Source: Romanomermis culicivorax (lineage: Eukaryota > Nematoda > Enoplea > Mermithida > Mermithidae). Taken from it: 64,000 nucleotides of DNA. Each line of letters begins with the position of its first letter. Position 1 is the stretch's first letter. The stretch is taken from assembly GCA_963922205.1 (NCBI GenBank), contig CAWUHX010000068.1:496001-560000 (forward strand), written 5' to 3'. The notes beneath the pieces were generated by a model. That model saw nothing but the letters and a program-made list of their open reading frames with translations. It was not told where the DNA came from and did no database searches. Shown in pieces: positions 1-64,000 of the stretch. The position numbers and the translations under genes are program-made.

Positions 1-821
1 TTTTCAAAATACAATAAAGAATTATTACAAAATTTTACAATCACCGTCTTTCAAGCATAGGAATGGCATACGTTACAATTTATCAAAGTCTAAAAATATA
101 TAATCTCTAACTTTGGATTCGACTATACTATGCATTGACTAGCGAGACACGAAAATTTTCGGCAAGTTTACAAAGTAAATAAAAATATAAACGCAAAAAT
201 GAAATACAGTCGAAACGCATTTTACTGCGGGTGGAAAGTTGGAATTTTCAGGGTTATTGAATATTGGAAGAGATGTTCGCTTGTCAATACTTTCCACATC
301 GATGTGAAAATTGAAAAAGGTTCTTATTGTGTGAGTAATAAAATCATGAAAAAAAGTTCCCACGAATTATGAAAACAAATTCCGAGGAAGAATTGTTTTA
401 CAAATCCGGGCGTTTTTCCAAAAAGGAATGATCTCTTTACGTCCACCCACTTGTAAAATTTCCCGTCGAATGCTGGAAAATTACGAGGAAAGTCTACAGA
501 TGTAAATTCTGACATTGCATCCGATATATCACAATTACACAAATGTGAAAAATAATGGAAGCCCGGACTAGCCAGCTTAGTTCAATAAAGTTATTTATGC
601 GATCATTTTTACCGAGTTATAAGCTTTCAAACTTCTCAAAAATTTAAATTTTTTCATTAGGAACTGTCGAAGACAGCGTTATTGAAAATTTCGAAATCCT
701 CTATCGAATAATTCTTTCATGTGGCTGCTGAAATATGGTAAGCGAAGTTTCAATTTTTCACATTTGAAATTTTTTGTGAGCAAGTCCAAAGAATTTACAT
801 TTGAAGATTTCCCTCGTTAGG
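1..821. other. 3' flank of the MARCH-like gene, nothing recognised
   Basis: This AT-rich stretch lies downstream of the minus-strand MARCH-like gene and probably holds its 3' untranslated region. Short open frames occur on both strands but show no domain, no splice-site support and no codon pattern suggesting a gene. Confidence 0.4.
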
Positions 822-3800
822 CTAAACCGTCGAAAATCGCGGAATTCGATCATCGTCGGGAGCGTCGTCGCTGGTGGCTGCAGTGTCGGAATTTTCTTGA
901 CGACCCGTGGTCGGTTTGGTCGACGGACGACGACTGCCGTTATTTACATTTTCGTCATTTTTTACGTTATTATTGTTATTATAACGGGAGATTAAACGAT
1001 GTTTATTGGCGCGGAAATATTCCGGATCGCGCTCGGGTCGATATTCTTCAATTTCCCATTCTTGATTCATCATCCAAAAACGGGTCATCCAACGGTAAAT
1101 TGTGGCCTGGGCTTTCACTTGAACGTACATTGCCAAGAAGAAAGCGCAAAAGAACATTATGCCGCAAACCAAAGTTATGACTTCTTGGCTGTTGAGTTCG
1201 ACTTTCTCGTTGGGACCTCTGAAAAAGGGGAAGAAGAAAAAAATGTTAACAGAGCGGTATCAAAATCAGCAAATTTAGAGCTCTAATATGTCAAAATACA
1301 GCGCAGAAAACTGGGAAAGGAGAGTTCCGTTTACTGTGTTATTCGGCCGAGGGACATGAAGAAATAATTTTGACGGTGGATATGAAAGTCTGAAACCTGC
1401 TATCTTTTGAAATTGGTGTGATTGATAAACCATTTCCAACAATGTCAGGAAACAAGACTTGTATATCAAATTTCTGACAGGCATGGTGGGATTTCAGAAA
1501 ATCCAACAGTCTCCATGCTTGCAGTTTAGTAGTTTTGCACTGAAAGGTTTTGATTCTGAATTTCGAGACTTGTATACATGACAATTCAAAAACTACGATC
1601 TGAAATCAAGGAGTATCTTGAGCATCATGGTACAAGACTTGTATATCAAATTTCTGACAGGTATGGTACCTACCTGGTCCTGAGGCACAAAAACTTAACG
1701 AACAATCTACTTTCCATTAGAAACAGTATAAAAACTAAAACATCGTGATCATAATGAAACAGAAAATCACCCCATTTACTACCAGGAATCTAGCATTTTA
1801 AACTCAATCATGACTGCTTTATACTGATCTCTCAGTCAGGCTTTATTATGCATGCTTGTGTCTGCATTGTGTAGAAACGATCGAAAAATTTTGCACCGAA
1901 CAAATTTTTTGTTTCAAGTGAAACTAACTTTAAAAATCACAGCAATTACATTTGTTCATTCTAAGGTTTTATCATAATGCTGAAAATAAATACTTTTGTT
2001 TGGATATTGTTAAAGCTGCTAACCACTAATGTTGTAACGTTTCTTTTTGCAGCAGATGATCGACTGCTAGAACATCACCTCGATATTTATGAGCAAAAAC
2101 ACTTTTGTTACTGTACTCTGTTCATTATGAAATAATCGATCCAGCGACTCCATGAAAGCAAGCTCAATACATAAAAAACTAGCTCATTACCGTGATCAAC
2201 GAAAGAATTTTTCGTTAGTGGGTGGCGAACAGAGCAGCTAAAAATTTTCTTCAATATCCTAGTAAAGTGGTCAAAATGTCTCGAGTAGCACTCCGGAATC
2301 GACTTAGTTCTGTCGAAATCGACAGTAAACGAGCATGATAATTTTTCAACGATTTTGGCCCTTACCGTTCTCATGACGAAATCTAGCGTTTTCCTACAGT
2401 ATAAAATGTTTCATTAGCTTAAAATTACGTATCAAATTGAACCTACTTTTTTGATCTTCGCTGCATCTAAGATTTTAAATTAAATTATCTACAGTTAACA
2501 ATAATTGTATTCAAAATTTAAAGACTTTCGATTATTCTAACCTCTGAGTAATTTTAGGGATGTGGAAATGACCGAGATTGAAAATCAAGAAGCATGCCAG
2601 GGACAATATTTATATTCAATAATGCCACAATGAGACGAGTGAACTTAACGGCCGGAACAATTTTGGAATCTTAATTTGCTAAAATATCGAAGAACGTAAA
2701 CTTTTTATCGATTCCCTCGGTAGAAACGCCTAAAACTTCGACGGCTTCGGGGTCAAAAATTTTTATTCTGTGCAGAAAATGTCCAACGTAGCCAAAAAAA
2801 CGGTGTACTGTGCACAAAAACGCCTGTGCTAATGTCCGCAGGTCCCTCTAGCGACTGAGACGTATACGATATTTTAAAAAAATTTGGACTGAAGACTGCA
2901 TTGTTTAAAAAGTAAAGAAAAAGCTCCTTTAATGAAGTCTAAAATGTCACAAAACTAGGTTTTTGAGTATTGCGTGAAACTCCTAATTTTCGCTAATAAA
3001 AATTAGATTTTCGTTCTGAAGCAAGGTATGTATAATTTATTCTTACTTTCTAACGTATTTATTATTCCGTTGACTTTCAAACGATATCACGGTTAATGTA
3101 GCGCAAGCGAACATAATTAGCACGGCTAAAATGAACGTAACGTGCAAAAATTTGTCCCGTCGACAACACGGTGGACATTGAAATTTTCGTATCTGGAAAA
3201 AACAAAGCGATTGAATTCGTCAATATAAATCGGAAATTTTTTAGAAAATTTTAGTACGTCGCAAAAAATTTTTTCGAGATTTAAAAATGGTATAATTGGA
3301 ATATTTTTCATGAATTCCCCCTAATTTATTTGGAAGAAAGTCTATCAAAATTAGTAATTTCTTGTGGATGAGAAGAGAATAGCTCCACCTAGATCAGTGA
3401 CAAAACTCATCTTACTCTAATTGTTTTATGTCGCTGGTATTTATAACCACATAATTCGCAGTGAGGTGATCTATGTGATTTTCGTCGCGATATGTCGAGC
3501 CACCTCTAAAATTGAGATAGTATAGTAAAAAAAGTTACACCTGAATTTCCAAATGCAGGGAAGTATTACAAACATTCTAACTTTAAATCAAAGTACTATC
3601 AATACCATACATGTAATTGGGGCGGGAAGTGCTATGGGAACCCCCCCCCCCAAAATTGTCGACCATAAGGGCAGCCATTGGGCGACCGCCCACCCAGGAT
3701 TTTCCAATCCTATGGCTAGCCATATGATAGCCGTAGGGACCCCCCATACTTTTGGTCGGAAAAAAATTGGAAGATGTCAATTTTGTGATGAAAAATGTCA

Positions 3801-6800
3801 ACTTTTGAACAAAAAATGGTCAAAAATGTGAATTCTCTGGGCGCTGGGCGCCATGAATACATTTTCCGGTCTTTTTAGAAAAAAATTACTATTTTTTGAA
3901 ATATTTTTCGGACTTTTTTCGTGAAATAATCGCATTATTTTCTTTGAGGATCCCCTCACCTCAAAATTTTGGGAATTACTGACCCCACCCCCGACCTCGG
4001 GGCCCCGTTACATGTTGATCAATACTGATTATAAGTAGAAAGTACACATAAAGAAAATTTTTAAGAACAAAAATAAAAAGTTCAAACTCTTAAATTTTAA
4101 GCAAATTTTCTACTCACAAGAAGGCACGACGAATGGACGAATTGCAATGATCCTGAACATCGGCAGGGCGACATCAACGGCTCGGTTTTATCGCCAGGAG
4201 AATGGCAAATGCGGCAAAGAGGAACGTTGCTCGACGATGTGGACGATAAACTCCATTTCGAAACTTGAACACCTTGTTCGCGGCTCGCTATTACTCCTAG
4301 TCGACAAAAAAAGTCAATAAAAATATTTGCAAGACTGACATATTTTTGACAACTGTTTTTTTAAATTGAATTTTTTTACAAGAAATATGGAAATGACATT
4401 TACCGGGACGAGACGATTCTTGAACCGATCCTTCGAGAACGCGAACGCTGGTGGCGCTTTCTTTCCTCGGCGCTTTAGAAAGCAAATGAGCAACTTGAGG
4501 TGAAGAAAGGCTCGTTTTCAAAGGACATCGGTTCGTGTCGAAACTAGTGGTCAACGATTCAGCTTGACCGCAAATCTGAAAAACATAAGAATTTAGTATT
4601 TAGGGTGCAAGTTTCTGGTACCTGCGAAAAAACTGTCTCCGTAGCACGAAGTCAAGAGGCGTTGAAAACATACTGAAATTCCAATTTCTTATGATAAAAA
4701 TTCTAAAATATATTTTACAAGAAACGTTGGACAACAGCATGAAATTTGAAAACCATGGGTTATTATGGTTGAGCAAAGTTCATTTTGATTAAAAATACAA
4801 AATTACCTGAAAATTGATTTTTAACGATGGAATTCAAAAAAGAGCAAACAAGGTTTTGAAAGCATTTTTGACTAAAATCATTGAATTTCGGACTTAAATT
4901 TTTTTTGAGTATACTGATAGCAAACGTGTATATACCAAAAATCATATTACTTGGCACATTGCACCGTATTCCTCGCGGTTGAAATTTTCGTGCGGCAAAG
5001 AATATTTGGGCATCAAACCATCGTGCAATAACCGACAAATGCGGCACGAGCACACGTTTACGGAAGTTAAAAGCGGACCGTGAGCCGAACTACAACATCT
5101 GGGGCAATGAGAGCAAAGTGCACCGACCTTTGTTCTGAAATAAGATTGACATTATTTACATTAAAGATTTAGAGCACTGGAATATAGATATTTTCTATAA
5201 TAACCTGAAGCTTGTATCAATAACATGCTAATTATGCATTTGAAGTTGAACAACAATTAAGGGCTTTTTGTTGATTTTAGCTTATTTATGTTGAACAAAC
5301 AAATTTTCACATTATCTTATGTAATCGACAAATTATATAAAGGCTGAAAATGCACTCTTGGTGTTCTAAAAGCATAAGAATGAATAATGTATTCTCTCAA
5401 CCATTTTTGTACAAAAATCACTTGTTTTAGAACAAGTTGGTAGAGATAGACAACATAATGCTGTCGAGCTTTTTCGCAGCACGGCTTTTACTGTTAATTC
5501 ACACTTCATAGTAATGATATGCGACAATTCGAAACGAACGTATTTGCGTGGTCGCGTGATCATGAGCGAAAAACCTATGTTATCAAAATTAATGCTCAAC
5601 ATGAATTAATATTGACGTCATCCGCTGAAGCAGAGGATTTGCATGTTTCTTGTATATGTAATAACAGTAGCGGTCACGGAGTGTAGAATAATTAAAGGTA
5701 GTGCGTGTGTACTGTAGGAAATCAATTTTTCCGGATCACATCATCATTGTATTGTCCTGGAACAAAAATTACAGTATAAAAAATCTTGTGAGGAAAAGTC
5801 ACAAGATGTAAATTCTGTTAGGGTGTATGATTGTATGAAAAAATGATCTCTGATTCATCAACGGTTTTTAAATTATTTCTTATCCGAGGTCCAAAAGTTA
5901 AAAATTGATATGTTCAGAACCCGAGCAGATTTTGTAATGCGGTCGCAGTTGTCTGTCGCAGCAGTCAATAATCTGTTATTACAGTCTTACTGTACTTTCG
6001 TTTTTTAGAATTTGGCGACGTTGCAGAATTTCATTTTGTAAAGATTGAAGCCTAAAAACCGTACAGTAAATTTGATCTAGTGCAGATAAACTGACAGAGG
6101 CGTAGCTTCCAACAGAAAATAACCATCGCTTGCAAATCAGTTGATAGCGGAAAAACATAACCCTAGAGTTACAAAATACTTCAAAAAGCTCACTTACGTA
6201 TCAAACATAAATGACTACTTGAATAAAAATTCGTATTCTTTCTGGATAACTAAAAATTAAAAAGCTTACCCTCTTTCCAATACTTGCCAAGACTTCATCA
6301 TTTTCGAATTTTTGGCACGTTGTTCATCTTTCGAATAAGACATATCATAATCTACGTCGTCGTCACCTTTTCGTGACTCTCGTCGATTATCTTCTCTTTC
6401 ATCGATTAAAGTTATTTTCGAAGAATTTTTCGAATCGATTAGAGATTTTTTCGCATCGATATTTCCTTTCACATCCGCATTTTTTATACACTGAGAAAAA
6501 TAACTCAAATTAATCGGTTCGGTGAACGTTTTCGATAAATGCGATATTTTGTGCACCGACGGGCGTTGTTGTTCGATGGAAATTTGATGATTATCGGCTT
6601 TGGCCGACTCGTTGAAATGGCAAGTTTTTTCGTCCAACGTTAATAGGGGCATTTTTTCGTGGCATAACGAGCGCGATTCCGAGCCGTTATTATCATTATT
6701 TTTATGCAAATGAGGTTCCGGTTCATCATCATCCGCCTTAGTTTCGCCGTTCCGATGACTACGGCCGTAATGGTCGAGGTTGTACGACATTCTAGCGACA

Positions 6801-6808
6801 GTTTCCAT
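822..6808 (-). CDS. MARCH1/8-like membrane RING-CH E3 ubiquitin ligase (7 exons, 568 aa)
   Basis: Exons on the minus strand are 6808-6270, 5134-4951, 4575-4404, 4296-4118, 3505-3416, 3192-3047 and 1218-822. All junctions are GT/AG with matching phases, and the summed length (1707 nt) is a whole number of codons ending in a stop. Exons 4-5 encode a C4HC3 RING-CH finger (about residues 325-380): CRIC, then CRC, HSSC, a WL pair and CELC. The spacing is that of the MARCH family, whose members move ubiquitin from an E2 onto membrane proteins in the endosomal/plasma-membrane system. Two membrane segments follow (about 404-425 and 452-471), with the MARCH8-like order RING, RRxK, TM1, short loop, TM2, cytosolic tail. 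The tail is Asn-rich. The first 180 residues are charged and unlike known family members. Exon 2 adds an unexpected Cys-rich block. The family is clear; the choice between MARCH1/8 and another subgroup is inference. Confidence 0.88.
3606..4017. mobile_element. Family-B MITE (CATACATGTA ends) with 8-bp target duplication
   Basis: A non-autonomous element of 412 bp lies in the intron between RING-CH exons 4 and 5 of the MARCH-like gene. It begins CATACATGTAATTGGGG and ends with a slightly mutated inverse (TTACATGTTG). It is flanked by the exact duplication ATCAATAC (3598-3605 and 4018-4025). It contains C-runs and no transposase. A close relative with intact ends is at 10030-10434. Confidence 0.8.
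4951..5134 (-). CDS. Exon 2 of the MARCH-like gene: extra Cys-rich segment
   Basis: This exon (61 codons) sits N-terminal of the RING-CH finger. It holds a dense Cys cluster: CSHCPRCC, then about 17 residues later CSCRIC. Eight cysteines within roughly 35 residues suggest a small metal-binding module. It is bounded by a TTTCAG acceptor and an AA|GTAATA donor, and both junctions keep the reading frame with exons 1 and 3. I know of no such module in MARCH1/8 proteins, so its function is unknown. Confidence 0.7.
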
Positions 6809-6851
6809 ACCACGAAACGAAAAAACCCGCGTCGAATGATCACCGTTTCTG

Positions 6852-6859
6852 TGACGTCA
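6852..6859. promoter_or_regulatory. Palindromic CRE/ATF-type site TGACGTCA
   Basis: A perfect TGACGTCA palindrome lies 44 bp upstream of the MARCH-like start codon. A second copy lies at 5613-5620 in the first intron. The full palindrome is the classical CREB/ATF binding site, and its promoter-proximal position makes a regulatory role plausible. Binding is inference only. Confidence 0.35.
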
Positions 6860-6868
6860 TTCGTAGAA

Positions 6869-7294
6869 TGATATTATGAATAAATATGTCACCGATGTTG
6901 GCGTTTTTTACTAAATTTCGCTTTTGCGGAGCACACAATTTGGACCTGAAAATAATTTATGAAGCCTTTAGCAAACGAGCAGAACTTCCAGGCGATAAGA
7001 TACATGTTTTTGGGAATACGCCGGCGTTGCAGGCAAGAATTGGTTAAAAAATTGGAACAACTGTTGCAGCAGCGAATGATATGATATGCCGCAGTGTATA
7101 TATACTAACAAGATTAGTCGATTACAAATGGGAAAAATTGTGAACCGAGACTTCAGTCAGGGATAACATCAGGCCCTCCGTTCATCAGAAAGAGTTGAGC
7201 TAGAGCTAAGCTTCAACGCAAGCTGCAGCATAACTCCCACAGAGAGAACGTATCCAGAGAGTTAAGCTGTAGCTTAAGTTGCTGCAGCTTAAGG
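6869..7294. other. Upstream region of the MARCH-like gene
   Basis: This holds the presumed promoter side of the MARCH-like gene, then a stretch rich in GCTGCAGCTTAAG-like words (about 7190-7294). Those words recur in inverted form just beyond the MITE at 7477-7500, suggesting an older small foldback repeat into which the MITE inserted. Confidence 0.4.
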
Positions 7295-7476
7295 CATACC
7301 TGTAATTGGGGGGGGGACCCCCCCAACTTGGCCAACCATATACCCAACGACCCCCCAGTTTGGAAAAAAATTAAAAAAATTTGCAAAAAAGTGTATGTTT
7401 TTGGCCTTTTTGAGAAAGATTTCGACTTTTTCCGACCCCCCCCTCCACCCAGCTGGTCGGACCTCTTACAGGTATG
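7295..7476. mobile_element. Family-A MITE (CATACCTGTA ends), 8-bp target duplication GCTTAAGG
   Basis: This 182-bp element begins CATACCTGTA and ends TACAGGTATG, a perfect 10-bp inverted terminus (apart from the next bases). It is flanked by exact copies of GCTTAAGG. Internally it carries G and C runs and a T/A-rich core with TTTGGCC. There is no coding capacity. An 8-bp duplication points to hAT-type transposition. Confidence 0.85.
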
Positions 7477-7709
7477 GCTTAAGGTACAGCTCAACTTAAC
7501 ATGTGGAAAGCGCTTTGTGGTGCATGTAATGTCTATACTATTCATGAATAGTGAATACATTTCGTTTCAATATCGTTTCTCTCACGCAATGAGTTCTCCA
7601 TCGCAGAAAAGTCATTCTTTCGTTGATAATGAACGATTTTTAAAAAATTTTCCCAACATTAATGTTAGGTCACCTCCAAATAGATGTAAACATTATTTAT
7701 AGATGTATC

Positions 7710-7810
7710 AGAATCCGAAATGAAACCCGAAATTACCCGACCATTTTGTTCGACCCGAACCCGATATTCTTACAATTTTGGACCCGGACCCGAAGAAATT
7801 GTTAAGAATT
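7710..7810 (+). repeat. Dispersed repeat, copy 1 (ACCCGA-rich)
   Basis: About 90 bp rich in ACCCGAA words closely match 9140-9240. The open frame running through 7720-8190 starts inside this repeat and shows no domain, so I treat it as non-coding. Confidence 0.55.
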
Positions 7811-9139
7811 CTAATTCGGATCTGATATATAAAATTTTCATTCAGCTGAAAACAAATACCCATGTTAAAAAATACGATGATACATCTATCAACTATCGAA
7901 ATATGAAAAGTAACAAATTAACATGTTATTGCTTAGATCATTGTGAAACAGACTTCGATTTAAAACATATTACGTTTGCTGAAATTTTTCCAATTTGGGA
8001 CTTTACACGTTTTATACTTTTTAAAGTGTCCAAAAAGAGGTGGAAAAAAGCCGAAAAAATATTTGGACCGCTTTCCGGACTACTTTCCACAGGATGCGGC
8101 AGAACATTTTTCATAATTTTTGTAGGCAATAATGTTCAACATAATGTGTTAAAATTTCAATCCGATTATTTACCATTTTGGGAGTTGTAGGACATTGTGG
8201 GAGGCACACATTGCACTGTCATTCAAATATCTTTCGAATCTGAATGAATCCCAACCAATGAAGTTCTAAGAAAACAGGATTCGTCTATATAATAATTTAG
8301 AAGAAAAAATGCGGCTTGAAGTCTTAGTAAATTTTCAATTGTCTAGCTTCAATAATTGCTGAACGACATGCGTCAAATGAAAGGTCAAGAATGTTAAAAT
8401 TTCCATTAAATTTCAAAAATGAAGTCATTTCTTGACGTTTAGTTACAGGAAAACGCAAGAAGATTTATTCCAATGCATTTTGTTGTATTCGAAAGGTACT
8501 ACAATCGATTATTATTCATTTGGCTAACCTCAAGTGGTGTGAAACGGGGTGCCTTCAACTGTAAAAAATTTTCTTACGCCTTATAACATAGGTCTGAGTC
8601 AGACAGATGCCATTTACGTTGTAACGTTATTAGCAGCTTCAACTTTTTTAACTGAATTGGTGAAAAAATGAATTTCTGTTGCATCTCTTAAAAGACACCC
8701 CGTTGCACAACCATCAATAAAAGATCGATGAAATTGTGCCAGTGATCCGATCCACATCTTTTCTTTTTATTCGTCCAATCTGAACGTTTTTAATTTTTCC
8801 TACTTCCCGTTGATGATAAATTTTTCTGGTTATTTCGACTTCATTTTTGACACTTTAAAATGGCATAAAAAGTGTAAAGTAAGATATCACAAAATTTATT
8901 TTCATACCCAATGAACAAAACTTATATTTCTAAACATTTATAGAGACTAGAAAATGTCAAAAATGTTAAATTTACAACTTTTGGAGTACTGTAGGTATGC
9001 GAATTTCGACTTTTGTGCCGAATGAGTACTGTCGCAATACTCAGCATGATCATAGGTAAATAGAGCAGCAAGTCACATCTCTCAGAAATCGTGTTTTAAT
9101 GATGTCACACAGATACGCGTGTGGAAAAATATAATGAAT
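7811..9139. other. No recognised feature
   Basis: AT-rich sequence between two dispersed repeats. No supported exon, RNA gene or element ends were seen. Confidence 0.4.
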
Positions 9140-9250
9140 CCGGACCCGAAATGAGACAAGAAATTACCCGACTATTTTGCTAGACCCATCCGAACCCGAT
9201 ATTCTTAGAATTTTGGACCCGGACCAGATATTTTCAAAATAAGCCATCCG
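9140..9250 (+). repeat. Dispersed repeat, copy 2 (ACCCGA-rich)
   Basis: This is a second copy of the repeat at 7710-7810, with scattered substitutions, in the same orientation. The 1.3 kb between the copies shows no gene or element that I recognise. Confidence 0.5.
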
Positions 9251-9722
9251 ATACATCCCTTATGTGAAAAAATGATAATAAAGCGAACATTTTTGAGTGA
9301 AATTACACCCAGAGGATTATAAAAACATTTCAACACACAGAATTGTCAAGCTGCAGCTACGCCTAACCAGAGGACTGTTGCAGAAGTTAAAAGTGAGGAG
9401 CTCGGAGTTAGCAGTAAAGTGGGGTGCTAGTAGGCGACTCCTAGTCTAGTGATTGGGAGCAAATTAGATGATTTATGAGCGATTCTAGGAGCGAATTTCT
9501 AGGTGGGTTGCAGATGTATTAGGATAATTTTCAGTGGTGTTTTCACTCCCAGGTGTACAACACAAAATCTAGGAAGGTTTATTTTCTTCTGCTGTATATA
9601 TATCTTTCATCATTGTCTTTTGAAAATTTATAAGCAATAATCAGTGATTTCTTTTTTTGAAAACTCTTGGACCAGGAGTATTTTCCTCCTAGATTCACAA
9701 TTATCTGCAACAGGGCTTTGAG

Positions 9723-9979
9723 TAGACGCGCACGGCAAGAATTTTCCAGAAGGGGGTCCTCGGACTCTTCATCGAGAGGCTTGAGGGGTGAGTGAGCGAA
9801 AAAACAAAAAAATCTCCACAAGAATGTTTATATATCACACATAATATGCATAAAAATGATCGGTAGTTGAAAAAACTTCAGGAGGGATGCTTGAACATTT
9901 TCTTCGGTTCAGGTAGGAGTGTCCACATTCTCACGTAGGAGAGTTTACCCCCATAAACCCGCTCCTATGTGTACGCATG
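9723..9979 (+). mobile_element. Family-C MITE (TGCACGGCAAGAA end), imperfect 8-bp duplication
   Basis: This 257-bp element runs from TAGACGCGCACGGCAAG to GTACGCATG. It is flanked by GCTTTGAG on the left and GCTTAGAG on the right (one mismatch). Family relatives are at 18561-18798 and, in reverse, at 14024-14482. It is non-coding. Confidence 0.7.
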
Positions 9980-10029
9980 GCTTAGAGTACAATATAGAGT
10001 AAAATACAAGAAAGTTTGATCAGGAGAAG

Positions 10030-10434
10030 CATACATGTAATTGGGGGGGGGGGGGGAAGTGCTATGGGAACCCCACTCCCAGAAATCGTCGACCATATAC
10101 CTAGCCATTGGGCGACCGCCCTCCCCAGGATTTTCGATCCGATGGCTAGCCATATGGTAGCCGTTGGGATCCCCATACTTTTGGTCGGAAAAATACTGAA
10201 AAATGTCAATTTTTGAACGAAAGTAAAAAATGTGAATTTTCTTGGCGCTTCGCGCTATGGATACATTTTTTCGGTCTTTTTAGGGAAAAATTACTATTTT
10301 TTGAACTATTTTCGTGAAAAAATCGATTTTTTTCCTTGAGAGACCCCTCCCCCCAAAATTTTGGGAATTACTGACCCCCGGCCCCAAAAAAGTCGCCCAA
10401 CCCCCCTCATGCCTCGGGGCTCTTTACATGTATG
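10030..10434. mobile_element. Family-B MITE, intact ends, 8-bp duplication AGGAGAAG
   Basis: This 405-bp element runs from CATACATGTAATTGGGG to CTTTACATGTATG, with a G run of about 13 near the left end. Exact AGGAGAAG copies flank it (10022-10029 and 10435-10442). It is the best-preserved member of the family also seen at 3606-4017 and truncated at 23601-23702. Confidence 0.85.
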
Positions 10435-11368
10435 AGGAGAAGCATTGAATTTTGAGTTGTCTGATCCGGCGAAATGAATGTCATGTAATATAGGAAAGAG
10501 TGAAAATTGCATACTTAATACACACATGCGACAATAGCATAAAACGAAGAACATTTTCAACACGGCAGCGACGAGAACAGATGCTGCCAGTACTATTGCC
10601 AAGCTATATAATTGAACTTCCGCATGTTGGCTCACATGAATAATAAATATGCAAATGAGTTGAACATTCTAGCAAAGAGTAATATCAATAATATCTAGGC
10701 ATCCGTACGTATTTACTTCTTGGATATACCTAGATCATTTACTTAAAGAAGAAAAAGTTGCCGCTGAAAATGTCCCCATGGCGACCTCTCATGGCGTCAC
10801 TTTTACAACTTTCATCAAAAAAAGACCTTGGTTGGGATACAGTTGAAAAAACCAATTAATTGATTGCGGCGCGACATTTGCAAGGAATAGTAATAATTTT
10901 TGGGCCAGAAAAAATCTCTTAACGCTGTCTCTGAAAAATTCCTTTTGTGAAAAAACAAGTCATTTTCAGGGGTGAATTTCGTTACCGATGACAAAAGACG
11001 TCATTTCTTAAACATTCCTTCGAAGGCCGGAGAGAAGAGAAGGATAAATTTTTCCGACAGTGAAAAAATCGATGAACAATGAAACCCAAGGGCAAAAATA
11101 GTATGATCTAATACCCGAGCGGATACAATATTCATACTATGATTAATTAGGCATCAGCAGCATTCTGCATAATTGTAAATGGCACGTTTCCGTTTTGGGT
11201 GTGTATATATTAGCTTGGGAAGCAGCCAAGGTGGATGGACAGACCTAATATAATTTTGATATTGCTTCGCAATCCGAAGGTCTGATAGAGAAAAACCTTT
11301 CACATATAAATTCTAGATAAACAAATGTTAGTAAGTATATTATACTTGTCAGAAAACACATTTTAGCA

Positions 11369-12123
11369 GGGTTTTTTTACAACGAGTCCCATTAGAATTC
11401 GTGCTAATGAAAAAATATTCACCAGCACAGTTAGCATAGCACGGTAGAAAAATGTTACCTTGTTGATGTCAAACTAATGTAGGAGTTTGTCATTTCTGAT
11501 AACCTACTTTTACTGTAGGTATCATCAAATCATCAAATCACGCTTGATGTCGGTACTTTCAAAAGGAATAAGACCCTCGTCTGATTCTAAATAAATTAGT
11601 TCACATTATGCACTCGGTTAGTTAACAGAAAAGTTCAGTGGTTAGTTTGACAGTAAAACTTTTAGAAATCGCTAAAGTCACGTTCTGTTTACATAATATA
11701 GCTTATAGGTTTTCATTGTATCTGGAACTGCGCTTCAACTTCAATATGGGTTCTAGATTGATTTTTTCAAAAAACTTACAAGTACATTAGCTACTCACTA
11801 TTACTGATTTGCTTCAACTTCACCATATGTCAAAACAGCTGTTTTCAAATTACTCAAGTAGTGTCCAAGAGGTTAGAGCCGAAGCTGATGCGGATTCGAG
11901 TTACAGTCACGCACTAAGCAAAAGTGACGAAGAGAATGAGAATCTTGACGAAGTTGTTATTTGGGAAAACGACGATTTTTGATTTTTCACCACAATTATC
12001 TTTAACTTTCTTCCGGAACTTTTTTTTTAAATTCATCATTTTTGTCATTAACGCCCGTGCTAACGTCAAAAAATTTTCATTAGCACGGCTCTGGTTTCGT
12101 TAGCACCGTGCGAAAAAACCCTG
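11369..12123. mobile_element. hAT-like element with CAGGGTTTTTT ends
   Basis: The terminal inverted repeat is CAGGGTTTTTT...AAAAAACCCTG. Just inside both ends, inverted short words (GTGCTAA / TTAGCAC) recur in subterminal positions, as is common in hAT elements. The flanking 8-mers (CATTTTAG, ATTATTAG) are only partly alike, so the copy is old. The one open frame inside is the 51-codon frame at 11827-11982. Confidence 0.65.
11827..11982 (+). CDS. Small acidic open frame (51 aa) inside a hAT-like element
   Basis: An ATG-to-TGA frame of 51 codons encodes a polar, Ser/Asp/Glu-rich peptide with an acidic C-terminus (ENLDEVVIWENDDF). It has no membrane segment, zinc finger or recognised domain. 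It could be a surviving fragment of the element's own gene or of host sequence picked up by it. It could equally be a chance frame, although the codon pattern is unusually free of AT bias. Confidence 0.3.
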   Translation: MSKQLFSNYSSSVQEVRAEADADSSYSHALSKSDEENENLDEVVIWENDDF

Positions 12124-14023
12124 ATTATTAGTGTAATAAAACACTCAGGTTTCTTTCAATGAAATGTCAAATTTCCGGTTTACTTGCATATAATTGACTA
12201 GAAGCCTTCCAGGCATATAGATGCACATAAGGGAAGCAAGAGGTACAACTCGTCATCTGAATTCCCTGATACCTCCTGATCCGCGAAAAATAGTCGAATA
12301 AAATGATGCCCCCTGCACTTAGATTTTTCGATTACCTCTCGCATATTACATATGATAATAATGTTTACGGAGCCCTGCCGTGCATGTCTGCTTCTAGGCC
12401 TGGTAGTGAATTCAGGCCGCCCATGATTTCTCATTTCTGGGGGAATATAAACTTTTGTTTTCAATATAGAAAATGTAGAATCAGTAGAAAATCGATTTTC
12501 ATCTTCGAATTTCTCTATAATGTTTGGGGTCGAATATTGAATCATAACTTGGAATCACAATTCTGAACGATCCTTTCGGACGTGTCTCACATGTTGAAAA
12601 GTTGATTTTTTAGAAAGACCTCGGGCAATAGAGGCATGCACCTCGCTAACAAATGGTTAAACTTTGGCCTTTACCTGTGTATGGTCAGTCAGCCTGAGGT
12701 AGTAAATAGTTTTGTCAAAGAACGCCCCAGCGATAAAGTTTAAACGGCTAAAATTCTTGAATATAAACTGGGTCCTGTCAAAAAAGTGCAAGTAGAGCAG
12801 CTTCTGGGTTAAAAAGACAGGTAGCAACTCATATAGTTCAAAAAACCCAGGCAGGAAATGCTTATCTGCCCAAAATCCATGGGTAGTAAATGAGCATCCA
12901 CCAGGCCTGGTTAGTGAAATACCCCTATTCAATCCTCAATGCACAGGTATGTTTGCTATCCGAACATTGTGCACCGTCGTGACATGGGGAAAAAAATGGT
13001 AATAATCATACAACTAAATTATCTGCACAAATGTTGTAGAGCATCTCAAATTAAGCAATATGCGTATAGAAGCCTAAGAATTTCAAAGCAGTCAAGCCGA
13101 ATTCCATTTCACGTACAATAACGAACAACACCAACTTATAGAACTCAAGAACTCATGCATATAATATTCCGCTACACACGATATGGTACGAATCAAAGAA
13201 CTTACAGTCGGAAAACCCACTCACAAGTCTAGTCTGTGTCTGACGGAACAAATTCACAGGTGTCAGCAAAAATCAAGACCTTACAAAACCAGCTTGACAA
13301 TGACAACCGTACGATTATTCAAAAATCGTTCGAATTGATCAAGCAAGAACATCCGTAGATAAAAATTGGAACATAAACGAGAATTGAAAACTAGTCTGAC
13401 CTGAAATATCAAATCAACATATATATGCCATGCCATTACAAACAAGTTTATCACATACATACATCTGGACAACTGGGAATGATTACTTGCCATTATCAAA
13501 AATACCATAACAAAAAACATTAAAAACATACCCAGTAGTGTGGGTCGAAGGTTCAATATTGAACTAAAAATTAACATTTTGTTGTATTGCATAGATCATA
13601 TACATTTATGAGCTGAAATTGGCGAATGATAGCCAAAGCCAACCGTACCTTTGTCATGAATTAGTTAGTTTCTAAATCACATGTTTTAGCGAAGAATATT
13701 TCCATAAAATATGTGCGGCATAGCATGCACAACACCTGAATACGTCTATCTGTATTGAAAGCGAGTGTCCGAGGCTTAATACCATGTGACGGTAGCTGCT
13801 AGCTAAAGAGTAAAGACGTGCTAAATGTCATAAGCTTCGCAATAAACTGATTCAGTAAAGCAAAAACGACATTGACATTATTGCAGCAGGGAGGAATAAC
13901 ATTATGCTTATCAAAGGAATGGTGAACGAAAATATATTAAACCCAAATTAATGACTAAAACAACTACCGTACATTGGCCTGAAAAGTTCTCGACAAGGAA
14001 TTACAATTCACTCGATCGTTGAA
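12124..14023. other. No recognised gene; fragments of older repeats
   Basis: The stretch 12380-12950 carries GGCCTGGTAGTGAA-type words, repeated at about 12389-12425 and 12897-12925 and echoed at about 17690-17930. This suggests a poorly preserved repeat. The rest is AT-rich with no supported exons. Confidence 0.35.
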
Positions 14024-14482
14024 CATACATTCACATAAGGGGCGTAGAGAGGTAAACCCCCATACCTGAGACCCAACCCCCTGGCCTAAAAAGACCGTCG
14101 AGCACCCCCTGAACTTTTTCCAAGCATACCTGTACTTGGGGGGGGGCTTGGGGGGGACCCCCCAACTTGGCCAACCCAGTACCCAAAATCATTTTCCCCC
14201 CAAACCCCCCCCAGTTTGGAAAAAATTAAAAAAATTTTCAAAAAGGTGTATGTTTTTTGGCCTTTTTTGGGAAAAATTTCGACTTTTTTCTACCCCCCCC
14301 AACTGGTCGGAGGTCTTACAGGTATGTTTCCAAGAGAGCTTTTTTGATCATTTTTGTGCATGTTTTGTATGAAAAACAAGTTTGCATAACTTTTTTTTGT
14401 TTTTTTCTCGTTCAGCTTCTACCCTCCTAAATAACAAGTCCAAGGACCCTCCCCCCTAGAAAATTCTTGCGGTGCATGTCTG
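14024..14482 (-). mobile_element. Family-C MITE in reverse, split by a nested family-A MITE
   Basis: The left end is CATACATTCACATAAGGGG and the right end is GCGGTGCATGTCTG. Flanking 8-mers TCGTTGAA and CTGTTGAA match at six positions. The element is interrupted at 14125-14326 by a younger family-A MITE with an exact duplication, so the order of insertion can be read directly. Confidence 0.65.
14125..14326. mobile_element. Family-A MITE, exact 8-bp duplication TTTCCAAG, nested
   Basis: The element begins CATACCTGTACTTGGGG and ends CTTACAGGTATG. Exact TTTCCAAG copies lie at 14117-14124 and 14327-14334. It carries several C/G runs and inserted into the family-C element around it. Confidence 0.88.
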
Positions 14483-14944
14483 CTGTTGAAACATTCAAAA
14501 ATGAACTAAGCTTGTCCCGGTGTGGAGAAAGAATTTGATTGCATTGCACAAGCTCAAAGATAATGTAATCCAACATGTCCTTGCATATTATTATGGATAT
14601 ATATTTATGAAAACGGAGTTTGAAAAGAAATTATCTTCAAAAAACATCATATACTTGGTTCGAAAGCGCAACAATATAATAAAACGCGCAGAGTAATCTC
14701 TAATAGTCATTATCATTTGAAAGAACGCCATATTTGGTCGGACTAAGATTTAAATCACGCTTCCATAAATCTACGTCCATCATCCTTATACTTTTTGCAT
14801 TTTCGTTAATCTCTCACTCATTTCGTTTTAGATTCGCAATTGGATTACACTTTTGAAAATTTCTCCCTCGTGCATATCTTCTTGCATACTTTTTATATCA
14901 GCAATAGATTATATAAATGCCATCGATGTAATAAGAGATTGTGT

Positions 14945-17005
14945 AGCGGGTGGCCGACTGTGCCGTCTGGCCGACTGTGCCGTCTGGCCGACTGTAGCGG
15001 CTGGCCGACTCTGCCGGGTGGCCGACTGTAGCACATAGCCGACTGTACCGGGTGACCGAATTTTTATGTAAGTCCAACCTTATGTAAAACTTTCGCACGT
15101 AATGTGAATAAAATGTTGCTAAATATAGGCTTCAATGCGCAAGATATCATCAAAAAATGCAAGAGCGACGCAAAAATATGCTAATTAAGTGCAGAAACAT
15201 GCTCTTCATAATTTTTTAATTCATTATAAAAGGGTAGATTGATTGATTCTACTGTTTTTTTTTCTAATATTTTTGCAGCAAAAAACTACGAATAAAATAT
15301 GTTAGAACTTGGCAGAAAAAGCATTTTTTAGAAAGATAGAACAAGAACAACGGAATTTCGTCTTTACTTGAGTTAATTATCTAAGGGTCGTACTCTGAAA
15401 TGTCTCTGGCCCATTACTTTTTTTCGATATATGGGTTTAGCTGTGGTAAAAGCCATGGGGCCCTCACATTTGTGGAATATCAGCATGGTGCTTTTATTTG
15501 AAAAAAATATTGGTGAATTTTTTGCATTTTCTGTTCATGAAAATTGAAAATAAGTACTGTAAAATTAAGCTTTTCTTGTATATAAACGCCAAGTACGACC
15601 CTGAATAAAAATAGTTTGAATAGAACGTTTTAAATTCAAATTTTACAGTGCTCAAAACTCCAAAATCATTTTCATTCATTTTTATTACAAATATGCTCAA
15701 CAAAGTGAACGGATACGAGGGGCAAAGTTTCTTGCAAAATGAAAAACTTTTGAATTCAAATAAGTAACCTTGTGTGCTTTTACTTAAGTAGCATATTTTG
15801 CGTTGCTCTTGCATTTCTTGATATTTTGTACATTGAAACCTATATTTAGCAATATTTTATCCACATTTCGTGCACAAAAATTATACATAAGGTTCGACTC
15901 AGAGCACCCCATGGGGGGGGGGGGTATGGGGGGGGGGGTATTACCCCCGTCTTAGATTTGAAAATTCATTTACTACCCCCATAAAAACAGCTCACTATAC
16001 CAAAAAATTTTGGTAGACTTCATCCTCTCCCCAGTAGGTTATACTAATTCGAGAAAAATTGCAGAATGTGTGATTCTGAGGAATTACTCACTGCTCTTTT
16101 TGACACATTTACTGAGCAAATGATAATGGGAAAGTATGCAACTTCTGTGCCATATAGCGATTTTTAGGAAAGGATATCAGTACATTAATATATACTACTT
16201 GTAGGAAATCATTATAAATATAATTAGGAGATGAAATAATGAATGGCTTATGTATATGTGATTAATCAAAAAATCGCCCCTTGGGAAGAAAAACATTATG
16301 TTCTTAAAATTCTGCCTCTTCATGCTCTCCTTTCCTTTTCCCTGCTTCTGCGTTGGGTCTTCTGTGCGCATATGGTTACCCAAGCTATGGCATACTTTCC
16401 TGCTATGAGTTGAGACATGTGAGGTCTGTTGACGTGGATCAGGAGTGGTACTTGGTTTGAAACTAGTAGTTCATAGTCTAATGGGATTAATAATACTAAA
16501 GCCACATTCAGCATCAGGACTTTCAATTCGAAGCACTTTTCCAAGCCTAATCAGTGATGGGATAAGCCCATACTGTTCCAGACGTTTGTGCCCGATTCTT
16601 GAAATGTGCAGGAATCAGTTGGCACAACAGTCTTCAAAGTGTGACTATTCTGTACGTATAATTAGTGCATTAAAGTTGCACGATTGGGAGGTGGAAAATG
16701 GAGTTAAACCAGTAAATGATTTTTGACTGTAAAAAGCATAAAGTAGGGGCATTATTCATTTATGTAAGTTGTATGTGGTTAGAGTACTACATCTCCCCTC
16801 TCCTTGGCAAAAAGTGGTGAGCAAAAAAAAAAAAAAAGGTCACGGCATATTTCAAGTACTACCCTTAAAATTTACGATTTTACCCCTACCTAGATTTTCG
16901 ACCTTGGGGACCTCTGGTTCGACTTAAACATATAAACCATTTTAAATTGAATTCGGCCACCCGGTACAGTCGGCTAGACGGCACAGTCGGCCACCCGGTC
17001 TACAA
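14945..17005. mobile_element. Foldback element with tandem-array arms (17-bp GGCCGACTGTGCCGTCT-type units)
   Basis: The left arm (14945-15058) is about seven 17-bp units of the type CTGGCCGACTGTGCCGT. The right arm (about 16953-17005) is the inverse, with about 2.5 units. Inside these, 15070-15215 and 15770-15895 form a second inverted pair of about 130 bp containing GCTAAATATAGG and GCAAGAGC(A/G)ACGC. The element is split by a hAT-like insertion at 15900-16916; without it the foldback would be about 1.04 kb. No transposase is seen. The arrangement resembles foldback (FB/TFB-type) elements, whose long inverted repeats are built of short tandem units. Confidence 0.75.
15900..16916. mobile_element. 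hAT-like element with CAGAG ends, exact 8-bp duplication GTTCGACT
   Basis: The left end is CAGAGCACCCCATGGGG and the right end is CCTTGGGGACCTCTG (inverse CAGAGGTCCCCAAGG). Exact GTTCGACT copies lie at 15892-15899 and 16917-16924. A frame of 93 codons (16445-16726) lies inside but matches no transposase that I recognise. A short relative is at 21384-21562. It inserted into the right half of the foldback element. Confidence 0.85.
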
Positions 17006-18560
17006 AGTGATAAGATATCCAGGATTGCAATTATGAATATAGATCAATTTGCATAGTGTTTGTTATGCTTTTTTGACAACAAAGAACATATTTCACCAGA
17101 TTTTCGAACAAGTCTCCAAAACTGACTGCATTTGCTGAATTTTGTAAACACGATGAACGACGATAAAAATTTTCGTTATGCTTTTGTACTGCTCATCACG
17201 TACAGTAAGATAAGTGCTGAATTTCGGTCGAAAATACTACTGCTAAAAATGAAATTAAGAGTCTATGATTTGGACGATTCATAATTTATGATCTACATTT
17301 TGCCATACAACTCCTATGATAAAACCAGACGTTTCATACAACGAAAATCAATAATTTCTAGACAAGGAAAACGGGAGCCGAGAAACGATGATAAAATATG
17401 CAAACCATTTTTGTTGGGATATAACCTTGGAGACGCAGCATGGAACAACAAACACTTATGGCAGGTCAAGCGGAAGTACGGCAAGGCAACCTGTGGAAAA
17501 TCGAATAATTATCGATAACAAATAACGAAAATGCATTGTAAGCTTATTAAGATTGAAACGTGGAGTGCGCACGCCAAATCATTTTACAGAGATATCAAAG
17601 ATCAGACTTTCAGGTAGGGTAATATTCAAAGTTTATTAAGTGAGTAAGCCATTTTCTCCCGAGATCAGGTACCCAGTTGCCACACCTGTGCAATGGAGGA
17701 GGCCTGGCGGATGTTCATTTTCTACTATTGATTTAGGGCGGACTACCAAAGGATTTTGGTCGTTTAAGCTTTCTGTACTTGGATTTCCTTAGACAAAACC
17801 AGTTAATATATATTTACTAACCAGAAAAAATCCCACTATACGCCCTCAGGCAGACTGATCATGCATAGGTTAGTTGCCCGTTTTCAGAACTTCAGGTAGG
17901 GGTAGTAGATAAAACCCATCCAGGCTTATTTTAGTTTGAAAGTCATGAGCCAAATGGCTCCCAGTCCCAAGTTTTTAGGAGCCAAATTTAAATTTTGGGA
18001 GCCAAAAATTTGTTATCGATAAATATGCTTGTAACACATTATGGAATCTAACTAAATTATACGGATATTTGATCAGTTGATACGTGTTCAAAAAATGACT
18101 GTTTCAAACTTTATTTCCAGCTGGTGCTTTTCTTGCACAGGCGTCTTTGTACATGCACAAGGATCGACCAAAAAAGCTTTGTTCGGATTTTTTTTTGTTC
18201 GAAAAACACGATACACTTTGTGTTTTTTTGCACGAACGTTCTTCCAGGATAGCACTTGAGTTCATGTCCTTCTGGAACAAGTTGTCTCCTATCTTCCCGG
18301 TGCGCAGCACCGATAATTTATTCAATAAACATAAGGTTAAAATTTTATGTTCAAGAACATGTCTCCGTTTTACAAATTAAAAAATATAGTCATATCTCCA
18401 TGAGTTTGAGAAGATTCAAATTGAACTTGAAATTTCTGAAAATCTCTTCCGCGAGCCTCTGAATTCCAACTCGGCTTCGTGTTTAAAATTATTGTTACAA
18501 AAAAGTTGGAAAACTTTGACTTGTAAAATGCACCAGAATTCTTCTTTTCCGTGTCAAAGC
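17006..18560. other. No recognised gene
   Basis: An unassigned stretch. A 76-codon plus frame at 17288-17518 is Lys/Arg-rich but unsupported. About 17690-17930 resembles repeat fragments near 12.4-12.9 kb. Confidence 0.35.
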
Positions 18561-18798
18561 CAAAGATGCACGGCAAGAATTTCCCAGGGGAGAAGTTCCT
18601 CGGACTGTGGATGGCTGAGCCAAAAAAACCAAAAAAGCTGTACAAGCCAAGCATGTTTTTTATACAAAATATTCATAAAAATCATCAGAAATACTGTCTT
18701 CAAAAAAGTTCGGGAGGGGCTTTTTGATGATTTTTTCAGACCAGTGGGTTTCCAGGGTTTTAGGATTTACCCTCCCTATACCGTTATGTGCACGTATG
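18561..18798 (+). mobile_element. Family-C MITE, degenerate flanks
   Basis: The element runs from CAAAGATGCACGGCAAG to GTGCACGTATG, colinear with 9723-9979. Flanking 8-mers GTCAAAGC and GTTAAACG agree at five positions, which indicates an older insertion. Confidence 0.55.
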
Positions 18799-21375
18799 GT
18801 TAAACGCACATTTTTTTCACATTTTCAAAAAAAATTTTTCCCCAAAAAATTGATTTGTGGAAAAACAGTGGACAGACCAATTTGAAGAATAATAGGATGA
18901 AATCCGGAGCGACACCATGAGCGATTGCATGCCAATTGCCAACTATTCAATGCAGATCGATTTCAAAAATTCGACCCATTCTCAAGGATAGATTATCAGT
19001 AGTGCAACAAACGCCCATAACAAGATGTAGTAATCTCTTATATACATTTGCCTCAAATTCCAATCGCATCAACCGAGACTTTCAGACATTCGGAATCGGT
19101 ATATATATATACATCACGGACGCTTTCAGAAATGACACTAGCTAAAAGCTCCAATGCTGCAGAAAATCCAGTCAACCATCATCACTGTACGGAACAATGT
19201 TTTAAATGCATGAAAGATCATCCTTATGATAAGAAGTTTTGCTGTTCTGCTCGTGATAACAGAAAAATTTGAAGTATTAAAAAAATTTCAGATATTGAGT
19301 GAGAACGAAAAAATCCCTTTTTGGATTTATCCAGCAAATCGGAAAAGACCTCAAGCAATAATTTGAAAAGACTTCAAGCAATGATCTAAGTGGAGCAGTC
19401 ACAACTGAACTGGAACAATACTAGGAAGATCAAACCAACACGTGGATAGACTAGCTCTGCTCGCTGAAAAATGTTGAGCTTCGCTGTTTGATACTCGAAA
19501 TTTCTGCCACTGGCTCCACTCGTAAAACCAATCATACAATAATCTTCAAATAGATCAATTTTTTGCAAATCAAGCTGAAAAGAAAATCGAAAATTCGCTG
19601 CAACAAAAAAGTCATCCACCCACCCACTCAATAAAGTTTCGTTATTTGACTACTAGTCTTTTTGGAATCGAAGCTGGACAAGACAAGGCGTAAAGCGACT
19701 AAGTCGCATGTACAACCATTAGTAATGGATTAACCCAGACGTCTTCCTGTCTGCAAGCTTCATTCACTATGTTAATTACACGGCTGTGTCTAGAATTTTT
19801 CATTTGTGGCATAATGTAGCGGCTGGTCAGCCAGGCTATTAACTGCTCATCAAGTAAATGTTGTATGGGTAACAAAACAACGCATAATTTTCCGGAAAGT
19901 TGCATATCTTTTGAACGACTAATGAGCAGTATATCCGACAAAGATGAGCATTAGAATTTTACTGGACTGTAGGTGCAAACGGATTTTTTATACTCACAAA
20001 GATGACTTACAGATCTCAGGCCCATGTATGCAGATGGAATTTCAAGTTCCTAGTCATAAAAAACGCTTCAGTTCGTGCGGTCGCTCATTTTTCCCAAGTC
20101 TCAAGTCTCAATTATCCATCATTCTGACATTTGCTTTCACGACATTTCAGATTCAGGGGCACTCGTGACTTTCAAAGACGGTCTTTAATTAAGCCTCAAG
20201 TCTAAAGGGTCTCTTTAATTTATTGCTCCCAATGATAAACTTTCGAAAAATATCTTAAAACAATATTTTTAAAGAAATCGTGAAAAAAAAGAAAAATAAA
20301 TAAATGACAATAAAAACAAACAAAATAAGAAAGAAAGAAAAAATATTTTTACAGCTTTGGAGTGAGAATTGAAAGTGATTATGAATACAGCGTGAAAATA
20401 CGTTAGCTGCTGTAGACTAACAACATTTCCGAATTTTAGTGATTCAGCAAGCACGTTATTAATCAAATTATTCAGTTTTTACATTGGTTATGACAGCAAG
20501 GAATGACATCAATTATAAAACGAAATGATACGGTTGAATAACTGCAGATATAGTAAAAACAAGTTTCCATTGAATTGAAGCAAAAACTGACCTAAATTTC
20601 TGACTCGTTACCGGTAATTTATATACAGCGCCACTCTGAATAACAAATCGGATCGTGTTATGTTTGCCCTTTCCGGTCGGTTCGGAAGATAGCATACAGG
20701 GTCAAAAGGTCACATACACCCCTAACAAGTATACCAACCAACCAAGCACAATTCGGATCAAACAACCGAACTATTAACTGTAGCGATAAATAAATGAATT
20801 CTTTTTTCATTCCAACTCCACATCTTCGCAACAGCATAAAAAATCCAATCAATCGCCAAGAAAAATACTTATTAACGAAAATAGAAAACAATTGGACCAG
20901 AAAATAGCTCCACATAGCGTCAACGATAAAAAACCTACACCAGCAACACACAACACATACATATTCGTTGGAATGGAGTGATGGTGAATCTTCCGATAAA
21001 AAATTATAATGACGATATATAGTGATAAGCAAAGTGCTGCGCAAAACCGGGCTTTTTGCAGTTTAATCACGATTCTGGAACAGCTTAAGTAAAAGCCAGA
21101 AGCAAGGAGGCTAGCATAACCCATATACAGAAAGAAAAAATAGTCGACAAAAACTGCTGCAAAGGAGGATTATGTTCTCTTACTGGGGTCTCTAAACAGT
21201 GTTTCGCAAAAGTGCTGCAAATTGTAATTACGAGTATAAGCCACATGAAAGAAGCCTGTATGAATTTTATCCAAATTAAAAGAAAAACAGGCTAATATTA
21301 AATTTTGATACTAAATCGTGAAAGCAGATGTCAGAATGATGGATAATGGAGACTTACGGCCGTATTTTAAAAAGG
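18799..21375. other. No recognised gene
   Basis: The stretch is AT-rich with several short frames. One (plus, 19132-19272) encodes a 46-residue Cys/His-containing peptide (HHHCTEQCFKCMK...) behind an acceptor-like TTTCAG. It is too short and too isolated to call. No element ends were recognised. Confidence 0.35.
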
Positions 21376-21383
21376 CGTGTTAG

Positions 21384-21562
21384 CAGAGTACCCCATAGGG
21401 AGGGGTATGAGGGGGTATTACATCCACCTAAAGTCCTTAAAATCGATCACAGGCTGTCTAATTTTGAGACAAAATTACGTATTTGGTCGACATTTAGCTA
21501 CAATACCCCCGCAAATTTTCAATTTTCCCTCTATCTGAAAAATCTGACCTTGGGGACCTCTG
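21384..21562. mobile_element. Short hAT-like MITE with CAGAG ends, exact duplication CGTGTTAG
   Basis: This 179-bp element has ends CAGAGTACCCCATAGGG and CCTTGGGGACCTCTG, and exact CGTGTTAG copies on both sides. It is the internally deleted relative of 15900-16916. It landed one base from the end of the element at 21572-22359. Confidence 0.85.
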
Positions 21563-21571
21563 CGTGTTAGC

Positions 21572-22359
21572 CAGTGGTTTTTTGCACTCTGCAAAACTTT
21601 TTCCGCTCGTGCAAAACTTTTTTTTCAGATTTTTTGCATCGTACTAAAATATTTATCAAATGTGGAAAAAAATTTGGGGTTTTCAAATAGAAAAGATATA
21701 TTTTGATGCATTTTAGTAGGTCCAAATCTCAAAATTTTGCGGCGCCTCGCGCCGTTTATAACTTTAATAATCATTATTATGTATTACCAAGCTCAGGTGC
21801 CGCTTTTATCATGTCTACCTTCACTTACCTTTTGATTTTTAATAGTTTTCATCGTCTTAAACGTATTATTTCATGTTTAATTGGCGATCTTCAATATTAT
21901 ATCTTTATATTTAATGAAGATCCGCTTTTTTCTTTCATACATTTTTTGAGGAAGATCAACACGTCAACTTTCTAAACTTTTCGAAGCGTTTGTTCCTTTC
22001 TTAACGTAAATTGAGTTCAAAAGCATCGTGGAAGTATTTTCGGAAAATTTCTACGCTTCTGACTCATAGCTTTTCGGCCAAATTTATAAATGGTTAGGAA
22101 CAAATTATTGGTTTTAAAATTTTTCAAATGACAAAATTTCTAGAAATTACGATTTATGAACACAAAATTCGAATCTAATTTTTGAGATTTTTCCCAAAAA
22201 ATTTTTCACATGTGGAAAAAATTTGACCTCTTTATTTGTGGAAAAACGTTGGTGGGAAAAGTGATATATTTATTTATGGTACAAAGAAAATTTTTGGCGT
22301 GCAAAACCTTTTTGGTAATTTTTTTGCACCGTGCAAAACAGCTCGTGCAAAAAACACTG
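21572..22359. mobile_element. hAT-like element with CAGTGGTTTTTTGCAC ends, duplication GTGTTAGC
   Basis: This 788-bp element begins CAGTGGTTTTTTGCAC and ends GTGCAAAAAACACTG. Exact GTGTTAGC copies lie at 21564-21571 and 22360-22367. It is non-coding. Internal stretches (CGGCGCCTCGCGCCG and the AT-rich sequence after it) are shared with the 1-kb CACTG-ended elements at 26-29 kb, so the families are related or exchange interiors. Confidence 0.82.
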
Positions 22360-22367
22360 GTGTTAGC

Positions 22368-23600
22368 ACTAACACGATGTTAAAATATCTCTTAACTCAT
22401 ACCAAATATCAACTCGGTATTCACAAAGACTCGAGCTACATTTTAGCAAGACATCTTGACTCTGCCAAGAACAGGTTTAAAAGCTGTTTTCGAATAGATT
22501 TTCTATTGATGTAAAAACTTAGGAATTAAAATTTTAAATAAATTATAGGAAATAATGTTCAATGTGGAGAATCAAGTTTCAAATTTATCTACAGCAGTAG
22601 AACTAAAAAAACAAAAAATTAACATTTTCCTAAGGAACAAAAAATAATAATTGTTGTCTTCAGTCTTGGAGACTGGAGAGAGCGTAGTTTTTTCCAGTTC
22701 AAAGATATTTCCAATGTCAATAAGTCCTAATTGAGCGGAAAAATATAATAGGAGACCGAAATAACAAACAGGAATCAAAAATAATTGTGCGCGGAATATA
22801 CAACTCAGCTTCCACTTTGTATTCTAATCATTACGCTATGAGAATTGTCTACAAAGGTGAGGAGCGATTGGGAGACTAGAATTGGAAAATATTACACAAC
22901 TACTCTATATTTCTATCCTCTACGTGTGTCAGAGTCAATCTACTTTGGATCTCCCAAGAACTGCATATAGGCAGCCGATGGTATGAGTGCCAACTACAAA
23001 ACACGTGAGTTGCCAATACATACACGATGCCTTATACGTTTAAAAATCCCTGAGAAAATTCAACGGTCGCAAATAGTGATCGACCGAGGCTACGGCTGCG
23101 GCAAAATCTGGAGTTTTCATCCCCCAGCCTCGGGGCTGGAGGGAGAGTAAAAACTGACCGGAGGCCGGAGCTTTTTAGGTCAAATTTGTTAGATGGTAGT
23201 TATAAATTTTCAGTCATAAATTCAGCAAAAAAACTGATGCTTTTTAGTTTGTCCAGCAAGAATGCCATATGATGTTCAGACGGCCATGATCCCAATAAAC
23301 TACATCATCTTATATGACATATTCTTGACACGGTAGATAAAATTTCTGGCTTCTAACAACTAGCTTGCATAAAAAATGTTGATGAGGTTATATAAACGCT
23401 GTTATACCCCATTTCCGATGAAGTATTTGTCTCAAGGTAATTTGCAGTTATAATTTACAACGGAAATCTAGTATTCCTGAAGAAGCACTTCAGCCTTGCC
23501 ACAGCAATGAGTACTATGATCTATCTAAAAATGATAAAATAAGAATTATTTTGGACCAAGAAATAAGCTGGTAGAGTACATAAAAGGCTACATTTAAGGG
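22368..23600. other. No recognised feature
   Basis: AT-rich sequence with no supported exons. About 23090-23190 carries GAGGC/GGGGCTGGAG words that resemble other repeat fragments. Confidence 0.35.
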
Positions 23601-23702
23601 CATACATGTAATTGGGGGAAGTACTAAACTCCCACCCACCAGAAGTCGTCGGCCATATGACTAGCCATTGGGCGATTCCCTCCAGGATTTTCCAATCCTA
23701 TG
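23601..23702 (+). mobile_element. Truncated family-B MITE
   Basis: The left end CATACATGTAATTGGGGGAAG and about 100 bp of the family-B sequence are present. It then joins abruptly to a family-C fragment (ACGGCAAGAGTTTTCC at about 23715), so this is a chimeric or deleted junction. Confidence 0.6.
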
Positions 23703-25560
23703 GCTTCTGACATGTACGGCAAGAGTTTTCCAGGAGGAGGGTCTTCGCACTTTTTATCGAGGGGGATGGGGGGGGGGGGGTGCGAGCCAAAAAAAACAAA
23801 AAGTTCCGCAAGCATGTTTCTCATACAAGATATGCATAAAAATCATCAAAAAATTGTCTTGGAAAAAGTTCAGAGGGTGCAGTGTTTTTTTTCTGCACGA
23901 GCTGTTTTGCACGCTGCAAAAAAATCACCGAAAAAGGTTTGCACGCCAAAAAATTTTCTGTACGCTAAATAAATAATCACATTTTTCCACGAACTTTTTT
24001 TCCACAAATAAAGAAGTCAAATTTTTTTCCACACATCAGTGTTTTTATTTGCAGTGGGCTTTCTGCATAGTGCAGAAAAGCCAAAAAAAGTTTCTGCACT
24101 GCGGTTTTTTTCCTGTTGCTACTTGTTTTTTTCGCTCAAAAATGCTCATAGACGCTTTATTTACGTATTTTTGAGCTTTTTCAAACCTTCTGCTGTTTTT
24201 TAGAGACTTAATTCATTAAAATTGAGGAAACATTTGAAATTTTTGAGTTTGATTGAAGTTTAATCTATAAGCATTGTGGAACAAAATTTCCAGCAAACTA
24301 TGCGAGAGCATAATGACTTTGAATTACATGAGAAATCGACGGTTAGGTCCTCTCGATGAGAAGTGAGAGCCCAAAAAAAGTACTAATGTTTCCCATACCT
24401 GTAAGACCTCCGACCAGTTGGGGGGGGGGTAAATCCGAAATTTTGGGGGGGGGGGGGTAGGAAAAAGTCGAAATTTTTCCCAAAAAAGGCCAAAAACATA
24501 CACTTTTTTGAAAATTTTTTTAATTTTTTCCAAACTGGAGGGGGGTTGGGGGGAAATGATTTTGGGTATAGGGTTGGCCGAGTTGGGGGGGGGGGTCCCC
24601 CCCCAACCCCCCCCCAAGTACAGGTATGATGTTTCCGGCGCGTAGCGCGGGAAGAATTTTTTGGGTTGAGATTCACCGACACTGGAAAATCAATTTTCCG
24701 AACATTTTTTTCAAGAATTACATTCGAATTTTGTGTTCAAAAGTCGTAATTTCTAAAACTTTACATTTGAAAAATTTTAAAACCAGTAATTTATTCGCAA
24801 ACTCCGATGAGCTTGGCCGAAAGGATACATATGAGCAGGGCCGCGCGCAGGATTTTTTCATGGGGAGGGCGGACTAGATTTCTTCACTGAATAGCCCCAG
24901 AAAATGTTGATCTTACGCGGATATACTGTGTGCATCACCGTTTTTTTCTTCTAAAATTTTTTCCACATGAGAACCGGACCCAAAATGTTTTTCCTCATTT
25001 TCCAAAAATTTTTCACATTTTTAAAAACGCTTATAATGTGGCTACGGATCCTTTTTTATGCATTTTAAGAGCATACCCAAGCACTCTGTTGTTTTTGTAG
25101 TCAGAAACCTGCAAAAATGAGGAAAAAAATTGAGAAAATTCTGGTTATGTTAGTCAAAATGAGCTCATGAAGAATATATTGGTGTTCTATAGAATGGTCC
25201 GGCGCCGAGCGTCGGAAAAATTTTTTGATTTTCACTCGTTAAAACGCTGGAAAATGAACTTTCATAACGTTGGGAAATAAATTAAAATCAGACTGATGAA
25301 GCGTAATTTGCCTCCCATTCCGGCGCGTAGCGCCGGAAAAATTTTCGGGTTTTTGTATTCTAAATCGTTGAAAAATAAATCTCTCCATCAGATAATTCGT
25401 GAACAAATGTTTTGAAATCGCGTTCTAGAGTAATGTCTTCAATTTCCAGCTTCAATAAACGCAAAAGTTCAGATTGCAAACGTTAAAAAAATTCCAATCA
25501 TCGAGAGAAAAAATTGAGAGACTTGATGAAAAATCTCTATTTTCGGCGACATAATTGACT
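23703..25560. repeat. Mosaic of family-C, GCAC-hairpin and CACTG-type element fragments
   Basis: The order is a family-C fragment (about 23703-23890), a fragment like 21572-22359 (TGCACGAGCTGTTTTGCACG), then an interrupted copy of the roughly 1-kb CACTG-ended element from about 24004 on. That copy holds a complete family-A MITE at 24394-24628. GC-rich hairpins (CCGGCGCG...CGCCGG) occur near 24637, 25200 and 25321. No gene was seen. Confidence 0.55.
24394..24628 (-). mobile_element. Family-A MITE (reverse), exact duplication ATGTTTCC
   Basis: The element begins CATACCTGTAAGACCTCC and ends CAAGTACAGGTATG. ATGTTTCC lies at 24386-24393 and 24629-24636. G runs of 9-13 occur inside. Confidence 0.88.
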
Positions 25561-26040
25561 GTAAACGATTAGAAAATGAAACGAGCTAACTTGATTGATA
25601 GAAACTGTTGATCATTAATTAGTAACTCGAAGTAGATATGCTAACGGCCGCGCCTGATAGAATATAGTTATAATTATACCCATGACCTTGAGATTTTGAC
25701 CTATTAAAGTCCACCAAAACGCATGTTTTCGCTTTAGAGTTACTGCCTCAATGGGGGGGGGGGGGGCGGCCGCCCCCGCCCCCCCTTGCGCACGGCCATG
25801 CATATGAGTAAGAAGAGTAGAAATGTCCGAAAACTACTTCCATACAGCTTTTGAATTGATTTTACGTTAAGAAAGGATTAATCGCTTCAAAAAGTTGACA
25901 GACTTGACGTATTGATCCTTCTCAAAAAAGATGTCAAGGAAAAAATGTGAATCTTCATTAAATATCAAAATAAAATATTGAAGATTACCAATTAAAAGAT
26001 GAGATAATACGTTAAGGATGATAGAAATAGATCAAGTGAT
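25561..26040. repeat. Repeat-derived AT-rich stretch with a G/C-run palindrome
   Basis: A G run followed directly by GCGGCCGCCCCCGCCCCCC lies at about 25753-25788. The rest matches internal parts of the 1-kb CACTG-ended elements (for example ACGTATTGATC and AAAATGTGAATCTTCATTAA). Confidence 0.5.
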
Positions 26041-26091
26041 TTCCCCCCCCCCCCCCCGGCCCCCCAACTGGTCGGAGGTCTTACAGGTATG
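26041..26091 (-). mobile_element. Truncated family-A MITE end
   Basis: Only the last ~50 bp remain: a C run of about 15, then CAACTGGTCGG, AGGTC and TTACAGGTATG. The opposite end is missing. Confidence 0.6.
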
Positions 26092-26169
26092 CACTCACTC
26101 AGGCTGTGGCAGGGGTTTTCCTCAAAAATTAGGGGCTTTTCGAGAGCATTGAGGTTCTTTCTTCTAGGG

Positions 26170-27188
26170 CACTGTTTTTTTCCACGAACTTCTTTCCACA
26201 AATGTGGAAAGGGGTCAAATTTTTTTTCCATATGTGGAAGAAAAATTTTTTCGTCTTAAAATCCTCATTTTTTCGCTTAAAAACGCTGACAGACGCTTTA
26301 CCGCACTGTTTTTGAGCTTTTTCAAGCCTTCCGGTGTTTTTAGAGAAGTTAGCTCATTAAAATTGAAGAAAAATATGAAATGTTAGACTAGACTAATCTA
26401 CAAGCATTTATGAACAAATTTTTTAGCAAACTATCCAGGAGCATAAGTGACTTGAATTACGCGAGAAATCGATGGTCAAGTGAAAGCCCAAAAAGATGGT
26501 AATCTTTCCGGCGCCAAGCGCCGGAATTTTTTTTTTGGTATTTCGACATTCTGGGATGCTGGAAAATCAATTTTCCAAACATTTATTTCAAGAATTAGAT
26601 TCGAATTTTGTGTTCAAAAGTCGTAATTTCTAGAATTTCACTTGAAAAATTTTAAAATCTGTAATTTGTTTGTAAACTCTCATGAACTTGGTCGAAAATA
26701 TATGAGTAAGAAGAGTATAAATTTCCGAAAGATATTTCCGTGAAGCTTTTGAATTGATTTTACGTTAGCAAAGAAATAATCGCATCAAAAAGCATAGAGA
26801 CTTGACGTATTGATCTTTCTCAAAAGGAAAAAATGTGAATCTTCATTAAGTATTATGATAAAATATTGAAGATTACCAATTAAAACATGAGATAATACGT
26901 TTAAGATGATGAAAACTATTATAGATTAAGTGTTAAATGAAGGTAGACATAATAAAATCCGCGCCTGAGCTACTCAATAAATAATGATGATTATTAAAGT
27001 CATAACCGGCGCGAAGCGTCGGAAAATTTTGAGATTTGGACCTCCTAAAATGCACCAAAATGCATCTTTTCAATATGAAAACCCCAAATTTTTCCTCCAC
27101 ATTTGTGGAAATACCTCAAAAGTTTTTTCCAAATCCCAGATTTTTTTCCACATTACAGTGCAAACTGCAAATGTGGAAAAAAACAGTG
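26170..27188 (-). mobile_element. CACTG-ended ~1-kb hAT-like element, copy 1 (reverse)
   Basis: This 1,019-bp element starts CACTGTTTTTTTCCACG and ends GTGGAAAAAAACAGTG. Its interior is the inverse of 28253-29264, including a GC hairpin CCGGCGCCAAGCGCCGG at about 26507. No clear target duplication and no open frame of note were seen. Confidence 0.7.
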
Positions 27189-27301
27189 GTGTGAGGTGAG
27201 TAACTCGCCGTTAAGCGCAGCAAAGTTCTCAAACAAGTCAATTTGTTGGAAAACCAAAACCTCAAAAATAAAAATAAAAACCCCTTAAAAACCCCCTAGA
27301 A

Positions 27302-27989
27302 CACTGTTTTTTTTCCACATTTGCACTATAATGTGGAAAAAAAATCTGGAATGTGGAAAAAATTTTTGAGGTCTTTCCACAAATGTGGAAGAAAAATGTG
27401 AGGTTTTCATATTGAAAAGATGCATTTTGGTGCATTTTAGGAGGTCCAAATCTCAAAATTTTCCGGCGCGAGCTTTAATAATCATCATTATTTATTCAGC
27501 AGCTCAGGCACGGCTTTTATCATGTCTACCTTCATTTATCACTTAATCTATAATAGTTTCCATCATCTTAAACGTAGTATCTCATGTTTTAATTGGTAAT
27601 CTTCAACATTTTATCATAATATTTAATGAAGATTCGCATTTTTTCCTTTTAAGAAAGATCAATACGTCAAGTCTCTATGCTTTATGATGTGATTATTTCT
27701 TTGCTAACGTAAAATCAATTCAAAAGCTTCATGGAAATATCTTTCAAAAATTTATACTCTAATTACTCATATATTTTCGACCAAGTTCATGAGAGTTTAC
27801 AAATAAATTACAGATTTTAAAATTTTTCAAGTAGAATTCTAGAAATTACGACTTCTGAACACAAAATTGGAATCTAATTCTAGAAATAAATGTTCGGAAA
27901 ATTGGTTTTCCGGCGTTCTAGAATGTCAATATACCCAAAAAATTTTCCGGCGCTTTTTTGGGTTTTCACTTGTCATCATAGAGGACTTG
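27302..27989 (+). mobile_element. CACTG-ended element, copy 2, missing its right end
   Basis: It starts CACTGTTTTTTTTCCAC and matches the left 70% of 28253-29264. It then stops at the family-A MITE that begins at 27990, so the right end is lost. Confidence 0.6.
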
Positions 27990-28250
27990 ACCATACCTGT
28001 AAGACCTCCGACCAGTTGGGGGGGGGGGCGTAAATCAGAAATTTTGGGGGGGTAGGAAAAAGTCGAAATTTTTCCCAAAAAAGGCCAAAAAACATGCACT
28101 TTTTGGCAAATTTTTTTAATTTTTTCCTAACTGGGGGGGTTGGGGGGGGGGGGGGAGAAATGATTTTGGGTACTGGGTTGGCCGAGTTGGGGGGGGGTCC
28201 CCCCAACCCCCCCCCCAAGTACAGGTATGCCCCAAGTACAGGTACGTATG
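27990..28250 (-). mobile_element. Family-A MITE (reverse) with a duplicated right end
   Basis: The start is CATACCTGTAAGACCTCC. The right end CCCCAAGTACAGGTATG is followed at once by a second near-copy, CCCCAAGTACAGGTACGTATG. No matching 8-bp duplication is visible, so the right end was rearranged. Confidence 0.6.
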
Positions 28251-28252
28251 AG

Positions 28253-29264
28253 CACTGTTTTTTTCCCCAAATCGTGCTTTTTCGGGAAAAAAAATTCGGA
28301 AAGGGGAAAAAAATTTTGGGCTCTTTCCCCATTTGGGGAAGAAAATTTCGGGGATTGGATACAGAAAAGATGCATTTTGGTGCATTTTAGAAGGTCATAA
28401 TCTCAAAATTTTCCGGCGCTTCGCGCCGATTATAACTTTAATAATGATTATTATGCATTACTAACCCCTGGCGCGGCTTTTAGCATGTCTACTTTCATTT
28501 ATCATATAATCTATAATAGTTTTCATCATCTTGAACGTATTATCTCATGTTTTCATTGGTAATCAATATTTTATCATGATATTTAATGAAGATTCGCATT
28601 TTTTCCTTTTGAGAAAGATCAATACGTCAAGTCTCTAAGCTTTTTGATGCAATTATTTCTTTTTTAACGTAAAATCAATTTAAATGCTTCATGGAAATAT
28701 CTTTCGGAAATTTATACTCTGCCTACTCATATATTTTCGACCAAGTATGAGAGTTTACAAATAAATTATACTGGTTTTAAAATTTTTCAAGTAAAATTCT
28801 AGAAATTACGACTTTTGAACACAAAATTCAAATCTACTTCTTGAAATGAACGTTCGGAAAATTGATTTTCCAGCGTCGCAGAGTATCAATACCCAAAAAA
28901 TTTTTCCGGCGCTTCGCGCCGGAAAGATTAACAAACACCCCTTTTAGGTTCTCACTTGTCAACATAGAGGACTTAACTATCGATTTATCATGTAATTCAA
29001 AGTCATTATGCTTTTGGATAGTTTGCTTGAAAGTTTGTTCCAATGCTTGTAGATTAAACTTTGAACTCGAAAATTTCAATTTTTTCCTCAATTTTGATGA
29101 ATTAACGGGTCTAAAAACACCAGAAGGCTTGAAAAAGCCCAAAAACACGTAAATAAAGCGTTTGTGAGCATTTTTAAGCGAAAAAACGACTTTGAAAAAA
29201 TGGGGAAAAAAATTTTGATCCCTTTCCCCATTTGGGGAAAAGGCCCGGGGGGAAAAAAACAGTG
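28253..29264 (+). mobile_element. CACTG-ended ~1-kb hAT-like element, copy 3, 8-bp duplication
   Basis: This 1,012-bp element begins CACTGTTTTTTTCCCC and ends GGGGGAAAAAAACAGTG. Flanks are CGTATGAG (28245-28252) and CGTGTGAG (29265-29272), with one mismatch. In its ends the GTGGAAA words of copy 1 are changed in parallel to GGGGAAA, a family-wide C/A switch. A GC hairpin CCGGCGCTTCGCGCCGG lies at about 28906. Confidence 0.78.
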
Positions 29265-29473
29265 CGTGTGAGTGAGTGTAATTGAAATTCGTAATTTTTT
29301 CCATTTCCTAGATGAATTTCCTACAGTACATCATGCACATGACAGCTCAACAAGTCAGCCACATAAACCTGATGTCTAAAAAGAGAATGAACGAAGGCAA
29401 AAGAACTCAGTATTCCCCGGGCAACATTTCGAATCTGAATTGAAGACTGAGAAATAAATCACTCAATTTGCCA

Positions 29474-29725
29474 TTCTGGTCATTCGTTCATGTTCAAGCA
29501 CAAAGGTGAATAACAATCAGTATCCGGCTCTCATCACCGTATATATTTCTCGTTATTTATTTTAATGCTACTCGGAATCCGCATTAGCGGGCTGTTCCAA
29601 AAATTCACAATTTCTATGTATAAGTAAGTCTTGTGACCAACGAAATTTTGCAGTGAAAATTGTAACTTCCGTGTAAATTTCAAAAATAACCAGGCACATG
29701 GAAACTTCAAATTCATAACGATGTG
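29474..29725 (+). repeat. ~250-bp direct repeat, left copy
   Basis: This copy, starting TTCTGGTCATT and ending near AATTCATAACGATG, recurs at 31089-31340 with about 6% difference. The pair brackets an LTR-retrotransposon remnant. Confidence 0.8.
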
Positions 29726-31088
29726 TAATGTACCTGCTAACGCAGTACTGTAAATATATAGCATATTGTATGTGATATTCTTTTATTAAATATTATTTCA
29801 TTTTCATAATTTATCGTCTCAAGGGTATCTGGGATTCACACCCAAACATTCCTGTAAAATTATGTGAAGTACTTTATTTTGATCCTTCCACACCCCAATA
29901 GCCGCTATTGACCCAATTAAGACACCCCAATTAATTTGCACAAACGGCAGCTGGTCCCCTACAACCTACACTAAACTACACATTCCACGGCTACCGTAAT
30001 TCCTCATAAAAATCGTAAACAACACCTGTACACAGTAAAAAGTAAAGCCCCGCCAGACAGTAGTCTCAAGTGCAATGGTAGCGAGGGTCCCACAAAACAT
30101 GTGTATACAGAGGAAATAGATACAGAAGCATGCATAGAAGCACAGAGGTGTGGCTAAGCCCACCATAGGAAACAAGCAAGACATGAAAAGCATGCCGTAC
30201 TAGAAAAGCATTGAAGGGCATGACTAAATTAGTAAGAATAGTAAAGCAGAAAGCTGTGATTGGCGGAAGAAGATGGACAGAAGCAAGACCTCCCGCGACG
30301 CCCAGGGAGTGGCCAAAAACGTCGTATTTAAAGAGAAGCAAAGTGTGATTTTATTAATTCATAGTTCCCAGTTTTCGGTTTTCGCAATCGTTTAGTTTTA
30401 TTTGCAAGCATCGTTTTTGTTTTGCAAGCGAGATTTTATTTTTGGAAGCAGTTAAGCCCTGTTGTAAATCGCTTGCATTGTAATTCTTACTGTCGACGAA
30501 TCAAGCAGTCGAACCTGCCCGTAATCGTATTATTAAATCGTCCCCAGTATTACCTGTTCCGTTGTATGTGGTTTCGACCGTCCATTCAGGATAAAGTAAA
30601 GTGCTTCCCAAAATTGGTCGTTACATATTTTGGTGACCGTACCGTATGGTTAACCACTGGAACTCCCTGCCCCAATTAGGTGTATTCTTATCCGGGCATC
30701 CCGAAGCATTAGATAATACAGTAGTAATCATTTCCTACAGTAAGACAGATATTGATAGAAAGCAAACTGGAAATCCCCTCCAAGGAAACATTAAGCGATA
30801 CATTTGTAGGAGTACAGCATGAAGCAAAAATTGAAGCATTTAAACAGAAATCCCAGCATAAACCAAGAATGACCCACCAAACGCAAGATCATTTAGGAGA
30901 AATCATTAGAGAACAGATAAACGATTTATTTTCTGAACACTTTCGTACTCTGCGCACACAATTGAACCAGGATACATTAAACCCTACCCTAATTGACGAT
31001 CTAAGAACAGCAAACATTCGTAATAACATGGCAAATAATTTTTACGCGAAACCTACAGTATTCACGGGCGGCGTGACCCAACATTTTG
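29726..31088 (+). mobile_element. LTR-retrotransposon remnant (one LTR plus start of gag)
   Basis: About 30320-30632 looks like an LTR. It has a TATTTAAAG box near 30326, a GC-rich leader and an end at GTTACA. It is followed by TTTTGGTGACCG, the kind of sequence that follows LTRs of Gypsy-type elements (primer-binding region). Downstream, 30752-31102 is an open frame whose product is Gln/Lys-rich and helix-prone, ending FYAKPTVFTGG, like a gag N-terminus. It stops exactly where the right direct repeat begins. No protease, reverse transcriptase or second LTR was seen. Confidence 0.5.
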
Positions 31089-31340
31089 GTTCTGGTCATT
31101 AGTTCATGTTCAAGCACAAAGGTGAATAACGATCAGTATCCAGCTTGCATCACCGTATATATTTCTCGTTATTTATTTTAATGCTACTCAGAATCCGCAT
31201 TAGCGGGCTGTTCCAAAAATTCACAATTTCTATGTATAAGTAAGTCTTGTGATCAATGAAATTTTACGGTGGAAATTGTAACTTCAGTGTAAATTTCAAA
31301 AATAACCAGGAACATGGAAACTTCAAATTCATGACGATGG
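31089..31340 (+). repeat. ~250-bp direct repeat, right copy
   Basis: Second copy of 29474-29725. The shared word TTCTGGTCATT spans the end of the gag-like frame, so the junction lies within this microhomology. Confidence 0.8.
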
Positions 31341-31507
31341 TCGTATACTGATTGACTCTCGAATTGTAAAATATATTTCTTCAGTCAGAATTTGTCGTAA
31401 AACATTCAACCGCCTTCCAATCCAACCTGCCAGTCAAAAGACTGCACCAATAGAACCCAAGTATTGGAATTTGTCGAGATCGGAGAGACTCTGTGTAGGG
31501 ATAGCAC

Positions 31508-31921
31508 CATACATTCACGTGGGGGGGGGGGTTTGACCCCCAGCAGACTTTTATTAACGCCCAGGAGATTCTTGCTGACACCCAGCAGATTAGAATTTTC
31601 CAGCAATTCTTGAGAAGATGACGAAGAAAAATGAGGAAGAGAGAAGAAAAAGTCGAGATAAAAGTAGAGATGATGCTGTAGTTTGACAATTTTTCTAAAC
31701 AAATCATACTTGATTAAAAAAAGTAACATGAAAACTTGAAATAGTGCTGTCTAAACAAGTAATTTAACATATGTGACTAATATACGTTGAAAAATATGCT
31801 GCTTGGATGTTAGAAGACTTTCTGAGACCTTTCTTTTCGTTATCAAGAACGAAAAAAATTTTTGTATACCACCCCCTGTCCTGGCTGACCCCCAGCAGAA
31901 TTTTTGTGCTGTGCATGTATG
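31508..31921 (+). mobile_element. Family-D MITE (CATACATTCACG ends), 8-bp duplication
   Basis: This 414-bp element begins CATACATTCACGTGGGGGG and ends GTGCTGTGCATGTATG. Flanks are GATAGCAC and GATAGCGC (one mismatch). It repeats the word GACCCCCAGCAGA several times. A reverse relative is at about 34052-34391 and a fragment at about 63600-63720. Confidence 0.78.
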
Positions 31922-32105
31922 GATAGCGCCCACCAATTTGATATCCAGATCTTTTTTGTCTGTTTTTATAAAATACATGTATGGCAAAATAATACATATA
32001 GTACAAGACTATGTTATTGTTGATATTGTAACCAGAGAAGATCATGTGAGGATGCGCAGGTTCAATGTTTATTGATTGCACAAGTTGAATTTTCACTCGT
32101 GTCAT

Positions 32106-32422
32106 GAAACATCTACGATCAAGGTATTGGCGGCAAAATCGACCATGATAGGCGAATAAAAGTTTTGTCAACAACACCACACAATCGTTGCGTCGATTGC
32201 GTTGCGTTGCATAAATTCGCACAACAACCTTGTGATTGTATTTTTCACAAAGGAGTTATGGTTTGTTTTTCCAAAAATGCTTCTTCACTTCAGGAAATGG
32301 AAAAAAAAGAACTGTCGTCAAAATCTTTTAGAGACAGCTTCAACGATACGATTATTCACTTAGCAGTTATTGGGAGTTATAGTCTGATTTTTATGAAATG
32401 CTTTAAAATTGAAAAATCATAA
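32106..32422 (+). other. Coding-like open stretch, unidentified
   Basis: One frame is open for about 105 codons (no upstream ATG), with a Cys-rich middle (RCVDCVALHKFAQQPCDC). Codon composition differs from the surrounding AT-rich DNA, suggesting an exon or a decayed gene. No convincing splice partner was found. The CVDC word is weakly reminiscent of an ArfGAP finger, but the second Cys pair is not placed correctly. Confidence 0.25.
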
Positions 32423-33534
32423 AAATCATTACTATCGTTAAAATCGTTCCCACAAAGCTTTTACAGTAAGATTTTTCACTCAAAAAATTGCTAAAGGTAG
32501 TTGAGAATGCTACATTTACAGTCTAAAGTGACGTATAGTTCAAGTACAGAATAGTACTTGCTTTCTACTTTTAATATTTACTAGTGTTTCGGGATGAACA
32601 GACTATAATTGAGTATGCATGCTCACAAATTCGCAGTCCGATGTTACGCCCGGTTCAGCATAAAATAGTAAAGGTATAGTATAGTACTTGACTTTCGTTA
32701 TTCGAAAACATTCATGTAAAAAACAGTCTTTAGTTCTGCACCTTATGGTATGGTTTTCTTGTACTTCTGACAAATAGTAAAACTGGAAAGCAAGTACGAT
32801 TTCATATTCTTACGATTTTTGTGCTAAGGTGGATTGGAGATGATGCTCGTGAGCTTAATCGAGTGAGCTGACAATTTTTCCAGTACAAAATTGTTCAGAA
32901 AATACTTTGTATGAACAATTTTGTCGACAGCTTTTGTTGATTTTCAATTTAGAAGCGCCTAGTAAAAAACGGTTTTATTTCAATTACCGATATTTCACTG
33001 AAGCTCTCATTTCAATGATTAGACGCAGTGAAACTCAAAAAATACGTTCAATTTGACACGCAATTTTTATTTAGTGCTAAATTTTACATATCGAAGAAAA
33101 ATGCTGATTTTGTCTAAGTGAATAGAAGATGTCAAAATTATTGATAAACATCATGCTTATCCATTATGAATTCGAACAGAACATTATTTGGCCACTTTAC
33201 CATCAGGTTATTGAAGGAAATTTTCAGATGCTCTGTTTGCCGCTCACTGACAAAAAATCTTTAATTGATTATTGTAATAAGCTCACTAATTTCTTTTGTC
33301 TTAGTTAGTCTTTTTTAAATGACGCATTCTGCTGATAGTGATGCAATCTTATTAACATAAAGCAGATGAAGCGAAAGTTTTGCAGCAATTGATAGGTCAC
33401 GGATGGACTTTTGGTGTAGTAAATTTGTTTGGTCTAATTGTAGAAGCCCTAATTAGAACGTGTCTTAGCACAAACTGTAGGAATAGTAAAACCAAAAAAT
33501 GTATTTTTATCAGTATTGTATTTCGTATTTTCAG
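32423..33534. other. Dispersed AT-rich repeat, no gene seen
   Basis: About 32530-32750 carries the phrase TAGTACTTGCTTTCTACTTTTA with relatives at about 41910-42080, 45340-45420 and 46800-46870, an old dispersed repeat. No supported exon. Confidence 0.35.
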
Positions 33535-33957
33535 AATCATCTATTGAACGAAGCGTTCTGATCGTTTCGGGTTTTTACTCGACTGCGATCAAAGGAACTC
33601 ACCACTACGGTTCACGTTTTCATTTAAAGTTCAGAATGTTGATCCAAAGACAAAATGCATTCTTATGATTATCGAGTGCGTTTCACAATTCAGCATATCA
33701 ACATCTAAGAGCTGTTGGAGCGATTGCCGGAGTGCTAGAACGGTGTCTGGTAGAGGAGACGCTGATAGATCAATGTTTTTATAGTTCATTTTTCTCAGAT
33801 TGACTATTGCAGTTGGAACTATAACTTGAAAAAAGAAAACGTTAGCTTACGCATGGCCATCTCATATTTATGGATTTCTCAGGATTATTTAATACTGAGA
33901 GGCTCATTTGAAGATAGAAGGTCTGATAATGCAATGTCTGACGTTGATTCTTATAAG
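33535..33957 (+). other. Two or three candidate exons of an unidentified plus-strand gene
   Basis: After a TTTTCAG acceptor, 33535-33642 reads as a clean peptide (ERSVLIVSGFYST...). After a further TTCAG at 33692, 33693-33740 or beyond reads Ser/Cys/Arg-rich (KSCWSDCRSART). After a TTTCTCAG, 33883-33957 reads DYLILRGSFEDRRSDNAM. The first two join in phase across a 56-bp intron; the junction to the third is uncertain. The Arg-rich segments resemble kinase-target regions. I do not recognise the protein. These may be upstream exons of the gene ending at 37021. Confidence 0.35.
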
Positions 33958-34051
33958 GTCAATGACAGATGATTACTTCATCCCGTGGCAGACCATATTA
34001 TTTCTTCTCAGACTGAATCATACATGAACAGCATAGAAATCTGCTTGAACT

Positions 34052-34391
34052 CAGCCAATACAGGGGGTGAGATAAAAAAAAATTTTTGTTCTTTATAACC
34101 AAAGGTCTTCACATCCAAGCAGCATATTCTTCGACCTATATTAGTCCAATATGTGAAATTATTTGCTTGGACAACACATTTTAAAGTTTTTATGTTACTT
34201 CTTCGGAATCCAGTATGCTTCGTTTATCGTTTCGTTAGAAAGATCGTTTAACTACAGTGTTATTTTCATTCTTATGACGACTTCCTCTTCTCGCTTGCTC
34301 ATTTTCCTCCCTCATCTTCTCAATCATTTCTGGGGATAAAATCTGCTGGGGGTCAATACCGCCCAAACCCTCTCACGTGCATGTGTGCTGA
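34052..34391 (-). mobile_element. Family-D MITE, reverse and diverged
   Basis: It is colinear with the inverse of 31508-31921 (ACAGGGGGTGAG, CATCCAAGCAGCATATT, CTGCTGGGGGTCA, CACGTGCATGTGTG). The left terminus is damaged and no duplication was found. Confidence 0.6.
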
Positions 34392-34943
34392 TAATCATGA
34401 GAATTTCCATGGATCCTATAAGGTTCCAATAGATCCTACTACAAAACAATCGGGAGACAGGGAGATAAAGACGTCAATTTTTTCGGAGCGGCGCGCCACA
34501 GGCCTGGAAACTCCATTACGTGTATGGCGCAGATGTATTCAGATTCGCGCAGAACATTAAAAATTAAAGCATTTCCATCGGTTATTCGGAAAGACCTTGT
34601 TAGAATGTTGCATTGCCACAGCAAGCAACACACATCGGCGTAAGGGGTTTCGAGGGCTGGGTTTGGTGTCACCCAGATAGTGTTTGACCCAACCCAAATA
34701 GTGACCTTCCAAGGTGAACAGAACTATTTCTCTTCTAAATCGTGAGAAATTGGATATCAATCGATAGATCTTGTTGAGATCATGTTTTGAAAACATGATT
34801 TTTGAGAGAATTATGCTTGACTGAAGTTCGGTTGTAATTCGGCAGAAATCATGTTGAAATTTTGAAATTTCGAAATTTTTAATTACGAAAATCATGAAAG
34901 TAGTCATGTATGAAGAGTTTGAAATGGACATTTACAATCATGC

Positions 34944-35004
34944 TCCGTCGGTGGGATTGAACTTTTACCATGGCAGATCGAATGACTAACCACAGAATAG
35001 GAGG
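34944..35004 (-). repeat. tRNA-like remnant
   Basis: The minus strand has an A-box-like word TGGTTAGTCATTCG and, about 20 bp on, a B-box-like AGTTCAATCCC, then CGACGGAG. The 5' CTCC pairs with GGAG but the acceptor stem is otherwise incomplete and the total is about 61 nt, too short for a tRNA. This fits a tRNA pseudogene or SINE head. Confidence 0.25.
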
Positions 35005-35173
35005 AGACTGGGTGGAAGCTGCTATTTTCAGCTATACGATCAAGTATTTCTATGGATTTCTTACGGCAAAACACTACTTTTCTCATCAATGTTGTTTCTA
35101 CGAACACAGGTTATGTTATTTATTGCCATAATCTCGAATAATCGAGAGTAATTTGGAGTCAATATTGCTCTTT

Positions 35174-35590
35174 TAAAACTCATGAGTCTATTCAAAACCG
35201 AAATTTATTCAAACTAAGACGACTGTTAGGATCAGGCACCATTAGAGTATTGGCTGAATACACAAAAACATTAACCCGAAAATTGCAAATAAATTAGAGC
35301 GACAATTAGTGCGTTATGAAATTCATATTAAGGGGAAAGAATTAGTCGATGATCGAACGCTTTTTCCGGCTAAAATGATTCAACAGCCTATTTTACATGC
35401 AAATACAAACAAAAAAAACCATCCGCAAATCTTAGGTAGAAAACAACGAGATTGATAAATATAGCCGCCTTTCAAAATGCCACCAGTTTCAAAGGGGAAA
35501 ACTTTTCCGAAACGAGTTTCCTGTCTTGAACCTGACCGTAAAATAACATTTTCCGCCGAAATTAACGTTCCTTGTAACGGAAAAATAATC
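35174..35590 (+). pseudogene. Frameshifted coding-like sequence, unidentified
   Basis: One frame (35174-35299) reads ESIQNRNLFKLRRLLG... and ends in TAG. Overlapping it in another frame, 35270-35456 reads ...RYEIHIKGKELVDDRTLFP... and ends in TGA. A further ATG-led frame at 35477-35592 reads MPPVSKGKTFPKRV.... The pieces look like one intronless coding sequence broken by a frameshift and stop codons, as in a retro-copy or transposon gene. I do not recognise the family. Confidence 0.35.
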
Positions 35591-35867
35591 TAACTGTTCC
35601 AAAAAAATATAAGAGGAAAAAAGTGATCAGTTCAGTTTCTTCAAAAATTTTAAAATGCAATTTTCTCCATGATTATTGGCCAATATCACTTTCGCGGCAT
35701 GTTGGGGACATGCGGTTTTCTAGGTCGTAGAAAAAGAACCCCATAACTGTTTTGGAGAATAATAAAATGGAAGTTATCGATGCTTGTATATTCTTGGTTT
35801 TTTTGCACAAATTTACTTTCAAATGCAGGGAAATTTAGGCGCCGAAGAAATTTGAGCGGAACTTCGT

Positions 35868-37021
35868 GAGTGGTCCTGTTGGAATATTTTTCGTATAAAA
35901 TTGACTGGGATGAAGCCAGAATACCAGTATTCCACCAGTTCCTTCCATCGTTTTATACATTCGTGGAAAATTTGCATATTAGGTATATCAGGTAAGATTT
36001 ATTTGATGCAGTATAAGGCAATTTGTTTCATGATGTGCATCTCTAGAGTACACTATATTTGTGATATGATACCATGCAATCACCGCCCTTTTCTCTAACG
36101 TGAAATAAATTCTGTTTTTTATTCTTCTGATGTCAATGACTTATGACAGTTCATCTTTTTCTCATTCAATCAACATATAGGTATTCACGCATTCTTGGAG
36201 TATTTCAGTCGACAAGACTTACTAATTTTGCTTATATCTAAGAATTTTGCTAAGTTGTTTCAATGGTCGATGATGTGTTCATTATGTCAGTTGATAAACT
36301 ATTGAACTGAGCTGTTTAACGAGTGCTACAAATAAGGGATCTCTTAATGACTGCTTTAAATTCGAGTAAAATAGCAGTACTTGTGCCCGTCAGCTATAGG
36401 CACAAAAATGGTGTTTCCGCACATCTATAAACAAATGCCTGTGGAACGTTCATAAGAATCGAAGAAGACTGGATGAGGGCTGCCATTTTGGGCTATACAC
36501 GATTAGTGTCTATGACAAAATTTTAGCAAATATAGGATTACTTCGTCTTTGAGCTGTGAGAAACAAAATTTACTAGTGTTCACAAGATACACATTTCAAT
36601 GTTAAGGAAATCTAGTCATTCGTCAATAGTTCCATCTGTATGCAAATATACGAAAATCTAAGTGAATTCAGAACAGTCCACTATTGTTTACAGTTAATGT
36701 TTTTATTGACAATTTACCACCTTAAATGTGAATTCTCCATAGCAGCTTACCCTATGATTCATTCATTTTTTTCATTTTCACGGATTTTAGACAGGATAAG
36801 TACTTATTCAATAGTCTATCAACAGATTTGAAGTTCAAAGGAATTATGAAGCATGTAAAGAAAACGGGTGCACAAAGTACTTTCCTGGAGGGTCTGTGGT
36901 CACCCATCAAGAACCTAGTGCTGAAGAAAATTTGAAACACTTCGTCATGCTCAATCCAACAGATATCCTAGCAAAAGCTAGAAAAAATTTCATTCGAGAC
37001 AAGTTCCAAGTGAACGAATAG
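35868..37021 (+). CDS. 3' exons of an unidentified plus-strand gene
   Basis: The penultimate exon (about 35868-35991) reads ...DWDEARIPVFHQFLPSF... and ends CAG|GTAAG. The last exon (36826-37021) follows an AACAG acceptor and reads ...FEVQRNYEACKENGCTKYF... to a TAG stop, about 64 codons. The two join in phase (2+1). The start of the penultimate exon is uncertain because an upstream in-frame TGA requires an acceptor close by. The C-terminus is charged and soluble, without membrane segments. I do not recognise the protein. The stop codon is only 44 nt from the collagen ATG. Confidence 0.5.
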
Positions 37022-37065
37022 GGGAATCAACTTCACTGACGCATTTTTTAAACTAAAACTTTAGA
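37022..37065 (+). promoter_or_regulatory. 44-nt intercistronic gap with trans-splice-like acceptor
   Basis: Between the upstream stop (37019-37021) and the collagen ATG (37066) is a T/A-rich gap ending AAACTTTAGA. The TTTAG acceptor is one base from the ATG. This is the layout of a nematode spliced-leader acceptor. No AATAAA is present in the gap. Confidence 0.45.
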
Positions 37066-39705
37066 ATGATCGAAACCAAAGTTGCCGGTACGGTAGCCGT
37101 CGGCCTCAGTTTGACCACCATCGCTAGCGTACTATTCTACGTGCCGGTTTTGTGGCAAAAAATGGACGTCATCCAAAATAAACTCAAGTTGGAAATGTCC
37201 GAGTTCAACGCCGTGATCGACGACGCTTGGAAAGAGATCATCGTCGTCCGATCGCAAATGGGCAAAGACCAAAATGGCAAAGTTAAACGCCAGGCTCAAG
37301 GAAACTGTCGTAAGTGGTCTCGGGACAATATATGGAGGGAAAATATCAGTGATTCCGGTTCTAAGATTGTTAAAATGGCTTATAATAGTCATGTGATTAT
37401 GCAACTTTTTCACAAAATGTCAGAACAAAGAAAACATTTATTTCAGAATGCTCCGATTCCAAGGGATGCCCGCCAGGTGCCGCCGGCGAACCAGGAGAAA
37501 ATGGCATGGATGGGTAAGACACAAAAAACAAAAAACAATCCGCCAAAAAAGAGTCCTAAAGGTTATCGGTTTTGTTCCTCGAACAGCCTATCCTAGTTTT
37601 TCATCATGAGCATTCGCAGTAAACCGCTGACTTTTTTGTAATCTTTTGCTTCAACAATTGCAATCCAAGCTTACTGAAAAACTGTCTAACCAGTGATGAA
37701 AACTGAACAAACTAAGGTTGAATGTCTAATAATGGTTGATTTTGGTGGTCATGAGCAAAACCACCGTCAGAAATATTTTCAATTTTTACAAATTTTCGAC
37801 ACTTCTTCCATTTAAAGCTGCAGAATGATCCACAATTTGTTTAAAACTAATTGGAATCAAATCTTGATAAATAAGCATCACACTCGTAATTTTTCATTCC
37901 GAACTGGGAGCAGTATTTTTTCTTGAATTTTTCGATTTTCTGGAATCTGTAAAAGAATCGTTTTTGAAAAAGCACAAAAAATTTTGCTTTTGAATTTAGC
38001 TACGCAGACAAGTCTGTGAAATTTTCACGTGAATATTTTTCTATCGAACGCGAAAAGTCAAAATCTCAGATATACTCTGTTTACTGTGACGTAAGATTTT
38101 CAGGCGGACGGTGGTTTTTTGGACCACTCTGCATACGTAACAAGTATCACCCATCTTTCATGTAAAAGGGTTTATGCTGGATTTCCAAGATTTGAACAAG
38201 ACGTCAATAAGTTTGATCAATGGATGAATTAAATGAAAACTGGGCGCTTTCTAAGGTCTGATCAAGTTAAAAATCCACTCGGTGGTCGAATCTCAGGTAG
38301 TCTGCATAATAGATGTTCGGCCATTGTATAAGGAAAGTTTTTTGGTCCTACTGCAAAGTGTACTTTCCCAAAGATGTAGAGTACCTTGAAAGAAGCAATA
38401 TAGGTATACAAACCTGGGCCTTATAACCAAAAGAGTTTTTGCAAATTTGGAAAAGGATGTAAAAATAGGCAAAACTTCCCCCCTGGAAACTCAAAAACTG
38501 CTGGGCCCCAAATCCAAACCCTGAAACAGGCGAAATTTCCTCCACCACACGGATTCTGTCACTCAGGTTTTCCGAACCATATGTTATGTCACTAATAACG
38601 ACGTTTTCGATTATTTACAGTAAAATCGATGTTAGAAGAGTGAGATTATGTATATTTTAATTTTGATGCCGACCAAATGACGATAGTATGGTTGGCAAGA
38701 TCTCGAGGCTAACGTTTGACGCATTGCCTCTCTGGAAGGCATTGAGTGGTCTCAAATTTCCTGAGAAGCTATCGATGAAATTTGATTTCATGCACACCTA
38801 AAAAATATCTAGATTTTGAGCCCAACAGTTTTTGAGCAGGGTGAGGTGTTTTTGCCTGTTTTTTCATTTTTTTCCAAATTTTTAGAAACACTGTAGATTT
38901 TAAGATACTGGTTTGTATACTTACATTGCTCCTTTCAAAGTACCCTACGTCTCTGGAAAAGTGCACTTTGCTGTAGGAGCAAAAGTAATTTTCTCTCTAT
39001 CATGGTATGTACGGCCTGCATGGGGTCAATATATTCAGAAGCCCCTCCAGAGACACTCCAAAAAAGCACATCTTTCACACAAGAGCACACACCCTACATT
39101 TTGTAGCATGGCTGGTGGACCAGGCAAACCAGGACCCAAAGGTGAACGCGGTCGAGTCTACCACCCACTGCCCCCAGTGCCCAATCAATGCCGAGCATGC
39201 CCCGCCGGTCCCGCCGGACCGGTCGGACCAAAAGGCGAAGACGGCAAAGCAGTAAGTGACATTGAATGAAACATCAAAATTTTGAGAGAAAAAATTCAAT
39301 TTTTTTCCAATCCAGGGCAACAAAGGCAAACCGGGAGCAGCCGGACCCGCCGGCAAACCAGGCGACAAAGGAGGCGTCGGTCAACCAGGACCCGCAGGTC
39401 AACCTGGCTCGGACGGCAAATCTGGTCCCGCTGGAACGGCCGGTGGCGCGGGAACGACGTTCACCAAAGGACCGACCGGAGCCAAAGGTAACGCTGGACC
39501 GGCTGGCTTGCCAGGCCCGGCCGGACCGCTCGGTAAAGACGGCCAACCGGGCAAAGACGGATCGACCGGACCGGCCGGACCCCTCGGTAAACCGGGTAAT
39601 CCTGGAGCCAAGGGCGACGCTGGACCAGCCGGCAAACCTGGCTTGCCCGGCAAGGACGCCAAATATTGTCCGTGCCCAAAAAAGACCGGATACAAGACGG
39701 CCTAA
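37066..39705 (+). CDS. Nematode cuticle collagen (4 exons, 281 aa)
   Basis: Exons are 37066-37309, 37447-37513, 39107-39251 and 39316-39705; phases agree and the total of 846 nt ends in TAA. Residues 5-58 are the nematode cuticle collagen N-terminal domain: a hydrophobic anchor, then VLFYVPVLWQKMD and a region rich in acidic and hydrophobic residues. A basic KVKR (72-75) is a likely furin-type processing site. Cys clusters (NCQCS, GCPPG; later QCRACP) bracket short Gly-X-Y blocks, followed by a roughly 115-residue Gly-X-Y domain with brief interruptions. The C-terminus YCPCPKK provides the cysteines typical of these collagens. Such proteins form disulfide-linked trimers in the extracellular cuticle. 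Length is normal for the family. Introns are 137, 1593 and 64 bp. Codons are GC-rich compared with surroundings, which suggests high expression. Confidence 0.95.
37514..39106 (+). other. Large second intron of the collagen gene
   Basis: This 1.6-kb intron is unusually long for a cuticle collagen. It is AT-rich with no recognisable element ends. Open frames here are short and unsupported. Confidence 0.6.
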
Positions 39706-39842
39706 GGTTGATGAGCTAGTCGCCCGAAACCGTATATTATTAGTTCGAGAGTTTTTGTTTACGAATTCACTACTACTCCATACGCGCTAGATATGCCATA
39801 AGTTCTTCCTGTGAAATCGGTGCTATTGACGGCTGGTTAAAA

Positions 39843-39848
39843 AATAAA
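39843..39848 (+). terminator. AATAAA polyadenylation signal of the collagen gene
   Basis: A canonical AATAAA lies 138 bp after the collagen stop codon and is the first one downstream. Confidence 0.5.
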
Positions 39849-41397
39849 TGCGATGAAAGGACAACATAATGATTTTCAAAAATGCACGAAAAGATGGCCA
39901 CAACAGAAAGGGAACAGACCGCCTCGTGAACAAAAAACTGATCATTAGCTTCTTTTTGCATGTTGGATAGATCTTTGAAACCCGCATCCAATGTAGGAAA
40001 TCAAAATTTGAATCCGAAAAACCCATGCAGTTGATTTGGTCGGAGGGGACTCCCTTCCCGAAAGGGATGTTTGTATAACCGGGCCCAGGTCACATAGAAA
40101 AACTTTTTAGGCATTCAAGTCAGTACCTTTAGGTCGTCAAGGTTTCAAAAACAACTGGCGATATTTGAACTTTCGATTTTTGCACTGAAGATTGTCCTTG
40201 TGTCACTGTTTCACATGAAAATGCACAGTGTGGTAATTAACCGGTCGGACAAAGAAACTACGTACCGGATAAGTAAATAGCTCTGAAATCTGAAAATCCT
40301 GAAATCATACGTGTTATGGGGCATTCGAAGGTCCACAGCAACCGCAAAAAGTGACCATTTTCCCATTAACCTTTTTTACACTGAAGAAAAAAGAACAAAA
40401 AAAGGAAGCATCTGGACACTAGAAATATATAAAGATAAATAAGTAAAAGCAAAAAATTAAGATATAAAGTAGATAAGAACGGAGAAAAAATCACAAAGGA
40501 TAAAATTAAACAGGAAATAGAGCGTGCCGAATTGTATAACAATTAAATTGGAGACAATGCTTACTAAGCAATGACAACTTGTAATCTACTGTTTCATGAG
40601 CAAAAAAGAAAAAAGTAGAAGACAAGAAATAAGAAAATGAAAGAGAGCAGAGTCAAAAGATAAAAATGCAAAAATATACATGAACGAAAACATAATTGCA
40701 ACACACGGAACGAACAGAGAAAAATATAAGGTAAAAAGAAAAATGTGGAGAAAATGTTATTGTTCTCTCCGTTGCTCGTTTGGAATCGCCCAATTAAGAA
40801 TCGCTCAGTTGGGAATCGCTCATTTGGGAATAGACCTTCCAGAGGATCCATCGCATGTTGAAACAGCCGGAAAATCGCAGACTGCAAATTCGTGACATAT
40901 TTCATAAGCCATCTAATCACTGGTACAAAAATCATGAAACATTGTGTGCTTTAGGGGTAAGTCCAGAACGTTTTTGATCATTCCGCGTGTTGTCAACAAT
41001 ACATTTGCTCTTTTTTCTCCGCTCAGATCTTATAGCACTGCAGATCCTTCTTCGGAACAGTATTTTTTTAGGCGCTTATTTCGCTTCATGTGTTCAGATG
41101 ACCAAATTGCTTTTTCCTAGACGCGAAACATCACACAGAGAAGCATCTCTTAGCAACCAATACTCAATTATGTAAAATGAACTCAATTGATCGTATCCCA
41201 GGACGTTCGAAGTTACGTCGTCGGTGTCTGCGGCTTTGGCTACAACGTAAATTTGATGCGAATCCATTTTCATGAAGAGTTTGATGCGACTAGAAGATAA
41301 ACATATATCTAAAGACAATTATTCTAAGCTGCCCGCGAGCCATGAGATTAGTAATTTTTTTACTGTAGGCGTATGACAATGCTAGACACGAACCTCT
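39849..41397. other. Intergenic region between collagen and CATIP-like gene
   Basis: Mostly AT-rich. It contains a short minisatellite (40791-40835) and a low-complexity GAAAA-rich stretch (40380-40680). Frames on both strands here are short and without domains. Confidence 0.4.
40791..40835 (+). repeat. Short 15-bp minisatellite (GGAATCGCTCAGTTG-type)
   Basis: About three tandem units of the type GGAATCGC(C/T)CA(A/G)TT occur. Unit size matches the arrays found in the foldback arms elsewhere in the window, but no inverted partner was seen nearby. Confidence 0.5.
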
Positions 41398-41404
41398 ATG
41401 GAAA

Positions 41405-41410
41405 TTTCAG
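41405..41410 (+). promoter_or_regulatory. Putative trans-splice acceptor TTTCAG of the CATIP-like gene
   Basis: TTTCAG ends 11 bp upstream of the in-frame ATG at 41422. It could be a spliced-leader acceptor or an ordinary acceptor of an internal exon. Confidence 0.4.
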
Positions 41411-41421
41411 GCGTCAAAGTC

Positions 41422-44400
41422 ATGGAGTCGATTGATTTCCGCGAAACGTTGAACGTAGTTTCGGTGAAAAGCGGTCAAGCCGTCGGTCGTTTCGAGGTCG
41501 ATATTAAAAAAGAGAAGCACGTTGAACTAGGCCAGTTTTTAGAAATTTTCATTTTTTACTATCGATTTTTCACCTCGAGTATGCGTTGTAGATTCCGAAG
41601 ATAGAAAGCGTGCTCGTTTTTCCATCCACGGAAAAGGCGACGGTTTGGGCGATTTGAAAGAAACGACCAGCAATTTCGAAATTCGGTCGCTCGTCGAACT
41701 TGAAGAAGAAAACGATCACGTTATGATAGCTGTTTTGAATGAGGAATTGAAAGAATATGGCCAAGTATGTAATATATGACGTTTAATTCTATATTAACAG
41801 AAATTCATACCGTTACAGTTCGCTTCAACATTTGATGAAGCGAAACATGTGCAAGTACATTTTTTATTCATTGATTCCTCGATACTAAACGGATTATTGC
41901 AATGAGACACTACTATGGAATAGCACTCGTTTAGTGTATAATATAATACTCAAAAAATTGACAAGTTTGGTTGTGTATCCTCATAAATTCACAGTCCTAT
42001 TGCCCATACTGAAAATCGCAGAATTATGACATAGTACTTTCCCTTCCGTTTTATTTAGAAAAATTTCAAGGAAAACGCATAATATTGAAGTCAGATCTAG
42101 TATGTTGGTAAAAATGGAATATTCAGTCTGGATATCATTAATATGAGATATAATATCGTGAAAGATACTATCGCTCCCAAAAATAGAATTGAGAGACCAG
42201 CTTCAATGGATTTTTCTCACCCTTCGTTTACCTCCACACACCTAGTCGCTCCAATAGTGAATTAGTTTTAATAATTCGTGAGTAAATGGAGATTCAATCA
42301 GTTATCACTGAGTCTCACATTCTTGGAGGAAAAAAGATGTCCATTCCTTTCTAAATAAACCTTAAAAAGCAAATCCAAGAAAATCTATAGATGGGGATTA
42401 TCCTGCATCGTGAGCCACAATCAGAGATAAAAGCGGCCGCGTAGGCGTGTTGTTTTGCATGCGCAGATTTTTCCTCCTACAGACTCATTAGCAGACGGAA
42501 TAATTTATCTGAATATTCAAGTATATTATGCACACGTGAATGCACATAGGGAAGGGTTCGAAGGGGTAAACCCTCCCACCTGGGCTACAAATACTCTCTC
42601 CTGGCCAAAAAAATGCCCAAGTACCACCACCTCAACTTTTTGAAATGGAAAATATCCTGTTTATCGGTTTATCTTTTTAAGGGAAATTTTTACATTCCGC
42701 AAACGAATCTCCTATACTTTTCTTTTTACCCGGAAAATTTTCCCGTACGTGCCTGTTATCACAGATCTGGCTGCTAAATACGAGCAGCTCATGACGATCT
42801 GAATCTGTAGATTTTACGAGTTTTTACAAATGTTGCCTTCCTTTATTGAGACCATTCATTCGAAAGTTTACAAGTCAACCATTATGACAAGATTAGACGA
42901 TGGAACTCTGGAGATAAAGTTGACATGCTTTGACAATGGAAACGACCATGTGAGATGCACATACGATCGTGTGCTTAGAATATTTGTTTCAACATTCATT
43001 TCAGAAAGGTGCAGAAACGTTGACCCTGCTCAAGAAAGAAGAAGCTGATAATTTCTTGTCAGATGGTGATTGATTTCTTTTGAAATAAACTTACGAATAC
43101 GCTAATTTATATATTACTAGGTGCTAGTCTTTTACTAATGCGTTTTTTGGTCAAAACAAATTTTAAAGGTCATTTGCAATTTATCACTTTCGACAATGTA
43201 CTGGGATTATGTACGGTAAACTACGTAAGAGAAACTCTTTTGTTCTCTAATTATCTTTTTCACAAAAAATATTTCGGTTCAGTTCGCCGCTGGTGAGGTC
43301 TATCTTTGCGAAGAAGATACGGATGACGAAGAGGAAAATATCTCTATTGGCGACGGCAGCATCCAAGGAGACGGCAATCGTTCGAAAAATGGGTCCGTGA
43401 ACAATCTAAAACCCGGTCGCCGAGCAGTGAGGCTTGTGAAAATTGGTCGCGAGTTGTGGAAAAATGAGGACGCTATAGACAGGTGGATGTTCTATTTGTT
43501 CAGGAATGGGTGAGATCAGGCGCACTTGGCAACATATCCAAGAAAGACGATAAATTTTGTTGTGTTTTTGTAGAAAAATTTATTCATGGTTGCATATGAA
43601 TTCACCGGTCTACATGGAAGGAACGTCGGACATTTGGCAAGATGGACATGGTGAAAATGACCAACATGTCGATCATACTGTGGAACTGTTGAGACCAATC
43701 GAAAAATCAAATCAAGTTGATGAAAATTCGGAACAAGAATTAATTGATCCAAAACCAGCCGTGGACCAAACTGTTGATGTGAAAGCTACCATGCTCCATT
43801 CTACCGAAAGTCCAACTAAGGAAAGTCAACTTAAACAAGAACAACAGAGCGACGTTGCAAAAGATGGTGCCGAAAAATTAGATGTTACACCAGTTTCCAA
43901 AGTTGAGCCTTCTGGAGAGGCTGAAAAAGACCATCCAATCGAACAACATGATTCTGTTCAAAGCCCAATTTTGAGCATGAAAGAATTCTTAAATGAAACT
44001 CGACATGTAGAGAATCGAGAAAAGAATCCAGATAAAATTACTGATGAGAGCCATGCAATACAAGACGATTTGAAAACTGAAAATAATCACGATGACCTTA
44101 TTATGAAAAGTTCTACGGAATTGGAACCGTACCCGAAAGACGAGCCCGTCGTTCACGGACGCCTAGTTGATCTTCAAATTCCATCCACCATTAAAGAAGA
44201 AGATGAAAAAATCTTAGTGGATTCTACGGTTGATACACAAGAGCCCAAACAACGATCCTTAGAAAGTATAGCCGAAGCACAGGAAGTGTCCGAAGAATCG
44301 GCCACAAAAGTTCTCGAGGAAACAGAAAAAGAGCCAGCGATTGAGATTCCCGAGACAATGGTTCTCGAAAAGCATCAACAAGCACCCGAATTATTAAGTC

Positions 44401-46063
44401 AAGAACTTGACGAGCCACAGCATAAACAGCCGTTGGAACTGCAGCATGAATTTTCAGAGCATGCGGAAAATATAGCTCACGAAGACATTGCTCATGAAGA
44501 TTGTAATGAACAAACATTTAAGATGCGTCCAGATTCGGCTGGAGAAACATTGGATGAAGGACAGAATGATCAAGTGGAAGCTGTGGAAAGCTGCGAAGTT
44601 CCCACTGACACTGGTGCTCCAATAGTCGAACCTACAGCAGTGAAAACACCGTCTGAGGAGAATCATGAGCGGATGTCGAATTTGAACAGGAAACGTTTCA
44701 AAAGGCTGAAAAAACCAGCAAATTTTACAGATTCACATAGTATTTTTGACGATAATAGCATACCTAATATTGAAATGATGGTAAGTAGTCTGGTTTCAAA
44801 ATTCTTTACATCAATGTTGTAGTTCATGAGGCTACTGTTCAATTTATTATTGAAACCATTAAGTTCCTCAAAGCATCTAAAATTTGAATTTGGAAGGCAC
44901 ATTAGTTATTTCTGTCATTTTTTACCGAATTACATGCCAGAGCTGCTTGGTAACAACCAACTTTCGTGTGAAAAAAGTTGCAGTAAAAGCTCCTTGTAGC
45001 CACGATCATGGAAAAAAGTGTTCGCTTTTTAAAAATGAAATGCGTGTAAAATAAAAAATGTCACAAATATGTGCTGACCTGAAAATCGTCTAAACAGATA
45101 ATTTATTAACAAATTTCCGTTGGTCAGTAGAGTAGTCGCACAAATTTTTAGTTTCTTAAGACGCGTTGTTTGACACAACAGTACAATTCCATATTTTGAC
45201 GGTTTTCTGCTGAACTATATGTCGCATTGGCCTGTAAATTTATGAGCATTTGAGTGAAAATCGTACTGTAAAAGTATTGGGCAAGCGATTTTGATAACAT
45301 TAAGATTTTTTTGATTGAATTTGAAAGCATTTTATAAAAATGAACTATAGTAGTGCTCGCTTCCCGCTTTTATTATTTGGAAATGCTTTGGCAAAAAACA
45401 GTTACCCGTTTTAGTATGTTCAGCGATTTGATCAAAGCATGTCGACTGTCAATAACAGGTTGCAGAGGCACACCTACATCCTTATCACACATTGCGATCG
45501 TATTTGTATAAAACTTACCCACATGAGCTTCCAATAAGCGGTTTTTAGCCGAAAAACTTGACAGATTTTTACCCTGAGGAGGTAAACTAGATTTTCACCA
45601 TAATTTAGCCTATGAAACTTCCTCAAAATTAAAGATGCTGTAATATAAGTAACGTTTTTGAATAAATTTCAAAAGAGACATATCGACTCACGTTCATTTT
45701 GCTGCATTACCGCCCAACTCGGACAGATTTATCGTCAATAAAATCTATAATTTTGCTGAATGAAGTCTAACATTGCTGAATTTCCATCCTTGAAGATAGT
45801 CAAGAAAAACGATGAATTCATGATCCTCATCCTAGGATGTGGTTTATCATCTATGGTCATTGTCTATTAAGGACGATTCCACACCGGCTGAATGTCAGTC
45901 GTATTTGATCGATCATCCAGAACTTCGCACACTAATGACCGATTTTCTTCAAACGTTATTCATTGCTAAACCGAAGAATGTGGTCCAGTTCGCAGCCAAA
46001 TATTTCCAGTACATTTCGGATATTTCCCGATTAGCCACTCCGGATGATAAACAAGCAGATTGA
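41422..46063 (+). CDS. CATIP-like protein with acidic insertion and RIIa-like C-terminus (8 exons, about 733 aa)
   Basis: Exons are 41422-41530, 41592-41764, 42821-42949, 43005-43065, 43121-43215, 43283-43482, 43574-44780 and 45836-46063; phases agree to a TGA stop. The N-terminal ~260 residues follow the order of CATIP (ciliogenesis-associated TTC17-interacting protein): IDFRETLNVVS, ARFSIHGKGDG, SDGASLLLMRFLV, then ITFDNVLGLC. CATIP is known to act with TTC17 in actin organisation and cilium assembly. Residues about 280-655 are a Glu/Gln/Lys-rich, probably disordered insertion. The last exon reads HPELRTLMTDFLQTL..KP..VVQFAAKYF, an RIIa-type docking motif. The first junction needs a GC donor at 41531, or a nearby alternative. 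An in-frame ATG also exists at 41398, but a TTTCAG at 41405-41410 looks like a trans-splice acceptor and favours 41422. Confidence 0.78.
42527..42650 (-). mobile_element. Family-C MITE fragment in an intron of the CATIP-like gene
   Basis: ATGCACATAGGGAAGGG, GGGGTAAACCCTCCC, CTGGCCAAAAAAATG and CTCAACTTTTT follow the same order as the left half of 14024-14482. The opposite end is absent. Confidence 0.5.
44781..45835 (+). other. Last intron of the CATIP-like gene, AT-rich repeat inside
   Basis: A 1,055-bp intron. About 45290-45420 belongs to the dispersed repeat with GCTTCCCGCTTTTATTATTTGG, also seen at about 46620-46870 and 41910-42080. No exon was seen inside. Confidence 0.5.
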
Positions 46064-47394
46064 AAGTTTTTGCTTTTATTTGAATTTTGCGTTAATTTAT
46101 GACACTGATAATCATTTTCTATCGAAAAATGGGCATTTTTAATTTTTTTCAGCGGAAAGAATGAAGCTATGGTTATTTCTGAGATAGCCATATGATTGGA
46201 AAACCTGGAGGGTCATCACATTGTTAAACATATGAAAGAAGATTCTTGAGGCGGGATCCCTTGGCCAATCCCCCAATTAAATATATGTTCTAAGTCGTAA
46301 ATAAGTACATGATTATTCATCTGATTCACGCATTGCGCAACGTGATCCACAATAATCATTGGATGACTGAAGTTTCTACTTTGAGATTTCTGCTTCGTAC
46401 TGTAAATCACAAGTGGTAATCTTCTACTATTATTCTCACATTTTTGTTAAAATGCTTCTAAGAAAGTACTATTTTATGTTTCTACAATTTCTGGCTAAAC
46501 CAAGTGTCCGATAGAGCTAAAAATTTGTGGAGTTATTCAACTAATTTCCAACAATTTTTTGAATGAAAAATGCTGCATTAAAAACTTGCAGTAAAAAATT
46601 TGAGAACGGGAATGATTTTTAGTCTGCTTTTTATAAAATGTTTCTAAAATGAAAATTGACGGAAATATTCGGTGACCTTAAAATCTTCCACATGAACCTT
46701 TCATTGTAGAATTTTTTTACTCGAAAATTTCTTTGTGTTACTTGAGTGTTGTCACAAATTTTCAGTTTCCTGTGACGTGCGGCTCGGCAGAAAATGCTGA
46801 AAATACAAAATATTACTTGCTTCCCGGATTCTTTATTTGGAAGCATTTCAAGTGTGTCATTTTTGAAATTTATAGTGTATGTGTCATTTTTGAATTTGGA
46901 AGTATTTTATAAGAAACAAACTGTAGTCTAGTTATGTAGTATACATTTGATTGAAAAAGAATGCTCCAAATCTGTATCTTTTCTGTTTGACTACATATGC
47001 TGACATGGTATCTCATGCAAAATATGTTTGCTCAATCGTTTGACGCATTCCTTCTGGGTCAAATTAGTCAAAAGTTGTTTTTTCTGACGTTACTCGTATA
47101 AGTTAAAATTCTACAACAATTTTTTTCGGCATCACGATCAAATCAATGAAAAACTTCGTTTTATTGCATCTCGTTCGTTATTATATCAACCATCAACTCT
47201 AGCAACGTGAAAAAGTTTTCAAATTTATGAGCTATAAAATTACAGAATCGACAAAATTTTCAAAAAGAAAAAATACTTTTCAGCAAAATATTTTCCATTT
47301 ACTTATCGACAAAGTTTCCAAGTGATAAGGGTCTTGACAAACGTTTTACGAATATCAGTGTAGTGCATTCGGATTCTCTAGAAAAAACCATAAA
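46064..47394. other. Intergenic region, dispersed repeat
   Basis: This separates the CATIP-like and CPG4-like genes. About 46570-46920 is another copy of the AT-rich dispersed repeat. No supported exons. CTCTAG at about 47376-47381 upstream of the next ATG might be a trans-splice acceptor. Confidence 0.4.
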
Positions 47395-50300
47395 ATGAGG
47401 AAATTTTACGTTATTGTTGTATTGATTTACTGCATCGGTGAGTTTAATGTTTTTCCATGCGTGTTTGAAACTTTATAAGTTTCTTTGTGGATCTGCAAAG
47501 CATGCTTTCCAGATACCAGCCGAGCATTAGGCATCGGTGGTGCTGCACATGGCCACGAAGGTGAAGATATGACCCATGGCATAACGAGGTAAACTATTTT
47601 TATGTCCAACAAGCTGCAAGCATTTTTTTTGTGTGCGCCTTCATCTCTTAGCTATGTCGGTTCCTCATGATGCTATGATTTGAATAAGTTTTCATCACTT
47701 ATGTTTAACAGAGTGTACTATATTCAAGTGAGCACTTAATGGATGGATTTATGACTATAGATAACGTTTTTCATGACAACTACTCCAAAAATGATGTCTT
47801 TGAACTGCTGTTTTTTTATTGCTCTCATTTCTACCAGTACACACGATGGAACAAAAATATTTCGCATTAACAAATTTTTGTTGCATAGGGCGAAATTTCG
47901 ATACTTGAAAATTCAAGCAACAAAAAGTGGATAGCACAATTGTACATGTGAACTGCTTCTTTTGTTTGGATTATCAGTTCGAGAAGGCAATGCAAGAACA
48001 ATCAATATCGTTCGTTTAAGGAATCCATAAACTGAATATACCACCAACTTTTTTTCTCCATGAGATCATGATTAAAAAGTATAAATAAAGAGTTTCAAGA
48101 TTGAAGATTGAGAATGAAGACAATATTGAGAATTGAAGACTTCAGGTGTTTGAAACCTGTGCCTAAGTATAAAAAGATTCCGTGAAGGCTGCGATCGAGG
48201 AAACGAAAATGTTCCAGCGTTTATTTCCTCAATATGCAGGATAATGCACCGTTCCACTTGTTCAACTATCAAGTTTTCCTTAATTTTCTCATCAAGTCCA
48301 TTAACCTAAAGCAAAAAATCTGCCATGTAAACTTCAAGCGCATCATCCGATGCTGCCACTACAGTACAGTAAACTTCTAACAAATGGAGAGTTTAAGGAA
48401 AACTTTGAGCAAACGGAAAGTTAAATGCCATCAGGGGTTAGTTCTTAAAAAATGATAATTTTCTCTAAGAGCTTTATGAGGGAGAATTTTCGAATTCAAG
48501 ATATGAAATAACACGCATTCCCGTTCTCCAAGTGTAAATTTTGGAATCCTCCGTAGGAATGCGCGTTTGGATAGTCGACAACAGTCTGACTTATGCTGCA
48601 CTAACTAACTTTTTTGCCCATTTGGCCACCTTACACTGAAATTTGCATAAATGTGCTGAACGGAAGAAAGTTTACGTATATCTGATCTCAAGAATATGGT
48701 TAGTAGAAAACCGCATTTGATAAGACTCGTTGATGGTATCATCAAACAAATTTCTTACATGAAGGCTCGATTACATCAGCTCTTCAACTCATTTCTTGAA
48801 GGTATCATCGCCTATTTATCTTGAAATGGCAAACCTGGCGACAACAAGGCTATCATCTCACTAGTCCGACCATCCCAGTACTTCGACCAATGATATAAGC
48901 ATTATTTTTAAGAGATATAAATTCCTAGAATAGGTCATCGTGCAAGCAAATCGACCGTTTCAGTAAGTCGACTGTCCCACGAAGTCTACTATAATGATAA
49001 AATCGATTAGAACCGAACTAGCACAAATTGCACGAAAGTTTAACGATTCCAATTTGCGAGATCAGGTTGCATTCAGGGCTTATGCTTAGGCTAAAGCTTG
49101 CATAAGCTTCAATTTGCTTAGGCTTAGGCTCAGGCTTATCCTTAAGCTCAGGCTTAGGCTTACGCTCAGGCTTATGTGAAGAGGACATGCTTCTGGAACA
49201 GTCGACTTACTGGGACAGTCGACTACTGGCACACAATCACAACAAAACAGGAGTGGAAAAACTCATACTGCAATGACTGCAATCTGATATGTTATACCTT
49301 TCGACTTGAAAGCTGTGTATTTCCATGAAATTTTCGAGATTCATACGTGAGAGAGTTTCACAGATGGACTCTCTATTCCATTCAGACAACATTGCAGTAA
49401 TTAAAATCTTACATATATAGGTTTCGTGACTGTACGTGCTTCACCAATTGCTGACGTCACTTGAGATGTCAATCTTCAGTATGCAAATTTAATTGTAAAG
49501 AAAGTCAATGGCAAACAAAGAATGGGAACTTTACCCAGAAAGCATTATAGCATACTTGTAAATAAGACTTCAGAATTTGGGCTTGAAGGGCTATCTTTCT
49601 GAAATTTTTTCGCGGAGCTTAAGTATTCCACAGGGACATGTTTTTGAATACGACCGATCCATCGGAACTGTGCGCCGTTCGGTGCGACGAATCCATCACT
49701 GTGCAAGACGACGCCCGTGATTTCTTCCGGGAGACGGTCAAAAGCGCCGTTATGTCGCACGATTTTTCGGTTATCGGGAAGCTGTTCGACAAAGAAAAAC
49801 TGAAGCCCTTGTGCAAGTAAAAAGCAAGATTTGTCCACAAAAATTGAGTCACATTGTTTCATAAAATTGCAATCGAAAATCAGTGATCAAGTTTATTGAG
49901 GAAATTCCGCGATAGATCAATATGTTCAGAATGATGATCTGAAATTCTCTGAACATGAGTTTTGAATAATTTTTGGTTTTAGACTGTGTAAATTTTTGAA
50001 ATGATTATATTTGACTTTAACGTAGAAAAATTAATTGAAGTTAACCATTGAAGGAAGATTTCTTCGGTATGCTCTGAAATTGATCAGATACAAATAAATA
50101 TGTAACAGCTAAGACTGGGCAGTAACGGCGAGTTTAGCAAAAGTTGGCTTCTATTCTAAAAGTGCATTTAATTTTGAATAAGAAAGTTAATTTCAATAAC
50201 ATATGGTCAATTTTTTCGATTAGAATAGAAACAAAATGCAATAGCATTGATAATATCGAATTTCCCGGAAAGCGGTTCAACATTTTCTGCGTTTTTGAGT

Positions 50301-53300
50301 CAGTCACAGTCAATATCTCGATTTTCATGTGAAATTAAATCTTTCTTACGTCATTCTATATTTGAAATTTTGTCAACTGGTCCGTCAGGACTCAATTTTG
50401 GGAAATTTAGCTGTTGCATTAATTACAGCAAAATGGAATGTAATTGTTAAAAACAGATTTTTTAAAGTTTTTATCACCAATTGGTGTTGCGTTCGGCTTC
50501 TACCAAGAACTTTTGTCAAAAGTTATTGAGGTTGATCTTCCAATTCAAAATTGAATGCTCCTTCAGATAACATACTGTTTTAAGCTATAAATACTGTAGC
50601 TATCCCCGTAGGAGCCTCAAACAAAGTTTCCTAACACCTTGTAGATTTACCGCGTCAGTACAATATTTTTAGCATATTGACTATTTTTTGAGCGACATTA
50701 ACCAAAAATGAAAGAGCAAATGCCTCCAACACCCCATCAATTTTCAAATGGGTCTCGGAATAGAAAAAATCTGAAGATGACCATGCATCATAAGCTAACA
50801 TTTTCTCTTTTCGAGTTATAGTTCTTACTGCTGCGGCCGATCTGAGACGATTGTTCCACGAATATTTTTTTGGGCTCATTTAGAAAAAATGGGCTTATCA
50901 TAGGTGGCGCGACAGCGTCAACCTATAATATACTTGGCCCCCAAATTTCATGTCCCCCCCCCTCTAGAGCCAAAACGGTAAGAGCTAGAACCTTCGGGTT
51001 TTTTGCATAATATCGGGCATAGGGGCAAACTATGGGGTGCCTTTCGTCATTTCACCTCTATCTGCAATTGGTGCTCGGTGGGGCCCCAAAAACAGGTAAA
51101 AAACGCACTTTTTAAGGCCCCCCAGTTCCACCATGCCCAGCAATCGGTGTGCCATATCCGACCTCCATACTTCGGCCTAAGCATCTTGGGGGTGTAATCT
51201 CAAATGCGAATTTTTTGTTTTTTGAAATATGGCCTCAATTCAATTATATGGTTGTCCAAAGTCCCGGAGAACGCCAAATTGCCCAATTTTGTTATATAAT
51301 ACTTATGGGTTCAAAAAAATAATTTTTTGCAGCATAATGCACTACTAATTTTTTAGCAGTTTCAAATAAACCTGTAGCCTTATTGAGATTTTTGGGCTGC
51401 AAGGGTTTTCGACCATTGGGAATTTGATGGACGCGGTCACTTTACACAAAAAATCATTCCGGGTGTAAACCAGCGTATTTCCGTGTTTTTTCAGTGGAGG
51501 GAGTTTTCGACTGCGGGGAATTCAATAGACGTCCTCACTTGGCACAAATTATCCACGGTGTAAACAAGCGTACTGCTGTAATTTTCTTGTGGTGGGTATT
51601 TTCGACCACGAGGAATTCAATGAATGTGATCACTTTACACCAAAAATTATCCCGTGTGTAAACAAACGTATTTTCGTGATTTTTTTCTGGAAGGGGTTTT
51701 CGACCACGGGGAATTTGATGAATGCGACCACTTTACACAAAAACTTATCCCGGTTGTAAACAAACGTATTTTCGTGATTTCCCGATGGACGGGGTTTTCG
51801 ATCATGGAGAATTTGACGAATGCGATCATCTTACAAAAAAAACTATCGCAGGTGTAAACAAGCATATTTTCGTGATTTTTATAGAAGGGGTTTTTGACTG
51901 TGGGGAATTCAATGGATGTGTCACTTTACACAAAAAATTATTCCGGATTTAACCAACCCTGTTTTCGTGAGTTTTTTGTGGGAGAGGTTTTCGACCACTG
52001 GGAATTTAATGAAAGTGATCACTTTACACACTAATTCATATTGAATGTAAAGAAATGCATTTCTGCGATTTTTGAGGGAAGATGTTTCTGACCATGGGGA
52101 ATTCAATGGACGGAGTCAGTTTACACGAAAAAAAGTCATTTGTGTAAACAAAGGTATTTCTGCGATTTTTTGGGTTGAAGGATTCTAAACCATAAGGAAT
52201 TCAATAGATATGGTCACCTTTCAGTATCTTTACAACGTTTTTGAAGTACTATGCGGTTTACACATCCTTTACTTTTGCCGGAAGTGAGAATTCGTTGCTT
52301 GAAGTTTTTTTTATTGTTTTTTTGAAGTGCAGATGACCAAATTTAAGACTTCAATGTGCTTCTATGAAAGTTTTCGTGCATGGTTGAGGTCCACTAAAAA
52401 GAGGTGAACTAGTTTATTAGAAAATGCCCCGATCGGGCAGAAAAAAGGAGAATATACTTGCTTCGACAGTTGCCATGGTAGAAAAAAAAGTGGACTAGAC
52501 TTTTGAGAACTTGGGTCAAAGTTGGAAAAAATTCACTTTGTTCATATTGAATTTTCATTCTGTCTCAAAAAAATTTTCTATGTCTGTGAAGAAGTATATT
52601 CTGCCTAATGATGATTATTCAAGTTATTTTTTTTAATTTTGAGATTATGAACTTCTAAAATGCACCAAAATGAATATTTTCTCTACCTTATCTCCTCCCT
52701 AAATGGGAAAGAGCCGTTTGTACATGTACAAATGACTACTCCAATTTCGTTTGCCCCAAAAAATTTTCATTTGCCTCCGGCAAAAAAACCCTGGGTTGCA
52801 CTAACTTTTTCGAATAATTTTCTTATCTCTAAAGTGAATAAATATTAAAATGTCTGCAATTCCCAAACGCGAAATCAAATCTCAGTATTAGTTAATCCTG
52901 AAGTGTGTATTGTTTGTCCACTGGAAGAGAATAATTTGGACATTGCGATTAGCTCAACTCTGGATCAGCAATTTAGTCCCGATGTTGAGATTATCCTCAT
53001 GTTGGGTTAGTGCAACCAGCCCCAGGTTTCTTTATAGTTCTGAAAATGACTATAATATGCCTGCCTCACTTTTTTTCAGCTAGTGTGAGAGGCAAGAGTT
53101 TTGAATTGGTCGGGAGTTAGAAAGCTATTGGTTTACCATTTCTTTACATTTGAAATCATGTGCATATAATTTTCATATAGAAAAGTTTTGCCGTAGTTAA
53201 TGCCCGGGGAAGGACAAAATGCACGATTCTGCAGAATATACTTCTTCACAGACATAGAAAATTTTTTTGAGACAGAATGAAAATCCAATATAAAGGAAGT

Positions 53301-56300
53301 GAATTTTTTCCAACTTTGACCCAAGTTCTCAAAAGTCTAGTCCACTTTTTTTTCTACCATGGCAACTGTCGAAGCAAGTATATTCTCCTTTTTTCTGCCC
53401 GATCGGGGCATTTTCTAATAAACTAGTAGTCTTATATTTTAACACCAAAATCAACCGCAGTCAAATTCGTCCCGCCGAGAAGATGGTAGTTAGCAACAAA
53501 GATGCACGAAAAGAATTTTTCAGGTTAAGGGTCGGTTACCAGAAAGTAATAATGAGAAAATTCTCGAGAAATGTCTATTTCTTCTAAAAAATATGGTTTG
53601 TTGGATATTTTTCTGTGAATTTTCATAGGTTTACGATGGGATGCATAACCAGACGAAGGATTTCCCTACACCTTACGTGCACCTAAGGTTGGCTCAAACA
53701 TACGCAGTATTTGAAAACTAAAAGTTACTAATGTCGTTGCTGGCTTCTTAGTCCATTTGGTTTGGAATGGCAAATGCTGCAACAAGAAAAATAATAGGTT
53801 AAATGTGACAATGTGACAATATGACAAAATATTAGCAAAACGAATAGCTTTATATCGTAGAAAAAATACAATAAAAAATACGCAAAATATTATAAAGATG
53901 AGACCAAAATCCACAAATTAACTCTTACCGACCCCTAAGTGCATTTGAACAGGTTACCGGAGAGAATCATCAGTCAGTTTGTTTGTCGCTGATGAACGAA
54001 AAAATGGCTCTCATTGATTATAGTAATACGCTTACTATTCTTCTTAAAATGGTTTGCTGCATCTTGAATTTTGAAATAGACCATAAAAAATTTGATTGCG
54101 AAATTACGAAGTTGAAAAAACTCCGCACATGAATATTATGGAAATGAAAGCGGCAGTCAATCCTTAAAATGTATCATGCTCTTTAGTAATATATTAAACA
54201 AGGGAATTGGGATTTGATGAATTCCGTCAGAATATATCTAATTATTTAAGGTGAGGAGGAAGGTTTCCGTTCAAATTGCAGTAACTTATGCACCAATCGA
54301 TAGATCTTGTCAAGATCAGGACATAAATGAGAATGAGTTAACTTCATTGCTGAAGGAAGTTGATAGAAAAAAAAGTTTAATCAAAGTTCGTACTGATTGA
54401 TCTTCGTCAAAATTTTTATGCGAAATAGACTCTGGCAATTTTCTTTGAATGATTTTTTTTAAACTTTAAAATATGTATCTTTAGGAAAAATACGAATTTG
54501 TTGTTCCATGAAAAACCAAATAAATTCCTGTATTTTCCAGCGTCACTGCCACATTCGTCACTTGCGCCAATAACTGCCCTGATAAGCCTTGGAAAGGAAA
54601 AATGTTGGCCATGTACGAACCGTTGATTTACATGTGCCACGGATCACGTAATGACTTTTCGAAATCCAAATTAAAATTTTGTGTTTCCTATTTTATTTAC
54701 AGTATATTCGTGGCAGATGGCAATGATTCTGTGTAAAATGGCAAAAAAAATTTTTATAGTAATGGAGAAATTTTTTTCTTTCGTGATTTAGAGTTCCTGA
54801 AAATCTCAAATATTACAAAAATAATTTTCTGATCTACAGTAAGTCTGAGTGCCGAATTTATAATCGCTGTATCCGAAATTTCAAAATGATTGTTCTATCG
54901 CTAATTTTTCGATTTAACGTTTTATCCAGATTTTATGGAACACGTAGATTGTTTGCACGACGTGTATAACGAAAACAAAAACGCATGTGAAGAACAGGAA
55001 CGTTGTCAACAATATCGTCAAAATGCAGTGAGTGACATCGGTCTGATGACATTAGCCCTGGGTGGCGGAGACAGTATAGCGACCAATACAACGATCAAAA
55101 GTTTGGCTAATCACATGTGCGGGTACGTATTTGAGGACATTGAAAAATGTAAAACCTTGCATGTTAGTGTGGATTCAATAGCGCATAATAAGCTGGTGAT
55201 ACCAGAGGTATCCGATCAGTTATAGACATCATAGGATGATTGGAAAATCCAGGAGAACTCGGCCGCAAATTAATCAAGTTTTAACTGCCCAAAAGTCCGC
55301 CAAATATAGAGTCAAACTCGCTTAAATCATGTTTTCGAATAAATCTTGAGATTTATCTATTGATATTCATACTCAATTTGTAGCCATCTGGAAGTAAGTA
55401 ATTCCTTCTCGCTTTGAAAAGTTATTACTTGGGCGTAGTCAAATACCTCTATGGGTGAGGTTAACATCTCGAAACCCACCCACGGTTGTAGAACTTCTTT
55501 TTTTTGAAAAATCGAACAACGAAAATGCCATCGATTCGTAATTTCAAGAGGAAGTTGATACTGATGCCATCTAATGAAGCTCGAAATCGGTTCCAACATG
55601 TGTGAAAATTACAAAACCTGTCATTGTATGTTTCATGTGTTCCTCGAATACTATGATAGTCAAGATAAGTCGTTCTTAGCATTCATTTCCCAGTATATAT
55701 TTTCGGTTCATATTTTTTGTTGATTTACGATCATTTTATTAAGAATAGACTGCGTAACTCTGATAAGTTCTACAATAAGCAATTTTGAATTTCGTTCAAG
55801 TTTGAAAAGTTATATACTCCGTACCAGTGTTGAGCTAGCCTTTAAGAACACACGATGTACTTTTTATATTAGATGATTTTATCAAACAAACCTGTTACGT
55901 CTTATGTTGTTTCATGAATAGATTATAGCAAAATACTCTATGATTTCGCACATTTATGCAAATTTTTGTGTAAAGGCGCCGAAACTGTTAATGTAACACT
56001 ATTCCATGTGCTGCTCACTATATGATTGATCTATGTGCCTTATAGATCAGGAATCTCAGAATTCAGACCTAGAAACCTGGAACAGGATTTGGAAACTTAG
56101 ACTTAGATTTTAGACCAGTAGTTGTGTATGACGTATGGTTTTAGCCGAAATTTATCTTGATAATTTGATATAAGAGTAGTTCACTCTTTTTCTTTAAAAT
56201 ATTGAATTACGTGAATATTTTTCCACCTCTTTTTCAAATTCTTATCACTATCATCGCTGATCAAATTTCTTCGATGTCATCGCCATCGGCAGCAAGGGCA

Positions 56301-56735
56301 ATCTGGTGGATGTCAACTAAATTTTAGTCAAACCTTAATCATCAATAACTCAGTCAAAAATGAAGTTATAATTTTAAAAAAATTCCAATTCACGCCTTTA
56401 AATTGATCCCGATGAGATTCTAGCGACCTTGAAAAGTTGAATACTTTCTGGGCGAAGTTTAACTCCCTAATCTCCCCCTCGATGCATGGTCATGACTAAA
56501 ATCGTTCTTTTAAACCTTTATTTTCAGCTTCATCGAGTGCACAAATGAATGCCGAAGCCCAGAAATCATCGCCAAATGTGGCAAACAGGCCAACCGCGAA
56601 TTGTTGTTATTTTATCGTCGGCTGGTCGACACCATGAAACTGGTGTTGATGTTGTATCATAGAGCGCTGACGCAGCAGAAAGAGACGTTGGTCTACGACG
56701 ACCATTGCGACAGAATTGGCGCAGTACCTGTTTGA
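47395..56735 (+). CDS. Secreted Cys-rich CPG4-like protein (6 exons, 269 aa)
   Basis: Exons are 47395-47437, 47513-47588, 49634-49816, 54541-54647, 54930-55122 and 56528-56735; phases agree and the 810 nt end in TGA. Residues 1-15 ([14 protein letters not shown]) form a signal peptide. The mature part has regularly spaced cysteines: [39 protein letters not shown], then ECTNEC and KCG. This Cys order, with the terminal KCGxxA helix, resembles the CPG4 domain found in nematode eggshell/chondroitin proteoglycans and related secreted proteins. It has no chondroitin attachment run that I can see. The DUF19/T20D4.11 type is an alternative. The last residues are helical and lack a membrane anchor. 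Exon structure is well supported; the family name is moderate. Confidence 0.75.
48858..49232. mobile_element. Foldback element with GTCGACTGTCCCAGTA-type arms
   Basis: The left arm (about 48858-48995) has diverged units such as GTCGACTGTCCCACGAAGTC and GACCATCCCAGTACTTCGACC. The right arm (about 49197-49232) has the inverse, ACAGTCGACTTACTGGGACAGTCGAC. The centre holds the telomere-like block. This is the third foldback whose arms are short tandem units. Confidence 0.5.
49078..49175 (+). repeat. Degenerate interstitial telomere-like repeat (TTAGGC)n
   Basis: The core reads, in hexamers from about 49119: TTAGGC TTAGGC TCAGGC, then TTATCC TTAAGC TCAGGC, then TTAGGC TTACGC TCAGGC. The register is kept throughout, and looser copies extend to the left. 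TTAGGC is the nematode telomere unit. Confidence 0.65.
51410..52210 (+). repeat. 98-bp tandem satellite, about 8 units
   Basis: The word GTAAACAA(A/G)CGTATTTTCGTG recurs at 51463, 51560, 51658, 51756, 51854, about 51948, 52046 and 52144, a spacing of 94-98 bp. Each unit also contains a TTTTCGACCACGGGGAATT-like block and CACTTTACACAAAAA. The middle units (51560-51950) are most alike. The unit length is not a multiple of three, so overlapping frames are not coding. Confidence 0.85.
52408..53427. mobile_element. 1,020-bp element with ~200-bp near-identical inverted arms
   Basis: The left arm starts ACTAGTTTATTAGAAAATGC. The right arm is its inverse. The outer ~145 bp of the arms appear identical, and the next ~60 bp differ by a few bases. 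The interior has no open frame but contains a smaller element at 52794-53017. A half-copy lies at 60705-61357. Such arm identity implies recent insertion or ongoing gene conversion. Confidence 0.8.
52794..53017. mobile_element. Small MITE with GGTTGCACTAAC ends
   Basis: It begins GGTTGCACTAAC and ends GTTAGTGCAACC (12-bp perfect inverted ends, 224 bp). It lies inside the 1,020-bp element and is present again at about 61126-61356. It may be an independent nested insertion or the functional core of the larger element. Confidence 0.6.
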
Positions 56736-56835
56736 TAGTCAAGTTTTTCATTGATAAAAATTTCAACTCATCGTAAAATTAATGTTCTGTAAATGTCGCA
56801 ACAACTTTTGTGGATTAATTTTTTGCTTAGTAGTC

Positions 56836-56841
56836 AATAAA
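56836..56841 (+). terminator. AATAAA polyadenylation signal of the CPG4-like gene
   Basis: AATAAA lies 101 bp after the stop codon and is the first canonical signal downstream. Confidence 0.5.
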
Positions 56842-56980
56842 TACCTGTAACTATATGTCTACCCTGGTAAACGCCATTGATACAATCTAAGAAATAGCTG
56901 TTACGATGTGACGAAGTTCACTGCTACAATACGTACTCCTAAAAGCCTTGCTAGTCTAAAAGACTATTCTTATTATTGGA

Positions 56981-58286
56981 CAGGGTGACCAGCACTTACT
57001 GAAAAAAATTCCTGACTTTTCCAGGTTTTCCAGGTTAGATTATGTGGACTTTCCACTTTTTTTAAAAACTATTTTTAGGTAAAAGATGCATTTTAACATG
57101 ACAAGTTTTCTATGACAATACAGGTAACACGTTTCAAAATTTTATTTTAAAGCATTCACAGCACTTTTTTCAATTCTGCCATTTGACTATCAATAAGCGT
57201 CTTTTCTGCTTTTGCCATTTCGTCCAGTTTCCGCTTTTTATTTTCCAATTTCTTTAACTCTAATGCAGCTGACAGTTGCAAGTGTAATCTAAGCAGGTTA
57301 TTTTTAGCACAATGAACAAATGTAAAATGTTCACCGAGTCCCCATTTGCGCTTTGTGACACTGTTGGCAAATTTTATTGAATGCTTTGTCGGAGCAAATG
57401 ACAAAATATGGGCAGGACTTGAGCTTTTCAATACGAAGCTTCAGAAAATAAGGACCTAATCAGAACGAAATCATGTAGGCAATTTTCGTCGTTCTGAGCA
57501 TCAAACTTATAGCAATTTCACTATCGGGAAACATTTTTATCCACAAGTCCTGAACATCTGCACAGCTCCGATACGAGTACCGACTCCAAACACACTTCAT
57601 AGACCAAAAAATTTCAGCCTTGGTCGTTGCTTGGGAAATTATAAAAGGATTTCGACTCGTACCGGGAGTGGTTATAGAAGGCAAAGATGATGCAGGTGTA
57701 GGCGATGTTTCGGGTATCGTTAATGTCAATGGGTCAGTGATTGGGCTTTGAGAAATCAAATCAGGTTTTTTGAAAAAGTGACTCAAACTAGATAAAAATG
57801 CTATTTTTTCTGAGAAAAGTGTTTCGTGGACGTTGAATGACTAAGTACCATTTGCCGGCCCATATTACTCAAACTGAACGACTTCCGACAAATTTTACAA
57901 AAGGCACGACTAGGATCCTTATCCACCAGAAATAACTACTGAACATAATCGTCATTATTTGTAGGGTTAATCCAATCCAATTGGAATGCTGTCTGTTTAT
58001 TCGACATTCTATAACTAGGCTGGTGATTAAATTTACGATGAACAATAGTTATTTTAAACACTATTTTAAATATATTTAATGGCCCAAAAACATTCTAAAT
58101 GAAAGAACAACAACGCAAAACAATAAAATTTTATTCAAAAATGCAATATATTCCTGTTTTCAATTATTAATTAATTGACAACAAAACAAGGTAAAAAACA
58201 TTTTTTCTCAGCACGTTTTTCTGTTTTCCTGACTTTTCCAGAATTCCCTGACTTTTCCAGGTTTTCCAGCTTTGTTGGGCACCCTG
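56981..58286 (-). mobile_element. hAT-type element with CAGGGTGCCC ends carrying a decayed BED-finger gene
   Basis: The left end is CAGGGTGACCAGCA and the right end is TTGTTGGGCACCCTG (inverse CAGGGTGCCCAACAA), typical hAT termini. TTTTCCAGG words recur just inside both ends. The decayed transposase-like gene lies between. Target duplications are no longer recognisable. Confidence 0.75.
57156..58007 (-). pseudogene. BED-type zinc finger / hAT-derived protein, pseudogene
   Basis: From the ATG at 58007 the minus strand reads a BED-like finger (FCKICRKSFSLSNMGRQ... H...H). It then reads a segment with SCADVQDLWIKMFPDSEIA and, later, LGPYFLKL and CPYFVICSDKAFNK. This order is known from hAT-derived zinc-finger proteins with the FSLSNMG signature. 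In-frame stops (TAG at 57936-57938 and 57801-57803, and a TGA before LGPYF) and loss of the catalytic C-terminal half show it is dead. The last part is Lys/Glu-rich coiled coil. Confidence 0.78.
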
Positions 58287-58449
58287 ATTGGGAGTGTCTA
58301 CAGTATGTTTTCGATATGTTTGTTCAGCTCATAATTTGTAGTGGTGCAAGATCGATCTTCTATCATAATGCGGTGAACTTTTTTGATATTAAGTAATTCC
58401 CTTTTGACAAGGTATATGTTTGTCATATCTGTTGTCGTTCCGACGTGTT

Positions 58450-59746
58450 CCCAATACAGTGAAACGCACAACAGCGAAACCCAAAATAGCGAGACTCAAG
58501 ACAGCCATTCTCAATACAGTGAAATCTCAATACAGCCATTCTCAAAACGTCGGGGTCTCAAAACAGCAATTTTCAATACAGCGAAATCTCAATACAGCGA
58601 TACTCAAAACAGCGAAGTCTCAAAAGAGCGATTCTCAAAAGAGTGAATCTAATACAGCGAATAATAAAAAGTTCCATGCATGTAAACCCACACATCATTT
58701 TTATAATAAATATGCTAATTAGTATATTAAAATCATTTTTGCTAGTTGAGATAGTCTATTTTTAGCCTCATTTGGGCATCTTAGTTTCACATGCTTTTGT
58801 GCAGCAGTTGCAGTAGATATGCACCATTCCAAAATCACAAAAAATATCTGCCAGAAAAACATTTTTGCGAAACGCTCGAATATTATCAGAGAGTATCGAA
58901 GGAGTTTTGTCGGTCATCGTCGAATTTTTTGAATGGAAGTTTATCCAACTCAGAGGATCAAAAAAGCTTTGAGCTTAGATGGTCTTGCGTATTGCTGTTA
59001 TTCAACCTGACAAAAAAAATTTGGCGCTGTGTCAAAACGCAAGGCAAGGATCGAATTTGGACTTCAGTTACAAATCAAGATCCGATTGTTCGCAAGAATC
59101 AAGATCACCCACCACCGTGTACGTGAAATTATCATAAAGATTCTCGATCAAAATTGTTTCGTATAGAGCTTAATGGTAAAAAAATTAAATTAATTAAAAT
59201 AATAAAACAAAATGAAATAAGCAAATATAATGAATAAAATAATTAAGCAGTAAAGGCAGAACAAAAAACAAATAATAAAAAACGAAAAGTAAAATAATGT
59301 AATAAAAAGTAAGTAAGAAAATACAACAAAGTACACAACCTGAGAAAATTAAATAAAAAGAAAAAAAGTGGCTCAAAATAAGAAGAATGTTAAAAATAAT
59401 AAGTCAATGAAGGAAAAAAACAAAAAACATGCATGTAGGTTAATGATAAACAAGCCAGAATAATAAGCTGTTGTGTCATGAAAACACATGCCATGGAGCC
59501 ATAATGTTAAAAATCTTTCGATTGGTGTGTGACAACCAGCATCCACCAGATAGGCCATGAGCCAAAACGTCTATCCCGCCCAATTCACTCTAAAGATAAC
59601 TTTTTTTAAATTCGGTATTTTGAAAATCTGTTCCAAGACTTCGCTTTATTGAGAATCACTGTTTTGAGACTCCGCTGTTTTGAGAATCGCTGTGTTGAGT
59701 CTCGCTATTTTGAGTTTTGCTGTTGTGTGTTTTGCTGAATAGTGGT
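58450..59746. mobile_element. Foldback element with 15-16-bp array arms (ACAGCGAAACTCAAA-type)
   Basis: The left arm (58450-58668) is about fourteen 14-16-bp units of the type AAACAGCGA(A/T)(A/T)CTCA. The right arm (59644-59746) holds six or seven inverse units (TTGAGAATCGCTGTTT). Between them lies about 1 kb of AT-rich sequence with no transposase; 59160-59430 is nearly pure A/T with AATAAA words. The right arm runs exactly opposite to the left, as expected for a foldback. Confidence 0.7.
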
Positions 59747-60704
59747 GAGACCGTTGTTCCTCGTATATAGTATTCCACTGTTTTGTAAAATTATGGAAAT
59801 TTCTTTGGCACATGGGAATGAACGATTAATGTAGTATGACTAATGAGGGAATGTTCCCAATGTAATTTACAAAATTGGATAAATAGTGCATTTTATTGCA
59901 TCCTGCTGTTCTGAAATGACCATTCACTGCTAGTCCTGGAATCAGCAATCACCACAAATTTCCATGCAAAAACAGCTCATTTGGGAAAGTTAGTTTAATT
60001 TCACAAAATCTTTTTGCAGTCTAAAAATTTTTGAAGTTTTTTGCATTTGGAAAGTAAAACATCGTCAGCATAGCACAATTACAGAATGTGCCGAATAATC
60101 CTTAATCTTCGTTTCTTGCCCGATTTATGAATTCTAGTTGCATGTTTCCAATATGATTTTTACATTTTTCCCGGCTCGAAAATAATTGAATTTGCTGAAA
60201 AATTAAACCTATCATCTATTAAACAAAGCCAGAAAGGATTCGTTTCTTGCTTTTTGCGCCGGAATAATGACATTCAAATCCAAGATGAGGTGTCTGCAGC
60301 CAAATTTTTCTCGCAACCTGTTTCTTTACGCTTTGGATAATTTGAAAATCCTGATTTGAAAATCAGAACATCAAAAGCATTTGATATGTTATAGCCATTA
60401 TCTGAATTGGAACTCAAAAGAGTTAATTTTCTTTATTTATTTTTGGTTCGCTGTGGACAAATTTTGAATTCTCAAGCTCAAAAAAGCCTAAATGAAGCTT
60501 CTGTCGACATTTTTGAATGAAAAAAGACGACTTGAAGCTAAAACAATTTTAATTTTTTTCACCAAATTCCGAAAAGTTCCATTGCATGAGAGTATTATCT
60601 TCATTTTCTGATGAACTGCAATCAAAAAATTTCATCAGAGGAAGTACTTTTTGGTAACATGAGTAAAATTGCAAATATTTAAAACTGCATCTGAAACAGA
60701 TGGT
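59747..60704. other. No recognised feature
   Basis: AT-rich, without supported exons or element ends. Confidence 0.4.
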
Positions 60705-61357
60705 GATTACTTTATTAGAAAATGCACCGATGGGGCAGAAAAAAAGAAGAATATTGGATAGTCGCCAAGCTTGAATAAGTAGTGAACTAGATTTTTGAAA
60801 ACTTGGGTTAAAGTTTGAAAAAATTCACTTTTCTAATATTGGATTTTCATTCTTTCTCAAACAAATTTTCTATGTCTGTGAAAAAGTATATTCTGCAGCA
60901 TCGTGCATTTTGTCCTTCCCCTGGGCATCAACTACAGCAAATTTTTTTCTATATGAAAATTATATGCGATGATGCCCGTGGCTGAATTCACTCAAATGTA
61001 TAGAAATGGTAAACCAATAGCATTCTAACTCCCCATCGATTCTGAGCTCCTGCCTCTCTTTCTAGCTGAAAAATAGCGAGGGAGCCACATTATAGTATTT
61101 TTCAGAACTATAAAAAAACCTGAGGTTGGTTGCACTAACCCAACATGAGGATAATTTCAACATCGGGATTGAATTGATGATCCTGAGTTTGAGCTAATCG
61201 CAATGTCCAAATTATTATCTTCCAGTGCACAAACAGTACTCACTTCAGGATTAACTAATACTGAGGTTTAAGTTCGAGTTTAAGAATTGCAAACATTTTT
61301 ATGTTTATTTGCTTTAGAGATAAGAAAATTATGCGAAAATGTTAGTGCAACCCGGCG
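60705..61357 (-). mobile_element. Half-copy of the 52408-53427 element, older
   Basis: It matches the inverse of 53427-52794: the arm (TTTATTAGAAAATGCACCGAT...), the middle (TCCTTCCCCTGGGCATCAACTA) and the small MITE with GTTAGTGCAACC at its end. It stops exactly at that MITE's terminus. Divergence is much higher than between the arms of the intact copy. Confidence 0.7.
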
Positions 61358-61362
61358 GCGCT

Positions 61363-61480
61363 ATGCCGTTAGGACGCAGACATTAGGACGCTGGAACATT
61401 AGGACGCAGGACATTAGGACGCAAGACATTAGGATGCAAGGATATTAGGACGGAAAGACACTAGGACACAGAACTTTTAA
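61363..61480 (+). repeat. 15-bp minisatellite (ACATTAGGACGCAGG-type)
   Basis: About seven units of 14-16 bp occur, of the type CATTAGGACGCAGGA. It begins five bases after the half-element above. No inverted partner is seen in the window. Confidence 0.8.
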
Positions 61481-62643
61481 CATCTGAGGACGTTGAAACA
61501 TATAATCATGTCACAAAATAATCGAATTTATTGCTGCATGGAAATTTTTCCCAGCATTAATTTTATTATATGAAAGATATGTGTTAATAATGTACTATTT
61601 CGTGTTCATGATTTCATTTTTTCTAATGAGAGAAAGTGACACTCAAGAAAAATCAAGCCCTTGTCTTTTCGAGATCCAGTGACACACCTGATCCATTTGC
61701 ATGTCCAAATGCTAACATGAGAGAAACAAATATTAATGAATTTTTACAATTCTAGCACTTTCTGTTATTTTTTGGCTCCCACTAAAATTTTATGCTTCCC
61801 TATTATTTTGCAAAACTGTTGAAATGAGACTTTGGTTAGACCGAGAAATATAATAAAGAGATTGGTATCAAAAGTTGATCTAATCAGTTACTAGCTAATT
61901 CACCTAAGCAGGCCAAAACCTTAGGTAGAAATAGTTCACAACAGTTCGATCGATCTCAAGTTCAACAAAGATCACCTGCTTTGGTTCCAAAGAACTGCAG
62001 AAGATCAAAATAACTCTCTGAGCTCAAGTAACTTCAAATCAGGGACAAACCTAGAAGTCAGACCGAGAATTGAGTCACAAATGTAGACTTGCATGCTGGG
62101 TGGCACACCAGAAATCCGGGGTCTTACCTGTATTCCCTCCGCTGTGAGATGTCGAATAAATGTCCAGACAAGGGACGTTGTATTTTGGCATAAACTCCAC
62201 AATAATATAACAAAATAATATTATAATAATTGGCCATGTGGCCCCCGATTACTTAATAATAAAAACACAAAAATCACCAATGACCAAAAACATAGACAAC
62301 TGGCACTTTTATGCACAGTGTTTATGCAAATCGGCGTCGACTTTGGCTATTTCTTTGCAACCTGGAGATAGACTATATCCATCCCTGACAAAACAAACTG
62401 CTCGTAAGACTTTTTCCATAAGACTCCAGGATGTGGCGTTTTGGGACTTTTCCAATATCGTTCAAACATATACAGAACTCTATTTTCCCATAGTACATAC
62501 ACAGCTTTCTTTTTGTCTAAAAATAGAATCAATATTTTTTAGGTTTAAACTGAGCATGTCATTTTTTGTGTGCCACGTTTTCCTGTTCAGTTTCTGGTAA
62601 AACTGTCACTTTTGTCAGTTCAGTTGTTAAATTTTTTAATAAT
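61481..62643. other. No recognised gene
   Basis: AT-rich sequence upstream of the MULE-like pseudogene. Short frames occur on both strands without support. Confidence 0.35.
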
Positions 62644-64000
62644 ATGGCTGGTGTTGTCAAATCTCATAAAAATTTTGATAAGTTTCTTCACGAGGGGAAA
62701 TTGTATTGCAAGGTAAAGCTTATGGATGCAATTATCCAAAGTTTTCAGAATGACATTTATAGGATCTGGAGAATGTCAATGGTTCAGTAAGCTGGAGATG
62801 CGACCAAAAATTTGGGCACCAAAAGTATAAGGGGCGACTAAAAGTGGACAATCAGGGTGTCATAAGGATCATTACACTGCATACTTGTGCCCTTGATGTT
62901 AATAGAGCTGAAGTAATGCTTCAAATAATTAGAACACATGATAATTTCTTATTGTTTATATATTTTTTTAGATTTTACAAGCGGTTACCACTGCAAGACA
63001 AAGGGCCATTCAAACTCAAGAAACTTCTCAACAAATTATATCGGCCGCAACAGGACCATTGACCAACAAAGGCAAAGCCAGATTTCCATGATACCGTACA
63101 ATTCAACGACAATTGGCTCGTGATCAGATGCGTGTTCATATGCCTTATCCAAATGCTTTAACCATAGCGGATATAAATATACCTCCAGCTTTATCCATTA
63201 CAATAGGTGGTGCTCCATTTCTTTTATTCGACTTGGGAGCCGCTGATCCGGACCGTTTTTTCATATTTGGGACTGAACAGAATATCGAAACACTACAAAA
63301 CAGTCGGGTGAATTTTAAAAAAATTTTGACTTATTGTGAAAATTTGGCAAGCTTATTTCTTAAAACCTAAAATCAAAGCTGGCGTTGTAAAAGGGGACGG
63401 TTCAGCCAGCTATCCCCCAGATTTCAGTACCCTACCCAAATTTTGAAAATTTCAATGTATTCAAATTTTCCTGGAAATTTTTAAGAAAACGGTAATATTT
63501 TTTCGCTAAAATTAAGTAGTTAGAACTTATCCAAAAGTGATCACAATGCTCTAAAACTTCGTTTTTATAAAATGTTCCTGAGCGTGCTTTTCATTTCCAA
63601 TGGTAGTGAAAATACATGTTCCCGAAGAGAGGGATTTGCTGGGGGTTCTGTCTGACCCCTTGTAGAACCCTGGCTGACCATCAACAGAATCTCCGCTGAT
63701 CACCCAGAATTTCTACTTTTTTGGAACATTTCTAACTTTAGTCAAATAAATTTCCCAACAGCTAAAAGTCATAAAATTGCCCAAAAATTTAGTAGACCGT
63801 AAGTACCATTCTGTATCTGTATACATATATTCTATACAATTGTTTAAAAGCCAAGAAATTCATAGAATCTAAAAGCTTTTGGGTAAATTTTATCACTGTC
63901 CAAAGTGACAAGAGTGTGGATGTATTATGATATTGTCAAATATACTTGTAGACACCATGGTACTAGCCATTCTTTATTTCAGATGTGGAGCTGCGACAGC
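62644..64000 (+). pseudogene. FLYWCH/MULE transposase-like gene, decayed, runs off the right edge
   Basis: Candidate exons are 62644-62712 (HKNFDKFLHEGKLYCK), 62788-62912 (SWRCDQKFG...GRLKV...LHTCALD), 62972-63307 and 63983-64000 onward. The first two give a FLYWCH-type zinc finger; the third has the linker and start of the MULE transposase core (RFFIFGTEQNIETLQNS), continuing as MWSCDS at the window end. Exons 2 to 4 join in phase, but exon 1 is one base out of frame with exon 2. An in-frame TGA at 63089-63091 replaces a conserved Arg position. Host-domesticated FLYWCH genes have the same order, but the breaks favour a dead transposon. The catalytic residues lie beyond the window. Confidence 0.65.
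63600..63720. mobile_element. Family-D MITE fragment inside the MULE-like pseudogene
   Basis: Words GATTTGCTGGGGGTTC, CTGGCTGACC and CCCAGAATTTCTAC match parts of 31508-31921. Neither terminus is intact. Confidence 0.45.

Follow-up and report, generated by a model that had tools for sequence, protein, structure and literature searches.

Foldback elements and arrays of the window

The DNA analysed here, referred to as the window, is a 64,000-nucleotide stretch of contig CAWUHX010000068.1 of the nematode Romanomermis culicivorax. It contains three foldback elements (elements 1–3) whose arms carry tandem arrays with units of 17, 17 and 15–16 bp, respectively, and two further arrays, at 40791–40835 and 61363–61480. 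The true ends of the three elements, together with the other features of the region, are listed in Table 1; a previous, sequence-only reading had placed them to within about 10 bp. The inverted arrangement of the arms, proposed in that reading, is borne out by arm-to-arm scores of 73, 38 and 121 for elements 1, 2 and 3 (shuffle maxima of 26, 23 and 29; 0/500 shuffles reach the score of each element). So, too, is the inequality of left and right arms, with ~6.9 versus ~3 units in element 1 (right arm counted by eye) and 12.5 versus 5.1 in element 3. The foldback architecture, with inverted arms that consist of short tandem units and differ in how many they carry, is thus present here, and the 8-mers that border each of the three elements match at 7/8 bases.

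Table 1. Coordinates of foldback elements, arrays and associated features in the window.
Feature	Position	Strand	Details
Element 1 left target duplication	14929..14936	.	8 bp, TAATAAGA
Element 1, internally deleted MULE	14937..17007	+	17-bp-unit (GATTGTGT-ended) group; ends set from 13 further copies including C464
Element 1 left arm array	14942..15059	+	17-bp units, ~6.9 copies
Nested hAT-like element in element 1	15900..16916	.	CAGAG ends
Element 1 right arm, inverted	16950..17007	-	~3 units, by eye
Element 1 right target duplication	17008..17015	.	TGATAAGA, 7/8
Family 4 single arm and subterminal part	40714..40836	.	15-bp unit TGAGCGATTCCCAAT on reverse strand
Element 2 left target duplication	48841..48848	.	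ACAACAAG
Element 2, short foldback	48849..49238	-	17-bp units; arm scores, unit comparison
Degenerate GCCTAA (TTAGGC) hexamer array within element 2	49083..49175	-	
Element 2 right target duplication	49239..49246	.	ACAACAAA, 7/8
Element 3 left target duplication	58434..58441	.	GTCGTTCC, 7/8
Element 3, non-autonomous foldback	58442..59752	+	15-16-bp units; copy search, arm-pattern search
Element 3 left arm array	58470..58660	+	~12.5 units
Element 3 right arm array	59636..59714	-	~5 units
Element 3 right target duplication	59753..59760	.	GTTGTTCC
Family 5 element, left part	61354..64000	+	continues to window-equivalent 65682 (L011:1682)
Family 5 left arm array	61369..61471	+	unit TTAGGACGCAGGACA
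MULE catalytic-domain stretch of family 5 transposase (putative), start	63887..64000	+	goes on at L011:1-213 and L011:248-415

Two of the elements are also present in a second assembled copy of their locus (C464). There, element 1 is flanked by TAATAAGA on either side, and element 3 by GTTGTTCC. The C464 copy of element 1 does not contain the segment 15900–16916, which is bordered by an exact 8 bp duplication (GTTCGACT, at 15892–15899 and 16917–16924). This segment is a later, unrelated insertion into element 1 and no part of the foldback; its ends and exact duplication mark it as hAT-like. Element 2, whose GATTGTGT end is its right end (at 49238), contains an array of telomere-type hexamers (27 matches, against a shuffle mean of 0.49 and maximum of 7). 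Interstitial TTAGGC arrays are unsupported as a rule for the cargo of foldback families: comparison by eye of ~100 listed telomere-type matches, all on contigs C1–C4, with the listed places of the families found none close together.

Both remaining arrays had been described as having no visible partner. For the array at 40791–40835 this holds within 3.5 kb in the window (best partner score 20), but its family (family 4) does possess a full inverted pair, at L022:2063-3452. The description fails for the array at 61363–61480: its inverted partner lies 1.5 kb past the window, at L011:1540-1671 (window-equivalent 65540–65671), with an arm score of 149 against a shuffle maximum of 26. The element so delimited (family 5) is bordered by TGCAACCC (61346–61353) and CGCAACCC (L011:1683-1690), which match at 7/8 positions.

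Dispersed copies, target duplications and empty sites

Elements 1, 2 and 3 are all members of families dispersed through the 359-Mb nematode assembly. In the copy searches, the best 40 candidates were scored out of 342 (family 1), 672 (family 2), 1870 (family 3) and 2006 (family 4), with the window and C464 counted in, while a search with the element 3 arm pattern gave 564 genome matches versus 0 in the control.

The ends of family 1 copies are GATTGTGT and CGTTGTAG, and the copies are flanked by 8 bp target duplications that match at 100/112 positions across 14 copies (0/10000 shuffles); the duplication is missing at one place, L031. Paralogous empty sites were sought for 19 copies and found for four, all of family 1: L034, L035, L040 and, with a gap of one base, L036. 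Family 3 ends are GGCGTGTC and GGTTTCAC. Here, the 8 bp duplications match at 51/72 positions in 9 of 13 copies (0/10000 shuffles); they reach just 6/8 at L043, L044 and L049, and are missing at L050 and L051. The proposal that these are mobile foldback elements is therefore upheld by dispersed copies, 8 bp target duplications and empty sites; the single assembly examined does not present single-copy units devoid of junctions and empty sites.

MULE coding sequence between the arms

While no transposase was seen in elements 1, 2 and 3 themselves, coding sequence for a Mutator-like (MULE) DDE transposase lies between tandem-built arms elsewhere: in one long family 1 copy, in family 5 (a weak match), and at two additional loci. 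On either side of its MULE coding pieces (PF10551, E=4.1e-8), the long family 1 copy (C164:400807-404862) carries short-form sequence, 705 bp from the left end and 313 bp from the right. The short form is without 3006 bp of the long copy, and a TTTG is shared at the junction. Since these coding pieces lie between the same arms, element 1 is an internal-deletion derivative, traced in this way to a longer, transposase-bearing element. The long copy has no target duplication (borders GCCAATAC and CTTATGAC), and is thus possibly a rearranged copy. It also carries a putative FLYWCH-like part.

A decayed MULE gene that starts inside the window appears to separate the array at 61.4 kb from its partner. 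The corresponding stretch matches PF10551 with E=1.5e-4 (profile 2–83 of 99) and E=0.028 (profile 76–99), both below the curated cut-off, and has relatives at 80–87% elsewhere in the genome. The earlier statement that no transposase is present accordingly holds for elements 1–3, but not for the whole set. Further transposase-like pieces, without Pfam support, were seen by eye at 62766–62957 and 63092–63304; no Pfam profile matched a FLYWCH-like piece (62763–63059) at E values of up to 1.

The two additional loci encode a FLYWCH finger together with the MULE domain, a combination unconfirmed for families 1 and 5. At L053 (MULE E=5.8e-16, FLYWCH E=1.2e-12) the arms consist of 15-bp units, and at L054 (MULE 1.1e-8, FLYWCH 5.2e-8) of 14-bp units. 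MULE target duplications are described as 8–11 bp (PMC6446971), a range that includes the 8 bp of families 1 and 3 and the ~9 bp observed by eye at L053, L054 and L022. For families 2, 3, 4 and 6 no transposase-bearing copy was found; family 3 was compared by eye, with no family 3 place near a listed MULE place among the 40 scored places and ~100 listed of the 564 pattern matches. The genome search for MULEs reported 122 matches, the best 150 of 248 candidates having been scored. Not all MULEs of this genome have tandem arms: at L058 the inverted repeats, of 390 bp, contain no tandem arrays, and at L059 no tandem arms were seen within 4 kb.

Interpretation, known relatives and divergence of the arm units

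We read the foldbacks as deriving from Mutator-like (MULE, Phantom/Muta-like) DNA transposons, of which they would be ends and deletion derivatives; each terminal inverted repeat of these transposons has a short motif at its outer edge and then an array of 14–17-bp units. We give this reading a probability of about 90%. It accounts for five seemingly separate oddities of one window with a single explanation. Dispersed families, 8 bp duplications (families 1 and 3), empty sites (family 1) and MULE coding sequence between the arms (long family 1 copy, family 5, L053 and L054) are observed directly, while architecture, ends and duplication length suggest that families 2, 3, 4 and 6 are MULEs as well. 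Mechanistically, full-length copies would supply a transposase whose FLYWCH domain binds the tandem units; the transposase would pair both ends, cut at the outer motif, and insert the element with an 8–9-bp stagger. Short copies would arise through internal deletion. Left and right arms would differ because unit number drifts via slippage or unequal exchange, and the units would vary from family to family as a result of joint divergence of binding site and binding domain.

The units might instead be retained chiefly as targets of an anti-silencing or regulatory protein that the TE encodes, in the manner of the VANC targets in Arabidopsis VANDAL elements, and not as transposase sites. The short motifs bound by VANC make up tandem repeats that change fast and differ between related families, a pattern resembling the one reported here; however, the VANC21 repeats described sit in introns and upstream regions (PMC5735166), whereas the present arrays occupy both termini, beside a fixed outer motif, and occur in geneless short copies. 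We regard this explanation as unlikely. Very unlikely, in our judgement, is that the foldback elements are moved by a non-MULE transposase of the P/Galileo or hAT type, their arms having converged; families 2, 3, 4 and 6 would be the candidates for this. P/Galileo-type and hAT duplications measure 7–8 bp. The exact 8 bp of families 1 and 3, as opposed to the 9 bp of Tm1 (PMC3169594), would suit such a mover, and Galileo is a P-type transposon with arms of this kind (PMC3688188); yet MULE domains lie inside the arms of families 1 and 5, L053 and L054, and MULEs themselves are described as giving 8–11-bp duplications (PMC6446971), with 8–9 bp in the Muta families (PMC5225508). That the arrays are chance satellites, unrelated short tandem repeats in accidental inverted pairs, we consider ruled out: the arrays are singly short and imperfect and other tandem repeats are numerous in the genome, but the copy searches (best 40 scored places for each of families 1, 2 and 3), fixed 8 bp duplications, empty sites and MULE genes between arms tell against both chance pairing and single-copy arrays.

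Drosophila FB elements have inverted arms built of tandem units, and, going by description, are alike in architecture. Closer counterparts to the MULEs proposed here are found in mosquitoes and root-knot nematodes. Muta1, Muta5 and the other Muta families of Aedes aegypti are MULEs (Muta1 being termed a type 2 Foldback TE), and Muta1 and Muta5 have an outer 8–10-bp motif followed by short tandem units in both arms. Of the 12 long-arm Muta families, 10 have units of 9–15 bp, and units differ among the families of one genome; unit number is variable in Muta1, target duplications are 8–9 bp, and 14 families and hundreds of short derivatives share the genome (as described in PMC5225508). The likeness to the present elements extends to outer motif, tandem units, duplication length, multiple families and short derivatives; the unit and end sequences differ (17-bp units and GATTGTGT here), as does the host, and ours are known from sequence. 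Tm1 of Meloidogyne, classed as Mutator/Phantom/Foldback, shares a nematode host, unequal arms (with units of ~14 bp) and short outer motifs that differ between the two ends, and Tm1-A copies encode a FLYWCH-MULE transposase; in Tm1 the duplications are 9 bp long and the outer motifs read CGGTTAA and CCTACCC (as described in PMC3169594), as against 8 bp (families 1 and 3) and other motifs here. Lacking these two defining features, families 1 and 3 do not belong to Tm1. The Phantom clade (group 20) is described with 8–10-bp duplications and, in some members, a FLYWCH finger (PMC6446971); our elements resemble it in these features, the FLYWCH finger being that of L053 and L054. A model for arm function is Galileo of Drosophila (P superfamily), in which tandem units of the long arms contain multiple transposase-binding sites, and the THAP domain binds the repeats of its own arms but those of other subfamilies more weakly or not at all; the transposase there is P-type with THAP, not FLYWCH-MULE (PMC3688188).

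The families are new, but their architecture is already described. The suggestion of an undescribed element class does not survive: the arms flank MULE sequence in families 1 and 5 and at two more loci, and the same architecture occurs in Aedes and Meloidogyne. As an element class, little is added beyond Muta and Tm1. Similarly, a mechanism repeatedly creating arms from different seeds would probably be better understood as arm units diverging between MULE families.

The claim that the units are unrelated stands for elements 1 and 3 (7/15 matches, p 0.9975), but not for elements 1 and 2, both of 17-bp families with the terminal octamer GATTGTGT in common (11/17, p 0.02, uncorrected), nor for element 3 and the array at 40791 (11/15, 0/400 shuffles). 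Nine of the 55 unit pairs compared gave p below 0.05 (three of them with 0/400 shuffles), where chance alone would give ~3, and the analyst had chosen the consensus units; the comparison supports neither "all units unrelated" nor "all units homologous". Because selection of the units relied on their first seven bases, the conservation profile obtained for the 17-bp unit is biased and is not used as evidence.

A tentative and rather doubtful extension is that a single MULE lineage of this genome keeps one outer octamer (GATTGTGT) and one half-unit (CGA..GT) fixed, the second half of the 17-bp unit having split into many family-specific versions, each amplified into arms, such that arrays and transposase DNA-binding domains form mutually exclusive pairs; the fixity of the half-unit lacks independent support, because it belonged to the search pattern. 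The chief residual interest is the way arm units diversify next to an outer octamer that stays fixed. This genome, where GATTGTGT-ended copies number in the hundreds and form graded families, may offer a test of how transposase binding sites, and the domains that bind them, split over evolutionary time.

Foldback families and their insertion sites

The three foldbacks in the window (elements 1, 2 and 3, heading families 1, 2 and 3) are bounded by inverted arms of short tandem units. Aligned with their reverse-complemented partners, the arms score 73, 38 and 121 for elements 1, 2 and 3, against maxima of 26, 23 and 29 in 500 shuffles; both the foldbacks and the unequal unit numbers of their left and right arms, first noticed in the sequence-only reading, are borne out. 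A genome-wide check of the assembly (595 contigs, 359 Mb, read in part) shows that the three families are dispersed and not single-copy: 40 places were scored among 342 candidates for element 1 (minus its nested insert), 40 among 672 for element 2 and 40 among 1870 for element 3. The array near 40.7 kb (family 4), searched with neighbouring sequence, likewise gave 40 scored places among 2006 candidates. Each of these lists includes the window itself and the copy on contig C464. Across the scored places, the main pieces of family 1 are 80–93% identical (element 1 itself excepted), and a conserved arm stretch of element 3 has 564 genome matches at ≤2 mismatches (control, 0).

Contig C464 (134 kb) carries a second copy of the region in reverse orientation, with DNA 93–98% identical where compared, and is perhaps the other haplotype. 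All three foldbacks are in it, as are the family-5 transposase piece and the array near 40.7 kb. The hAT-like element nested inside element 1 (window 15900–16916; exact 8-bp duplication; 38 further scored places, identity 90–98%) does not occur at this locus on C464, and is therefore probably young and differs between the two assembled copies. The window also encodes a nematode cuticle collagen N-terminal domain (37066–37596; PF01484, E=1e-10).

Boundaries of the three foldbacks and positions of the family-1 empty sites
Feature	Position	Basis or match
Element 1	14937–17007	ends set by comparison with other copies
Element 2	48849–49238	ends set by GATTGTGT end and flanking 8-mers
Element 3	58442–59752	ends set by comparison with other copies
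Empty site of L034	L021:1076–1260	82% over 188 columns, join gapless
Empty site of L035	window 9857–9731	
Empty site of L040	L008, L020, window 26605–26479	
Empty site of L036	L016, L023	one-base gap adjoining 8-mer

The suggested check for constant target duplications and empty sites was performed within this one assembly, on the window and C464 copies and on further copies hand-picked (non-randomly) from the scored lists, 12 of family 1 and 11 of family 3. In family 1, the eight bases before and after the element match at 100/112 positions (14 copies with ends set by sequence, hence 13 independent copies, the window and C464 being one insertion); shuffles gave a mean of 37.3 and a maximum of 79, and 0/10000 reached the observed value. 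At identical borders, other lengths give 33/98 (7 bp), 35/126 (9 bp) and 36/140 (10 bp). The 8-bp flanks of family 3 match at 51/72 positions in the 9/13 copies for which a script found both ends, the window and C464 again representing one insertion (shuffle mean 21.9, maximum 46; 0/10000 reach 51/72). The copies left out are L042 (run of N) and L045, L046 and L047 (one end not located); by eye, L045 has AAGGTAGA on both sides. Flanking 8-mers match at 6/8 positions in L043, L044 and L049, and no duplication was found at L031 (family 1) or at L050 and L051 (family 3). Element 2 is flanked by ACAACAAG and ACAACAAA.

Empty sites were sought by joining the flanks of 19 copies (12 of family 1, seven of family 3) with one 8-mer and comparing them with the fetched sequence. 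A match spans the join in 6/19, and empty sites were obtained for four family-1 copies; some additional matches for L035 and L040 are gapped at or near the join. L043 (a weak 72% match) and L050 (within a 98-bp satellite, lacking a duplication) were set aside. One empty site derives from a different repeat at window 26530–28900, which contains nested long inverted repeats of up to 470 bp, 93% complementary. The 98-bp tandem repeat (GGGTTTTCGACCACGGGGAATTCAATG...) occurs at window 51403–52172, L053:4483–5200 and L011:2945–3730, and around L050.

Arm units and the outer octamer

Arms were surveyed in the window and 20 loci of 10 kb, 17 of them at arbitrary coordinates; the others are L009 (the C464 copy), L010 (6–16 kb before the window) and L011 (adjoining it). 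Complete pairs lie at two arbitrary places, L012 (family 5, that of the array near 61.4 kb) and L022 (family 4); a further family (family 6) was found at L010, and lone arms at L014 and L026. Inverted pairs at L017 (scores 51–73) were discounted, their units being self-complementary. A GATTGTGT end is common to families 1, 2 and 6, L014 and L026, while families 3, 4 and 5 have other ends. Such arrays adjoin 6/13 of the GATTGTGT octamers listed in the surveyed loci, two of the six being the same insertion. The pattern GATTGTGT + 9–10 bases + CGA[AC][CT]GT..C has 319 matches, versus 1 for its reverse; about 100 listed matches form, by eye, graded groups, with family 1 a large share.

The units had been described as unrelated. 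This holds for elements 1 and 3, which showed no likeness on comparison, and not for element 3 and family 4 (11/15 matching, 0/400 shuffles) or elements 1 and 2 (11/17, p 0.02 uncorrected). Two other pairs of 17-bp units match at 13/17 and 12/17 (0/400 shuffles).

Degenerate GCCTAA (TTAGGC) arrays lie between the arms in families 2 (window 49083–49175) and 6 (L010:505–571), in the same orientation relative to the GATTGTGT end, with 27 and 29 hexamers respectively (shuffle maxima 7 and 11). TTAGGC is the nematode telomere repeat. The genome contains 25,431 exact five-fold TTAGGC matches (overlapping), most of those listed being far from the contig start.

Mutator-like transposase between the arms

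The sequence-only reading noted no transposase in the three foldbacks and no visible partner for the array at 61363–61480. The first point holds for those three elements; the array does have a partner, with transposase pieces between the two. The inverted partner of this family-5 array (61369–61471) lies beyond the window, at L011:1540–1671, and the resulting 4.3-kb element contains pieces of a Mutator-like (MULE) catalytic domain (PF10551, E=1.5e-4 over profile positions 2–83 and E=0.028 over 76–99, both below the curated cut-off). Full-length copies of this piece, 80–87% identical, occur on C118, C70, C346, C179 and C63, and the C118 locus (L056) also bears a family-5 arm. A long family-1 copy on C164 carries MULE pieces (PF10551, E=4.1e-8) in the ~3 kb that separate the left part of the short form from its right part: the short form equals this long form minus 3006 bp, with TTTG common to both borders of the junction. 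No target duplication was found for the long copy on C164.

A genome search reported 122 MULE matches (150 scored among 248 candidates). Four loci were picked by MULE domain, regardless of arms, and two carry tandem arms: L053 and L054, with MULE and FLYWCH zinc finger domains between arms of 15-bp and 14-bp units, respectively. Both match the family-5 piece and are family-5 relatives. The other two fall outside the matches to that piece. The inverted repeats of L058 are 390 bp long and contain no tandem arrays, and no inverted repeats were found in 4 kb around L059. In pairwise alignments, core identity is 31–48% among family 5, family 1, L053 and L054, and 22–31% to L058, partly over short aligned lengths. 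The L058 element (L058:15–3158) is a MULE of another group, probably young; its repeats are 98% identical, and its open reading frames span 414 and 250 aa. No transposase-bearing copy of families 2, 3, 4 or 6 was found in the part of the genome read.

Proposed mechanism and known systems

By analogy with known systems, a FLYWCH-MULE transposase produced by long copies would bind the tandem units at both ends, pair the ends, cut at the outer motif and insert the element with an 8–9-bp stagger. Short copies would arise by internal deletion, a relation seen in family 1, and could be mobilised in trans, while unit number may drift through slippage. In Galileo of Drosophila, the tandem units reportedly serve as sites bound by the transposase (PMC3688188). 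In VANDAL elements of Arabidopsis, tandem target motifs are reported to vary between related elements, but as targets of an anti-silencing protein (PMC5735166).

The foldbacks had been put forward as an undescribed element class. The Muta families of Aedes have the same architecture, with 14 families in one genome, units of 9–15 bp in 10/12 long-arm families, 8–9-bp duplications and short derivatives (PMC5225508). Tm1 of Meloidogyne provides a nematode precedent; its duplications are 9 bp long and its outer motifs differ from those seen here (PMC3169594). No literature title pointing to these particular families was found, with Repbase and most subscription papers outside the scope of the search. 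Given these precedents and the absence of such titles, the foldbacks of R. culicivorax are best classed as new families of an already known architecture.
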